DNA of 64,000 nucleotides from Coptis chinensis (taxonomy: Eukaryota; Streptophyta; Magnoliopsida; Ranunculales; Ranunculaceae). The DNA lies in contig CM027385.1 of NCBI GenBank assembly GCA_015680905.1, positions 84,713,501 to 84,777,500 of the forward strand. Direction: 5' to 3'. The notes under the pieces were generated by a model, which did not search any database, had not been told where the DNA came from, and was given only the letters and a program-made list of their open reading frames with translations. Shown piece after piece: positions 1 through 64,000 of the stretch. Position 1 is the stretch's first letter; each line of letters opens with the position of its first letter. A program made the translations under genes and the position numbers.

Positions 1-676
1 GCAGCCCACCCTTCTGATTATGAATATGGTTTCGGGGGAGATTGATTGCCTGATTGATACAAAATTTGGTGTACTTTGGGCACTCCAAATTGCAATTCAG
101 AATAGACTTAATCCAGAGTGTTTGAAGTCCAGAGTTCCTTAGTGGACCGGGCCATAGACACACACACGCTTTGAAATAAATGATAACATTATCTCCTCCC
201 AACAAACAAACCGCGGTTTCAGTTTCTTGTCAGATAAAATCATCTTAGGTAGCACGCGGCTAAGAGACACCGACAAGACCCTTTTAGAGTTTAGATAGTA
301 ACATTTCACTGGTTCAATCCCAATTCCCAAGCATTATTAGGTTGCACACTTTCACTTTCATGAGCATCAAAAACTCTAGGCTTAAAATCTCTCAGGATGA
401 GTTTTCTTAATAATATATGACAGTGACAAACCCACCAAAAAGTCTATATTGTTGTGGATTTTTGTTAGAGGTCGATAATTTGATTGGTGTGTATAACAGA
501 TGTTTCTTTCCAGCACATAGCTCAATTGATATATATATATCTTGAATGTCAATTTTCCTTCTTCATAACAAAATCACATTATATTATCGTATTAACCATA
601 TTCCATACGAAGATATTTTAAGGCATAGATGCCTACTCCTATAAAAAAAAATGAGTTGCTTTTTTTTTTTTTATAG
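1..676. other. Intergenic DNA, no gene recognised
   Basis: I see no coding sequence with a recognisable family match. The stretch is AT-rich with short TA and T runs near 530-545 and 659-672. The reading frame on the minus strand at 139-330 resembles no family I know and has no codon signal I can point to. Confidence 0.5.
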
Positions 677-1180
677 ATTTTTAGGAGTTAAACCAAAAAA
701 ATATTAAAATTTTGAACCAAACCAAATACTTAACTATAAAAACACCAATCATTTTTAGGAGCAACATCAAATTTTCGACATCAAATGATGCGGTTTTGGA
801 TAAACCGCGCCATATAATCTATACAATTTTATCAAAACCGCGCCACTAAAGCCTATCTGACAAGCCCAAACCCACGCGGTTTTGGAAAAACCGTGCGATG
901 TGTGTGGCATATTAACTTTCTTATTTATTTTCTTTCTAAATCCCTCACGCGGTTTTGGCAAAACCGCGTCATAGAAGCCCACTTAGAAGTCCAAATCCAT
1001 GCGGTATTAGAAAAACTACGCGGTTTTGAGAGATTTGATACAACACTAAAGCTGGAACCAAATTTTAGGCGGAAAACACGACTTATTTGAATTGATTTGG
1101 TGTTTTCATCAACATGTGACTCTCCTCAAAATGAAAAAGCACCAAATTGTTGATGCTATGAAAGTATCACTCCTAAAAAT
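677..1180. mobile_element. MITE-like element with 12-bp inverted ends and GCGGTTTTGG palindromes
   Basis: A perfect 12-bp inverted pair bounds the segment: ATTTTTAGGAGT at 677-688 and ACTCCTAAAAAT at 1169-1180. Inside, GCGGTTTTGG-type motifs recur with their complements AAACCGC (near 790, 835, 878, 950 and 1020), giving small hairpins such as GCGGTTTTGGATAAACCGC. No transposase is visible, so it would be non-autonomous. The true ends could lie a few bases further out, because the right arm continues into GAGC-type sequence; I could not find a clean target duplication. Confidence 0.5.
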
Positions 1181-1371
1181 GCTCTTAAAGCATTTTCTAA
1201 GAATATTCCCAATACAGATAGATATAGTGGGTTTGTGACTTTATTCACTTTTTTTTTGTTCAAAATCTTTGCCCAATACAAAAGTGAATATATATATTTT
1301 TTTTTTGGTAGGTAAACAGGGTTTTTAGAGAGGTCCCTTACCCCTTTTCATAAATAAAATAATAAGAGCTT

Positions 1372-1810
1372 TTACATTCTTGCATATTCCTTGCCTGTAG
1401 CATCTTCATATACAATTTTCTTAACATCTTCAGAAAATGAACTAGGTACTATCTCTATGAAGCTGAGAGTAGGAATATTGGCAGCTAGTGCGTCTGCCAA
1501 CTTATTAGCTTCCCTATATAATGGCGCTATATACATGGACAATAGAAAATGCTTCCAATTTCCCTATATAGTGGTGTATATCATCCATTATGTTCTTTGC
1601 CTGCCATGGGTATTGATTTTGGTCCTTCAGAAATGAGACCACATTACTTGAGTCCGTTTGGGCTTTAATTCTCATTACATTGTGGGCTTCAGCCAACTTG
1701 ATACAAAAGTGAATATGGTGATGACTATTTTCCCAAATCAAAACTAAGGTGAAATCTTCAACCGAGACAGTGGTTGAGTTATGAATTTCGGACGGAATGT
1801 TGGATTCCAT
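1372..1810 (-). pseudogene. RNase H-like (RVT_3) fragment of a LINE-type element
   Basis: The minus strand encodes a piece of the RNase H-like domain found at the end of plant non-LTR elements and related orphan genes. One frame runs from about 1810 to 1515 and includes AQTDSSNVVSFLKDQ. After a one-base shift around 1515-1530 a second frame continues with REANKLADALA, the usual end of this fold, down to a TAA at 1372-1374. The N-terminal part with the first catalytic Asp is missing. The frameshift and the missing half make a functional protein unlikely. The assignment rests on the TDS and REANKLAD signatures only. Confidence 0.6.
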
Positions 1811-2350
1811 CTCGTGTGTGTGTGTTTTTTTTCGGTTATCTGTGAGTGTTTTTTTATTTTTACTACCAGACAGAATCTAATATTACGTCCGAGATTAATA
1901 TTCATCTTTACATTGGACAATCTCATCTTATTTTTTTAGAAACGAAGAAAAATAATATTTATATGGAAGTGAATAATAGTCGACTGCAATGGAAATGCTT
2001 TGAAATGATAAAGAAAAAAACAATGGACATATATGTCAGTACTCAGTACACATTTTTTGTGTGTAACAGTACTCAATTTTGACTCCAAAAGTCATCCACA
2101 ACAAACAATCATTTCTTTGTCCAAAACGTGTCTTCTTCTCTTGTCCTTCACTCCTTCCTTCCACCATCAACACCCAACCCACCAAACTATAACTCATTAT
2201 TATTAACACTTCCATTTCTCACCCCTCAAACACTCCTACATTCTCTCTCTCTGTCTTAAACTAATTTCTCCTATTTTTAATTTATTTTATTTCCTTAAAC
2301 CAAAAACCCCAACAAACAAAAATTTCATTTCATTTTCTTGTTTCAAGATC
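1811..2350. promoter_or_regulatory. Upstream and 5' untranslated region of the 2351 gene
   Basis: No gene is visible. From about 2110 to 2345 the plus strand is rich in C, T and A (TCTTCTTCTC, CTCTCTCTCTGTC), as in plant 5' leaders, and the coding sequence starts at 2351. I do not see a convincing TATA box at a fixed distance. The T-runs and TG repeat near 1815-1860 are low-complexity sequence. Confidence 0.35.
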
Positions 2351-3808
2351 ATGCCTTTTTCATGCCAGAAAGAAAATAATAATTCACATTCCAAGAAAAA
2401 GTTTACAAGAGTTTCAAGATTTGTAGCTGATATTCGTTCTTCATCTAAACATGGGGAATCATTAGTTGTTCAAACTGGTTTTCCAACTTCTTTAATTGAT
2501 CTTATTGTAAAGAATCGTGATCGATTGAATAAGAAAAAGACCAGGAAGAACAACAGTCAGAATGAAATTGTTGCTTGTTGTTCAGAGATTGAGGACGGGG
2601 AAGATGGGCCAGTTCTTCCTATTTCGATTCCTCTTGCGCCATTTATATTGAATGCTATTAATAATTTGTTTGGTGATGATAAAAATGAAGATGATTCTGA
2701 TGAAAGTAGTAAGCAGCAGAGTTTGAATGAAGATAGTTTTGTGGATTTTGACGTTTCGAGTTCCAGTAAATTTTATAAGATATTTATTATGATGTCTGTT
2801 GTGTTAGTTCTAGCTCTGGCGACGAAAAGGCTTGTGATTGGGATTACATTGTCGGCTTTTCTACTATTTTTTATTGAATTTTGTTGTAATAATTTGATTT
2901 CTTTGTTGAAATCATGTATAAATGGATGTAAGGGGTTCATGGTTTCTATACATTTGGGAAAAGATAAAAACTTGATTGGAGTAGAAGAGAGAGTGGTGAA
3001 TAATTTTGTTGGTTTTAGAGAAGAATTTGATGATTTGATCAAAGAAAAACGGATTAAAGAAATTGATTCTGAGGAGTTGGGAAAGCATGATAGATTATGT
3101 GACCTTTTGGACTGTGAGAGGAAGAGAGAGATTGAGGAAGATGGTGAAGATAATGCTGTTGAGAATGTGGAACTTGGCCGTCCGAGGAGAACTCGGAGTG
3201 CTAAACTGAGAGCTGCGCAGTTCAAGAAATTCATGGTAAAGAAGTTTGGGTCTGAATCGAAGAAGAAAAGAAAGGGTAAGGAAGGCGAGCTAGATTCATG
3301 CACGTTAGAAAATGAGAGACTCTTAGAGGGTGACATAGGGGAAGAAGATGCTGGTGAAGACAATGGCGACGACAATGAGGACGTTGATGAACAAGAAGTA
3401 AAGAAAGTGAAAGCTGCCCAGTTTAAGAAATTCATGGTGAAGAAGTTTGGAGCTGAATCGAAGAAGAAAAGGAAGTCTAAGGAATGTGAGCTAAATTCAA
3501 ACACATTAGAAAACGAGAATGTAGTAGAGCGTGACATATGGGAAGAAGAGGATAATGAAAACGATGATGAGCAAGAATTAAAGAAAGTGGATCGACCTGA
3601 TTCTAAAGATCTTTCAGAGGTCCATAGAGAAGTGGGATTTCAAGAAGGTTTAGGGAGAAAGGTAATTTGGAGCTCTAGGAATTTGGTACCTGTTTTGGTG
3701 ATTCTCTCTGGACTTGTTTGTGGTCGAGCTTTGGCACTTGGGCTAAGCGTAGCATGGTTAGTGCTGCGAAACCTGCACAAAGTGGTAAAGATTTACCTGA
3801 AGAGATGA
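2351..3808 (+). CDS. Membrane-anchored Lys/Glu-rich protein, ethylene-responsive nuclear protein-like (485 aa)
   Basis: Single-exon gene. The N-terminus carries a basic stretch and the segment VVQTGFPTSLIDLIVKNRDR, which I recall from plant proteins annotated as ethylene-responsive nuclear protein or simply transmembrane protein; I hold that name loosely and the function is unknown. Two hydrophobic segments are visible, about residues 142-185 and about 445-477 near the C-terminus, so it may be a two-pass membrane protein with a long charged loop. The loop has basic clusters (SKKKRK) and acidic tracts. It holds a direct internal duplication: AAQFKKFMVKKFG occurs at about residues 288 and 354, a 66-codon period. 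The start at 2351 is the first ATG after the leader and keeps the conserved N-terminus. Confidence 0.75.
   Translation: MPFSCQKENNNSHSKKKFTRVSRFVADIRSSSKHGESLVVQTGFPTSLIDLIVKNRDRLNKKKTRKNNSQNEIVACCSEIEDGEDGPVLPISIPLAPFILNAINNLFGDDKNEDDSDESSKQQSLNEDSFVDFDVSSSSKFYKIFIMMSVVLVLALATKRLVIGITLSAFLLFFIEFCCNNLISLLKSCINGCKGFMVSIHLGKDKNLIGVEERVVNNFVGFREEFDDLIKEKRIKEIDSEELGKHDRLCDLLDCERKREIEEDGEDNAVENVELGRPRRTRSAKLRAAQFKKFMVKKFGSESKKKRKGKEGELDSCTLENERLLEGDIGEEDAGEDNGDDNEDVDEQEVKKVKAAQFKKFMVKKFGAESKKKRKSKECELNSNTLENENVVERDIWEEEDNENDDEQELKKVDRPDSKDLSEVHREVGFQEGLGRKVIWSSRNLVPVLVILSGLVCGRALALGLSVAWLVLRNLHKVVKIYLKR
3212..3600 (+). repeat. 198-bp direct duplication inside the coding sequence
   Basis: Two in-frame copies begin near 3214 and 3412. 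Each opens with codons for AAQFKKFMVKKFG, continues with SKKKRK and then with a TLENE segment, and ends in an acidic tract. The nucleotide copies have diverged modestly, many changes being silent. The period of 198 bp is a multiple of three, so the frame is kept. Confidence 0.75.
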
Positions 3809-4347
3809 GAAAGATTAACACTTTACCTCCAGGCTGCAAGAGCAAAACACAGTTGAAAAACCCTGTAAGAGAAATGTTTGTATTTATTCTGTTGTTTGGG
3901 TTTTGTAAAGTTATCATGCAACCAAGTTGTATTCTTAAAGATCAGTCTCAATACAGATTCAACCTTGTGTTGACACAATGTACTCTTATTAATTTACAGA
4001 TAGATTTGTTGACTTCTACTATATTTGGCTTTCCATCTTGTCATTTGGATGCAATTCTTGTATGTGTTATGAGAAAAAACATACTTCCTTGCTATGAGTG
4101 TATCTTTGTATTTATGTCATGCGCAATTGCTCATCCCCAAAACGAGACTATTGGTGAAGTCTTATTTTTACCGTCTATTGTGAGTTCTGAGGTATGATCA
4201 GGTAGCTGTGAAACTGAGAATTGCATCTATGTTGAACTCGTGTAGCCTTTCTGTCAAGTCAGTATGCTTCATCCTTCCTATCTTTAATGGTTCTCTTGCT
4301 GGCTTTGGAGATAGCTGGCCTTGATTTCATGTGTATGAACTATGAAG
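3809..4347. other. 3' untranslated and intergenic DNA between convergent genes
   Basis: This gap separates two genes that read toward each other. An open frame at 3718-4197 (+) overlaps the end of the upstream gene in another frame, has no family resemblance and reads as a chance frame over the 3' UTR. No other feature is seen. Confidence 0.5.
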
Positions 4348-6024
4348 CTAAGCTTTTGCTTCGACAAAACTGATGCCTACCTCTTTTCTCTTGTCCATGT
4401 TCTTCATGAATTTCCTCATCTCCGTAACTTTGTCCCATTGACCTGCAGAAGCATAAAAATTCGATAGCAAGATGTAAACCTCGTGACTGCAAGGTTTTAA
4501 GTTGATCAGCTTTGTTGCTACTTGTTCCCCAAGATCAATACGAGAGTAGCTTATGGTAGCGCTAAGTAGAGTCTTGTAGGCTACAAGTCTTTCCTCAGTT
4601 GGCATACTTTCAATGAATTTCTCTGCCTGGACTAACAAACCAGCCCTGCTTAAGAGATCAACTAGGCAACCAAAGTGCTCAATGGTTGGTTGAATCTTAT
4701 AGAAGCCAACCATCCTACCAAACAGAATGCACCCTTCCTCAACCAATCCTGACCGACTACACGCCATCAGAACAGAGACAAATGTAGCTTCATTCAGTTT
4801 TATCGATTCATTTTCCATGTTCTTGAACAAACTTAAAGCTTCCTTCCCATGACCGTAACCTGCAAGTCCTGTAATAGCTGCAGTCCACGCAAAAACATCT
4901 TTGTGTTCCATTTTGTAGAAAGCGAGCAGAGCCTCTTCCAAACTCCCACACTTCGCATACATGTTAATCAAAGCCGTTCCTACAAAAACATCTTGTTTTA
5001 TACTTCTTTGGAGAATGTAGCGGTGAACAAGCCTACCAAGTTGCAAGTCTGATAAGCTCGCACAAGCTGAAAGCACACTGACTATAGTGTTCTCATCTGG
5101 ACTCGCCATATCTTTGTCCATTTCTTTGAAAAGTTCTAGAGCCTCCTTTGGGCGACTTACCTTCACGTACCCGTTAATCATTGAATTCCATGCAACACTA
5201 TCTTTAACAACCAACTCATTAAAGATTTTGCGAGCTTCGTCTACTAATCCCAATTCAACAAAACCATTGATCACAATAGTATGTGAAACGACATCTCTTT
5301 CTCCAGCCATTTCATGAAATACTCGAGAAGCTGAATCAATTTCACCACCTTTAGCATACATACTCAATAGTGCATTCCTCAAATTTAAACCACATCCAAC
5401 CCCTACTTTTATAACATAACCATGTATTCCTCTACCATACTCCATCCCAGCAATATGCACGCAAGCTGACAATAAAATCACCAATGTGATATTATCAGCT
5501 CTAACTCCACTAAAAACCATTTCCTTGAACAGAACCAATGCTTCATGTCCTACATCAGGAACTGCGCTATAAGTTGCTATGACAGAATTCCAACTTGCCA
5601 AGTCTTTCTCCGGCATTCCATCGAAGCACTGTCGGGCATCCTTAACGTGTCCACTAGACCCATAAAAATGTATCAAAGAGTTCGAAATATAAGTGTCATG
5701 TTCAAGGCCTATTTTTGTGACATGGGCATGTATTTCTTTGCCCTTTGCAAGAGCACATAAGTGAGTACATGCCTTGAAAAGGGAAGGGTATGTATGATTA
5801 TCTGGGATAATAAAGTTATTTTTTACATAGGAGTTATAAATGAGAATGGTATTGATGGGGCAAGAACTCTTGGAATAGGACCTAAGAATATAGTTCCATG
5901 TGAGGGTGTTCTTAACTAGACCAGTTGTTATGGTCTGGGCTAAAATTTGAGCAAGGTGTTTGATATTGTGGGATGAATGTTTAATCAATGGCAAGAGATT
6001 GTGCAAGGGGTTACTCATGATCAT
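4348..6024 (-). CDS. PPR protein, PLS class with E-type C-terminus (558 aa)
   Basis: Single-exon, intronless gene, as is typical for this family. PPR proteins bind organellar RNA in mitochondria or plastids; PLS-class members usually specify C-to-U editing sites. Repeats run from about residue 40 to 460. Examples are the alternating units with SNSLIHFYGSSGHVKDAR, NALLSMYAKGGEIDSASRVF and TALINMYAKCGSLEEAL. The final 90 or so residues (VAYKTLLSATISYSRIDLGE, then YILLSNFYASAGQWDKV) match the E/E+ extension. The frame stops soon after, without a DYW deaminase domain, so any editing role would need a partner. The chosen start gives a short N-terminus; targeting is not obvious. No internal stop. 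The specific orthologue is not recognised. Confidence 0.88.
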   Translation of the reverse strand: MIMSNPLHNLLPLIKHSSHNIKHLAQILAQTITTGLVKNTLTWNYILRSYSKSSCPINTILIYNSYVKNNFIIPDNHTYPSLFKACTHLCALAKGKEIHAHVTKIGLEHDTYISNSLIHFYGSSGHVKDARQCFDGMPEKDLASWNSVIATYSAVPDVGHEALVLFKEMVFSGVRADNITLVILLSACVHIAGMEYGRGIHGYVIKVGVGCGLNLRNALLSMYAKGGEIDSASRVFHEMAGERDVVSHTIVINGFVELGLVDEARKIFNELVVKDSVAWNSMINGYVKVSRPKEALELFKEMDKDMASPDENTIVSVLSACASLSDLQLGRLVHRYILQRSIKQDVFVGTALINMYAKCGSLEEALLAFYKMEHKDVFAWTAAITGLAGYGHGKEALSLFKNMENESIKLNEATFVSVLMACSRSGLVEEGCILFGRMVGFYKIQPTIEHFGCLVDLLSRAGLLVQAEKFIESMPTEERLVAYKTLLSATISYSRIDLGEQVATKLINLKPCSHEVYILLSNFYASAGQWDKVTEMRKFMKNMDKRKEVGISFVEAKA

Positions 6025-7200
6025 ATCATGTGTACAAACTATTTAGTTTTGGGTCTGCTTTGTTGAGATCATCAAATATTCAGATTCCTAAAGTGTTGTA
6101 TTTTTGTTGTACAAAATGTCTGTTGTGCTAGTGTTTTAGTTGAGTGTATTGATGTCTGAGGCACTGACACTAGGGGGCTCAACTCACTCATATCATGTGT
6201 ACAAAATATCCAAGAATGTGAAAGTGAACTGACTGTCACCTTTACATTTCAGAATAGCATAATAGCATTCTTTTTTTTCCCCCATTTTTCTATGTACTAG
6301 ATTGATTCACGCACAACCATAGAAGGATTCGTGCGTTTTGCTTAAAGCATAGATATACAATATCGTCAATTGACTAAAAAGCAAGAGGTACAATAATTAA
6401 TACAATAACTTTGCTCAAAGCATAGAAATGCAATATTATCAACTAAAAAATAAAAGATACAATAATAAAAAATGGATGAAGAGATTTAGAATTATATTAA
6501 AAAAAATACTATTTCACTGTTGTGGGAGTGTAATTGAGGGTCGCTATCTTTATAATAGTTTAAATATAAATCTATTCTACAACGAAATTAGTTTTGTGCA
6601 CATGGCAAATTTTAAATTGTTGAGTGAAACGGAGCCCATGAAATTGACCAATTTATTTTTTTATTAAAAAAAAACTGCAAAACTACCAAAACTTTCCCCC
6701 GTAATTGACACTATTTGCAGAAATGCCACCATGATAGATACAACACCACTAGCTCAAAAAGTTATGTACCATACTTCTATTTTCCTCAAATTGAATCAGA
6801 ATATAAACTTTTTGTAAATGCATTACTCAATGTTCCTTGAAAGTAACTCATTTTTGTTCTATTTCCATTTTTATAGTAAGAATCAGAATATAAACTTTTT
6901 GTAAATGCATTACTCAATGTTCCTGAAAGTAACTCATTTTTATTCTATTTCCATTTTTTTAGTCACTTCTAATAAACAACTGTCAATTATATTGAAAGGA
7001 ACTTGTTTAGAAAATGGAATGTTATATGTCACATTAAGGGGCAGCATCTTTTTTCTATTATATGTAAAGTAACATGACAATGTCTAGCTGGCAAGCTGGC
7101 AAAAAAATAATATAAACGGCTGAGATTGGTTTTCTATCTGTCGTCCATCATTTATTTAATATATATATAATATATAATATAATAATATATATAATCTCCG
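6025..7200. other. AT-rich intergenic DNA between divergent genes
   Basis: This stretch holds the upstream regions of the PPR gene (-) and the hydroxylase gene (+). I see no coding sequence. It contains an 87-bp tandem duplication (listed separately) and an AT-only block near 7155-7190. Confidence 0.5.
6794..6963. repeat. 87-bp tandem duplication
   Basis: AATCAGAATATAAACTTTTT starts at 6794 and again at 6881, and the following sequence (GTAAATGCATTACTCAATG, then AGTAACTCATTTTT) is repeated nearly exactly. Two copies, period 87 bp, with one small indel between them. Confidence 0.85.
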
Positions 7201-7280
7201 TCACTCACTCTCCTCCTTCCCTTTTTATTTCTTCTTCTCATTTGAGTCATTTCAAAAAAAAAAAAAAAAAAAAAAAAAAG
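7152..7280 (+). promoter_or_regulatory. Probable promoter and leader of the hydroxylase gene
   Basis: TA-rich sequence (TATATATAATATATAATATA, near 7160-7190) is followed by a CT-rich leader (CTCCTCCTTCCC, near 7210) and a run of about 30 A at 7252-7279. A leader exon could end near 7362 at CTCCACAG/GTTAGG, giving a 5' UTR intron that ends before 8187. No TATA box stands out from the TA repeats, so this is positional inference. Confidence 0.35.
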
Positions 7281-7715
7281 GAGGAGAGCAACTTAAAAAA
7301 TTAGTTGGTGTTGAATTTTATTGGGTGCTTCTCTCCTTTAGATCGGCCTGGCATTTCTCCACAGGTTAGGCTTTCTTTAGATCTGGGCTTTTTTTTGGTT
7401 TTTTTTGCATGTATATTGGTTATGTATGAAAAGTTTTATAAGTTTTGAGAGTGATTCATGGAAAAGGACATTTATTTATTTATTAACAAGGGAAATGAAA
7501 TGTTAGAAAAGTCAATTTATTTGACTTGGCAATGTATGTACATGCAAGAAATGGAAAAATTGGATTGCCCATTATAATGGGAATGAAATTGAGCTGAATT
7601 TTAATGCATGGATTTAGTTTGGTTGATTTGGTGCATGTGAATGAATAGAGGGGTTGTATATTTGTTATGAGGAGAACATAAAAACCGACAATCAGTATTC
7701 TATGCCATCTGTAGT

Positions 7716-8063
7716 CATAGCTAGTAAATTCGTGGACGGGCAAAAATTCTGTACGAAAATTATTCATCAAAAATCCGAAAATTTGGATTCTAATTCGTTA
7801 AAAAATTCGGCCGAAAAAAATGTCAAACATATAATTCGTGTTTTATACGGGTATAATATATTTTGTTGCATTATAAGTTTAGAAAGTAATATTTTGCCCA
7901 AATTGTAGTGTGTTTTTTTCATTTAAAAAATACGGACCGTATTATTGGGCAATTATAAGCCTGGATCATAGAATTCGAGTATTAATCCTTAGGTTTGAAA
8001 CGTTGGTCTTATTATTCGTATTATACGGTAAAACGTGTATAAAACGGAGGATTACTAGCTATG
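7716..8063. mobile_element. hAT-like MITE inside the 5' UTR intron of the hydroxylase gene
   Basis: CATAGCTAGTAA at 7716-7727 is the exact inverse of TTACTAGCTATG at 8052-8063. The eight bases on either side, TCTGTAGT and TTTGTAGT, differ at one position and could be an aged 8-bp target duplication, as hAT elements make. The inside is AT-rich with many ATTCG and ACGG motifs and has no transposase. The element at 15677 has similar CATAG-type ends. Confidence 0.55.
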
Positions 8064-8207
8064 TTTGTAGTTGTGCCTTCTTTATGTGTTGCGGAGTTCA
8101 TTATCTTTTTTCGTTTTCTTTGTATCTACTTATCTTGTTTTTATTTTGGACCTAACCAACTTGTATATATATATTATGATTGTCCAGTTGCATGATAAGG
8201 GGATAAG

Positions 8208-11200
8208 ATGGTTGCACAGGCATATATTGTTGATCTCAATAAACCACTTGTCTACCAGGTTAGATTTCATTGTTTTGACCTCTTTATTTAAAATTTTCTA
8301 TTTCATAATATCTTACGTTTTTTCTGGAAGTCCTATATGTGCCATTACAATCTGCTTGTTCCATTTGCTTGTGGAATTTATTTTTATTTTCATGTTAAAC
8401 TTTAGATATGATGCCACCAAAAATAGTTCACTGTACAATACAAAGGCTTTGTTCAGTGAAAGTGCGGTCCAGATTGAAAGGTCTGAACAGCTTCTATGCT
8501 AAATGCTAAGTGCCTACCAAGAACAGAGACCCAGTAAGTCAAGAAGGGGAAGGCACCGTGTGTCTTTTTCCACCGCATATTGGCTTAGGTGGTCTCTAGA
8601 TTTCACATTCAAGTCATTATGTCCTTCATACCAACCAAAAAAACAAAAATTATGTCCGTCATAGCCTAGACTGAATATTCAGTCACATCGTACGCCAAGT
8701 CTTTCGAGTTAACTTCTCAACTCTGTTGGTAAATGAGCACCAAATCACACCGGCTCTGTTCACCTTGCTAAAGTTCTTAATTTTATATACACTTCATTCA
8801 AAGTTACAAAGATTTCATTCTGTTCATTTGTTTCACAAGAAGCATGCAGAAGCATCTTTCAAAGGTGTTGAACATCTGTGAATTAGCATTCATGTGCCAC
8901 TATTTTCAAGGTCAATAAATGCCATTCTTCAACCTATAAACAAGGAAGCACTGACATGGACACAAGCTTTGTACGGAAATATTGAAAAATTAGGATGCGG
9001 GTACTCCGAGAATACACCAATGAAATAGTATATTACTTTGCTTTTTGATAGTACATATAAAGAAGAGAAATTTTCTTGTTGGGGATTTGGGTCTGTTCCT
9101 TGTCGTAAATAAGGATTATACATTGATATGAACCGTGGGATCTTATTCATCTAACCTGTTCGTAGGTCGGCTATCTGGGAGAAGCTTACCAGGAATGGGT
9201 TCATCAGCCTATTGTCAGCAGGGAAGGGCCAAGGTTTTTTACCAGTGATTTCTGGGAGGTACCAATTTGTTCCTCTCCTTGTGCATATCCATATTTCAAG
9301 TGCATAATCATCATTTTCCTGACTCGTTGACATTGTAAACAAAACAGTTCTTGACCCATTACAGTCTGGTGGGCTATTCCAGTCATTTGGCTACCAGTTG
9401 TATGTTGGGCTGTGTTCAAATCCTTCCAAATGGGACGTCACGGTTCGAAGTTAGTCTTGTTGGTTGCTGGAGGGATACTTATATGGACATTGTTGGAATA
9501 TTGTGTGCACCGCTTCCTTTTCCATATTGAGACGACGAGCTACTGGTCCGTTAATTTATTGCTGTGTCTGCATAATCTCATTCCTTTTAAATATAGCTTT
9601 ATCTTGAATTAATATGAATTGTTGTATACCTGTATTGACTAAACTAATGGCAACTTGCTGCAGGGGAAATACCATTCATTATCTTCTTCATGGTTGCCAT
9701 CATAAGCATCCCATGGATGGATTGCGCCTCGTTTTCCCTCCTACAGCAACAGCTATTCTTTTATATCCAGTTAGTTTTCCTACTATCATGGAAATAGTGT
9801 TTTTAGTGTTTTTTTTTATTATTATGGAAAAGTTACTAGTCAATGCCAGTGTTTTAAAAAAAAAAACTCATAAGAGACATGAGGCTTAAGCCTCAATTAT
9901 ATATATATATAAGAAAAAATAGCTGTGAATTCAGAAAAATGAGAAACAAGATAAAATTACTATAGCATACTACTAAAATGCAAATACTTAAGTACTTAAC
10001 TAGTGAAAACAAGTCTCAAACATAGACATAGTTACAGGTCACTAGACAGTAGACACTCACTGACTCACATAGACACATCGACTTAAAGACGCTCACTGAT
10101 TGACACATAGCTTTTTATGTTGAAAACATTGCAAGAGAGAAAATGGGGGTTTGATGATGGAGTTTGCTGACTTCTAACAGAATAAGGTGTTTGGATGCTC
10201 ACATAACATTACATAGATTACATAGTCTTTAAAGAGCTTATTAGAGGCTAAGTTGTCAAAACAGTGAAAAAATGAAAGAAAGTAGAAAAAAATGGTTTGG
10301 CTGGGGTAAAACCCTAATTCCAGTGAGGCTGAGCCTTACTAAGCCTCAAGACGTATTCCTCAAAGTGCACGCCTCACACCATTGAGGTGTAGCCTCAAAG
10401 TATATGTGTATAAAGTCTTAAGGCTTAACCCTCATGGCACAAGTGTGCCTTGAGGCCTATGCCCCAATGTGTTTTCTTTAACCTTGGTCATTCTGCTCTT
10501 TAAAAGTGAGGAAGACTTCATGACTGCTTCCTCTCAATATAAAACCTCTCATACATTACTGAGTATCGATGTCTGATTCATCAGTATCTAATCACATCTT
10601 GTTTCTAATACTTTCTCACAGATTTTACTGTGATATACATATTATTGCCTTGATTCATTGCATCTTCTAATTCATTTTGCTCTGTCTGCTAGTTTTGGAA
10701 CCTGGTCAAGCTCATATCGACTCCTACCACTACGCCTGCTTTGGTTGGAGGTGGCTTATTGGGCTATGTTATATATGATTGCACCCACTACTACCTGCAC
10801 CATGGGCAGCCTTCAAATGATGTACATAAACACCTGAAGGTGAGATAAGGAAATAGAGTTATTCTTCAAAACCCTTCAGTGAAATTATAGCAAGAGTTAG
10901 TTCTCTCTGTCTTGCTGTCTCTCTCTTCTATTTTTATTTATTTTTATTATCAGTTTTTCTATATGTAATCAGCAAGAATAGATGATTCATTGGATGAATA
11001 GGGTCTTCCCTGAAAGAGACTACATGATGTAGATTACTGCAACATGGATTTTGGTCTCTCGTTCGAATTTAAACGTGCCTTGGATATTTTGTTCTCGTTT
11101 GACAGATAAAATAGCATATTTTACCTAGAGAAAAGCAAAAGGATGAAGGAATATTACAATAATATTATAAAATATGAAATATATAAATAAAAATAAGGGT

Positions 11201-11525
11201 TAATGAGTATTACCACCCCCCAAATACACAAAATAAAAAACACGGTAAACCCAATTTGACTTTTTCTTGTGTGTATTTGGGGGTGGGGGACCATAATTTC
11301 CCATCTAGTTAACGAAAAATAAACGAATGTTAATAAGAGAGATATAGATGAACACTACTAACAGAATGTTAATTTTCACGTATTTTGCAGAGATATCACT
11401 TGAATCATCACTTCAGAATTCAGGACAAGGGCTTTGGCATCACATCTGCACTGTGGGACAGGGTCTTTGGAACGCTTCCCCCATCAAAACCTTATGAGAA
11501 AATCAGTCAATCTAAAGGCAGCTGA
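8208..11525 (+). CDS. FAH: Dihydroceramide fatty acyl 2-hydroxylase, six coding exons, one frameshift
   Basis: Exons: 8208-8258, 9166-9258, 9348-9545, 9664-9769, 10693-10839, 11391-11525, all with GT-AG borders; about 242 codons, close to the plant family. The enzyme 2-hydroxylates very-long-chain acyl groups of sphingolipids in the ER membrane, using a di-iron centre. The start MVAQAYIVDLNKPLVYQ matches the family N-terminus. Histidine boxes are all present: EYCVHRFLFH (exon 3), HGCHHKHP (exon 4), THYYLHHGQP (exon 5) and YHLNHHF (exon 6). Hydrophobic segments lie in exon 3. Odd: exon 3 opens in frame as Phe-Leu-Thr, but the conserved TVWWAIPVIWLP that must follow is in the next frame, so one extra base lies in ACCCATTACAG (9354-9364). 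As written, translation would stop near 9527. Either a recent null allele or a sequence error; everything after it is intact. Confidence 0.85.
9843..10490. repeat. Dispersed-repeat-like block in intron 4 of the hydroxylase gene
   Basis: The block has many CCTCA and GAGGC motifs, including the perfect palindrome GAGGCTTAAGCCTC at 9881-9894, and begins and ends near GTGTTTTA and TGTGTTTTCTTTAA. Sequences of this type (gaggcttaagcc) are common dispersed repeats in plant introns. I cannot define exact ends or a class. Confidence 0.35.
11213..11289. repeat. Inverted repeat in intron 5 of the hydroxylase gene
   Basis: CCACCCCCCAAATACACA (11213-11230) pairs with TGTGTATTTGGGGGTGGG (about 11271-11288), an arm of roughly 18 bp with one imperfection and a loop of about 40 bases. 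It is the core of a small foldback element or simply a hairpin; no target duplication is clear. Confidence 0.55.
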
Positions 11526-12703
11526 AGACTACTTGACAAAAAGTTGTTAAAGATTTTTCGGTTTCTTTGTTTGAGTCAAAGGACCCTAGCTTACTGTGGA
11601 ATGTGTTGCATACTTGCATGTCATTAATCAATGTGGTTCGGTAGTAAGCTTGGGAGGACAAGTAGCAGGGTACTTCATGCATTCATTATTTATTCTAGCT
11701 ATATTAACTTATTTTTTCAGCCTCTCCCAGTTTCAGGATGTTGTTGGGTGTTAGGTTTTCTTTTATGTTTCAATCAGTGTGAATGCCATAAGGTTTGTTG
11801 GTCATTTTGATTCGATGGTAATTGGAGACTCAGTTTCTCTTGTAGCAGTTCCTCTCTGGTTCAACAAGTTGTTGAGTTGTGAATATACCAAGGTGAAACT
11901 TATTGATGATTTTTAAATCATGAAATGGTTTGGGTACTTGGATCAAATCCTGCAGCTGTCCATATAAGAGCTCATATCTAATTGCTATGAATAATTCCTG
12001 TGAGAAGTTAACATGTTATGAGTGAAATACAGTAACGGTTCATACTAAGAATGCGTTTGGTTCATACTAAGAATGCGTTTAACTAATTTTAGCTTAGTCT
12101 TCAGTCTTCACAAGGAAATGCAGTACAGGAGTTCTATATAATAGAGAGTTAGATTGCTAAAAGTTACTACTTCACTCAAATGAGGTAATGCAAAGAAGAA
12201 CGCCAGTTTCTTCCACCTTATACAAATGACTGAAAGAAATCCTAGTGAACAACATACTCGTACAAATTTCATTTTGCTATGTAGTCTTTATTGTTGAAAA
12301 TTTGTTTTGAATAGAAAAAAGTACTAATATCAATTGCCAACTAGTTTGGCTCCTTGCATGACAACTTCACAACATAAATGTGTTACTGAACTATGAAAAC
12401 TTGCGAACATAAAGTTCATCTCCTTAATTCAATTAACGTACGCCTCTAAGATCATAAAGAGTTACTAATGCATCCATGTAAATCATATAAATCAGTAATA
12501 ATATAAAACCATACGTTCTTAAAATAGATCAAACAATTTGAAGGTCTTAAATATCCTTAACAAATCAGTTGACAGGAGTTGAAACATCATTGCCTAAATC
12601 AGAAGCAAACTACTACGAGCTCGTACTTAAAACCTAACACGACAGTAAATTAAATATTGTCTAAAACCATAAACAAAGGACTAAATCTTTGTAACTTGAA
12701 GTC
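11526..12703. other. 3' flank of the hydroxylase gene and 3' flank of GDSL copy 1
   Basis: No coding sequence. Sequence from about 12321 on (GTACTAATATCAATTGC) is shared with about 25610, marking the left edge of a segmental duplication. CATACTAAGAATGCGTTT is repeated in tandem near 12040 and 12062. Confidence 0.5.
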
Positions 12704-14543
12704 CTAAACAACGCACTCGAACACTTGACTTTTAATAAGCCAATCAGCCATACTCTGATATGCTTTTTCTGTCAAGTGAACTCCATCCCAATTTATATAT
12801 TGATCTGGATCAGAACATGCTAAAACTCCTTCCATCCCGCACATACTCATTAAACTAAAGTTGTAGTCACCTCCAGTTCCGCAACATACTTTAAGAATAG
12901 ACTTTGTTTCAAATCCTAAAATTCAGAAAACGAAACGAAGTTAATATTAGAATTAATTCATTAGTACTTGACATTGCTTCAGACATATTCAGTGTATAAA
13001 CTTACCAAGTTGTGGAGCATTGGTAAGAACCCATTCAGCAGCTTGATAGTAATCAGCATACAATATTGCCACATTAGGGTACTCTAACCTTAACTGTTGC
13101 AAGGCATTTTGTAGATGCTGATTGTGATACATGGCAAAAGTGTTAAGACCCTTCAAACAACCTTTGTCATCGTAAGAAGTTGAATCGTTGTTTTTAAAGA
13201 GCGTAAGGTACATAGGTGAGCATCCAATTGGAAAATTCCCAGGAACAACTAATCGAGTGGCTCCAAGGTCAATCAATTTCTGCATCCAGCACCCAATATC
13301 AAAGCAATTTCAGTTAGTCTTTTGCATGCTAGCTTAAATTAATTATACGTAGTAAATCAGCAATACATAATGGCATATATCTCCAAACAATATTATTGAT
13401 ATATATAACTAAATCTTACCTTGGCAACGTCTCTGATGTTGTTAACCACAAGAGGCACTAAAGCAGTGGCATCCTCGATGCTTTTACCTTGTAAAAAGGC
13501 ATAGTTGTAATCATTACCTCCAGTTTCGCCCACCATGAAGAGAGACCTTTGGAGTATGTTATATACATCGCAATCTACAAATAACCAATAAAATAAATAA
13601 ATTAGTTATGAGACTGTACAAGTATTCAAAGTTGATATAAAATTCAATAGTATGATAAATCTCATTACTTTTAGCAGTCTCACAGAGGTTCTGGTAATGG
13701 GCCAAGAACCAATCCAGTTGAACAAGAAGAGAGCTATTGGTGACCGGTGAAAGAATTCCGTTCTGAAGCAAGACTGAAGTGTTAAGTGCTGTTGATCCTG
13801 CTACCGCAAAATTCACTCCATTACTGAATGAAACACCAGGTTTCAAGTACGGATTCGGCGTAGATAAACCAAGTGCTTGGGCTGCAAAATCATCAAATTA
13901 ATATACATGGTTTTAATTTGCACACGATAATGACAACTCTATCTACAATATAAAGTGCCCAATGATATATCAACAAACGTCCAGTTTTGAATTCTTTTGC
14001 TTGGCTCGTAATTAAAAAACAGACCCACTTTATATTATGACAAAAGTATACGGTGCCTTTATACTCTATAGCCAGCCGTCTTTATTTTTTCTTTGTGTGT
14101 GTGTTTTGGACGACAACAGTCAACATATTCACCACGGACGCATGGCAGTTCACAAACCCAAGAGTATACATGCATGCATGCAACATGTTAAAAAGGAAAT
14201 TTTAAATAAACATACACTTACCAACAAAATCAATCATAAGACGACCATTGGAGCATCGACCAGTGGGTTCACCAATAAGTTTCTGACCATAAGGGTTGTG
14301 AGCGCAAGGAGAGCGTGGACCAGCAGGCTCACGGATCTGATTTCCAGTATCTGAAATTGAGTCGCCAAACTGAAAAATCCCATCGTAGGTGCATCTCTGT
14401 GGCTGTGGTCTATGTGCATGTGGTCTTGATATGTGGGTACGTGGATATCTAGCTAAATCTATCTGGTCTTCGGCATCACATTGAAGAAGGGCAATAAAAA
14501 AACTTGACAGAACCAAAAAGAGAACTAAACTTGTCTTCGCCAT
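12704..14543 (-). CDS. GDSL esterase/lipase, five exons, intact (391 aa)
   Basis: Exons on the minus strand: 14543-14222, 13881-13669, 13574-13420, 13279-13006, 12915-12704; all splice sites are GT-AG and the phases join without a stop. The product has a signal peptide (MAKTSLVLFLVLSSFFIALL), so it is secreted or vacuolar. Family blocks are complete: FGDSISDTGN with the catalytic Ser, VNFAVAGSTAL, GETGGNDYNY with the Asn, and WDGVHLTEKAY with the catalytic Asp and His. It hydrolyses ester bonds of lipids or small acylated metabolites; the layout is like acetylajmalan esterase-type members, but substrate cannot be read from sequence. An unusual His/Arg/Pro-rich stretch (about residues 27-50) lies between the signal peptide and block I. 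A broken paralogue lies at 26149-28184. Confidence 0.92.
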
Positions 14544-14588
14544 AATTGAACTAAGATTTAATATGGGTATGGTAGAGGGTGAAGCTTG

Positions 14589-14596
14589 TATTTATA
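14589..14596 (-). promoter_or_regulatory. TATA box of GDSL copy 1
   Basis: CTATAAATAC on the minus strand, about 46 bases upstream of the ATG at 14543. The same box, with one extra TA, is found before copy 2. The spacing implies a leader of roughly 15-20 bases. Confidence 0.7.
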
Positions 14597-14929
14597 GACA
14601 TAAGGGGTGTCCTAGTTTTAACAGGATTATACACTCATTAAAATTCGTTGTCCTGATGATGCTCGAATTCTCCCTAGATGACAATTAGGATTTAAAACTT
14701 CTACTTGGAGTAGTCGAGTGGAATATTCCAAGTAGATAATTTGAACTTTTGGGTCCAACGTGATAGACCAATTTTCAATTTTGTGACTGTTTTTCATCTC
14801 CACGACTCTAAAATCTAAATGGTTACCCACTTTGCCGAATATTATGAAGTAGAGAGAAAATCTGTGCCTGAAATGTCCATTTTTAGTTCTACCGTGTAAA
14901 AGTCTTAAAAGCAGGAAATGACACTACAA

Positions 14930-14985
14930 CAAAACTACTACATAATGTTTGAAGTAAAATACGCGATAAAAATTAAGTGTCCTAA
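14930..14985 (-). mobile_element. 3' end of a LINE, left in the promoter-side flank of GDSL copy 1
   Basis: On the minus strand, 14985 downward reads IFIAYFTSNIM followed by TAG. This is the same C-terminus that ends the RNase H domain of the LINE at 28583 (IFIAYFTSNIT then TAG). So this copy retains only the last codons and the 3' flank of that LINE; the rest is absent. Confidence 0.55.
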
Positions 14986-15676
14986 ACCATTATAATTTTA
15001 TTGATAAGTACAGAATAATAGAGACGTAACCAACATTTATGAACCAGTTTACAAATTAATGACCTCCACTGATTCAATTGTAACTATTCTCAAGGAGTTT
15101 CAAGAACTTTTTGCTGCTCGTTAAATTTGATTGTGAGGTACTTATGGGTAAGAGGATATGGTTTCTGTTGCTAATAACGTGAACTTGATTGTGAATTTGA
15201 GTGTGATGTATTTACTTGAGGTTTACCTGAGATAAAAAAAAATGAGCGGAGCTAATAATGTAAATACTAAATAGTGCTAAAGACTTGATGGATGACGCAC
15301 ATTGTAAAAGTGTGTTTTGGTCGTGACCTTACGAATCTAGATGACCGGGGAAGATGATGTTATAACTAAATTCGAATGATCAAATTGGTTACGTATCTAG
15401 TTCTCTGGCGAACTGGAATTAAGTTAGCAGACGTAGTTCATATTGGAATTGAGTGATTAAACTAAAGATGGAGAGAATGTGAGCATGGAGCTCTCCTCCT
15501 TTTCCTAGCCTCCTCCTTTTGCTTTTGTAGTAGTATTTGACTCTTCCTTTTCCTCAGGTCAGGTCCTCTTAATTATTAGATTTCAATGAGCTTAAATGAG
15601 TGCATAACTGATGTTATAGAATTGCTGTTTTTACTTCTATGAGCGTTATAAGACCTGGCTGAGGTCTTGGTATAAG
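14986..15676. other. Intergenic DNA, no gene recognised
   Basis: No coding sequence seen. ACCTGGCTGAGGTCTTGG-type segments occur near 15652, 15851 and 15878 and look like a short tandem repeat interrupted by the MITE at 15677. Confidence 0.45.
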
Positions 15677-15840
15677 CATAGTTCGGGATTTCGGAATTCT
15701 CGGAATTCCGATAAATCCAAAAACCGAAATCCATTAAATTTCGACTCTATTATATTCGGAATTTCGAATTCTTTTGAAATTTCAGATATTTCGACTCTAT
15801 ATTCGGAATTCCGGAGTTTCGTTCGGAATTATGAACTATG
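15677..15840. mobile_element. hAT-like MITE, 164 bp, with perfect 8-bp target duplication
   Basis: CATAGTTC (15677-15684) is inverted as GAACTATG (15833-15840). The bases outside are identical: GGTATAAG at 15669-15676 and at 15841-15848. An 8-bp direct duplication is the hAT signature. The interior is built of TTCGGAATT and AATTCCGA motifs that can pair with one another. No transposase. Confidence 0.8.
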
Positions 15841-16119
15841 GGTATAAGTGACCTGGTTGAGGTCTTGGTATAATCGACCTGGCTGGGGTCTTGGTATAAT
15901 TCTGTGATGAGTTGCGCTGGACACATGTATTGTTGTTTTTTAGTACTGTTCATTTTTTGCTGTCAGAGAAGAGGGTGTGCACGCACTCTTCTACAGCCAA
16001 GCCCAAGGGGCGCACGCGCCCACAATACTAGAAGTTGAAGTTGAAAAGTAGAGAAATTTCAGGCTCTATGCCTTGCCCAAGGCGCGCTTCCAATCAAATT
16101 CAGAGTCTTCGATTGTTTT

Positions 16120-16640
16120 CGGTCTAGTACAAAAAGAAAAGTATTTTTTCTAAAAACTTAACCTTTCTTTGTGAGAGAAATTTTTTTCTAAGTGAGAAAG
16201 ACTGTGAGAGAACTAAACCAAGAAGAAAAGAGAGTGAACATTCTTTGTGAGTGTGAGTGATACATTCTAAGTGAGTATTGAGTGCTCCTCTTTGTAATCT
16301 TGTATCTAGTACATCTAATCTATCAAAGGCTCGCCGTGTGGACGTAGGCAAATTGCCGAACCACGTAAAACTTGGTCTTGTGTGAGTATGCTTTTATCTT
16401 CTCTATTTACTTTATATGCTTGTTAGTTGATATTAAAAAGTGATGGGATAGTACTTGGAGGGTGTTGAAGTCTTGTTTAGAGAGAATGATCAATCCTTGT
16501 GTAGGGTTGTGCATTTATCTTCTCTATTTACTTTATATGCTTGTTAGTTGATATTGAGAAGTGATGGGATGGTACTTGGAGTGTGTTGAAGTATTGTCTA
16601 GAGAGAATGATCAATTCTTGTGTAGGGTTGATTTATTTGT
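16120..16640 (+). mobile_element. LTR-like fragment followed by a tandem duplication of about 121 bp
   Basis: The segment near 16330-16375 (GTGGACGTAGGCAAATTGCC, then GAACCACGTAAA) resembles the transcribed end of Ty1/copia-type LTRs in plants. After it, a unit containing TTTACTTTATATGCTTGTTA, AAGTGATGGGAT and AGAGAGAATGATCAAT occurs twice, near 16393 and 16514. I cannot find matching LTR ends or a target duplication. Confidence 0.4.
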
Positions 16641-17029
16641 AGTGGATAACGTTGTTTCCGCAGTTGTTTATCCACAACATGTATAATATACATTGGCTGT
16701 GTATATTAGTCTCTCACACAGCCCCCTCTCATTAGGTTGTTCTTATTATGTAGGACAATCTAATGAGAAATTAATACCACACGTGGGAAACACAAGGGGT
16801 AATGACTGAATATGCAAATGATGTCGCTTTGACAAGTATTGAATTGATCCTAGAAGTGTGGGTCCTCAATTAATTAGTAAGAAGATTGTAGCTCAAGAAA
16901 GCATTCTGATTTCTGCACTAAATTGATACTAGAAGTATAGGTTCTCAATTAGTGAGAAAGTTGTAGCTCGAGAGAGCCTTGGAACTTGACTGAGCGTCCT
17001 ACACCAAGTTGATCCTAGAAGTGTGTGTG

Positions 17030-17060
<31 letters not shown>
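16640..17060. other. Repeat-rich intergenic DNA ending in an AT microsatellite
   Basis: Diverged copies of TTGATCCTAGAAGTGTGGGT followed by CAATTA and GTAGCTC occur near 16844, 16921 and 17008. The stretch ends with a TA microsatellite at about 17031-17060. No gene. Confidence 0.5.
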
Positions 17061-19451
17061 CGGTTAGGCTAGGATGACATTCTTAGCGTGACATACTTAG
17101 AGTGACATTCTACTGTTCACGTCCTTAAAGCCCAGCCCATGAACCAACAAAACACAAAACAGAAATTTGTTTACAAACCTTCGTCAAACAGTGTCCGAAA
17201 CCGAAACCAAACTCCAAAAACTCCACACTCCAAACTCCAAATTGATCACCCCGGCATCTCCCGTCATTGCAAGCTTGAAGGACAGGTTAGTTACTTCCCT
17301 TGTTTTAGTTACTTCCCTTGTTTTGATATAGTAATGGCTATTGTATCATTGTTCACGACATTTGATGATGTAGAGTGTAGACTGTAGTTGAACAATACCA
17401 GTTTATGGTGTATGGACTAAAGCTGCTAGAATTTTTCAATGGGGTGAAAATTTGGATTATTTGTGAATTTTTAGACTCGTATCCAAATTGAAAATCAGCT
17501 GCTAGAACGCTTTCAATGGGATAAATTTTTTGATGATTGAGTTTCAACTCAGTTAGTGTTGCTAGAACGCTAAGGAGACTGGTGTTTCAACTCAGTTAGT
17601 GTTGCTTGTTACGTTTTCATTCTTTACCAATAAAAAAAACAAGTATTTTGCTCCAGCTGTCAAAGTGACCTAACCCTCTATTTTCGAAACTTGGGGATCA
17701 CATTGTTAGCCTTATACGGGGGTTGTTTGATCATTTTGCATGGTGTACCCAAAATTAAATGTGCATGGTTGTGCTTATGTTGAGGGTTTTGCTTATTATC
17801 TTTGCACCTTGGCGCCACAAGTAGGACAATGTTGTAACTCCATCCACAAATTCTTTTGCGGCAACTCGAACTGAAAGTGAAGTTTCCATTTGGGCAAGGA
17901 AGATAAAGACTGATTCATTTATTCACTGGATCGGCATGCTCATTTTGAGGTTGTTGTTGGTGTGTGTGCTTTTAGTGGTTATCTGTATTATCAAATACCT
18001 AATTAAGGTGATATATCAACCTCAATTAGGCAATCTGTTACAAAAGCACTATATGATCTAGCCTGCCCGTCACATATGATCCAGCCTTAAGAAAAATTGA
18101 TAATGAAAGAATTAACAGTTTCCAAATCAATCAGAAAAGCACCTGGAGATTTACAAGTGTCAAAAATACAATGCATTCCCACAAAGGAATAAGCTGGTTC
18201 AACCTTCCGAAGTAGATGGTCAGAATCACTTACACTCAAGCTGAAACTTGTATGGTGACTAAAAGCTTGGTTGAAGTCACGTAGATCCTACATTGAGGGG
18301 CACAAAATTATTATATACATGACAGAGGAAAATACAACTGCTATCCACAGATTCAAGGAAGAATAAAACAACATGTTAGTCAAAGTCTTGTCAATGGAAG
18401 GATTCTGATGAAAACACACGTACATGTAACAATGCAGACATACCCTGCTAGAGCTCCAACTTTCTCACCCCAAATCTATGTCCTACTGGAGCATGTGAGA
18501 AGCATTGTTTACACTTTATTAATAATAATCAAAATAACAAGCATAATATCTAATAATTACATGTGAGAAGCATTGTTTACACTTTACCTGTGTGCATGTG
18601 TCAACGAAACAAGGGAGATTGTCGTACTAGCATTTCTCCCTCTAATAGGGCTTCAATAACTTCAAACTCAGCACCCTTATAGCTTACCTAGTAAGGAATC
18701 GAAACCTTGGCCGGCACGGCAACACCACTCCACTGTTTTCTCTTTTTTCCTTTTCATTTACTTGTTATTGATTTCTCCTTTTTAGGGCATCGGGGTTTAG
18801 ATGAGCAGCTAGAGCAAAAAATATCCCGCTTAAATTTTCGTTATTTCCCGCTTAAGTTTTTGTTATATTTTTAGCAAAGTGATTTTTGTTTTTGACAATT
18901 TAATTATTTTCCCTTTTTGTTTATCAACTCTATAACATATACACAAGTGTTAGAAAATATACAATAAACGTTACATAATATTTACCAACGGATACTTGTA
19001 TTGCTAACGGTTACTAAATGTTGGTGCATTAACTAACCGATGTATGTGTTGGTAATGAAAAATCCCAATGGTTGCAAAATAGCCCAAATGGTGTAGTGGA
19101 GGGGATATTAGAACAACTAGTAGAGCACCTATGCTCACAAATACTATCGGTGACCTCCAATCCAATGGTAGGGAAAGTTTAAACTTTGACTGCCTATTGA
19201 GAAAAATTATTGAATTATTGGTTAAAGTATATATCAGTTTAAGATTATAATGTAATTTCATATTGGTTATCCAAACAAAAATTAAAGAGATAGTAAACTC
19301 GTTCAAGCATCTTAAACATTGAAATAAGACGATCCTTTTAATATAACCTATTACAAATCCATACTTAAAACAACATAAACCACCAACAGTCATTTCGAAT
19401 GCGGTTTCTCAACCTCAGTCCAAAGCACATTAAATAAGCTTGATCGATAAT
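17061..19451. other. Gene-poor intergenic DNA
   Basis: No family is recognised on either strand. Small direct repeats are present: TTAGTTACTTCCCTTGTTTT twice near 17287, TTCAACTCAGTTAGTGTTGC twice near 17541 and 17585, and CATGTGAGAAGCATTGTTTA twice near 18493 and 18561. The frame at 19004-19393 (-) has no visible motif. Confidence 0.5.
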
Positions 19452-19535
19452 AATTACAAATCAACTCACTCAACATATCCTCTATTCTACTATAATTACA
19501 AATCAACTCACTCAACATATCCTCTATTCTACTAT
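19452..19535. repeat. 42-bp tandem duplication abutting a TATA box
   Basis: AATTACAAATCAACTCACTC begins at 19452 and again at 19494, and each unit runs through CATATCCTCTATTCTACTAT. The second unit leads straight into the TATA box at 19533. Confidence 0.9.
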
Positions 19536-19540
19536 AAATA
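19533..19540 (+). promoter_or_regulatory. Likely TATA box of the PPR gene at 19711
   Basis: ACTATAAATACACTC contains a good plant TATA consensus about 175 bases upstream of the start codon. It lies at the junction of the 42-bp duplication; the first unit has TATAATTA instead at the same place. Confidence 0.5.
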
Positions 19541-19710
19541 CACTCATTTGTGAAAGCTTTTCCAAATATTCATTATTTTTATTTAACTATGCATCAAATA
19601 CTTGCATTCTAAATAATCAAAGTTGACAGCCCTCAAAAATTGATACCCCCAAAAAAACAAAAGCTCGTTTCACTTTCCTCTGTTTCAATTCCTGGCTAGT
19701 TACAGCTTCA

Positions 19711-21141
19711 ATGTTTAAATCTTTATTCATTCCAGTAGTCAAGCGTTCATCTATCATATGCTGTTCTACATCATTTAGAAATCTAAGTTTATTTATAACA
19801 ACCCCATGGACAAGAGTCGTTTCTTCAAATGCCCATTTGAAACTATTAATATCATCTTTTGTTCCAAATCTCATCATTTCATCTAAAGCATATTCTTTTC
19901 AACATTTAAAGACTGCCCCTTTTTGTTCTTCAACCTCATTTTGCTTAGAAAGTTCGACAGAGGAGAATTGTGTTGGTTTGGATAAGGTTTATGAAACTAT
20001 TATGGGCAATTGTAAGCCGGAACAATGTATGGATGGGGCTCTTGACTTGGTTGGTGTAAAATTAACTACGGAATTGGTAAACGAGGTGCTTCGGAAACTT
20101 CATTTCGAGGAAAAGATTGCGTTTAGATTTTTTACGTGGGCGGGTCATCAAGAAAACTATGCACATCAACCTCAGACATTTAATGAGATGATTGATATAT
20201 TGTCCAGCACAAAGTATAAGGTAAAACAGTTTCGAATAGTTTGTGATTTACTTGATTATATGAAGAGAAATGACAAGAATATGGTGCCTGTTGATGTGCT
20301 TCTTGTTATATTGAGGAAATATACGGAAAAACATCTGACACATCTTCAGAAATTTACGCACAAGAAGAAAATAAGGGTAAAGACTCAGCCGGAGATCAAT
20401 GCGTTTAATTTGTTGTTAGATTCTTTGTGCAAATGTTGTTTAGTTGAAGAAGCCGAAGGCATGTTTCAAAAGGTTAAGAGCAGGGTGAAGCCAGATGCAA
20501 ACACATATAATATCTTGTTCTTTGGGTGGTGTAGGGTAAGAAATCCTATGAGAGGAATGCAAGTATTGGAAGAAATGATCAAATTGGGTCATACTCCTGA
20601 TAATTTTACTTATACTACTGCAATAGACACATTCTGCAGAGCTGGGATGGTGTCTGAGGCAGTTGCCCTCTTTGAGTTCATGAGGACTCGAGGTTCAACA
20701 ATGTCATCACCCACTGCTAAGACTTACGCAATCATGATTATTGCTCTTGCTCAGTCTGATAGAATGGAGGAGTGCTTTAAACTTATAACAGATATGAGCA
20801 GTAGCGGTTGTCTTCCTGATGTTTCAACCTACAAAGAACTCATTGAAGGATTGTGTTTAGCTGGAAAGATTGAAGACGCTTACAAATTTTTGGAAGATAT
20901 GGGGAGCAAAGGATACCCAGCTGATATTGTCACTTATAACTGTTTCCTTAAGGTTCTTTGCAACCTCAAGAAGGCAGATGAAGCACTTAAGCTTTATCTG
21001 AGAATCATTGAAGTGGGTTGTGTGCCTAGTGTACATACATTTAATATGCTGATAGCAATGTATTTTGAGGTTGGCCAACCAGATGGGGCATTTGAGACTT
21101 GGGATGAGATGGAGAGGAGGGGCTGTGCACGAGACATCTAA
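19711..21141 (+). CDS. Mitochondrial-type PPR protein, P class, with early stop (476 aa; frame continues to 21402)
   Basis: Single-exon gene. The first 90 or so residues are rich in Ser, Phe and basic residues, as in a mitochondrial presequence. P-type repeats follow from about residue 150; examples are NAFNLLLDSLCKCCLVEEAE (near 228), NTYNILFFGWCRVRNPMRGM and VTYNCFLKVLCNLKKADEAL. The family stabilises or processes organellar RNA. The layout resembles the Arabidopsis At1g73400 group, from memory. Odd: TAA at 21139-21141 interrupts the last repeats. The same frame goes on with TYCVMIEGLFACNNVKDACF, meets TAG at 21241-21243, continues with KFDSFLMKLSAVGDLQAIHR and ends at TAA 21400-21402. Two nonsense codons with a well-kept tail mean recent loss of about 87 residues or base errors. 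Confidence 0.82.
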   Translation: MFKSLFIPVVKRSSIICCSTSFRNLSLFITTPWTRVVSSNAHLKLLISSFVPNLIISSKAYSFQHLKTAPFCSSTSFCLESSTEENCVGLDKVYETIMGNCKPEQCMDGALDLVGVKLTTELVNEVLRKLHFEEKIAFRFFTWAGHQENYAHQPQTFNEMIDILSSTKYKVKQFRIVCDLLDYMKRNDKNMVPVDVLLVILRKYTEKHLTHLQKFTHKKKIRVKTQPEINAFNLLLDSLCKCCLVEEAEGMFQKVKSRVKPDANTYNILFFGWCRVRNPMRGMQVLEEMIKLGHTPDNFTYTTAIDTFCRAGMVSEAVALFEFMRTRGSTMSSPTAKTYAIMIIALAQSDRMEECFKLITDMSSSGCLPDVSTYKELIEGLCLAGKIEDAYKFLEDMGSKGYPADIVTYNCFLKVLCNLKKADEALKLYLRIIEVGCVPSVHTFNMLIAMYFEVGQPDGAFETWDEMERRGCARDI

Positions 21142-21402
21142 ACTTACTGTGTAATGATTGAGGGGTTGTTTGCTTGTAATAATGTAAAGGATGCTTGTTT
21201 TCTTTTGCAAGATGTGGTGAATAAGGGGATGCAATTTCCGTAGCGGAAGTTTGACTCATTTCTTATGAAGCTTTCTGCGGTTGGTGATCTCCAAGCTATC
21301 CATAGACTTTCAGAACATATGAGGAGCTTTTACAACACTGCCATGGCTAGACGCTTTGCTCTTACCCAGAAGCGTAAGAGTATGAGTATAAGAAGAAACT
21401 AA

Positions 21403-22143
21403 ACCAACATTTCTAAATGCAAACTCCCCTTGTTTCCAAATTTTTGAGGAATGAAGAAAGCGGTTGTGCCACCATATGCAAGCTTTCACCGCTATTTTAC
21501 TAGTTGATGAGTATTTGTTTACTGGTAAGAACTATAAAGTAACAAATGCTCTTGCATTGCAGCTTCTCACAGCAGTTATGGTGCTGGAGCATGACTAAGT
21601 TCAAACAAGTTCTGCTTTTGGTAGGCCGTCTAATGCTATTAAATTCTTCAGGACTCGGAGCCGGTTGATTCACCTTTGAAATGCAGCAATTGTGTGTGCA
21701 ATGAATGCAATCAGGAAATTCGAATATATTTTGGGAACAAGACACCCTACTTGTGGTTCTGCAAACTATGTGATGAGAGAGATTCTTTTTACTGCTCAGC
21801 TTTCTGACCATTCTTTAAAGTCTAATCATTACAAAGAAGTTCTTAACTCTGTAGCTATTCATCTCTGACCTGTTCCTGCACCAAAGATCAAGATCTGTGC
21901 CAGAGAAAACCTGGGATTGCAGGCATTGGAACCCGTTTTAGAGATCATGAAGGTAAATTTCAAAGTGATTCTTAGATGAAATATTGGCATTGAAACAAGA
22001 TACAGTGTTGAACTACATGTATATAAGTGGTTATTAGAAGATGCTTACCTTTTTACTTTACTCGTGATTGTCTTAAGCCAGTCATTTCAAATTTTACTTT
22101 AGTCAAGAGTTATTAACTAGTAATTGTTAAATACTCCTGGCAG
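21403..22143 (+). other. Unassigned stretch with a Cys-rich frame
   Basis: In one plus-strand frame 21667-21807 reads KCSNCVCNECNQ, then a WFCKLCDERDSFYC segment, before a stop; seven Cys fall in zinc-finger-like pairs. I do not recognise the family and no start or splice pattern supports a gene. It could be an eroded exon. Just before the next exon, 21901-21952 may add an upstream methyltransferase exon ending LEIMK, but that is weak. Confidence 0.25.
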
Positions 22144-23708
22144 GTCCGATGTATTATAAGAAACATAGTTAGAGATTGGGCATCAGAGGTACTTATCCAT
22201 CTCTATTTTTTCATGTGGGCCTCAAGGCTTTTATGTCCCTTTTTTCATTTCCGTTATACTATGCATATTCATTGCAGGGAGAGAAAGAACAGGATCATTG
22301 CTACACTCCTATTCTTGAAGAGCTTGATCGCCTATTTCCCAATCGATCTAAAGACAGGTATTCTAGTTTGATTCCTACTGTTATCTTTAGAGAACTATGG
22401 GAAACTGTTGTCTATTTTCCAAAGCATGTGAGCACATAATTTATTTATTTATTTTAGTTGACTAATTGAATAATTTTTATAGTCCTCCTTGCTGTTTAGT
22501 TCCTGGTGCTAGACTTGGGAGATTGACTTTGGAGATTTCATGCCTTGGTTTGTATCTAACACTGAATCAGTAGTAAATGGAAATCATCTTTTGCAATTTC
22601 CTTATAAATGGCTGTCTCTTTTATATTTCTAAACAGGTTTCATAAGCCAGGGAAATGAGTTCTCATACTATATGATGATCTGCTCTATGTTTATTCTAAA
22701 CCAGTAAGAAGTCTGTGATTTTTTTTTTTAAAAAATATCTCCTTTGTATGCATCTTCTATATTTACATGGATTCCACTTTCTTTAAAACTGTTATTTTCT
22801 TTCTGTCTCTCTCTCCCCCCAGTAGCACTGAAACTGTTGGGGAGTGGACAGTTCATCCTTGGATCCACAGCAATTGCAATTCTCTTTCAGACAATGACCA
22901 ACTTTGGGCCGTTTCATTTCCAGATATTCACCCTGCCAGGTATTCATACAAGCTTTCCTGAGGTTTCATTCAATCTCTGCTGTATATCAATATCCAAATA
23001 CAATTCTTTAGGAAGAGGACAATAAGAAATTAAATCCAAATTGATATTGGAAACCAAAAAATTATTAGAAAACATCTGATCAATCCAAGTTAGTCTTCTC
23101 TGAGATAGCATACTTCTTGATCAAAATGCCTTGACGAATCAATCCACCTTTGAAATTTAAGTTTGGAAACCTGTTGAGGGCCACTTTTCTCAAAAAGCCC
23201 TATTTGCTTGAGAGAGGCACAACAATGTATATGAAAAGGACTGGTTGTGGGGCAAACACACTAGTGGCTTTACTAAGAGACACTCACATAAGGACAACCA
23301 GTTCCTAGTGGCTTTACTACGAGATGCTTGCAGATCATCTCATATTGAAATGGAATATGTAAATTATAACATAAGATTTTAGTTTCCTTTTTTTTAAATG
23401 AAAATGAAACTTATTAATTTTTCTTAGCCATTATGATAGAAGGCATTTTCAAAAACTTATTTTACAAGTCATATTTATTCTTTAGCTGGTTAACTTGCAC
23501 TCCTTTGGTGTATGTCCTTGTAACCTAGTCTAATACATCTTCACATTTTTTTTATTCTGTTGTTAAAAAGAACATAAACATACACGTAAACATAAGAGCC
23601 CAGGATAGTAACTTTTGACTTACTTTTGTGAACAGTGCGGCATTACTGAAGGGTTTTCTATGTGTGGTGGGGACTTTGTTGAAGTATACAGTGATTCAAA
23701 CCAGGAAG
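22144..23708 (+). pseudogene. Carnosine N-methyltransferase-like (N2227 family), six exons kept, both ends missing
   Basis: Recognisable exons: 22144-22188 (VRCIIRNIVRDWASE), 22278-22357 (PILEELDRLFPNRSKD), 22483-22547 (CLVPGARLGRLTLEISCL), 22637-22703 (GFISQGNEFSYYMMICSMF), 22823-22939 (GEWTVHPWIHSNCNSLSDND) and 23636-23708 (GFSMCGGDFVEVYSD), all with good GT-AG borders. The family methylates the imidazole of carnosine in animals; the plant role is unclear. The SAM-binding motif, GAGLGRL in the family, reads GARLGRL here, one base change. In the last exon one base is missing just before GIT (AGTGCGGC), which shifts the frame. The 5' third and the catalytic C-terminal part are absent. A decayed or fragmentary gene fits best. 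Confidence 0.75.
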
Positions 23709-24920
23709 GTATGCCACATGATGTCGTCTTTTTCTTAATTTTGTAATATATTGCGGTATTGCCTATTGAAGCTGTTATTTTTTTTTGTTTGATATGTAAT
23801 TTTGTAATATATTGCCTATTCAAACTGTTAGGAATTTTTGAGCACTATGAAAATCCAATGTGGCCAACCTATCCTGATTTCACCTCTGCAGTTATCTCTT
23901 AATACATGTCATTAACTTACATTTTGTCTAAACTAAATGTTTAAATTAGTGATATATTGGTGAGGCGCTCATAAATCCTATGAAACTAGGTCAATGGGAC
24001 TAACTCACAGACCTCTCTCAGCAGATGCTTCTTTACTTCATTATATGAACTTTGAAAGAACACAAACATCAGTTTTTGTCTGGATTGTTTAAGACTAATG
24101 ATGAGTCCTAGAATGACTTTTTTTGAATTCTGTGAATCGAACAGTCTGTACCCTGCAACACTGCCTCTGGGTGGATAGATGACGTATCTGAACTTGGTTA
24201 CTGTTTTCCAGTGGTGTGTGCCATGGGTGTGACTTGATCCCACTTAAGGTATCATGAATGTGGTGAGGTGTGTACCTACCATCAGTTTGACCAATGATCT
24301 ATTTCCAGTCTCTACAGTTTGAGCTTTTAGAACGACTGGTTCCCAACATGGTATCAAAGCAGTTTGAACCTAGGAGGTTGCAAGTTCAAGTCTGCTAAGT
24401 AGTTTTTACTAATCAGAAGTTTATTCAGCGGGATCTCTTGTTGTGTGTGCGTGTGGGGGGTGTTGGTTGACAGGCACCCCATTTGTATGTGTGATGAATC
24501 TTTCTTATATCTCTCTTAGGACCTGTTTCCTTTTATCTTTCTTTTTTTCTTTTATAAAGCAAGTAGCAAGGTTCCCAAGGTCAGGGCAGACCCTTGAGTG
24601 AGATTATAGAACGTCAACTATGCATGGGAACTTATTCTTTGGCTTCGGTGGTAAAATCATATGCTGAGTTCAGGGTCGGTTAGTATTTTGTAATTTTTTG
24701 TTTTTTTGGGTAGCATATATGTGGAGTCATTGTTGATAGTTTGTTAATTGATTGATTTAATTAGTATGATTGTTTTTTTGAGTTCATTATTTGTTTTGTG
24801 ATTTTTTTGGAATTAGAGGATTTGTGGAGCGGCACTAGGAAATTATTGAGTGAAGTCATCGTCACTAAAGCTTGTTATTGTATTTTGAAGATTCGGGATT
24901 GTTTGGAAAATCGTATAGAA
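23709..24920. other. Intergenic DNA, no gene recognised
   Basis: The expected remaining methyltransferase exons are not seen here. Near 24350-24400 the sequence ATGGTATCAAAGCAGTTTGA followed by GTTCAAGTCTGC hints at a tRNA-derived SINE, but ends and tail are not clear. Polypyrimidine runs are frequent. Confidence 0.4.
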
Positions 24921-25000
24921 ACTTGTAACCCTTAGTAAATCTGAATTTGTAACCCTCAAAACTTGTAACCCTTAGTAAATCTGAATTTGTAACCCTCAAA
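24921..25000. repeat. Perfect 40-bp tandem duplication
   Basis: The 40 bases at 24921-24960 (starting ACTTGTAACCCTTAGTAAAT) are repeated without change at 24961-25000. Each unit itself holds two TTGTAACCCT motifs. Confidence 0.95.
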
Positions 25001-25169
25001 ACTCTTTTGAAGTTATATGTATGGTTCAATGAATATAATATTTTTTTAGGCATTTGATTATGTTTATTTTACTCGTCAAATGGTATGAAAAAGCATTGGT
25101 AATTTTATTTGCTTCTATATGAAACCAGGAGGTTCAGGGCAGGAAAAAAATTAAAATAATTTTTTTTAC

Positions 25170-25508
25170 CATATCAACACATTAGTAACAATTGTACACC
25201 GTTGCAAAGCAAAAAATAAATGTTAAAGCATTTATCAATAATTATTACAAATCAAAATGCGCAATGTTTTTTAATGGTTAGTAATTATGAATCTGCAACG
25301 GTTAATAACAGTTGGAAAATTTGGTTTGCAACGTTTTTTAACAGTTAGTAATTGTCACTCTGCAACGGTTAATAACCGTTGGAAAATTTGGTTTGCAACG
25401 CTTTTTAACTGTTACAAATATTTCCAACACTTTACCCACGCTCTATTTGCAATGCTTTTTAAGCATTGCAACAATTTGTCGTTAGTAATAGCCTGTTATG
25501 ATGTAGTG
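25170..25508 (-). mobile_element. One end of a CACTA-like DNA transposon with subterminal repeats
   Basis: Read on the minus strand the segment starts CACTACATCATAACAGGCTA at 25508, like the CACTACACCAAAA ends of plant CACTA elements. It then carries repeated GCAACGGTTAATAACCGTTG-type motifs (near 25297 and 25362) and AGCATTGCAA, in both orientations, as subterminal repeats do. No transposase and no second end are seen. Confidence 0.5.
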
Positions 25509-26148
25509 GCGTCTATGGTATTCAGTCATTTTGAAATTTGGGTCATGACATTACCACTATATTTTTCGTTTGTGCATGATCACTTATACCTTGAAAGAAT
25601 ATATTTGAGGTACTAATATCAATTGCATGTGTAGGCAGCAACATCCTAACTAGTTTGGCTCCTTGCATGACTAACTTCACAACATATCAGGCGCGCAACT
25701 CGCAATTCACACACCCAATGAAATCAGGCATGTCATCTTAATTGTATCTACTTGACCCAAGAACCTCTTTTGGCAACTTCAAACCAGTACCGCAGTACGT
25801 CTTTGTGTAGAATGGTCAAGAAATGTGTTACGGAACTATGAAAACTTGCGAACATAAAGCTCATCTCCTTAATTCAATTAACGTGCCCCTCTAAGATCAT
25901 AAAGAGTTACTAATGCATTCATGTAAATCATATAAATCACTAATAATAATGTAAAACCAGTTCTTAAAATAGATCAAACAATTTGAAGGTCTTAAATATC
26001 CTTAACAAATCAGTAGACAGGTGTTGAAACATCATTCCCTAAATCAGAAGCAAACTACTATGAGCTCCTACTTAAAACCTAACACGACAGTAAATTAAAT
26101 ATTGTCTAAAACCATAAACAAAAGACTAAATCTTTGTAACTTGAAGTC

Positions 26149-28184
26149 CTAAACAATGCACTCGAATACTTGACTTTTAATAAGCCAATCAGCCATACTC
26201 TGATATGCTTTTTCTGTCAAGTGAACTCCATCCCAATTTATATATTGATCTGGATCAGAACATGCAAAAACTCCTTCCATCCCGCACATACTCATCAAAC
26301 TAAAGTTGTAGTCACCTCCAGTTCCGCAACATACTTTTAGAATAGACTTTGTTTCAAATCCTAAAATTCAGAAAAAGAAACGAAGTTAATATTAGAATTA
26401 ATTCATTAGTACTTGACATTGCTTTCGGACATATTCAGTGTATAAACTTACCAAGTTGTGGAGCATTGGTAAGAACCCATTCAGCAGCTTGATAGTAATC
26501 AGCATACACTATTGCCACATTAGGGTACTCTAACCTTAACTGTTGCAAGGCATCTTGTAGATACTGATTGTGATACCTGGCAAAAGTGTTAAGACCCTTC
26601 AAACAACCTTTGTCATCGTAAGAAGTTGAATCGTTGTTTTAAAAGCGTAAAAGGTACATAGGTGAGCATCCAATTGGAAAATTCCCAGGAACAACTAATC
26701 GAGTAGCTCCAAGGTCAATCAGTTTCTGCATCCAGCACCCAATATCAAAGCAATTTCAGTTAGTCTTTTGCATGCTAGCTTAAATTAATTATACGTAGTA
26801 AATCAGCAATACATATATCTCCAAACAATATTATTGATATATATAATAAAAAATCTTACCTTGGCAACGTCTCTGATGTTGTTAACCACAAGAGGCACTA
26901 AAGCAGTGGCATCCTCGATGCTTTTACCTTGTAAAAAGGCATAGTTGTAATCATTACCTCCAGTTTCGCCCACCATGAAGAGAGACCCTTTGAGTATGTT
27001 ATATGTCTCGCAATCTACAAATAACCAATAAAAGAAATAAATTAGTTATGAGACTGTACAAGTATTCAAAGTTCATATAAAATTCAATAGTATGATAAAT
27101 CTCATTACTTTTGGCAGTCTCACAGAGGTTCTGGTAATGGGCCAAGAACCAATCCAGTTGAACAAGAAGAGAGCTATTGGTGACCGGTGAAAGAATTCCG
27201 TTCTGAAGCAAGACTGAAGTGTTAAGTGCTGTTGATCCTGCTACGGCAAAATTCACTCCATGATTGAATGAAACAGCAGGTTCACCAGGTTCCAGGTACG
27301 GATTCGGAGTAGGTAAACCAAGTTCCAGGTACGGCTTCGAGTAGTAAACCAAGTGCTTGTGCTGCAAAATCATCAAATTAATACACACGATAATGACTAA
27401 ACTGTATCTACAATATAAGGTACCCAATGATATATCAACAAACGATTAATAAGTGTCTTAGGGAAATCCATCTTGTGGTAGTTCAGTTATGGGTGCCAGT
27501 ATTCTTGGGAGGTTCGTGTACCAAAAGCCTCCAAAGAATAGAGACGTTGATGTTTGTGAGAGCTCCTTTAATCCAATCCATCCAAATACTATTAAACCCA
27601 AATTTATTTAAAACAGCACACATATAGAAATTCTCCCAGTAGCTTTATCTTATGACTCCCCTCAATCTGGGTATCGTTTTTTGTCCTAACTTTCACGTCT
27701 GGTTTTGAATTCTTTTGCTAGGCTCGTAATTAAAAAACAGACCCACCTTCTTATGATTATGATTACGAAAAGGTTACGACAACAGTCAACATACTCACCA
27801 CGCATGGCAGTTCACAAACCCAAGAGTATACCATGCATGCAACATGTTAAAAAGGAAATTTTAAATAAACATACACTTACCAATAAAATCAATCATAAGA
27901 CGACCATTGGAGCATCGACCAGTGGGTTCACCAATAAGTTTCTGACCATAAGGGTTGTGGGCGCAAGGAGAGCGTGGACCAGCAGGCTCAAGGATCTGAT
28001 TTCCAGTATCTGAAATTGAGTCGCCAAACTGAAAAATCCCATCGTACTTGCATCTTTGTGGTTCTGGTTGTGGTCTAAGGGGGCGTGGCTGTGTTCTTGA
28101 TCTGTGGGTACGTGCATCACATTGAAGAAGGGCAATAAAAAAACTTGACAGAACCAAAAAGAGAACTAAACTTGTCTTCGCCAT
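26149..28184 (-). pseudogene. GDSL esterase/lipase copy 2, broken
   Basis: Exons correspond one to one with copy 1: 28184-27881, 27361-27109, 27014-26860, 26725-26452, 26360-26149, with splice sites kept. Exon 1 lacks part of the His/Arg-rich stretch. Exon 2 has an imperfect internal duplication of about 30 bp (ACTTGGTTTAC...CGTACCTGGA twice) and further bases, 40 in all, so the frame is lost at about 27340 and a TGA follows. In exon 4, compensating small indels in CTTTTACGCTTTTAAAAC create TAA at 26639-26641. Either lesion alone would remove the DGVH catalytic block. The promoter and TATA box are still present, so it may be transcribed. The active-site blocks GDSISDTGN and GGNDYN remain readable. 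Confidence 0.88.
27444..27701 (-). mobile_element. LINE reverse-transcriptase fragment in intron 1 of GDSL copy 2
   Basis: About 258 bases absent from copy 1. The minus strand reads YWENFYMCAVLNKFGFNSIW followed by MDWIKGALTNINVSIL, the part of the LINE RT between the AYDxVxW and the VSVLxNG motifs; a stop follows. Flanking ACG occurs on both sides, too short to call a target duplication. It may come from the same family as the LINE at 28.6-30.4 kb. Confidence 0.65.
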
Positions 28185-28229
28185 AATTGAACTAAGATTT
28201 AATATTGGTACGGTAGAGGGTGAAGCTTG

Positions 28230-28239
28230 TATTTATATA
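28230..28239 (-). promoter_or_regulatory. TATA box of GDSL copy 2
   Basis: CTATATAAATAC on the minus strand, about 46 bases upstream of the ATG at 28184, the counterpart of the box at 14589. Confidence 0.65.
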
Positions 28240-28554
28240 GACATAAGGGGTGTCCTAATTTTAAAAGGATTATACACTCATTAAAATTCGTTGTCCTCGA
28301 ATTCTCCCTAGATGACAATTAGGATTTAAAACTTCTACTTGGAGTGGTCGAGTGGAATATTCCAGTAGATAATTTGGACTTTTAGGTCCAAACGTGATAG
28401 ACCAATTTTAAATATTGTGACTGTCTTTCATCTCCACGACTCTAAATGTTTCCCAACTTTGCCGAATATTATGAAGTAGAGAGAAAATCTGTGCCTGGAA
28501 TGTCCATTTTTAGTTCTACCGTGTAAAAGTCTTTAAAGCAGGGAATGACACTAC

Positions 28555-30430
28555 AATCCCTTCTGTGTTGCTAACAAAAGTACTACGTAATGTTAGAAGT
28601 AAAATACGCGATAAAAATTCTATCCCGAGTAGTACTAGACTTGGCCAACAAATCTGCCGCTCTATTCTTTTCCATATACACGTGGGACACACTAACCGCC
28701 TCCAGATGGCTTCCACTGTATCGAGGCAGTACCAAGGACTTACCTCCTGTCTGTTTATCACTTGGACAGCTCTTAGAGAATTGGATTCAACCAGAATCAT
28801 ATTACAGTTCACACTTAGAGCTGCCAGAAGACCCGCCTCTATTCCTTTTATCTCTTGGATAATCACCGAACGTAAGTTCACATTACCCATGTATAAGAGT
28901 ATAGGAGACCCCTCATGGTTCCTCAAAATACCACCATATCCGGCACAGTCTTCAGTCACCGATCCATCAGCATTAATCTTGACGAACCCAAATAGTGGTT
29001 TGGTCCACTTAACTAGCTCATACGCTCGCTGCCTTATGCTGATCTCAATTCCAAGTCTCTTAATCAAATTCCTTTGTCGCCGACGAGGAGTCCTCGATGG
29101 ACTTGATAACTTCGCTGCAAGTAAGTTTTCATCTTCTCAATGATGTATCTGCTAATCGAATCAGCAGTGTGAGCTTTGTTCCTAAACCTCCTGCTATTCC
29201 TCTCGTTCCAAATCCCATACACAGTTGCACAAATCATAACTCTGATTATCTCACTCGAGATCCGGGCCGTTCTAGTTATGCTAAAACCGCCACTCGGCCA
29301 GAGGATTCGCGCACCACTCCCAAACGTTAGTTTGTCTTTGACCACAGCCCAAATCTTTATTGTGAAAGCACAATTGAAGAAAAGATGCTTCAAACTTTCT
29401 GGAAGGTGCTTGTTACACAAACAACACTCTGAATGAGAGAGAAGTTTCCTATGAATCAGCCGATCTTGGGTTGCCAGGCATCCTGCAAATAGTTGCCAGG
29501 TGATGAAAGAATGCTTCGGAACATTGTATTTGCCCCACACCAATTTATACCAACCAACCTTTTCTCTCATCTTCTTGATGGACATATAAGCTGACTTTGT
29601 GGAGAACCTACCTGAGCTTGTAGCAGTCCACACTACCAAGTCTTGAGCCATATTGACGTTGATGGAAGTCTGCAAGATTTTTTATTTTAACTCACCGTCT
29701 GGCAAGTTGAGGACCTTATCGTTCCAAGTACCGTTCGTGATCAGATCACTCACTTTAGCATCATCTGGTTCATGGATGAAATTTCTAGCTTGTGCATTGT
29801 GAATAAGCAACATAGAGGATATCTAAGGATCATGCCATAAACTTGTACCTTCCCCGTTAGCAATCAAGCATCTAATATACTTTCGAGCAATCTTCCTATG
29901 TTTCAGGATACTCCTCCAAACCCACGAACAATCCGAAGGAATCTTCATAGTCCAGAAATGTTTCTATCGAATGTGGTACTCCCAATTCCACTTCGTCCAC
30001 AGAGTTAGTTTCATCCTTAGTAGCAACCTTGAACACCAACCCACAGTATGCTGCTTTGTTCCATACCCTAGGATCAATAATACTCAGCCCACCTTCCTCT
30101 TTATGCAACCTCAAAGTTGCATGACTAGCTTTATGCATCTTCACTTGCACAGAATCTCCAGACCACAGAAATCTGTTACAGAGTTTAGCAACCTTGTCCA
30201 AAACACCTACTGAAAGGATAAAAGTCTTCGCCCAATATATATGAAAAGAGGATAGGATAGACTGTGTGAGCTGTAATCTGCCCACATAAGATAAGGACCT
30301 GTTCTTCCAGTTGGACATTCTCATGGTGATTTTTTCAATCAATGGCAAGCAATCCTTGGTACTGATTCTAGCTGTAGTGAGCGGCAACCCCAGACATTTG
30401 ATGGGAGGGGTGGCCAGTTGAACCCCCAAT
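28555..30430 (-). mobile_element. 5'-truncated LINE (non-LTR retrotransposon), frame-broken
   Basis: In minus-strand order: the end of the RT region with CLGLPLTTARISTKDCLPLI and SYVGRLQLTQSI (30429-29896), then the zf-RVT domain with CCLCNKHLPESLKHLFFNC (29675-29064), then an RNase H-like domain with INADGSVTEDCAGYGGILRN (about 28970) and NRAADLLAKSSTT (about 28660), ending at TAG 28583-28585. Frames change between 29896 and 29675, near 29064 and near 28705, so it is dead. The endonuclease and most of the RT are missing; the break near 30430 is typical 5' truncation. The 3' side runs into the duplicated GDSL upstream region. Confidence 0.85.
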
Positions 30431-30640
30431 AAGCGTTAAGTCTCTACTGGTCGCCTCAACTTGGTCCCCACTCCCATTTATCTTTCGACATTATGATCTT
30501 CAGATTTTAACTGCTTAGCAAGCATATATTGTAAAGTTCCCATTTTACTTGGAAAACATTTACATGCAAATTAATGGAAATGAAGAATTAAAATTAAAAA
30601 AGAGTTCAGAAACAACAGAAGAAAAGATTTCATTTCGAAA
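30431..30640. other. Junction between LINE and tandem array
   Basis: AT-rich sequence without a recognisable feature. The first linker-type units of the array (GGTAACCTAATATA plus T-run) appear from about 30675. Confidence 0.4.
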
Positions 30641-30798
30641 TCAGAAAATTTATTGCTATAGAAGTTTATTTTTGGTAACCTAATATATAGCAATTTTTTT
30701 CTTTTTTTTGGGGGTAAACTAATATACATCAGGGTTTTTTTTTTTTTTTTTTTTTTTGGTAACCTAATATACACCATTTTTTTTATAACCTAATATAA

Positions 30799-31407
30799 AA
30801 TGTCTCTGACATAATCATGTCAGTATTTGAAACCTGGAAAATGTCGACAATGTGCTGCACGGTCCCCGAAAGAATCCAATCTACTCGTTTTGCAAACAGG
30901 GCATAAACCACCGTCAGAGTACAAATGAATCATGAGATGGTACCGGAGAATAGAACGATACTCCACCGGCGACGTACACTATTCAAGTTCCTCCATCGGA
31001 ATAACAAGTAGAAAATCCTTTACGTGTTCCGACTGCAAACATCCCATGACTACTTTTTGACGACCAGATAAATCAAACTCCCTCTTGAGACCTGCAACAA
31101 TCCTACCGTAGAACGGTTCTGCCAAAACTTGTTGTGGTTTTGAAGGGACGTTAACATTTACAACCAGAGAATTGAGGTCAAAATCGGGTAGGTAGAGACT
31201 TAATTAATGCACTGCTAGCAACATCAAGAATCTCATCCAAAGACACTGGACCACAACTCCTAAGAATGTGGTTCTGAAGCTTAGAAGTCTAAAAATGGGA
31301 TGCCACAAAAGCAAATGTTGAGACATCAGCGGCACAATAAATACCTAAACCACCCAGAGGTAATGGGAGTGTCGATAAACGCCACTCCAAATTGCCTCAG
31401 ACATCAG
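30799..31407 (-). repeat. Array core 1
   Basis: Complete core. The LQNH-proximal codon is TAG, as in most copies. Ends in TCAGACATCAG on the plus strand, preceded by linker at 30645-30798 with T-runs of over 20. Confidence 0.8.
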
Positions 31408-31488
31408 TTTTTTTTTTTGATAACATAATATACACAATTTTTTTTTGGTAACCTAATATACACCATTTTTTTTGGTAACCTAATAAAA

Positions 31489-32112
31489 AATGTCTCTGAC
31501 ATAATCATGTCTGTATTTGAAACTTGCAAAATGTTGACAATGTGCTGCATGGTCCCCGACATAATCCAATCTACTCTTTTTGCAAACAGGGCATAAACCA
31601 CCGTTAGAGTACAAAGGAATCATGAGTCGGTACCGGAGAATAGAACGATACTCCACCGGCGACATACGCTTTCCAAGTTCCTCAATTAGGATAGCAACTA
31701 GAAAATCTTTTACGTGTTCCGACTGCAAGCATCCCAGGACTGCCATTCGACGAACAAATAAATCAAACTCCCTCTTGAGACAAGCAACGTCTTGAGACAA
31801 ACAAATAAATCCTACCGTAGAACGATTCCGCCAAAACGTATTGTGGTTTGGAGGGGACGGTAGCATTCACAACCAGAGAATTGAGGACAAAATCAGGTAG
31901 GCAGAGACTCAGTGCACGACTAGCAACATCAAGAATCTCATCCAAAGGCATTGGACCACAACTCCTAAGAATATGGTTTTGAAGCTCAGAAGTCTAAAAA
32001 CGGGATGCCACAAAAGCAAATGTAGTGACATCAGTGACACAATAAATACCTAAACCACCCAGACATAATGGGAGTGTCGATAAACGCCACAAACAAATTG
32101 CGAAGACATCAT
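31489..32112 (-). repeat. Array core 2
   Basis: Complete core with about 20 extra bases near 31790 (a short AAGCAACGTCTTGAGACAAAC duplication). TAG at the diagnostic site. The rest of the domain is open over more than 100 codons. Confidence 0.8.
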
Positions 32113-32200
32113 TTTTTTTTTTTTGGTGACATTATATACACAATTTGTTTTTTTTGGTAACCTAGTATACACCATTTTTTTTTTGGTAACCTAATAGAAA

Positions 32201-32801
32201 ATGTCTCTACCATAAGCATGTCGGTATTTGAAACACGGAAAATGTCGACAATGTGTTGCATGGTCTCGAAAAGCATCCAATCTACTTTTTTGCAAGCGGG
32301 GCATAAACCACCGTCATATATGGTACAAAGGAATCATGAGATGGTACCGAGAATAGAACGATACTCCACCGGCAACATACGCTGTCCAAGTCCCTCCATT
32401 TGAATAGCAACTTAAAATTCTTTAAGTGTTCCGACTGCAAGCATCCAATGACTGACTTTTGACGAGAAGATAAATCAAACTCTCTCTCAAGACCAGTAAC
32501 AATCCTACCGTAGAACGCTTCCGGCAAAACAGTTGTGGTTTTGAGGAGACGGTTGTATTCACAACCAGAGAATTGAGATCAAAATCGGATAGGCAGAGAA
32601 TCAATGCACTGCTAGCAACATCAAGAATCTCATCTAAAGGCACTAGACCACAACTTTTAAGAATGTGGTTCTGAAGCTCAAAAGTCTAAAAATGGGATGC
32701 CACAAAAGCAAATGGGGAGACATTAGTGGCACAATTAATGCCTAAACCACCCAGACGTAATGAGTGTCTATAAACGACACTGCAAATTGCAGAAGGCATC
32801 A
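32201..32801 (-). repeat. Array core 3
   Basis: Complete in length but with several small indels, so the frame breaks repeatedly. TAG at the diagnostic site. Its CxxC region is altered (TGCAAGCGGGGCAT on the plus strand). Confidence 0.8.
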
Positions 32802-32802
32802 T

Positions 32803-33049
32803 TTTTTTTGGTAACCTAATATACATCTGTTTTTTTTTTTGGTAACCTAATGTACATCCGTTTTTTTTTGGTAACCTAATATAGATTAGTTTTTTTTTTT
32901 GTTTTTTGTTTTTTGTTTTTTGTTTTTTTTTTATCGTAACCTAATATACACCATTTATTTTTTTTTGGTAACCTAATATACCTCAGTTTTTTTTGTTTTG
33001 TTTTGGTAACCTGTATACACCATTTTGTTTTTTTGATAACCTATTATAA
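32803..33049. repeat. Long linker with (TTTTTTG) runs
   Basis: Seven or eight linker units in tandem, including a (TTTTTTG)n stretch near 32890-32928. Unit ends alternate between ACACCA and ACATCAG. Confidence 0.8.
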
Positions 33050-33656
33050 ATTGTCTTTGACATAATCATATCGGTATTTAAAACCTGGTAAATGTCGACA
33101 ATGTGATGCACGGTCTCCGAAAGCATCCAATCTACTATTTTTGCCAACAGGGCATAAACCACCGTCAGAGTACAAAGGAATCATGAGACGGTACCGGAGA
33201 ATAGAACGATACTCCACCGGCAACATACGCTGTCCAAGTTCCTCTATCGTAATAGCAAGTAGAAAATCCTTTACGTGTTCCGATTGTAAACATCCCATGA
33301 CTGCCTTTTGACGAGTACATAAATCAAACTCTCTCTCGAGACCAGCAACAATCCTACCATAGAACGCTTCCGCCAAAATGTGTTGTGGTTTTGAAGGGAC
33401 GGTAACATTTACAACCATAGAATTAAGGTCAAAATCGGGTAGGCAGAGACTCAATGCATTGCTAGCAACATCAAGAATCTCATCCAAAGGCACTGGATTA
33501 CAACTCCTAAGAATGTGGTTATGAAGCTCAGAAGTCTAAAAACGAGATGCCACAAAAGCAAAATATAGAGACATCGGTAATAATAAATACCTTAAACCAC
33601 CCCCTCGACAGAATGGGAGTGTCGATAAACACCATCGCAAATCGCCCGAAGCCATC
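33050..33656 (-). repeat. Array core 4
   Basis: Complete core. From the Met of MPLDEILDVASNAL to the core end the frame is open for 149 codons (33493-33044). TAG at the diagnostic site. The second Cys of CxxC is replaced (CPVGKNSRLD). Confidence 0.8.
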
Positions 33657-33718
33657 GTTTTTTTTTTTTTTTTTTTTTGGTAACTTAAACTGCATTTTTT
33701 TTGGTAAGCTAATATAAA

Positions 33719-34319
33719 ATGTCTCTGACATAATCGTGTCGGTATTTGAAACTTGGAAAATGTCGACAATGTGCTCATGGTCCCCGAAAGAATCCAATCT
33801 ACTATTTTTGCAAACAGGGCATAAACCACCGCCGAGTACAAATGAATCATGAGTCCAGATCGAGAATAGAACGATACTCTACCGGCAACATATGCTGTCC
33901 AAGTTCCTCCATCGGAATTGCAAGTAGAAAATCATTTATGTGTTCTGAATGCAAACATCCCATGACTGCCTTTTGATGAGCAGATAAATCAAACTCCCTT
34001 TCGAGACCAGCAACAATCCTACCGTAGAACGCTTTCGCCAAAACGTGTTATGGCTTTGAGGGGACGGTTGCATTCACTACCCGAGAATTGAGGTAAAAAT
34101 CGGGTAGACAGAGACTTAATGCACTGCTAGCAACATCAAGAATCTCATCCAAAGGCACTGGACTACTACTCCTAAGAATGTGGTTCTGAAGCTCAGAAGT
34201 CTAAAAACTGGATGCGACAAAAGCAAATGTAGAGACATCAATGGCACAATAAATACCTAAACCACCCAGACGTAATGGGAGTGTCAATAAAGGCCACTTT
34301 AAATTGCCAAAGCCATCAT
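33719..34319 (-). repeat. Array core 5
   Basis: Complete core with a few small deletions (near 33775 and 33855). TAG at the diagnostic site. The linker that follows is where the 34334-41093 insertion landed. Confidence 0.8.
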
Positions 34320-35232
34320 TTTTTTTTGGTAACTGTACGCACAAAAATATGTACCTAGGTCTATGCAATTGATTTTAGAGTCGCCACTTACTTTATTAAG
34401 GAAAAGTTGAGCCTATGTGAAGGACTAGCCCTCGAAACTAGATGATTATTGGGTTCGGGAGTCAAGGTACGTTGTGGGAAGGTGTTAGGCACCCACACTC
34501 GCCTGGTAAAAACCAGCCTTACTTCTATTGAGGTGTAATGTTTTGAGATAGGTGAATGAAGAAAGCTTGAAATTTTATTGCCATGTTGGATGATCTTCAC
34601 TAAATTATTTAAAGACCTAATAACTATATGCTATATAAAAAAAAAAAAAAAAAAACCTAATATGCAATGCTAAATGAAACAAAAGAGAAAAGAAAGATGT
34701 CACCTTGTTTGGAATGTTGCCTCATATTGATTGTAGATTGATTGATTGATTGTTGATCTTGATTGATTGTTGATGAATGATGATGATGAATTTGATTTTG
34801 AATTGACAACTTTGATTTTTGGATTGAAACAGGTGATTTGAGAGAAGAAACAACTTTTGATGAAATGGAGCTTCTACTCAAGATTGAACTAGGGGAAAAG
34901 ATGACTAAAATGAAGAACTAGAAAGAAAGATTGAAGAACACTCAAGAAACTGAAGAACACTAAAGAAAAGACTACTAGGCTATTAGCTATGAATAACTAG
35001 CTGAAGATGTTTTTTGTGGGTGAATGAGACCCCTATTTATAGTTTTTTGGGATGGATTTCAATATGGTAATGATTTTGATCTAATGGCTGAGTGTTGATG
35101 AAGAAAAATCCAATGGCTTGATATCTTTCTGGATGCACCTCCTAAATCTGGCCCTTGATTCAAGAGGTGGGATAAGGGTGCGATCTTGGCCCCTCGATTT
35201 TTGGATCTTTTAGATGGATTAGGGCAAGCAAA

Positions 35233-35561
35233 TGATGAGACTTCGGTTCTTGAGTCTAAATATTAGATTGAATTGATCCTTTGATTAGAGATCAACTACC
35301 AATAGTCTTTTGATTAGAGACTAAAACTACATTTTTCTATAATATGAATTCAATCGATAGATTTAAAGAACAATCCTACGACCTTTATATAGGTCCAAAC
35401 CCTAACAGTTTCCTACTATAACTAGGAAACAATATTCACAATATTCTTTAAATAGTAATTTACTTAAAATAAACTCTTAAGGCACATAGGTGTGTGATGC
35501 GCGTAGAGCTCTAGCTGTCTGTCTGGTGAATGGTCTGGCAGTTGGAGTTGGTGTCTCAACA
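35233..35561 (-). repeat. 3' LTR of chromovirus 1
   Basis: Ends are TG...CA. A TATA-type box, CTATATAAAGG, lies on the minus strand near 35380-35391. Confidence 0.9.
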
Positions 35562-38500
35562 TCCCCGCGCCCTTCAAACAAGGCTTGACTGCAAGGCTTA
35601 AGCTGAGGAAAATGCTGCATCAGTTGTGAAAAATCTTCCCAAGTAGCCTCGTCTGATGAAAATCCTTCCCATTGCACTAACCACTCCGTTGTACCTTCAT
35701 TAGTGAGCTTCGTCTCTAAAATTTGGTGTGGAATCCAAGTTGTACTGTCTGGCTGAATTGGTAGGTCATCTGAAACAGGTTGATTTGCCCCCAAGGACCT
35801 CTTTAATAAAGAGACATGAAAAACTGGATGAATCTTGCAACCTGATGGTAACTATAATTTGTATGCCACAGCTCCAATTTTCTGGATAATTTTAAATGGT
35901 CCGTGAAACTTTGGAGATAGTTTAGTATATGCTTGAGAGGCAGTAGTTGTTTGCCTATACTTCTGTAATCTTAAGTAGACCCAGTCATCTAACTTAAACT
36001 CTCGTTCTGTTCGCTTGGTGTCTGCCAAAATCTTCATACGCTCTTGAGCTGCAATCATATTTTTCTTTAGAATCCTCAAGGTCTCATCTCTGCTACGTAG
36101 GTTTACGTCTATGGCATGAACAGCGGTTGTGCCTGGTATGTGCTGTAGAATCGAAGGTGGAGTTCTCGCTATAAACCGCCTTCAAATGGAGTCATCTTGA
36201 TTGTAGCTTGATATGTACAATTATACCACCATTCTACCCATGGAAGAAATGTAACCCAAGTAGGCGATTACGTCACCGCTAAAACATCTTAGGTAGCATT
36301 CCAAAAATTCTATTTGTTACCCTCCGTTTGACCGCCGATTGTGGGTGATATCTTTGAGGCTGCGACACAACTTAGTGTTTTGTAACAAGAAAAAGACTCC
36401 CAAAAATTACCTATAAATATAGGGCCACAATCACTTACAATTGACCTAGGAGGTCCATGAAGCTTGACCATGTCTCGAACAAAAATCTCAGCAATCTTGC
36501 TTGCAGTATAAGGATGTGCAATAACGCTAAAATGAACATATTTAGAGAGCCTGTCAACCACCACAAGAATGACTGTTTTGTTCAGCGAACGAGGTAGACC
36601 TTTGATGAAGTCCATAGATAGGTCAATCCAAACATCTTCAGGTACTGGTAGTGGATTAAGTAATCCCGGAGGAGCCATGGATTCTACCTTGTTTCTTTGA
36701 CAAATATCACAATGAGCAATAAAAGCTTTAATTGAAGTCTTCATTCCTTGCCAGGAAAAACTTGTTTGAAGTCGCTTGTAGGTCCTTAGAAACCCGTGAG
36801 TGTCCTCCTGCTAGAGAGACATGGAATTCTTCTAGCAATTTGTCACACCACAAGAATGTGGGGCTACTACCAATCTTCCTTTATAGAGCAAGGTGTTAGC
36901 CTCATAAGTGAAGAACTTACGTGAAGATGGATCTCGCTTTGATGGCTTCTATTAAGGCTTGCATGGTAGGGTGGGAAGAACATTACTATTTCTACAACCG
37001 TCAAAGATAGGCCGGAGAGTGCGAGTACTTCATCGACTTGAGGGGACCTTGACAAAGCATCTGCAGATTGATTGTGCTTGCCAGGGCGGAAACATATCTC
37101 ATAATCGTATCCTAAAAGTTTAGATACCCACTTTTGCTGCTCTAACGAATTTAATCGTTGCTCGTTGAAGTATTTCAATGTTCTATGCATGGTCTGTGAA
37201 GATCTTGAAATGTCATCCCAGCAGGTAGGGTCTCCACTTTTGTACCGCGGCAATGACTGCCAGCATTTCCTTGTCGTAGATAGGTAGAGACAGATTTCTT
37301 CCTGCTAATGCCTTACTGAAATAAGCAATTGGCATGCCCTTTTGCATTAAAGCTGCACCCAAACCATTTCCTGATGCATCGCATTCAATATAGAATTCCA
37401 TGGTAAAATCTGGTAATGCTAACACTGGGGTTGTGGTAAGAGCAAGTTTAGGTCATTAAATGCAACAGTGGCAACAAGACTCCATTCATACGAATCCTTT
37501 TTAAGCATCTGAGTGAAAGGGCCGCTAATCTTGCTATAGTCCTTTACGAATTTTCTATAATACCCTGTCAACCCGAGGAACCCACGAAATTCTTTGATGT
37601 TGGATGCAAGTGGCCACGGTCACTATGTTAATCTTTTCAGCGTCGGCGGAGACACCGGTTGCATCTATAATGTGCCCAAGATAGGCAATAGAGGATTTAT
37701 TTAAGCGAACACTTAGATCGTTGACAAATAGTTTGTGTTTTCGCAATATTTCCAATACTTTGTGGAGGTGTAGCACATGTGAGGACTCGTCCTTGCTATA
37801 TACCAATATGTCATCAAAGAAAACCAATACGAACGGTCGAAGATAGGGATGAAACAACTCGTTCATCAAGCTTTGGAATGTTGCTGGTGCGTTAGAGAGG
37901 CCAAAGGGCATAACTATGAATTCATAGTGTCCATCATGGGTCCTAAATGTTGTCTTAAGAATGTCACTGTCATGTACCCTAATTAGATGATAGCCATCCC
38001 TAAAGTCGAGTTTAGAAAATATTGTGGCATTGTGAAGTTCATCCAATAACTCGTCCACAACTGGAATTGGAAAACAATCTTTGATGGTGATGGCAGTAAG
38101 GGCTCTATAATCGACGCATAAACGCCATGAGCCGTCTTTTTTCTTGACTAGTAAAATGGGAGAAGAGAATGGGCTGGAGCTAGGTCGAATAAAACCTGAC
38201 ATGTGGAGTTCTTTAACAATTTTTTCGATTTCGGCTTTTTGAAAGTGAGGATATCTGTATGGTCTGACACTGACAGGTGAGGAATTTGGTTGGAGGGGTA
38301 TGCGGTGGTCATGTGTTCTAGGAGGTGGTAAGCTCTGTGGAACTCCAAATATATTAGCAAATTGAAGAAGTAAGCTTTGTAGGGATACCTGATGTGGTTG
38401 TAGATGAATTTTCTGAGATGCTCCCCGCGATTGAATAAGTAACCGGATGGCCCAAGGAAAGTAGGTATACTTGTTTCTCTTGCTAGATTGCCTTTGTCAT

Positions 38501-39920
38501 TGTTGGAGAGTCGATGAGCTTGACCAATGGGGAACCATTACCCATTATTGTAAAGACTTGGTTATTAGCAGAGAATTGCATGACTAACTGCCCAAAGTCC
38601 CATTGTATACAGCCTAGTGTATGAAGACATTGTGTGCCAAGCACAATGTCACAACTTTTGATAGCAAGAACTGTGAAATCTGTGGTGAAATTGAATCCTT
38701 TGCACTTGTACTTTAACGCATCTAACACACGCCTTTACTTGGTAAATATCCACCATCGCGATCATTACTTGGAGTGTGGCATAACTGGTGATAGACAGAC
38801 CACAACGGCAAGCTGTTGTCGGATGGATGAAATTGTGAGTTGATCCTGAATCGACGAGCACAGATAGAGGTGTATGCTTAATTAGCGCTGAGGTACGCAT
38901 TGTGCTAGACCGAAATGATCCCTCGAGCGCATGCAGAGATACTTGAATGATGTCTTCTTGGTCCTTGGACTGGTGATCATCGGTGAAACCCTCTTGGTCT
39001 TGCTCTGGTGAGTACGCATCCAGTAGTAGCAATTGAGTTGTCATACAACGATGGCATGGCTTATAAATGTCGTCACAGTTAAAACATAGGCCTTTTTCTC
39101 TCCCTGCTTTTTGCTCAACCCATGAAAGGCGTTTAACTCCCGTTGGCAGCAAAGGATTCGAGGAGTTAGGTTTATGGTTACTGATCGGGTTAGGGTGTTT
39201 GGTATATTGGTGATAGGGATTGGTTGTTGCATGGAACGACTTAGTAGCCTTTATCGCATCCTCTTGACATAATGCTAACTCAAAAGCATGGGACAAACTT
39301 GTAGGTGTTAGAAGACGGACTCCTGCCTGTATATCAGTTCTTATTCCTGAAAGGAATAGATTGACTTGGTGAGCCTCTTGTAAATCCGGAACCAAGTTAA
39401 CCATTGTTTCAAATTGTAAGATATAGGCAGAGACTGTACCTGTTTGCACCAATTTAGATATTGCACTCATAGGATCCAGATTTTTTCTCGAACCGAATCG
39501 TTTACAAAGGGCCCTAGAAAATTGATTCGACGTTAAATCTCCCATCGAATTATAGAGCCACCTGTACCAAGCGACTGCTTCTCCACGGAGATGAATAGAG
39601 GCCATGGTGACCTGTTGTGCAGGAGGCATAAGATTCAAACTAAAAAATTGTTCCACTTGAAAAATCCATCCTTCAAGTTCCTCTCCTTCAAAGCGGGGAA
39701 AATCCAAGTGAAGTGGTTGTCCCTGGATATTGTCCTGCTGTTGAAGTCGTTGATGAGGGTTTAGCGGAATAGGATTAGGACTATCAACCCTATCAAGCAG
39801 GCGCTGCATGTTTGTGGTGAGATCGTTGAGGAGGGTGGTGTGATTGCCGAGCGTGGTGGTGTGGGTGGCCAGGGTATCCGCATGTCTTCCTATAATCTCC
39901 TCAAGTTCTTTTACTGTCAT
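35477..39920 (-). pseudogene. Gag-pol of chromovirus 1, interrupted
   Basis: In order on the minus strand: gag from the ATG at 39920 with a capsid-like region and a CFNC...HRC zinc knuckle (near 39070); protease with [11 protein letters not shown] (near 38860); RT at 38202-37555 with [15 protein letters not shown] and the active site FFDDILVYS; RNase H at 37425-37213 with ECDASGNGLGAAL; integrase at 36744-36310 with an HCDICQRNK zinc-binding end and DRLSKY and VSDCGPIF catalytic motifs; and a chromodomain at about 35740-35620 with EWLVQWEGFSSDEATWEDF. Stops and frameshifts separate these pieces (for example near 38650, 37555, 37213, 36310 and 35850), so the copy cannot make the polyprotein. 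Confidence 0.9.
35562..35574 (-). other. Polypurine tract of chromovirus 1
   Basis: AAGGGCGCGGGGA on the minus strand directly before the 3' LTR; primes plus-strand synthesis. Confidence 0.8.
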
Positions 39921-39956
39921 GGTGAAGAAGAAAAAAAAATTGAGATAAATCGACTG

Positions 39957-39968
39957 GCTCTGATACCA
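39957..39968 (-). other. Primer-binding site of chromovirus 1
   Basis: TGGTATCAGAGC on the minus strand, three bases inside the 5' LTR; complementary to the 3' end of initiator tRNA-Met. Confidence 0.9.
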
Positions 39969-39971
39969 AGA

Positions 39972-40299
39972 TGATGAGACTCAGTTCTTGAGTCTAAATA
40001 TTAGATCGAATTGATCCTTTGATTAGAGATCAGCTACCAATAGTCTTTTGATTAGAGACTAAAACTACCTTTTTCTATAATATGAATTCAATTGATAGAT
40101 TTAAAGAACAATCCTACGACCTTTATATAGGTCCAAACCCTAACAGTTTCCTACTATAACTAGGAAACAATATTCACAATATTCTTTAAATAGTAATTTA
40201 CTTAAAATAAACTCTTAGGGCACATAGGTGTGTGATGCGCGTAGAGCTCTAGTTGTCTGTCTGGTGAATGGTCTGACAGTTGGAGTTGGTGTCTCAACA
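39972..40299 (-). repeat. 5' LTR of chromovirus 1
   Basis: Partner of 35233-35561. Sequence outside it (ACAAACAAACC) resumes the solo LTR. Confidence 0.9.
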
Positions 40300-41108
40300 A
40301 CAAACAAACCCTAGACGACCTCAATGAGCCCATAATCCAGAGTTTCCAAACTTGGCTCCAAAATAGCATATTCTCTAGAATATTCTTGATTTTAGGGATC
40401 AAATCAAATCAAACAATTAAGGAAGGTTCTCTAGATTTTTGGAGGTTTGAAAATGGGCTAGAAAATCTAATGAAAAGGTCCAACTCGAGCTAGATCCACA
40501 GCCCACGAGCACAAGTCCAAATCAACCAAAAGGCCCATTTTGACCATTTTCTTAACACTTGAAATTCCCTTTGACCGGGTCAAAATTAGGCAAGCTCTTC
40601 TTCAAAAAAATTGTTCATTAATCCATTAAGAAGGTCCATGAACTCTTTAAAATACCCTTGGGTCAAAAACTTACTCCAAAAATGTATTGCACTGAACAAC
40701 GCACACAACGGGTTGTAACGGGATATGGTAAGATTAGGGTTTCGGAAATCCAAAAAGAACCTAAGCAAGCTTGTACTCATTTTGAAGGATTTTTCAAGGG
40801 GAATTCAAATAATAATCTCATCCAAAGAAAGAGTGGAAAAATTGAGATTTGGGCTCCAAAGGGTTACAATGGCATTTTGTTCATTTTCAGCTCGAAATTC
40901 AGAAAGCAACGAAACTTCAGCCATAGCTAGAACATGATTAGGAGAGTCTAAAAATGCTAAGAGAAGATGAAAAGAAAGAAGTTTGAAGTAGAAAAGAAGA
41001 CTCTAGAAAGCAAATCACTTTATATGATCAAATTTAATTCAAGGCAAAATCGTGAATGAATTATGCCTGGGGTGCAAAAAAGGGGTGTCTACAGTAACCT
41101 AATATAAA

Positions 41109-41786
41109 ATGTCTCTAACATAATCATGTCGGTATTAGAAACCTAGAAAATGTTGACAATGTGCCGCATGGTCCCCCAAAGCATCCAATTTACTATTTTT
41201 GAAAACAGGGCATAACCATCGTCAGAGTACAAAGGAATCATGAGACAGTACCGGAGAATAGAACGATACTCAACTGGCGACATATGCTGTCCATGTAAAT
41301 CCATCGGAATAGCAAGTAGAAAATCCTTTACGTGTTCCGACTGCAAGCATCTCATGATTACCTTTTGACGAGCATATAAATCAAACTCCCTCTCGAGACA
41401 AGCAACAATCCTACTGTAGAACGCATCCGACAAAACGTGTTGTGGTTTTTAGGAGACGGTAGCATTCACAACCAGAGAATTAAGGCCAAAATTGGGTAGG
41501 CAGAGACTCAATGCACGACTAGCAACATCAAGAATCTCATCCAAAGGAACTGCACCACAACTCCTAAGAATGTGGTTCTGAAGCGCAGAAGTCTAAAAAC
41601 GGGATGCCACAAAAGCAAATGTAGATACAATAGTGGCACAATAAATACCTAAACCACCCATACGTAATGAGAGTGTCGATAAACACCACTGCAAATGTAG
41701 AGACATCAGTGGAACAATAAATTTCTAAACAACCCAAACATAATTGGAGTGCCGATAAACGCCACTGCAAATTGCCGAAGCCATCA
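41109..41786 (-). repeat. Array core 6
   Basis: Longer than usual: about 80 bases near its upstream (minus-strand) end are duplicated, so GTAGAGACATCAGTGG and CCACTGCAAAT occur twice. TAG at the diagnostic site. First core after the large insertion. Confidence 0.8.
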
Positions 41787-41879
41787 ATTTTTTTTAATTT
41801 TTTTTGGTAACCTAAATATACATCAGTTTTTTCTTTGGTAGCCAAATATACACCATTTGTTTTTGGTAATTTAATATAA

Positions 41880-42488
41880 AATGTCTCTAACATAATCATG
41901 TCGGCATTAGAAAACTGGAAAATATCGACAATGTGCGGCACGATCCCCGAAAGCATCCAATTTATTCTTTTTGCAAACAAGGCATAAACCACCGTCAGAG
42001 TACAAAGGAATCATGAGACGGTACTGGATAATATAACGATACTCCACCGGCAACATACGCTGTCCATGTCAATCCATCGGAAAAGCAAGTAGAAAATCAT
42101 TTATGTGTTCTGACTGCAAGCATCCCATGATTGCCTTTTGATGAGCAGAGAAATCAAACTCCGGCCCTCTTGAGACCAGCAACAATCCTACCGTAGAATG
42201 CTTCCGACAAAACATGTTGTGTTTTAGAGGGGACGGTAGCATTCAAAACCAGAGAATTGAGGTCAAAATCAGGTAGGCAGAGACTCAATACACGACTAGC
42301 AACATCAAGAATTTCAGGCAAAGGCATTAAACCACAACTCCTAAGAATGTGGTTCTCAAGCTCAAAAGTGTAAAAATGGGATGCCACAAAAGCCAATGTA
42401 GGGAAATCAGTGGCACAATAAATAACTCAACCACCCAGACGGAATGGAAATGTCGATAAATGCCACTGCAACTCGCCAAACCATCAGT
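41880..42488 (-). repeat. Array core 7
   Basis: Complete core. At the diagnostic site it has TAC rather than TAG, so the reading frame passes through (SHFYTFELENHIL). The frame breaks near 42165 by an extra GGCC-type insertion. Confidence 0.8.
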
Positions 42489-42717
42489 TTTTTTTTGGTA
42501 ACCTAATATACACCATTTGTTTTTTGGTAACGTAATGTACATCAGTTTTTTTTTTTTTTTTTGGTAACCTAGTATACACCGTTTTTTTTTTGGTAACCTA
42601 ATATACATCAGTTTTTTGTTTTTGTTTTTTTTTGGTAACCTATTATACATCAAGTTTTTTTTTTTTTTTTTTTTGGTAACATAATATACCATTTTTTTTT
42701 TGGTAACCTAATATAAA

Positions 42718-43320
42718 ATGTCTTTGACATAATCATGTCGGTATTTGAAACTTGGAAAATATCGACAATGTGCTGCATGCTCCCAGAAAGAAACCAATCT
42801 ACTCTTTTTGCAAACAGGGCATAAATCACCGTCAGAGTACAAAGGAATCATGAGTTGGTATCGGAGAATAGAACGATACTCCACCGGCGACATGTTGGCC
42901 CAAGTTCCTCAATCGGAATAGCAAGCGTAAAAATCTTTTTCCGTGTTCGACCGCAAGCATACCAAGGCGCCTTTGACGAGCAAATAAATCAAACTCCCTC
43001 GAGACAAGCAACAATCCTACCGTAGAATGCTTTCGCCAAGGCGTGTTGTGGTTTTGAGGGGACGGTAGCATTCACAACCGTGAGAGAATTGAGGTCAAAA
43101 TCGGGTGGGCGAGACTCAATGTACTGCTAGCAACATCATGAATCTCATCTAAAGGTCTTTGGACCACAACTCCTAAGAATGTGGTTCTGAAGCTCAAAAG
43201 TTTAAAAACGGGATGCCACAAAAGCAAATATAGAGACATCAGTGGCACAATTAATACCTAAACCACCCAGACGTAATATGAGTGTCAATAAAAGCCACTG
43301 CAAATCGCCGAAGTCATCAT
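42718..43320 (-). repeat. Array core 8
   Basis: Complete in length; TAA at the diagnostic site. Small indels cluster near 42900-43000. Its upstream end (GCCGAAGTCATCAT) matches core 13, the start of the higher-order duplication. Confidence 0.8.
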
Positions 43321-43658
43321 TTTATTTTAGTAACCTAATATACATAAATTTTTTTTTTTTGGTAACATAATATACACAATTTTTTTTTGTTAACCTAATC
43401 TACATCATTTTTTTTGGTAACCTAATATACACCATTTTTTTTGGCAACCTAATCTACATCTATTTTTTTTTTATCGTAACCTAATATAAACCATTTATTT
43501 TTTGGTAACCTAATATAAACCATTTTTTTTTTTTGGTAACCTAATATACACAGTTTTTTTTTTTTTTTTTTTTTTTTTGGTAAACTAATATACATCAGTT
43601 TTTTTTTTTTTTTTTGGTAACCTAATATACACCATTTTTTTTGATAATCTAATATAAA
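43321..43658. repeat. Long linker, about ten units
   Basis: Includes variant units GTTAACCTAATCTACATCA, GGCAACCTAATCTACATC and ATCGTAACCTAATATAAACCA in an order repeated at 48589-48860. Confidence 0.8.
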
Positions 43659-43951
43659 ATGTCTCTGACATAATCATGTTGGTATTTGAAACCTGAAAAA
43701 TGTCGACAATGTGTTGCCCGGTCCCTGAAATCATCCAATCAACTCATTTTGAAAACAAGGTATAAACCACCGTCAGAGTACAAAGGAATCATGAGTTGGT
43801 ACTGGAGAATATAACGGTACTCCATCAGCGACATACACTGTCCAAGTTCCTCCATCGGAATAGCAAGTAGAAAATCCTTTACGTGTTCCGACCGCAAACA
43901 TCCCATGACTGCCTTTTGATGAGCAGATAAATCAAACTCCCTCTCGAGACC
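43659..43951 (-). repeat. Array core 9, truncated
   Basis: Only the downstream (C-terminal) half is present. It breaks off at CTCTCGAGAC and passes at once into CTAATATAACCC linker sequence. No counterpart exists in the partner higher-order copy. Confidence 0.8.
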
Positions 43952-44091
43952 TAATATAACCCTTTTTTTTTTGGTAACCTAATATACACCAGTTTTTTTT
44001 TTTTTTTTTTAGTAAACTAATATACATCAGTTATTATTATTATTATTTTTGGTAACCTAATATACACCATTTTTTTTATAACCTAATATGA

Positions 44092-44695
44092 AATGTCTCG
44101 GACATAATCATGTCGGTATTTGAAACCTGAAAAATGTCGACAATGTGTTGCACGGTCCCCAAAATCATCCAATCTACTCCTTTTGAAAACAGGGTATAAA
44201 CCACCGTCAGAGTACAAAGGAATCATGAGTCGGTACCGGAGAATATAACAATACTCCACCGGAGACATACGTTGTCCAAGTTCCTCCATCGGAATAGCAA
44301 GTAGAAAATCCTTTACGTGTTCCGACTGCAAACATCCCATGACTGCCTTTTGATGAGCAGATAAATCAAACTCCCTCTCGAGACCAGCAACAATCGTACA
44401 GTAGAACACTTCCGCCAAAATGTGTTGTGGTTTCGAAGGGACGGTAGCATTTACAACCAGAGAATTGAGGTCAAAATCGGAAAGGCAGAGACTCAATGCA
44501 TTGCTAACAATATCAAGATTCTCATCCAAAGGCACTGGACCACAACTCCTAGGAATGTGGTTCTGAAGCTCAGAAGTCGTAAAACTTGATGCCATAAAAA
44601 CAAATGTAGAGACATCAGTGGCACAATAAATACCAAAACCACCCTGACGGAATGGGAGTTCGATAAACGCCACTGCAAATCGCCGAATCCATCAG
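44092..44695 (-). repeat. Array core 10, fully open
   Basis: The whole core is open as 196 codons (44673-44083). The diagnostic codon is ACG (Thr), giving SSFTTSELQNHIPR. Its CxxC motif is altered (YPVFKRSRLDDFGD). Closest to core 14. Confidence 0.85.
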
Positions 44696-44878
44696 TTTTT
44701 ATTTTTCGATAGTTTATTTTATTTTTTTTGGTAACCTAATGTACATCAGTTTTTTTGTTTTTTTTTTGGTAACCTAATATACATTAGTTTTTTTATTTTA
44801 TTTTTATAATTTAAAATACTTTAGGTTTTTTTTTGGATAACCGAATATACACAATTTTTTTTTGTAACCTAATATAAA

Positions 44879-45480
44879 ATGTCTCTTACATAATCATGTC
44901 GGTATTTGAAACTTGGAAAATATCAACAATGTGCTGCATGGTCCCCGAAAGAATCCAATATACTCTTTTTGCAAACAGAGCATAAACCACGGTCAGAGTT
45001 TAAAGGAATCATGAGTCACTACAAGAGAATAGAACGATACTCCACCGGCGACATACGCTGTCCAAGTTCCTCAATCATAAAAGCAAGGAGAAAATCTATT
45101 ATGTGTTCCGACTGCAAGCATCCCATGATTGCCTTTTGACGAGCAAATAAATCAAACTCACTCTCGAGGCAAACAACAATCCTACCGTATAACCCTTCTG
45201 CCAACGCTTGTTGTGCTTTTGAGGGGACTGTAGCATTCACAACCAGAGAATTGAGGTCAAAATCTGGTAGGCAAAGACTCAATGCACTGCTAGCAACATG
45301 AAGAATCTCATCCAAAAGTACTAGACCACAACTCCTAAGAATGTGGTTCTGAAGCTCAAAAGTCTAAAATGGGATGCCAGAAAAGAAAATGTAGAGACAT
45401 CAGTGGCGCAATAAATACCTAAACCACCCTGACGGAATGGGAGTTCGATAAACTCCTCTGCAAATCACCGAAGACATCAG
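44879..45480 (-). repeat. Array core 11
   Basis: One T fewer before the diagnostic site (frameshift), a change shared with core 15. Upstream end reads GGGAGTTCGATAAACTCCTC. Open for 98 codons from MDEILHVASSAL. Confidence 0.8.
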
Positions 45481-45648
45481 TTTTTTTTTTTTTTTTTGAA
45501 ACCTAATGTATATCAGGTTTTTTGTTTTGTTTTTTTTTTTGGTAAACTAATATACAATAGTTTTTTTTTTGATAATTTAAAATACAATAGTTTTTTTTTT
45601 TTTTTGGTTAACCTAATATACACCATTTTTTTTTTGGTAACCTAATTT

Positions 45649-47802
45649 TAAATGTCTCTGACATAATCATGTCGGTATTTGAAACTTGGAAAATGTCGAC
45701 AATGTGTTGCATGGTCCCTGAAAGAATCCAATCTACTCTTTTTGAAAACAGGGCATAAACCACCGTCAGAATACAAAGCAATCATGAGTCGGTACCGGAG
45801 AATAGAACGATATTCCACCGGCGGCATATGCTGTCCAAGTTCATCTGTCGGAATAGTAAGTAGCAAATCCTTTACTTATTCCGACTGCAAAAATCCCATG
45901 ACTGCCTTTTGAAGAGCAGATAAATCAAACTCCCTCTCGAGACCAGCAACAATCCTACCGTAGAACGCTTCCGGCAAAACGTGTTGTAGTTTTGAAGGGA
46001 CGGCAACATTTACAACTAGAGAATTGAGGTCAAAATCGGATAGGCAGATACTCAATGCACTGCTAGCAACATCAATAATCTCATCCATAGGCACCGGACC
46101 ACAACTCCTAGGAATGTGGTTCAGAAGCTCAGAAGTCTAAAAACGGGATGCCACAAAAGCAAATGTAGAGACATCAGTGGCACAATAAATACCTAAACCA
46201 CTGATAAGAGCCCAAAACTGTAGTTTTAACCCTGTAACAGTCACACTTTTAGACCAATTATGTGAGTAATAATTAAGAGTTAACACTAATTACGTGTTTT
46301 TATGCATTTCAGGCTTCAAAGTTCATTATGTGCAGAAATGTGTCACTTTATAGAGATAAAGGAGCAAAGGTCGGTTACTAAGGAGTTCCGTGATTAAAGG
46401 CCAAGATTCAAGAAGACAAAGCCTTTCTAAAAGCCCCCAAAAGAAAAAGTCGACACGGGCGTAAACAAAGACTCAAAGTCGTAGAACTTCCAAAGGCTGT
46501 ATATTTGGACGCAGACCTCGGAATTGGGCCTACCTTATGTCAAAACGACCGGCTCGGAAAGAGCTTTCCAATGGTCTAAGCCTTGAGTCAATCAGAGGAG
46601 CAAAAGTGGACGAAAAATCTGTTGAAGCCACTTGCAGCAGAAGAGGCCTTTTTAAACTGAAAGAATTGGGTTTTGGGCCTGATTCTCTGGCCCAAATCAT
46701 GGCTCCAAGCCCATGCACAATTTTTGGATCTGAAAGTATAAAAACAAGAGCTTGACTATTTGTTAATGGGGGGTGTGGATAGTTAGACCTAGATTAGTTA
46801 GCCTCCATTAATTAGTTTGAGAATTCCAATTAGTTAATTAATTAGTTTTTCATATCTTGTTTTAGATCTAGTTTCATATTTAATTACTTTAGAACAAGTG
46901 GATTATTAATTTAATATTTGAATAATTGTTTTATTATTCATTAGATTAATAAAATAGTGTTTTTGGTAATCTAGTTCATTTTCCATTTACTTATTTAGTT
47001 CAATTCTTAGATTCAATTGTTTGTCATTATTAGTTAAATTCAATTATTGCATGAGTAGTTTTGAATTGAGTTTAAACAAGCAAAGTTCAAATCTTTATAT
47101 CATGTCTTGTTTGAATTCCATTGGGAATGATAAGCATTGATGATTCTCGGCTAACCCTCCATTTGAGGGGGTTGAGAAGCTTTGATGAAAGCTTGATTCG
47201 ATTATCGTAGAGTTTTCGTAATTTCCCTTCCACTCTAGAAATTATTAGTTCACCATGAGAATGGGAGTAATCGTTCACATGCTAGTTATGAATTGGTAGA
47301 AATGTCATGTGTAATTAGGGATTAGGAGTAACCCAGATGATTCTGCGGGGGATTCAATTCGGATTCTGACGATTAAATCGTTAGTAGGATTAAGTCTAGT
47401 TAAGGTAGGATCAATCCCCCTCTAACTCCTTATCATAGAATCGACGTAGCATTCCCATAGTTGTTCTAATAGTCGACTAGTTGCGTCTTGTGGGTAGTTG
47501 CATCGTAGTCTAGTTGCCATTTCGTAAATCTCTCATTAGACTTTAGAGTCAAGATTACTTATACGTAGAGAACACAGCATGCGGAAGGACTAGGAGTGGA
47601 ACGAATCATCTACTCCAGTATATATCATAGGATTGAGAGTAGAAATCTTTGATAAATATAGGCACGTAATTAAGTTTTAGTTTACTTACGTTTTGAGTTT
47701 CATCGTTCATTTCGTAGGTAAATTATCATTTTTATGTTTTATCAACCACCCAGACGGAATGGGAGTTCGATAAACTCCTCTGAAAATCACCGAAGACATC
47801 AG
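45649..47802 (-). repeat. Array core 12, split by a solo LTR
   Basis: The core occupies 45649-46201 and 47750-47802; the LTR and one copy of ACCAC lie between. TAG at the diagnostic site. Partner of core 16 by position. Confidence 0.85.
46202..47744 (+). mobile_element. Solo LTR, 1543 bp, target duplication ACCAC
   Basis: Starts TGATAAGAGCCC and ends GTTTTATCA, with inverted TGATAA/TTATCA tips. ACCAC flanks it at 46197-46201 and 47745-47749. A TATAAAAAC box at 46737 on the plus strand suggests orientation. No coding region of note. The superfamily cannot be assigned from this sequence. Confidence 0.88.
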
Positions 47803-47984
47803 TTTTGTTTTTGGGTAACCTAATGTATATCAAGATTTTTGTTCTGTTTTTTTTTTTTGGTAAACTAATATACATCAGTTATTTTTATTTTTATTTATTT
47901 TTTATAATTGAGAATACCATATGTTTTTTTTTTTTTTTTACGTAACCTAATATACACCATTTTTTTTTGGTAACCTAATTTAAA

Positions 47985-48588
47985 ATGTCTCTGACATAAT
48001 CATGTCGGTATTTGAAACTTGGAAAATATCGACAATGTGTTGCATGGTCCCCGAAATAATCCAATATACTCTTTTTGCAAACAGAGCATAAACCACGATC
48101 AAAGTACAAAGGAATCATGAGTGGGTACAAGAGAATATAACGATACTCCATCGGCGACATACGCTGTCCAAGTTCCTCAATCGTAATAGCAAGCAGAAAA
48201 TCTATTACGTGTTCCGACTGCAAGCATCCCATGACTGTCTTTTGACGAGCAAATAAATCAAACTCCCTCTCGAGACAAACAACCATCCTATCGTATAACG
48301 CTTCTGCCAAGGCTTGTTGTGGTTTTGAGGGGACAGTAGCATTCACAACCAGAGAATTGAGGTTAAAATCGGGTAGGCATAGACTCAATGCACTGCTAGC
48401 AACATCATGAATCTCATCCAAAGGTACTGGACCACAACTCCTAAGAATGTGGTTATGAAGCTCAAAAGTCTAAAAACGGGATGCCACAAAAGCAAATATG
48501 GGGACATCAGTGGCACAATTAATACCTAAACCACCCAGACGTAATATGAGCGTCAATAAACGCCACTCCAAATCGCCGAAGTCATCAT
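47985..48588 (-). repeat. Array core 13
   Basis: Complete core with TAG at the diagnostic site and 148 open codons after it (48421-47975). Confidence 0.8.
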
Positions 48589-48736
48589 TTTTTTCTTTGG
48601 TAACCTAATATACATCAATTTTTTTTTTTTTTTTTTTTTGGTAACATAATATACACAATTTTTTTTTTGTTAACCTTATCTACATCATTTTTTTTTGGTA
48701 ACCTAATATTCACCATTTTTTTTTGGCAACCTAATC

Positions 48737-48785
<49 letters not shown>

Positions 48786-48970
48786 TTTATCGTAACCTAA
48801 TATAAACCATTTATTTTTTGGAAACCTAATATAAACCATTTTTTTTTTGGTAACCTAATATACACCAGTTTTTTTTTTTTTTTTTTTGGTAAACTAATAT
48901 ACAGCGGTTATTATTATTATTATTTTTGGTAACCTAATATACACCATTTTTTTTTTATAACCTAATATAA
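48589..48970. repeat. Longest linker, with a T-run of about 50
   Basis: About ten units, in the same variant order as 43321-43658 and 43951-44091, including the (TTA)n stretch near 48908. The T-run at about 48731-48780 is the longest in the window and its length should be treated with caution. Confidence 0.8.
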
Positions 48971-48971
48971 A

Positions 48972-49573
48972 ATGTCTCTGACATAATCATGTCGGTATTT
49001 GAAACCTGAAAAATACCGACAATGTGTTGCACGGTCCCCGAAATCATCCAATCTGCTCTTTTTGAAAACAGTGTATAAACTACTGTTAGAGTACAAAAGA
49101 ATCATGAGTCGGTACCGGAGAATATAACGATACTCCACCGGCGACATACGCTGTCCAAGTTCCTCCATCGAAATAGCAAGTGGAAAATCCTTTACGTGTT
49201 CCGACTGCAAACATCCCAAGACTGCCTTTTGACGAGCAGATAAATCAAACTCCCTCTCGAGACCAGCAACAATCGTACCGTAGAACACTTCCGCCAAAAT
49301 GTGTTGTGGTTTCGAAGGGATGGTTGTATTTACAACCAGAGAATTGAGGGAAAAATCGGGAAGGCAGAGACTCAATACATTGCTAGCAACATCAAGAATC
49401 TCATCCAAAGGCACTGGACCACAACTCCTTGGAATGTGGTTCTGAAGCTCAGAAGTCGTAAAACTTAATGCCACAAAAACAAATGTAGAGACATCAGTGA
49501 CACAATAAATACCAAAACCACCCTGACGGAATGGGAGTTCGATAAACGCCAATGCAAATCGCCGAATCCATTA
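48972..49573 (-). repeat. Array core 14, fully open
   Basis: 196 open codons (49552-48962), diagnostic codon ACG, as in core 10. CxxC replaced (YTVFKKSRLDDFGD). Confidence 0.85.
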
Positions 49574-49761
49574 GTTTTTATTTTTCGATAGTTTATTTTA
49601 TTTTTTTTGGTAACCTAATATACATCAGTTTTTTTGTTTTTTTTTTTTTGTAACCTTGTATACATTAGTTTTTTTATTTTTTTTTTTATAATTTAAAATA
49701 CATTAGGTTTTTTTTTTTGGTAATCTAATATATACAATTTTTTTTGGTAACCTAATATAAA

Positions 49762-50364
49762 ATGTTTCTGACATAATCATGTCGGTATTTGAAACTTGGA
49801 AAATATCGACAATGTGCTGCATGGTCCCCGAAAGAATCCAATATACTCTTTTTGCAAACAGAGCATAAACCACGGTCAGAGTATAAAGGAATCATGAGTC
49901 AGTACAAGAGAATAGAACGATACTCCACCGACAATATACGGTGTCCAAGTTCCTCAATCATAATAGCAAGCAGAAAATCTATTACGTGTTCCGACTGCAA
50001 GCATCCCATGACTGCCTTTTGACGAGCAAATAAATCAAACTCCCTCTCGAGGCAAACAACAATCCCCTCAGATAACTTACGCTGCAAGGCTTGTTGTGGT
50101 TTTGAGGGGACTGTAGCATTCACAACAAGAGAATTGAGGTCAAAATCTGGTAGGCAGAGACTCAATGCACTGCTAGCAACATCAAGAATCTTATCCGAAG
50201 GTACTAGACCACAACTCCTAAGAATGTGGTTCTGAAGCTCAAAAGTCTAAAATGGGATGCCACAAAAGCAAATGTAGAGACATCAGTGGCACAATAAATA
50301 CCTAAACCACCCTGACGGAATGGGAGTTCGATAAACTCCTCTGCAAATCACCGAAGACATCAGT
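49762..50364 (-). repeat. Array core 15
   Basis: Shares with core 11 the missing T at the diagnostic site and the upstream end GGGAGTTCGATAAACTCCTC. A small indel cluster near 50070 breaks the frame. Confidence 0.8.
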
Positions 50365-50538
50365 GTTTTTTTTTTTGAAACCTAATGTATATCAGGTTTT
50401 TTGTTTTGTTTTTTTTTTTTGGTAAACTAATATACAATAGTTTTTTTTTTTATAATTTAAAATACAATAGGTTTTTTTTTTTTTTTTTTGGGTAACCTAA
50501 TATACACCATTTTTTTTTTTTTTGGTAACCTAATTTTA

Positions 50539-51143
50539 AATGTCTCTGACAGAATCATGTCAATATTTGAAACTTGAAAAATGTCAACAATGTGTTGCTT
50601 GGTTCCCGAAAGAATCCAATCTACTCTTTTTGAAAACAGGGCATAAACCACCGTCAGAGTACAAAGCAATCATGAGTCGGTACTGGAGAATAGAACGATA
50701 CTCCACCGGCGACATACGCTGTCCAACTTCCTCCATCAGAATAGTAAGTAGAAAATCCTTTACTTGTTCCGACTGCAAAAATCCCATGACTGCCTTTTGA
50801 AGAGCAGATAAATCAAACTCCCTCTCGAGACCATCAACATTCCTACCGTAGAACGCTTCCACAGAAACGTGTTGTGGTTTGGAGGGGACGATAGCATTTA
50901 CAACCAGAGAATTAAGGACCAAATCGTTTAGGCAGAGAATCAATGCACGACAAGCAACATCAAGAATCTCATCCAAACAGACTGCACCACAACTCCTAAG
51001 AATGTGGTTCTGAAGCTCAGAAGTCTACAAATGGGATTCCACAAAAGCAAATGTAGAGACATCAGTGGCACAATAAAGACCTAAACCACACAGACGTAAT
51101 GGAAGTGTCGATAAACACCACTACAAATTGCCGAAGGCATCAT
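50539..51143 (-). repeat. Array core 16
   Basis: Complete, TAG at the diagnostic site, 130 open codons (50976-50584). Counterpart of core 12 in its downstream part. Confidence 0.8.
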
Positions 51144-51235
51144 TTTTTTATTTTTTTATTTTTTTGGTAACATAATATATACAATTTTTTATTTTTTTTA
51201 GTAACATACCATTTTTTTGGGTAACCTAATATAAA

Positions 51236-53117
51236 ATGTCTCTGACATAATCATGTAGATATTTGAAACCTGGAAAATGTCGACAATGTGCTACATGGTC
51301 CCCAAAAGCATTCAATCTACTCTTTTTTACAAACAGGACATAAACCACCTTCAGGGTACAAAGGAATCGTGAGACGGTACTGGAGAATTGAACGATACTC
51401 CACCGGCGACATACGTTGTACAAGTCCCTCCATTTGAAAAGCAAGTTGAAAATTATTTACGTGTTCCGACTGCAAACATCTCATGACTGCCTTTTGATGA
51501 GCAAATAAATCAAACTCCCTCTCGAGACCAGCAACAATCCTATCGTAGAACGCTTCCTCCAAAACGTGTTGTGGTTTTGAAGGGACGGTAGCATTTACTG
51601 ATAGGGTTATATACTAAAAGCATTACTTTTGAATTAACTCTAATTCTTTATATTTTAAATAAGAATCAAATGTTATGCATATTATATATGTTATTAGTTA
51701 TATGCATGTGTCTAATACTTTATGTTGTAGATGATATGGTGTGTAGTGACACACAGAATATCATATCATCAGTACCTAGCTTATAAAGTATAAGTAAACG
51801 TTCACAACCTAAATGGATTGGACAAACCATTGGTAAGGTTGTAGTATAATCTGGTATTAGTCTATCTTGACTATAGGATTGCACTAGTACACTTTGTGTG
51901 TATTGAACAGGACCAAGTGAGGTTGTTTATTTTTATACTGACTATATAAGAGAACAAACACCTCTGTTATTATAGATGTTTGTCCTCTTAATCCGGATAT
52001 AATAACGGGCATTTACGTGCATTGTACATTGCTTTAAATCATCAATGAGTGAAATTCATTTGTGAATCAACAAACTCGATGGATTGGGTAATGACATTGT
52101 ATGTAAGGTTTGCTTTTGATTATAGAAGGAATCCATGACCCACAGGAAGTCGTGTTGATGATGTCCCCTTGTGGAGCTTAAAAGGATTGTCATGTAAACC
52201 CTGCAGGTGGATTTATTCCAATATGACAATGAGGTTGAGTGGTACTACTCAAGGACATAAGAAGTTGATTAATGTAGTTGTCAATAACTTGACTTAATCA
52301 ACGGGCATTTGGTATCTTAAACATGGGGAGATCAACAAGCATATAATATAAAGTCCATAAACATAACACGTAATTTGGGATTTGGGCGGTAGTGCAACAA
52401 TGGCCTTTAGTGGAATAAGCCATTTGTTGACGGACTTGGGTCGTGTGTTCTGGGGGAACATAGGAAGCCCAAGCCTGGCAGGAGGCCCAATCCTAATTTC
52501 TCCTCATGGTCCCTGTTGTAGCCTATAAAAACAAACCCTTCTCTCCTGGCCGAATTCACAGTTCATTTTGATTGAAAAAGAGAGACAAAAAAAGATAGAT
52601 CCAAAATCAGTTCTAGCTTTGTGAGTGAGATAGGCCAAGAGAGAAAGAAGGGGGTTGTTAGATCGTTGCCCGCACAACGTCCAATCTATTGATAGGAATA
52701 CAACAGAAAATCAAGAGGTTGCTGATCTCATAGCCATTGGATTCTCAGAGTTATCTTAGCTGATCCAAAAGTACCATATCTAACCAAACCGTGACACCCC
52801 TTATTCCGCTGCAAGTGGGTGTTTCGCAGTTTGTAGTAAATCATTCGGCGAAAACATAATGGTTCCTATATTTACAACCAGAGAATTGAGGTCAAAATCG
52901 GTTAGGCAGAGACTCAATGCATTGCTAGAAAAATCAAGAATATCATCCAAAGGCACTAGACTACAACTCCTAAGAATGTGGTTCTGAAGCTCAGAAGTCT
53001 AAAAATGGGATGCCACAAAAGCAAATGTAGAGACATCAGTGGCACAATAAATACCTAAACAACCCAGACATAATGGGAATGTCAAGAAACGCCACTGCAA
53101 ATTGCCGAAGACATCAG
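51236..53117 (-). repeat. Array core 17, split by a solo LTR
   Basis: The core occupies 51236-51598 and 52876-53117, around the LTR and one copy of TTTAC. TAG at the diagnostic site. Confidence 0.85.
51599..52870 (+). mobile_element. Solo LTR, 1272 bp, target duplication TTTAC
   Basis: Starts TGATAGGGTTATATAC and ends GGTTCCTATA; TTTAC flanks it at 51594-51598 and 52871-52875. The expected terminal CA reads TA. CTATAAAAAC near 52523 on the plus strand is a good LTR promoter box, followed by sequence typical of a transcribed LTR end (ACACCCCTTATTCCGCTGC). A Ty1/copia origin is possible but not shown. Confidence 0.85.
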
Positions 53118-53201
53118 TTTTTTTTTTGGTAACATAATATACACAATTTTTTTTTTTTTTGAAAACCTAATATACACCATTTTTTTGGTAACCTAATATA
53201 A

Positions 53202-53804
53202 AATGTCTCTAACATAATCATGTCGGTAATTGAAACCTGGAAAATGTCGACAATGTGCTGCATAGTCCCCGAAAGCATCCAATCTACTCTTTTTTGCAAA
53301 CAGGGCATAAACCACCGTCAGGGTACAAAGGAATCATGAGACGGTATCGGAGAATAGAATGATACTCCACCGGCGACATACGCTGTACAAGTCCCTCCAT
53401 TTAAATAGCAAGTTGAAAAATCTTTACGTGATCCGACTGTAGGCATCCCATGACTGCCTTTTGATGAGAAGATAAATCAAACTCCCTCTCAAGACCGCGA
53501 CAATCCTACATCAAACGCTTCGCCAAAAACATGTTGTGGTTTTGAGGGGACAGTTGCATTCACAACCAGATAATTGACATCAAAATCGGGTAGGCAGAGA
53601 CTCAATGCACTACTAGCAACATCAAAAATTTCATCCAAAAGAACTAGACCACAACTCCTACGAATGTGGTTTTGAAGCTCAAAAGTCAAAAAATGGGATG
53701 CCACAAAAGCAACTGAAGAGACAATAGTTGTAAAATTAATACCTAAACCACCCAAACGCAATGGGAGTGTCAATAAATGCCACTGCAACTTGCCGAAGAC
53801 CTCG
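53202..53804 (-). repeat. Array core 18
   Basis: Diagnostic codon TTG, so the upstream part is open (HFLTFELQNHIRRSC); the frame breaks near 53510 where bases are missing. Confidence 0.8.
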
Positions 53805-53899
53805 GTTTTTTTTTTTTTTTTTTTTTTGAAACATAATATACACAATTTTTTTTTTTGGTAACCTAATATAAACCATTTTTTTTGGTAATCTAATATAAA

Positions 53900-54503
53900 A
53901 TGTCTCTGACATAATCATGTGGGTATTTAAAACCTGGAAAATGTCGACAATGTGATGCATGGTCCCCGTAAGCATCCAATCTACTCTTTTTTGCAAACAG
54001 GGCATAAACCACTGTCAGGGTACAAAGGAATCATGAGACAGTACCAGAGAATAGAACGATACTCTATCGGCGACATACGTTGTACAAGTCCCTCCATTTA
54101 AATAGCAAGTTGAAAAGTCTTTACGTGTTCCGACTGCAAGCATGCCATGACTTCCTTTTGTCGAGAAGATAAATCAAACTCCCTCTCCAGACCAGCAACA
54201 ATCTTACCGTAAAACGCTTCCGCCAAAACATGTTGTGTTTTTAAGGGGACGGTTGCATTCACAACCAGAGAATTATGGTAAAAATCGGGTAGGCAGAGAC
54301 TCAATGCATTGCTAGCAACATCAAGAATCTCATCCAAAGGCACTGGACCACAACTCCTAAGAATGTGGTTCTGAAGCTCAATAATCTGAAAACGGGATGC
54401 CACAAAACCAAATGTAGAGACATCAGTGGCACAATAAATACCTAAACCACCCTGACGGAAGGGGAGTATCGATAAACGACATTGCAAATCGCCGAAGCCA
54501 TCA
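53900..54503 (-). repeat. Array core 19
   Basis: Diagnostic codon CAG (Gln), one transition from TAG; reads SRFQIIELQNHILRSCG. Open for 129 codons (54487-54098), then interrupted. Confidence 0.8.
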
Positions 54504-54668
54504 ATTTTTTTTTTTTGGTAGCCTAATGTACATCAGTTTTTTTTTTTTTTTTTTGGTAACTTAATATACATCAATTTTTTTTCTTTTGGTAAATTAAAAT
54601 ACATTAGTTTTTTTTTTTTTTTTTTGGTAACCTAATATACACATTTTTTTTTAGGTAACCTAATATAA

Positions 54669-55273
54669 CATATCTTTGACATAATCATGTTATTATTTCA
54701 AACTTGGAAAATGTCAACAATGTGCTGCATGGTCCCCGAAAGAATCCAATCTACTCTTTTTACAAACAAGGCATAAACCACCTTCAGAGTACAAAGGAAT
54801 CATGAGTCGATACCGGAGAATAGAATATTACTCCTCCGGTGACATACGTTGTCCATGTTCCTTAATCAGAATAGCAAGTAGAAAATCTTTTACGTGTTTC
54901 GACTGCAAGCATCCGATGACTGTCTTTTGACGAGCAAATAAATCAAACTCCCTCTCGAAACAAGCAACAATCCTATCGTAGAACACTTCCGCCAAAACAT
55001 GTTGTGGTTTTGAGGGGACGGTAGCATTCCCAACCAGAGAATTGAGGTTAAAATCGGGTAGGCAGAGACTCACTGCACGACTAGCTACCTCAAGAATCTC
55101 ATCAAAAGGCACTGGATCACAACACCTAAGAATGTGGTTCTGAAACTCATAAGTCTAAAAATGGGATGCCACAAAAGCAAATGTAGAGACATCAGTGGCA
55201 CAATAAATACCTAAACCACCCAGACGTAATGGGAGTGTCGATAAACGCCATTGCAAATTGAAGAAGACATCCG
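54669..55273 (-). repeat. Array core 20
   Basis: Complete, TAG at the diagnostic site, 94 open codons from MPFDEILEVASRAV. Shares LEVASRAVSLCLPD with core 22. Confidence 0.8.
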
Positions 55274-55399
55274 CTTTTTTTTTTTGGTAACCTAATGAAC
55301 ATTAGTTTTTTTTTTATTTTTTGGTAACCTAATATACATCAGTTTTTTTTTTTTTTTGTACCCTAACATACACAATTTTTTTTTTGATAACCAAATATA

Positions 55400-55690
55400 A
55401 AATATCTCTAACATAATCATGTCGGTATTTGAAACCTGAAAAATGCTGACAATGTGCTACGCGGTCCCCGAAAGCATCCAATCTACTCTTTGTGCAAACA
55501 GGGCATAAACCACTGTTAGGGTGCGAAGGAATCATGAGACGGTAGGAGAATAGAACTATACTCCACCGGCGACATACGTTGTTCAAGTCCTTCCATTTAA
55601 ATAGCAAATTGAAAAATGTTTACGTGTTCCGACAAAAGCAATTGAAGAGACAATAGTGGCACGCGCCACTGCAAATCTATGAAGCCATCA
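55400..55690 (-). repeat. Array core 21, internal deletion
   Basis: Both ends are present but about 310 bases are missing at TGTTCCGAC/AAAAGCAATTG (near 55633). Confidence 0.8.
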
Positions 55691-55866
55691 TTTTTTTTTG
55701 GTAAACTAATAAACATAAGTTTTTTTTTTGGTAACATAATATACACCATTTTTTTTTTTTTTTGTAACCTAATATACATCAGCTTTTTTTTTTTGGTATT
55801 TAAAATACACTTGTTTTTTTTTTTGTAACGTAATATACACCAATTTTTTTGGTAACCTAATATAAT

Positions 55867-56473
55867 ATGTCTCTGACATATTCATATCGGTATTTGAAAC
55901 TTGGAAAATGTCGACAATGTGCTGCATGGTCCCCAAAAGAATCCAATCTACTCTTTTTGTAAACAGGGCAAAAACTAACCACCGTCAATGTACAATGGAA
56001 TCATGAGTCAGTACCGGAGAATAGAACGATACTCCACCTGCGACATACGCTGTCCAAGTTCTTCAATCGAAATAGCAAATAGAAAATCTTTTAAGTGTTC
56101 CTACTGCAAGCATCCCATGCCAGCCTTTTGACGAGCAAATAAATCAAACTCCCTCTCGAGACAAGCAACAATCATTCTGTAGAACGCTTTCCCCAAAATG
56201 TGTTGTGGTTTTGTGGGGATGGTAGCATTCACAACCAGAGAATTGAGGTCAAGATCGGGTAAGCAGAGACTCACTGCCCGACTAGCTACCTCAAGAATCT
56301 CATCCAAAGGCACTGGACCACAACACCTAAGAATGTGGTTCTGAAGCTCAGAAGTCTAAAAATGGGATGTCACAAAAGCAAATGTAGAGACATCAGTGCA
56401 CAATAAATACCTAAACCACCCAGACGTAATGGGAGTGTCGATAAACGCCACTGCAAATTGCCGAAGACATCAG
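55867..56473 (-). repeat. Array core 22
   Basis: Complete, TAG at the diagnostic site; few indels, including one near 55973 in the CxxC region. Confidence 0.8.
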
Positions 56474-56552
56474 TTTTTTATTTGGTAACATAATATACAC
56501 AATTTTTTTTTGGTAACTTAATATACACCAGGTTTTTGGTAACCTAATAAAA

Positions 56553-57157
56553 AATGTCTCTAACATAATCAAGTCATTATTTGAAACCTGGGAAATGTCG
56601 ACAATGTGCGGCATGGTCCCCGAAAGCATCCAATCAACTCTTTTTTGCAAACAGGGAATAAACCATTGTCAGGGTACAATGGAATCATGAGACGGTACCG
56701 GCGAATAGAACGATACTCCACCGGTGACATATGTTGTACAAGTCCCTCCATTTAAATAGCAAGTTGAAAAATCTTTACGTGTTCCGACTGCAAGCTTCCC
56801 TTGACTGCCATTTGTATAGAAGATAATCAAACTCCCTCTCCAGACCAGCAACAATCCTACAGTAGAACGTTTCCGCCAAAACATGTTGTGGTTTTGAGTG
56901 GAAGGTTGCATTCACAACCAGAGAATTGAGCTCAAAATCGGGTAGGCAAAGACTCAATGCACTGCTAGCAACATCACGAATCTCATCCAAAGGTACTGGA
57001 CCACAACTCCTAAGAATGTGGTTCTGAAGCACAAAAGTCTAAAAACGGGATGCCACAAAAGCAAATATAGAGACAATAGTGGCACAATTAATACCTAAAC
57101 CACCCAGACGTAATGGGAGTGCCAATAAACGCCACTGCAAATCGATGAAGCCAGCAT
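56553..57157 (-). repeat. Array core 23
   Basis: Complete, TAG at the diagnostic site; a base is missing near 56822. Confidence 0.8.
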
Positions 57158-57287
57158 TTTTTTTTTTGGAATCCAAATATACATCTGTTTTTTTTAGTAA
57201 CATAATATACACTATTTTTTCATTTTTTTTGGTAACCTAATATATATCAGTTTTTTTTTTTTTTTTTTTATGGTAACCTAATATATA

Positions 57288-57318
<31 letters not shown>

Positions 57319-57361
57319 GTAATCTAATATACACCATTTGTTTTTGGTAACCTAATATAAC

Positions 57362-58014
57362 ATGTCTCTGCCATAATCATGTCGGTATTTGAAACTTGGA
57401 AAATGTCGATAACAATGTCGCATTGTTCCCAAAACATCCAATCTAGTCTTTTTGCAAAAGCGAGTAAAAACCATCGTCATGGTACAAAGGAATCATGAGA
57501 CGGTACCAAAGAAAAGAACGATACTCCACCAATGACTTACGCTGTCCAAGTCCCTCCATTTGAATAGTAAATACTCCACCGGTGACATACACTGTCCAAG
57601 TCCCTCCATTTGAATAGTAAGTTGAAAATTCTTAACGTGTTTCGACTGCAGGTATCCCATGACTGCCTTTTGACGAGAAAATAAATCAAACTCCCTCTCA
57701 AAACTAGCAACAATCCTACCGTAGAACGCTTCCGAGAAAACGTGTTGTGGTTTTGAGGGGACGATAGCATTCACAACCAGAGAATTGATGTCAAAATCGG
57801 GTAGGCAGAGACTCAATGCACAACTAGCAACATCAAGAATCTCATCCAAATGCATTGGACCACAACTCCTAAGAAGGTGGTTCTGAAGCTCAAAAGTCTA
57901 AAAATAGGATGCCACAAAAGCACAAGTTGAGACATCAGTGGCACAATAAATAACTTAACCACCCTGACGGAATGGAAGTGTCGATAAACACCACTGAAAA
58001 TCGCCGAACTCTTC
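57362..58014 (-). repeat. Array core 24, with internal duplication
   Basis: About 55 bases (TACTCCACC...CTGTCCAAGTCCCTCCATTT) occur twice near 57520 and 57570. TAG at the diagnostic site. Confidence 0.8.
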
Positions 58015-58339
58015 ATTTTTTTTTTAGTAACCTAATGTACATCATTTTTTTTTTGGTAACCTAATATACGTCAGTTTTTTATTTTCTTTTTTTTTTGGTA
58101 ACTTAAAATACATTTTTTTTTTTTTTTCCGTAACCTAACATACAACATTTTTTTTATAATATCCTAATATACACCATTTATTTTTGGTAACCTAATATAC
58201 ATAAGTTTTTTTTTTTTTTTTGGTAACTTAATTTAGACCAGTTTTTTTTTTTTTTTTTTTTTTGGTAAATTTATATACACCAGGTTTTTTTTTTGGTAAC
58301 CTAATATACACCATTTTTTTTTTTGATAACCTAATATAA
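58015..58339. repeat. Long linker, about nine units
   Basis: Tandem GGTAACCTAATATAC-type units with T-runs up to about 22. Confidence 0.8.
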
Positions 58340-58613
58340 AATGTCTCTGACATAATGATGTCGGTATTTGAAACCTGGAAAATGTCGACAATGTGCTGCA
58401 CGGTCCCCATAAGCATCCAATCTACTCTTTCCGGAAAGATGGAATAATTCAAAGGCATTGGACCACATCTCCTAAGAATGTGGTTCTGAAGCTCAGAAGT
58501 CTATAAACGGGATGCAACAAAAGCAAATGTAGAGACATCAGTGGCATAATAAATACCTAAACCACCCTGACGGAATGGGAGTGTCGATAAACGCCAATCG
58601 CAAATCTAAAACC
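58340..58613 (-). repeat. Array core 25, internal deletion
   Basis: About 330 bases are missing in the middle (near 58430). TAG at the diagnostic site. Confidence 0.8.
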
Positions 58614-58887
58614 ATTTTTTTTTTTTTTTTTTTTTTTTTGGGTAACTTAATGTACATTTTTTTTTTTTTTTTTTGGTATCCTAATATACACCATTTTTTT
58701 TTAGTAACCTAATATACATCAGTTTTTTTTTCTTTTCTTTTTTATTAACCTAATGTACATCTGTTTTTTTTTTTTTTTAATCGCAACCTAATATACACTA
58801 TTTTTTTTTTGGTAAACTAATATACATCAGAGTTTTTTCTTTTTGGTAACCTAATATACACCATTTTTTTTTATAAACTAATAGAAA

Positions 58888-59064
58888 ATGTCTCTGACAT
58901 AATCATGTCGGTATTTGAACCTGGAAAATATCGAGAATGTGTTGCACGGTACCCGAAAGCATCCAATCTACTCTTTGTGTAAACATGGCATAAACCACCG
59001 TCAGAGTAAAAATGAATCATGAGACGATACCAGATAATAGAACGATACTCTACCGGTAACATAC
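58888..59064 (-). repeat. Array core 26, cut by chromovirus 2
   Basis: The downstream end of a core up to TACCGGTAACATAC. The rest should lie beyond the window if the element is complete. Confidence 0.8.
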
Positions 59065-59393
59065 TGATGAGACTCAGTTCTTGAGTCTAAATATTAATTC
59101 GAATTGATCCTTTGATTAGTGATCAACTACCAATAGTCTTTTGATTAGAGACTAAAACTACCTTTTTCTATAATATGAATTCAATTCCCTTCAAGAACAA
59201 TCCTACGACCTTTATATATTGGTCCAAACCCTAACAGTTTCCTACTATAACTAGGAAACAATATTCAACAATATTCTATAAATAGTAATTTACTTAAAAT
59301 AAACTCTTAGGACACATAGGTGTGTGATGCTGCGTAGAACTCTAGTCAGTTCATGCGGTGAATGGTCCGGCATTTGGAGTTGGTGTCTCAACA
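59065..59393 (-). repeat. 3' LTR of chromovirus 2
   Basis: About 329 bp. It shares with the other LTR of this copy a small deletion (TTCAATTCCCTTCAAGAAC) absent from chromovirus 1. Confidence 0.9.
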
Positions 59394-62300
59394 TCCCCGC
59401 TCTTTACAAACAAGGCTTGACCGCAAGGCTTGCTTTGAGGAAAAACGCTACATCGGTTGGGAAGAATCTTCCCAAGTAGCCTCGTCGATGAAAATCCTTC
59501 CCATTGCACTAACCACTCCATTGTACCTTCATTAGTGAGGCGCGCGTCTCTAAAATTTGGTGTGGAATCCAAGTTGCTTGCCCGGCCGAATCGGGTGTCA
59601 TCCGAAACAGGTTGATTTTGCCCCCAAGGATCTCTTTAATAAAGAGACATGAAAAACTGGATGAATCTTGCAACCACGATGGTAATCTGTAATTTGTATG
59701 CCACCGCTCCAATTTTCTGGATAATTTTAAATGGTCCATGAAACTTTGGAGATAGTTTAGTATAAGCTTGAGAGGCAGATTGTTTGCCTATTTCTGTAAT
59801 CTTAAGTAGACCCAGTCATCCAAATCAAACTCGCGTTCTGTTCGCTTGGTGTCTGCCAAAATCTTCATACGCTCTTGAGCTGCAATCATATTTTTCTTTA
59901 GAATCCTCAAGGTGTCATCTCTGCTACGTAGGTTTACGTCTACTGCATGAACATCGGTTGTTCCTGGTATGTGCTGTAGAATCGAAGGCGGAGTTCTGCT
60001 ATAAACTGCTTCAAACGGAGTCATCTTGATTGTAGCCTGATAGGTAGAATTATACCACCATTCTGCCCAGGGAAGAAATGTAACCCAAGTAGACGGTCTG
60101 TCACCTGCGAAACATCTTAGGTAGCATTCCAAAATCCTATTGGTTACCTCTGTTTGACCGTCAGATTGTGGGTGATATCTTTGTTTTGCGACCACAACAC
60201 AACTTTGTGTTTTGTAACAAGAAAAAAGACTCCCAAAAATTACCTATAAATATAGGGTCACGATCACTTACAATTGACCTCGGAGGTCCATGAAGCTTGA
60301 CAATGTCTCGAACAAAAATCTCAGCAATCTTGCTTGCAGTATAGGGATGTGCAATGGCGCTAAAATGAGCATATTTAGAGAGCCTGTCAACCACCACAAG
60401 AATGACTGTTTTGTTGTGCGAACGAGGTAGACCTTCGATGAAGTCCATAGATAGGTCGATCCAAACATCTTCAGGTACTGGTAGTGGGTTAAGTAATCCT
60501 GGAGGAGCCACGGATTCTGCCTTGTTTCTTTGACAAATATCACAACGAGCAATAAAAGCTTTAATTGAAGTCTTCATTCCGTGCCAGAAAAAACTTGTTT
60601 GAAGTAAACTTTGTAGGTCCTTAGAAACCCAGAGTGTCCTGCTGCAGGAGAGGCATGGAATTCTTCTAGCAATTTGTTACACCACTGAGAATGGGGGGCT
60701 ACTACCAATCGTCCTTTATAGCGCAAGGTGTTAGCCTCATAAGTGAAGAACTTACGTGAAGATGGATCTCGCGTGATGGCGTCTATTAAGGCTTGCATGG
60801 CAGGGTGGGAAGAACATTATGTTGCTATTTCGGTCAAACCGCCCAAAGATAGGGCGGGAGAGAGCGAAAGTACTTCACTCGACTTGGGGAACCTTGACAA
60901 AGCATCGGCAGATTGATTGTATTTTGCTGGCGGAAACATATCTCATAATCATATCCTAAAAGTTTGGATACCCACTTTGCCTGCTCTAATTTAATCGTTG
61001 CTCGTTGAAGTATTTCAACGTTCTATGGTGGAAGATCTTGAAATGGCGCCCCAGCAGGTAGGGTCTCCACTTTTTGTACCGCAAACAATGACCGCCGGCA
61101 TTTCCTTGTCGTAGATAGGTAGAGACAGATTTCTTCCCCGCTAATGCCTTCTTGAAATAAGCAAGTGGCCGCGCCCTTTTTGCATTAAAGCCGCACTCCA
61201 AACCATGTCCCGAAGCATCGCGATTCAATATAGAATTCCATGGTAAAATCTGGTAATGCCAACACCGGGTTGTTGTCATAGCAAGTTTGAGGTGGATTAA
61301 ATGCAACCGGTGGCTACTGGGACTCCATTCATATGAATCCTTTTAAGCAAGCTCGAGTGAGAGGGCCGCTAATCTTGCCATAGTCCTTTTACTTAATTTT
61401 CTATAGTACCTCGGTCAACCCGAGGAACCCACGTAATTCTTTGATGTTGGACTGAAGTGGCCATGAAACCACTGCGTTAATCTTTTCCTTTGTCAACGGA
61501 GACACCGGTTGCATCTATAATGTGCCCAAGATAGGCAATAGAGGGTTTTCGAGCGAACACTTAGATCGTTGACAAATAGTTTGTGTGTCGCAATATTTCC
61601 AATACTTTGGGAGGTGTAGCACATGTGAGGACTTGTCCTTGCTATATACCAATATGTCATCAAAGAAAACCAATAATGAACTGTCGAAGATAGGGACGAA
61701 ACAACTCGTTCATCAAGCTTTGGAATGTTGCTGGTGCATTAGAGAGGCCAAAGGGCATGACTAAGAATTCATAGTGTCCATCATGGGTCCTAAAAGCTGT
61801 CTTAGGAATGTCACTGTCATGTACCCGAATTAGATGATAGCCAGCCCTTAAGTCGAGTTTAGAAAATATTGTGGCATTGTGAAGTTCATCCAATAACTCG
61901 TCCACAACTGGAATTGGAAAACAATCTTTGATTGTGATGGCATTAAGGGCTCTATAATCAACGCATAAGCGCCATGAACCGTCTTTTTTCTTGACTAGTA
62001 AAATGGGTGAAGAGAATGGGCTGGAGCTAGGTCGAATAAAACCTGACAATTGGAGTTCTTTAACAATTTTTTCGATTTCGGCTTTTTGAAAGTGAGGATA
62101 TCTGTATGGTTTGACACTGACAGGTGAGGAATTTGGTTGGAGGAGTATGCGGTGGTCATGTGTTCGAGGAGGTGGTAAGCTCTGTGGGACTCCAAATATA
62201 TCAGCAAATTGAAGAAGTAAGCTTTGTAGGGATACCTGATGTGGTTGTAGATGAATTTTCTGAGATGCTCCCGCATTCGAATAAGTAACCGGTGCGTCCA

Positions 62301-63779
62301 AGGAAAGTAGGTATACTTGTTTCTCTTGCTGGATTGCCTTTGTCATTGTTGGAGAGTCGATGAGCTTGACCAATGGGGAACCATTACCCATTATTGTAAA
62401 GACTTGGTTATTAGCAGAGAATTTCATAACTAACTGCCCAAAGTCCCATTGTATACAGCCTAGTGTACGAAGCCATTGTGTGCCAAGCACAATGTCGCAA
62501 CTTTTGATAGCAAGCATTGTGAAATCCGTGGTGAAACTAAATCCTTGCACTTCTACTTTAACGCACGAACACACGCCGTTACTTGGTAAATATCCACCAT
62601 CGGCGATCATTACTTGGAGTGTGGCATAACTGGTGATAAATGCGGATTCACCACAAACGGAAGCTGCTTTGTCGGATGGATGAAATTGTGAGTTGATCCT
62701 GAATCGACGAGCACGGATAGAGGTGTATGCTTAATTAGCGCTGAGGTGTGCATTGTGCTAGACCGAAATGATCCCTCGAGCGCATGCAGAGATACTTGAA
62801 TGATGTCTTCTTGGTCCTTGGACTGTTGATCATCGTTGAAACCCTCTTGGTCTTGCTCTGGTGAGTACGCGATCCAAATGAGCAGCAAGAATTGAGTTGT
62901 CATACAACGATGGCCCGGCTTATAAATTTCATCACAGTTAAAACAAAGGCCTTTTTTCTGGCGTGCGGCTTCGCTCAACCCATGAAAGGCGTTTAACTCC
63001 CGTTGGCAGCGAAGGATTCGAGGAGTTAGGTTTAGGGGTATTGGTCGGGTTGGGGTGTTTGGTATATTGGCGATAGGGATTGGTTGTTGCATGGAACGAC
63101 TTAGTAGCCACTATCGCGTCCTCTTGACACAAAGCTAACTCAAAAGCATGGGACAAACTTGTAGGTGTTAGAAGACGGACACCTGCCTGTACATCAGTTC
63201 TTAGTCCCGAAAGGAACAGACTGACTTGGTGAGCCTCTTGTAAATCTGGAACCAAGTTAACCATTGTTTCAAATTGTGAGATATAGGCAGAGACTGTACC
63301 GGTTTGCACCAATTTAGATATTGCACTCATAGGATCCAGATTTTTTCTCGAACCGAATCGTTTACAAAGGGCCCTAGAAAATTGATTCCACGTTAAATCT
63401 CCCATCGAATTATGGAGCCACCGCATACCTTTAGCGCTTCCACCGGAGATGAATAGAGGCCATGATGACTTCAAGGCGCAAGAGCCATAGGATTCAAACT
63501 AAAAAACTGTTCCACTTGAAAAATCCATCCTTCAGGTTCCTCTCCTTCAAAGCGGGGAAAATCCAGGCGAAGTGGTCGTCCCTAGATATTGTGCTGCTGT
63601 TGAAGTCGTTGATGAGGGTTTAGCGGGAGAGGATTAGGATTATCAACCCTATCAAGCAAGAGCTGCATGTTTGTGGTGAGATCGTTGAGGAGGGTGGTGT
63701 GATTGCCGAGCGTGGTGGTGTGGGTGGCAAGGGTATCCGCATGTCTTCCTGTAATCTCCTCAAGTTCTTTAACCGTCAT
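59351..63779 (-). pseudogene. Gag-pol of chromovirus 2, heavily frameshifted
   Basis: Same domain order: gag from the ATG at 63779 with breaks near 63582, 63450 and 62940; protease [11 protein letters not shown] near 62690; a long open stretch 62610-61660 covering the end of protease and most of RT ([29 protein letters not shown]) and ending near 61660, just before the active-site region becomes unreadable; RNase H region 61306-60986 with several indels; integrase 60577-60161 (RCDICQRNK, VSDRDPIF); and chromodomain near 59540, broken after EWLVQWEGFSS. RT keeps KLDLRAGY where copy 1 has KLDFRDGY. Confidence 0.88.
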
Positions 63780-63813
63780 GGTGAGTAAAAAAAAATTTGA
63801 GAGAAATCGACTA

Positions 63814-63825
63814 GCTCTGTTACCA
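63814..63825 (-). other. Primer-binding site of chromovirus 2
   Basis: TGGTAACAGAGC on the minus strand, one mismatch to the initiator tRNA-Met site seen in copy 1. Confidence 0.8.
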
Positions 63826-63828
63826 AGA

Positions 63829-64000
63829 TGATGAGACTCAGTTCTTGAGTCTAAATATTAATTCGAATTGATCCTTTGATTAGTGATCAACTACCAATAG
63901 TCTTTTGATTAGAGACTAAAACTACCTTTTTCTATAATATGAATTCAATTCCCTTCAAGAACAATCCTACGACCTTTATATATTGGTCCAAACCCTAACA
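63829..64000 (-). repeat. 5' LTR of chromovirus 2 (partial)
   Basis: The 172 bases in the window are identical by eye to the start of 59065-59393. Confidence 0.9.

Follow-up and report, generated by a model that had tools for sequence, protein, structure and literature searches.

Organization of the locus

In the window, the whole 64-kb stretch of Coptis chinensis DNA that was analysed, a ~606-bp core is repeated about 26 times head-to-tail, and its copies alternate with A-tract minisatellite linkers (TGRTGTATATTAGGTTACC plus an A-run). The array reads from right to left, with cores from 59064 down to 30790 (Table 1). A remnant of a LINE, which we take to be L1-type, lies near its low-coordinate edge, and two PPR-domain ORFs are located further away. 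With one core as BLASTN query, the window yielded 30 pieces between 30790 and 59064, all on the minus strand (30/30). Two short pieces of 92 bp (41692-41783) and 51 bp (47744-47794) were dropped, leaving 28, and 26 copies were obtained by rejoining 51226-51598 with 52869-53109, which are split by an insertion, and 58331-58430 with 58447-58606, which flank an internal deletion. The array spans 28,420 bp and is cut by the window end; gaps taken as inserts account for 9,595 bp, and the rest is 18,825 bp. The earlier note had described a two-level tandem array of cores and minisatellite linkers, with about 26 same-orientation copies over more than 28 kb (~18.8 kb without inserts); BLASTN and span arithmetic bear out both the arrangement and the figures, the strand being minus.

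Table 1. Features of the array and its surroundings in the window.
Feature	Position	Strand	Basis
PPR-domain ORF with E motif	4348-6042	minus	
PPR-domain ORF	19627-21141	plus	
LINE remnant	28516-29681	minus	zf-RVT and RNase H-like (RVT_3) domains
Entire visible part of the composite array	~30,645..59,064	minus	core matches and linker motif
Terminal linker, last minisatellite monomers, low-coordinate edge	30641..30789	minus	
Core copy	30790..31396	minus	BLASTN
Typical 83-bp short linker with 3 minisatellite motifs	31397..31479	minus	
Core copy	31480..32089	minus	BLASTN
Core copy	32191..32794	minus	BLASTN
Core copy	33041..33654	minus	BLASTN
Core copy	33709..34315	minus	BLASTN
Insertion, TG...CA ends, 5-bp target duplication GTAAC in linker motif	34334..41093		
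Core copy, 92-bp partial repeat of its own 5' end at 41692-41783	41099..41696	minus	BLASTN
Core copy	41872..42480	minus	BLASTN
Core copy	42708..43312	minus	BLASTN
336-bp long linker with 11 matches to the motif	43313..43648	minus	
Core copy, 5'-truncated	43649..43951	minus	BLASTN
Core copy, open frame of 202 codons	44083..44691	minus	BLASTN and ORF
Core copy	44869..45472	minus	BLASTN
Core copy, remainder 47744-47794 past an insertion	45642..46201	minus	BLASTN
Solo-LTR-like insertion TGATAA...TTATCA inside core, 5-bp target duplication ACCAC	46202..47744		
Core copy	47975..48580	minus	BLASTN
Core copy, open frame of 202 codons, 94.3% identical to 44083-44691	48962..49570	minus	
Core copy	49752..50355	minus	BLASTN
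Core copy	50530..51135	minus	BLASTN
Core copy split by solo-LTR-like insertion (51226-51598 + 52869-53109)	51226..53109	minus	
Solo-LTR-like insertion, TG...TA ends, in core, target duplication TTTAC	~51599-52870		
Core copy	53193..53797	minus	BLASTN
Core copy	53890..54500	minus	BLASTN
Core copy	54660..55258	minus	BLASTN
Core copy, truncated	55394..55633	minus	BLASTN
Core copy	55857..56465	minus	BLASTN
Core copy	56544..57153	minus	BLASTN
Core copy, ~50 bp internal duplication (TRF period 50, 57521-57620)	57352..58008	minus	
Core copy, internal deletion (core 169-509 missing)	58331..58606	minus	BLASTN
3' part of core copy (core 422-609), cut by Gypsy insertion	58878..59064	minus	
Gypsy LTR element that interrupts the array and extends past the window end	59065..64000		

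Twenty-one of the 28 pieces are longer than 540 bp, and their consensus is 606 bp. These near-full cores share a mean pairwise identity of 86.2% (range 83.3-94.3) and are 89.6-94.2% identical to the consensus, which found no match in 20/20 windows shuffled in 3-base blocks. Where the array is uninterrupted, the cores are mostly spaced 665-990 bp from start to start. BstEII sites (GGTNACC) number 53 within the array and 5 elsewhere in the window. The Gypsy LTR from 59065 interrupts a core at position 422; hence, the right edge is likely not the end of the array, which probably continues beyond the end of the window at 64000.

With ≤2 substitutions allowed, the 13-base linker motif ATATTAGGTTACC has 109 minus-strand matches, which lie from 30686 to 58857; in the whole window, it was found neither on the plus strand nor outside the array. 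Each linker contains 2 to 11 matches to TATATTAGGTTACC (≤4 substitutions, with the motif at the core's own end counted), and an A-run follows each motif. The long linker at 43313 shows 80% global identity to the linker 48581-48961. At the 5' side of the cores, the junction TGATGNNTTYGG (≤2 substitutions) is present at 20/23 ends and three depart from it, while the 3' junction GACATTTTATATTAGGTTACC (≤3 edits) is present at 25/26 ends and one departs. Since the junctions recur on both sides, one composite unit was multiplied. In sequence, the linker monomer looks like the 5' edge of the core (CTGATG) fused to the 3' edge (TATATTAGG). The six bases preceding the motif (n = 122) are ATGGTG in 21 cases, ACATTT, which is the core's own end, in 20, CTGATG in 13, ATTGTG in 9, and others.

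Source protein of the core

According to the translated matches, the core corresponds to residues 711-910 of P0006, a ~1,070-aa plant protein with an RT at 397-595, which agrees with the earlier note in placing it downstream of the RT of a plant retroelement-like protein. Neither the RT nor any endonuclease part of the donor was found in the 64-kb window, where RT domains of other elements are present. P0002, from Coptis chinensis itself, is 78.8% identical to the core consensus over 146 aa. Residues 369-546 of P0006 match R2 chains in the PDB with E values of 1.2e-7 and 1.5e-7; retron-type and group II intron RTs score slightly above these chains, which means that the RT match is not in itself specific to R2. 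In the predicted model of P0001, which contains most of the core and the C-terminal domain, R2 structures are the first matches, and the CCHC and RPxD...D residues are conserved. The donor has a CCHC knuckle followed by a predicted PD-(D/E)xK-type endonuclease; in both sequence and fold, this predicted restriction-like endonuclease and the RT are similar to those of R2 proteins. Judged by sequence and model, the core comprises the post-RT linker and CCHC knuckle of such an R2-like protein. The likeness to the proteins of R2 non-LTR retrotransposons lies in the RT, the CCHC and RPxD...D residues, and the predicted fold of P0001, whereas the array keeps only ~200 residues of the protein.

A plant family (P0004-P0123; P0006 369-1067) has an RT and a CCHC knuckle together with a predicted restriction-like endonuclease, and both its sequence and its fold are R2-like. 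Named members occur in Ranunculus, Trifolium, several Asteraceae, and Orobanche, and some are labelled 'exostosin' or 'auxilin-like'; this points to R2-like proteins of flowering plants that are filed in databases under unrelated names. Among the literature matches listed, no title concerned R2-type elements in flowering plants.

Elements inserted into the array

Three gaps in the array correspond to inserted elements that have LTR-type ends and are flanked by target duplications of 5 bp. The largest, at 34334, holds a nested Gypsy element whose LTRs (35232-35561 and 39971-40299) are 97.3% identical, and gag and RT domains lie within the insertion. The Gypsy element at 59065 probably inserted recently, since its two visible LTR stretches show no difference over 172 bp. 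This element (59065-64000) and the nested one (35233-40145) are 90.7% identical to each other.

Such LTR-type elements inside the array could suggest that the array is itself a stretch of a larger mobile element, either a Helitron or an LTR element with internal tandem repeats, and the available portion of PMC7004042 describes tandem-repeat-carrying retroelements as a frequent source of satellites in the legume studied. However, the four insertions sit within cores or linkers, and three are flanked by target duplications, which marks them as later arrivals and the array as older than these elements. The absence of the donor's RT and endonuclease parts from the window also argues against a larger element, and we consider it unlikely.

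Divergence and mode of amplification

The tree of the 21 near-full copies is star-like, with terminal branches making up 86% of its length, although some internal groups are supported (0.90-1.00), so the amplification was not a single instant. Similarity between copies is independent of their distance, with 0.862 for adjacent copies and 0.852-0.878 for other spacings. With a mean pairwise identity of 86% and no effect of distance, the array does not show the homogenised monomers of satellite DNA, and the term 'satellite' in its genome-wide sense, as the earlier note had used it, is not supported by one locus with ~26 copies in view. An island of a genome-wide, perhaps centromeric, satellite family would fit an array that meets a Gypsy element at 59065 and probably continues, but there is little homogenisation (~14% divergence between copies), and the window also contains PPR genes, at 4.3-6.0 and 19.6-21.1 kb; we therefore hold this reading to be improbable.

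A block of three units was duplicated within the array: 43949-46201 and 48824-51089 are 92.7% identical, linkers included, with core pairs at 94.3, 93.7, and 90.0% and linker pairs at 91 and 91%. A fourth, weaker core pair joins the copies at 42708 and 47975 (89%). The A-rich DNA after the cores might recall separate retropositions, in each of which a polyadenylated, 5'-truncated transcript was inserted, but the single orientation throughout, the recurring 5' and 3' cut points, the inclusion of linkers in the block duplication, and a core that ends short of the donor gene's 3' part, unlike a 5'-truncated insertion, make this very improbable. Tandem arrays are assembly-prone, but an artefact multiplying one or a few copies is hardly credible given ~14% divergence with private changes (singletons make up 310/531 variant states) and the distinct insertions that the copies carry.

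The copies diverge from the consensus by 0.084 (JC) on average, a value inflated by methylation decay. Between the two LTRs of the nested Gypsy element, the difference is 0.028, or 0.014 for each LTR. By these two values, the burst is several times older than the nested Gypsy insertion.

Decay of the core copies

Codon tests, like the tree, used the 21 near-full copies, with 7/28 shorter pieces left out. Substitutions relative to the consensus are evenly spread over codon positions 1, 2, and 3 (339, 331, and 336; 8.06, 7.87, and 7.99%), with changes common to related copies counted more than once, and singleton substitutions number 101, 111, and 98. The copies contain 253 synonymous and 720 nonsynonymous changes versus 246.8 and 707.7 in simulations that kept mutation type and context. 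Codon 37 of the consensus is a stop, and 16/21 copies have an in-frame stop there (TAG in 15 and TAA in 1), the others reading CAG in one copy and other sense codons in four. Neither purifying selection nor codon-position bias, as expected of a functional protein-coding repeat, was found among the 21 copies. C>T/G>A changes affect 13.3% of CG, 11.6% of CHG, and 5.2% of CHH sites; an excess of C-to-T changes at CG and CHG is expected of methylated plant DNA.

Two observations point the other way. Stop-creating changes number 33 versus 51.5 in the simulations, of which 5/1000 were as low; this shortfall is possibly a trace of past constraint or an effect of a consensus that already holds a stop. 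In addition, the two copies at 44083-44691 and 48962-49570 are open over 202 codons, which counts against a dead array, and the first ~12 codons of both frames are out of the ancestral protein's frame. On sequence evidence, the core copies look dead and pseudogenic, and no present function is indicated. The coding nature that the earlier note had attributed to the core holds as ancestry but not as present state, given the equality of codon positions and the stops at codon 37.

Origin of the composite unit

We are fairly confident in reading the array as a composite tandem repeat that was amplified locally and is now dead, in which an R2-like fragment and a minisatellite monomer were multiplied in a burst and then decayed. 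The core is a piece of an R2-like gene, cut past the RT and before the endonuclease, and at both of its ends a recurring junction links it to the monomer of an A-tract minisatellite. Presumably there was a single joining event, in which a minisatellite captured the fragment; less likely, the monomers would be coreless remnants of the unit. The composite unit may then have multiplied in a short burst with little later homogenisation, either by unequal exchange between the A-rich linkers or through rolling-circle replication of a circle that had been excised. A block of at least three units was probably duplicated once afterwards. The core copies have changed at an equal rate at all codon positions, with a C-to-T pattern that resembles methylated plant DNA, and LTR-type elements inserted later.

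If CTGATG stands just upstream of TTCGGCGATTTG at the gene of the Coptis relative IFM89_016037, the linker monomers are probably coreless units; otherwise, capture is favoured. A more speculative extension, to which we give a small chance, is that an undescribed, widespread R2-type lineage of flowering plants was the donor, that its knuckle, captured by a minisatellite, seeded the Coptis repeat, and that coreless monomers (CTGATG + TATATTAGG) drive amplification at more than one locus. Because the junctions recur and homogenisation is slight, the order of capture, burst, and decay is partly readable, and the array is a well-preserved snapshot of a retroelement fragment becoming a tandem repeat.

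Comparison with known tandem repeats

The unit is homologous to part of a retroelement and repeated head-to-tail in a single orientation, the two features of a retrotransposon-derived tandem repeat. This kind is already known, and the particular combination here is that of an R2-like coding piece with A-tract linkers, which was not found among the literature matches listed. In the sections of PMC3648361 at hand, CRM4TR of maize is a single retrotransposon-derived locus of 39 full-length ~1.39-kb units, whose consensus contains roughly 13 repetitions of an ~18-nt sequence; CRM4TR is therefore two-level too. CRM4TR and CRM1TR resemble the Coptis array as local tandem arrays that arose from a piece of a retrotransposon and later received retrotransposon insertions. 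However, they are pericentromeric and derive from the LTR/UTR of centromeric Ty3/gypsy retrotransposons instead of an R2-like protein-coding piece, and the minisatellite of CRM4TR lies inside the unit, whereas that of Coptis forms the linkers (PMC3648361).

Coding sequence also has precedents. The excerpted text of PMC9659126 names PROsat, Pvc 20, and chicken HinfI/CR1 as satellites derived from LINE ORFs, and the rye satellite E3900 (printed E900) with a partial gag frame. Their units likewise include or resemble retrotransposon coding sequence, but they belong to other clades (L1, CR1, and LTR), and that text describes no A-tract minisatellite linkers (PMC9659126). As far as these portions of PMC3648361 and PMC9659126 extend, CRM4TR and the coding pieces in satellites precede the Coptis array, and the lack of any description, which the earlier note had suggested, is not supported for the kind. 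Because each feature has a precedent, the claim for the repeat as a satellite is modest. In the available part of PMC7004042, the Ogre-derived satellites of Lathyrus are similarly tandem repeats that originated with retrotransposons, but those arrays lie downstream of the gag-pol region, outside the coding sequence. Elsewhere in the Coptis window, away from the array, a 121-bp unit forms two tandem copies with 93% identity at 16389-16630.
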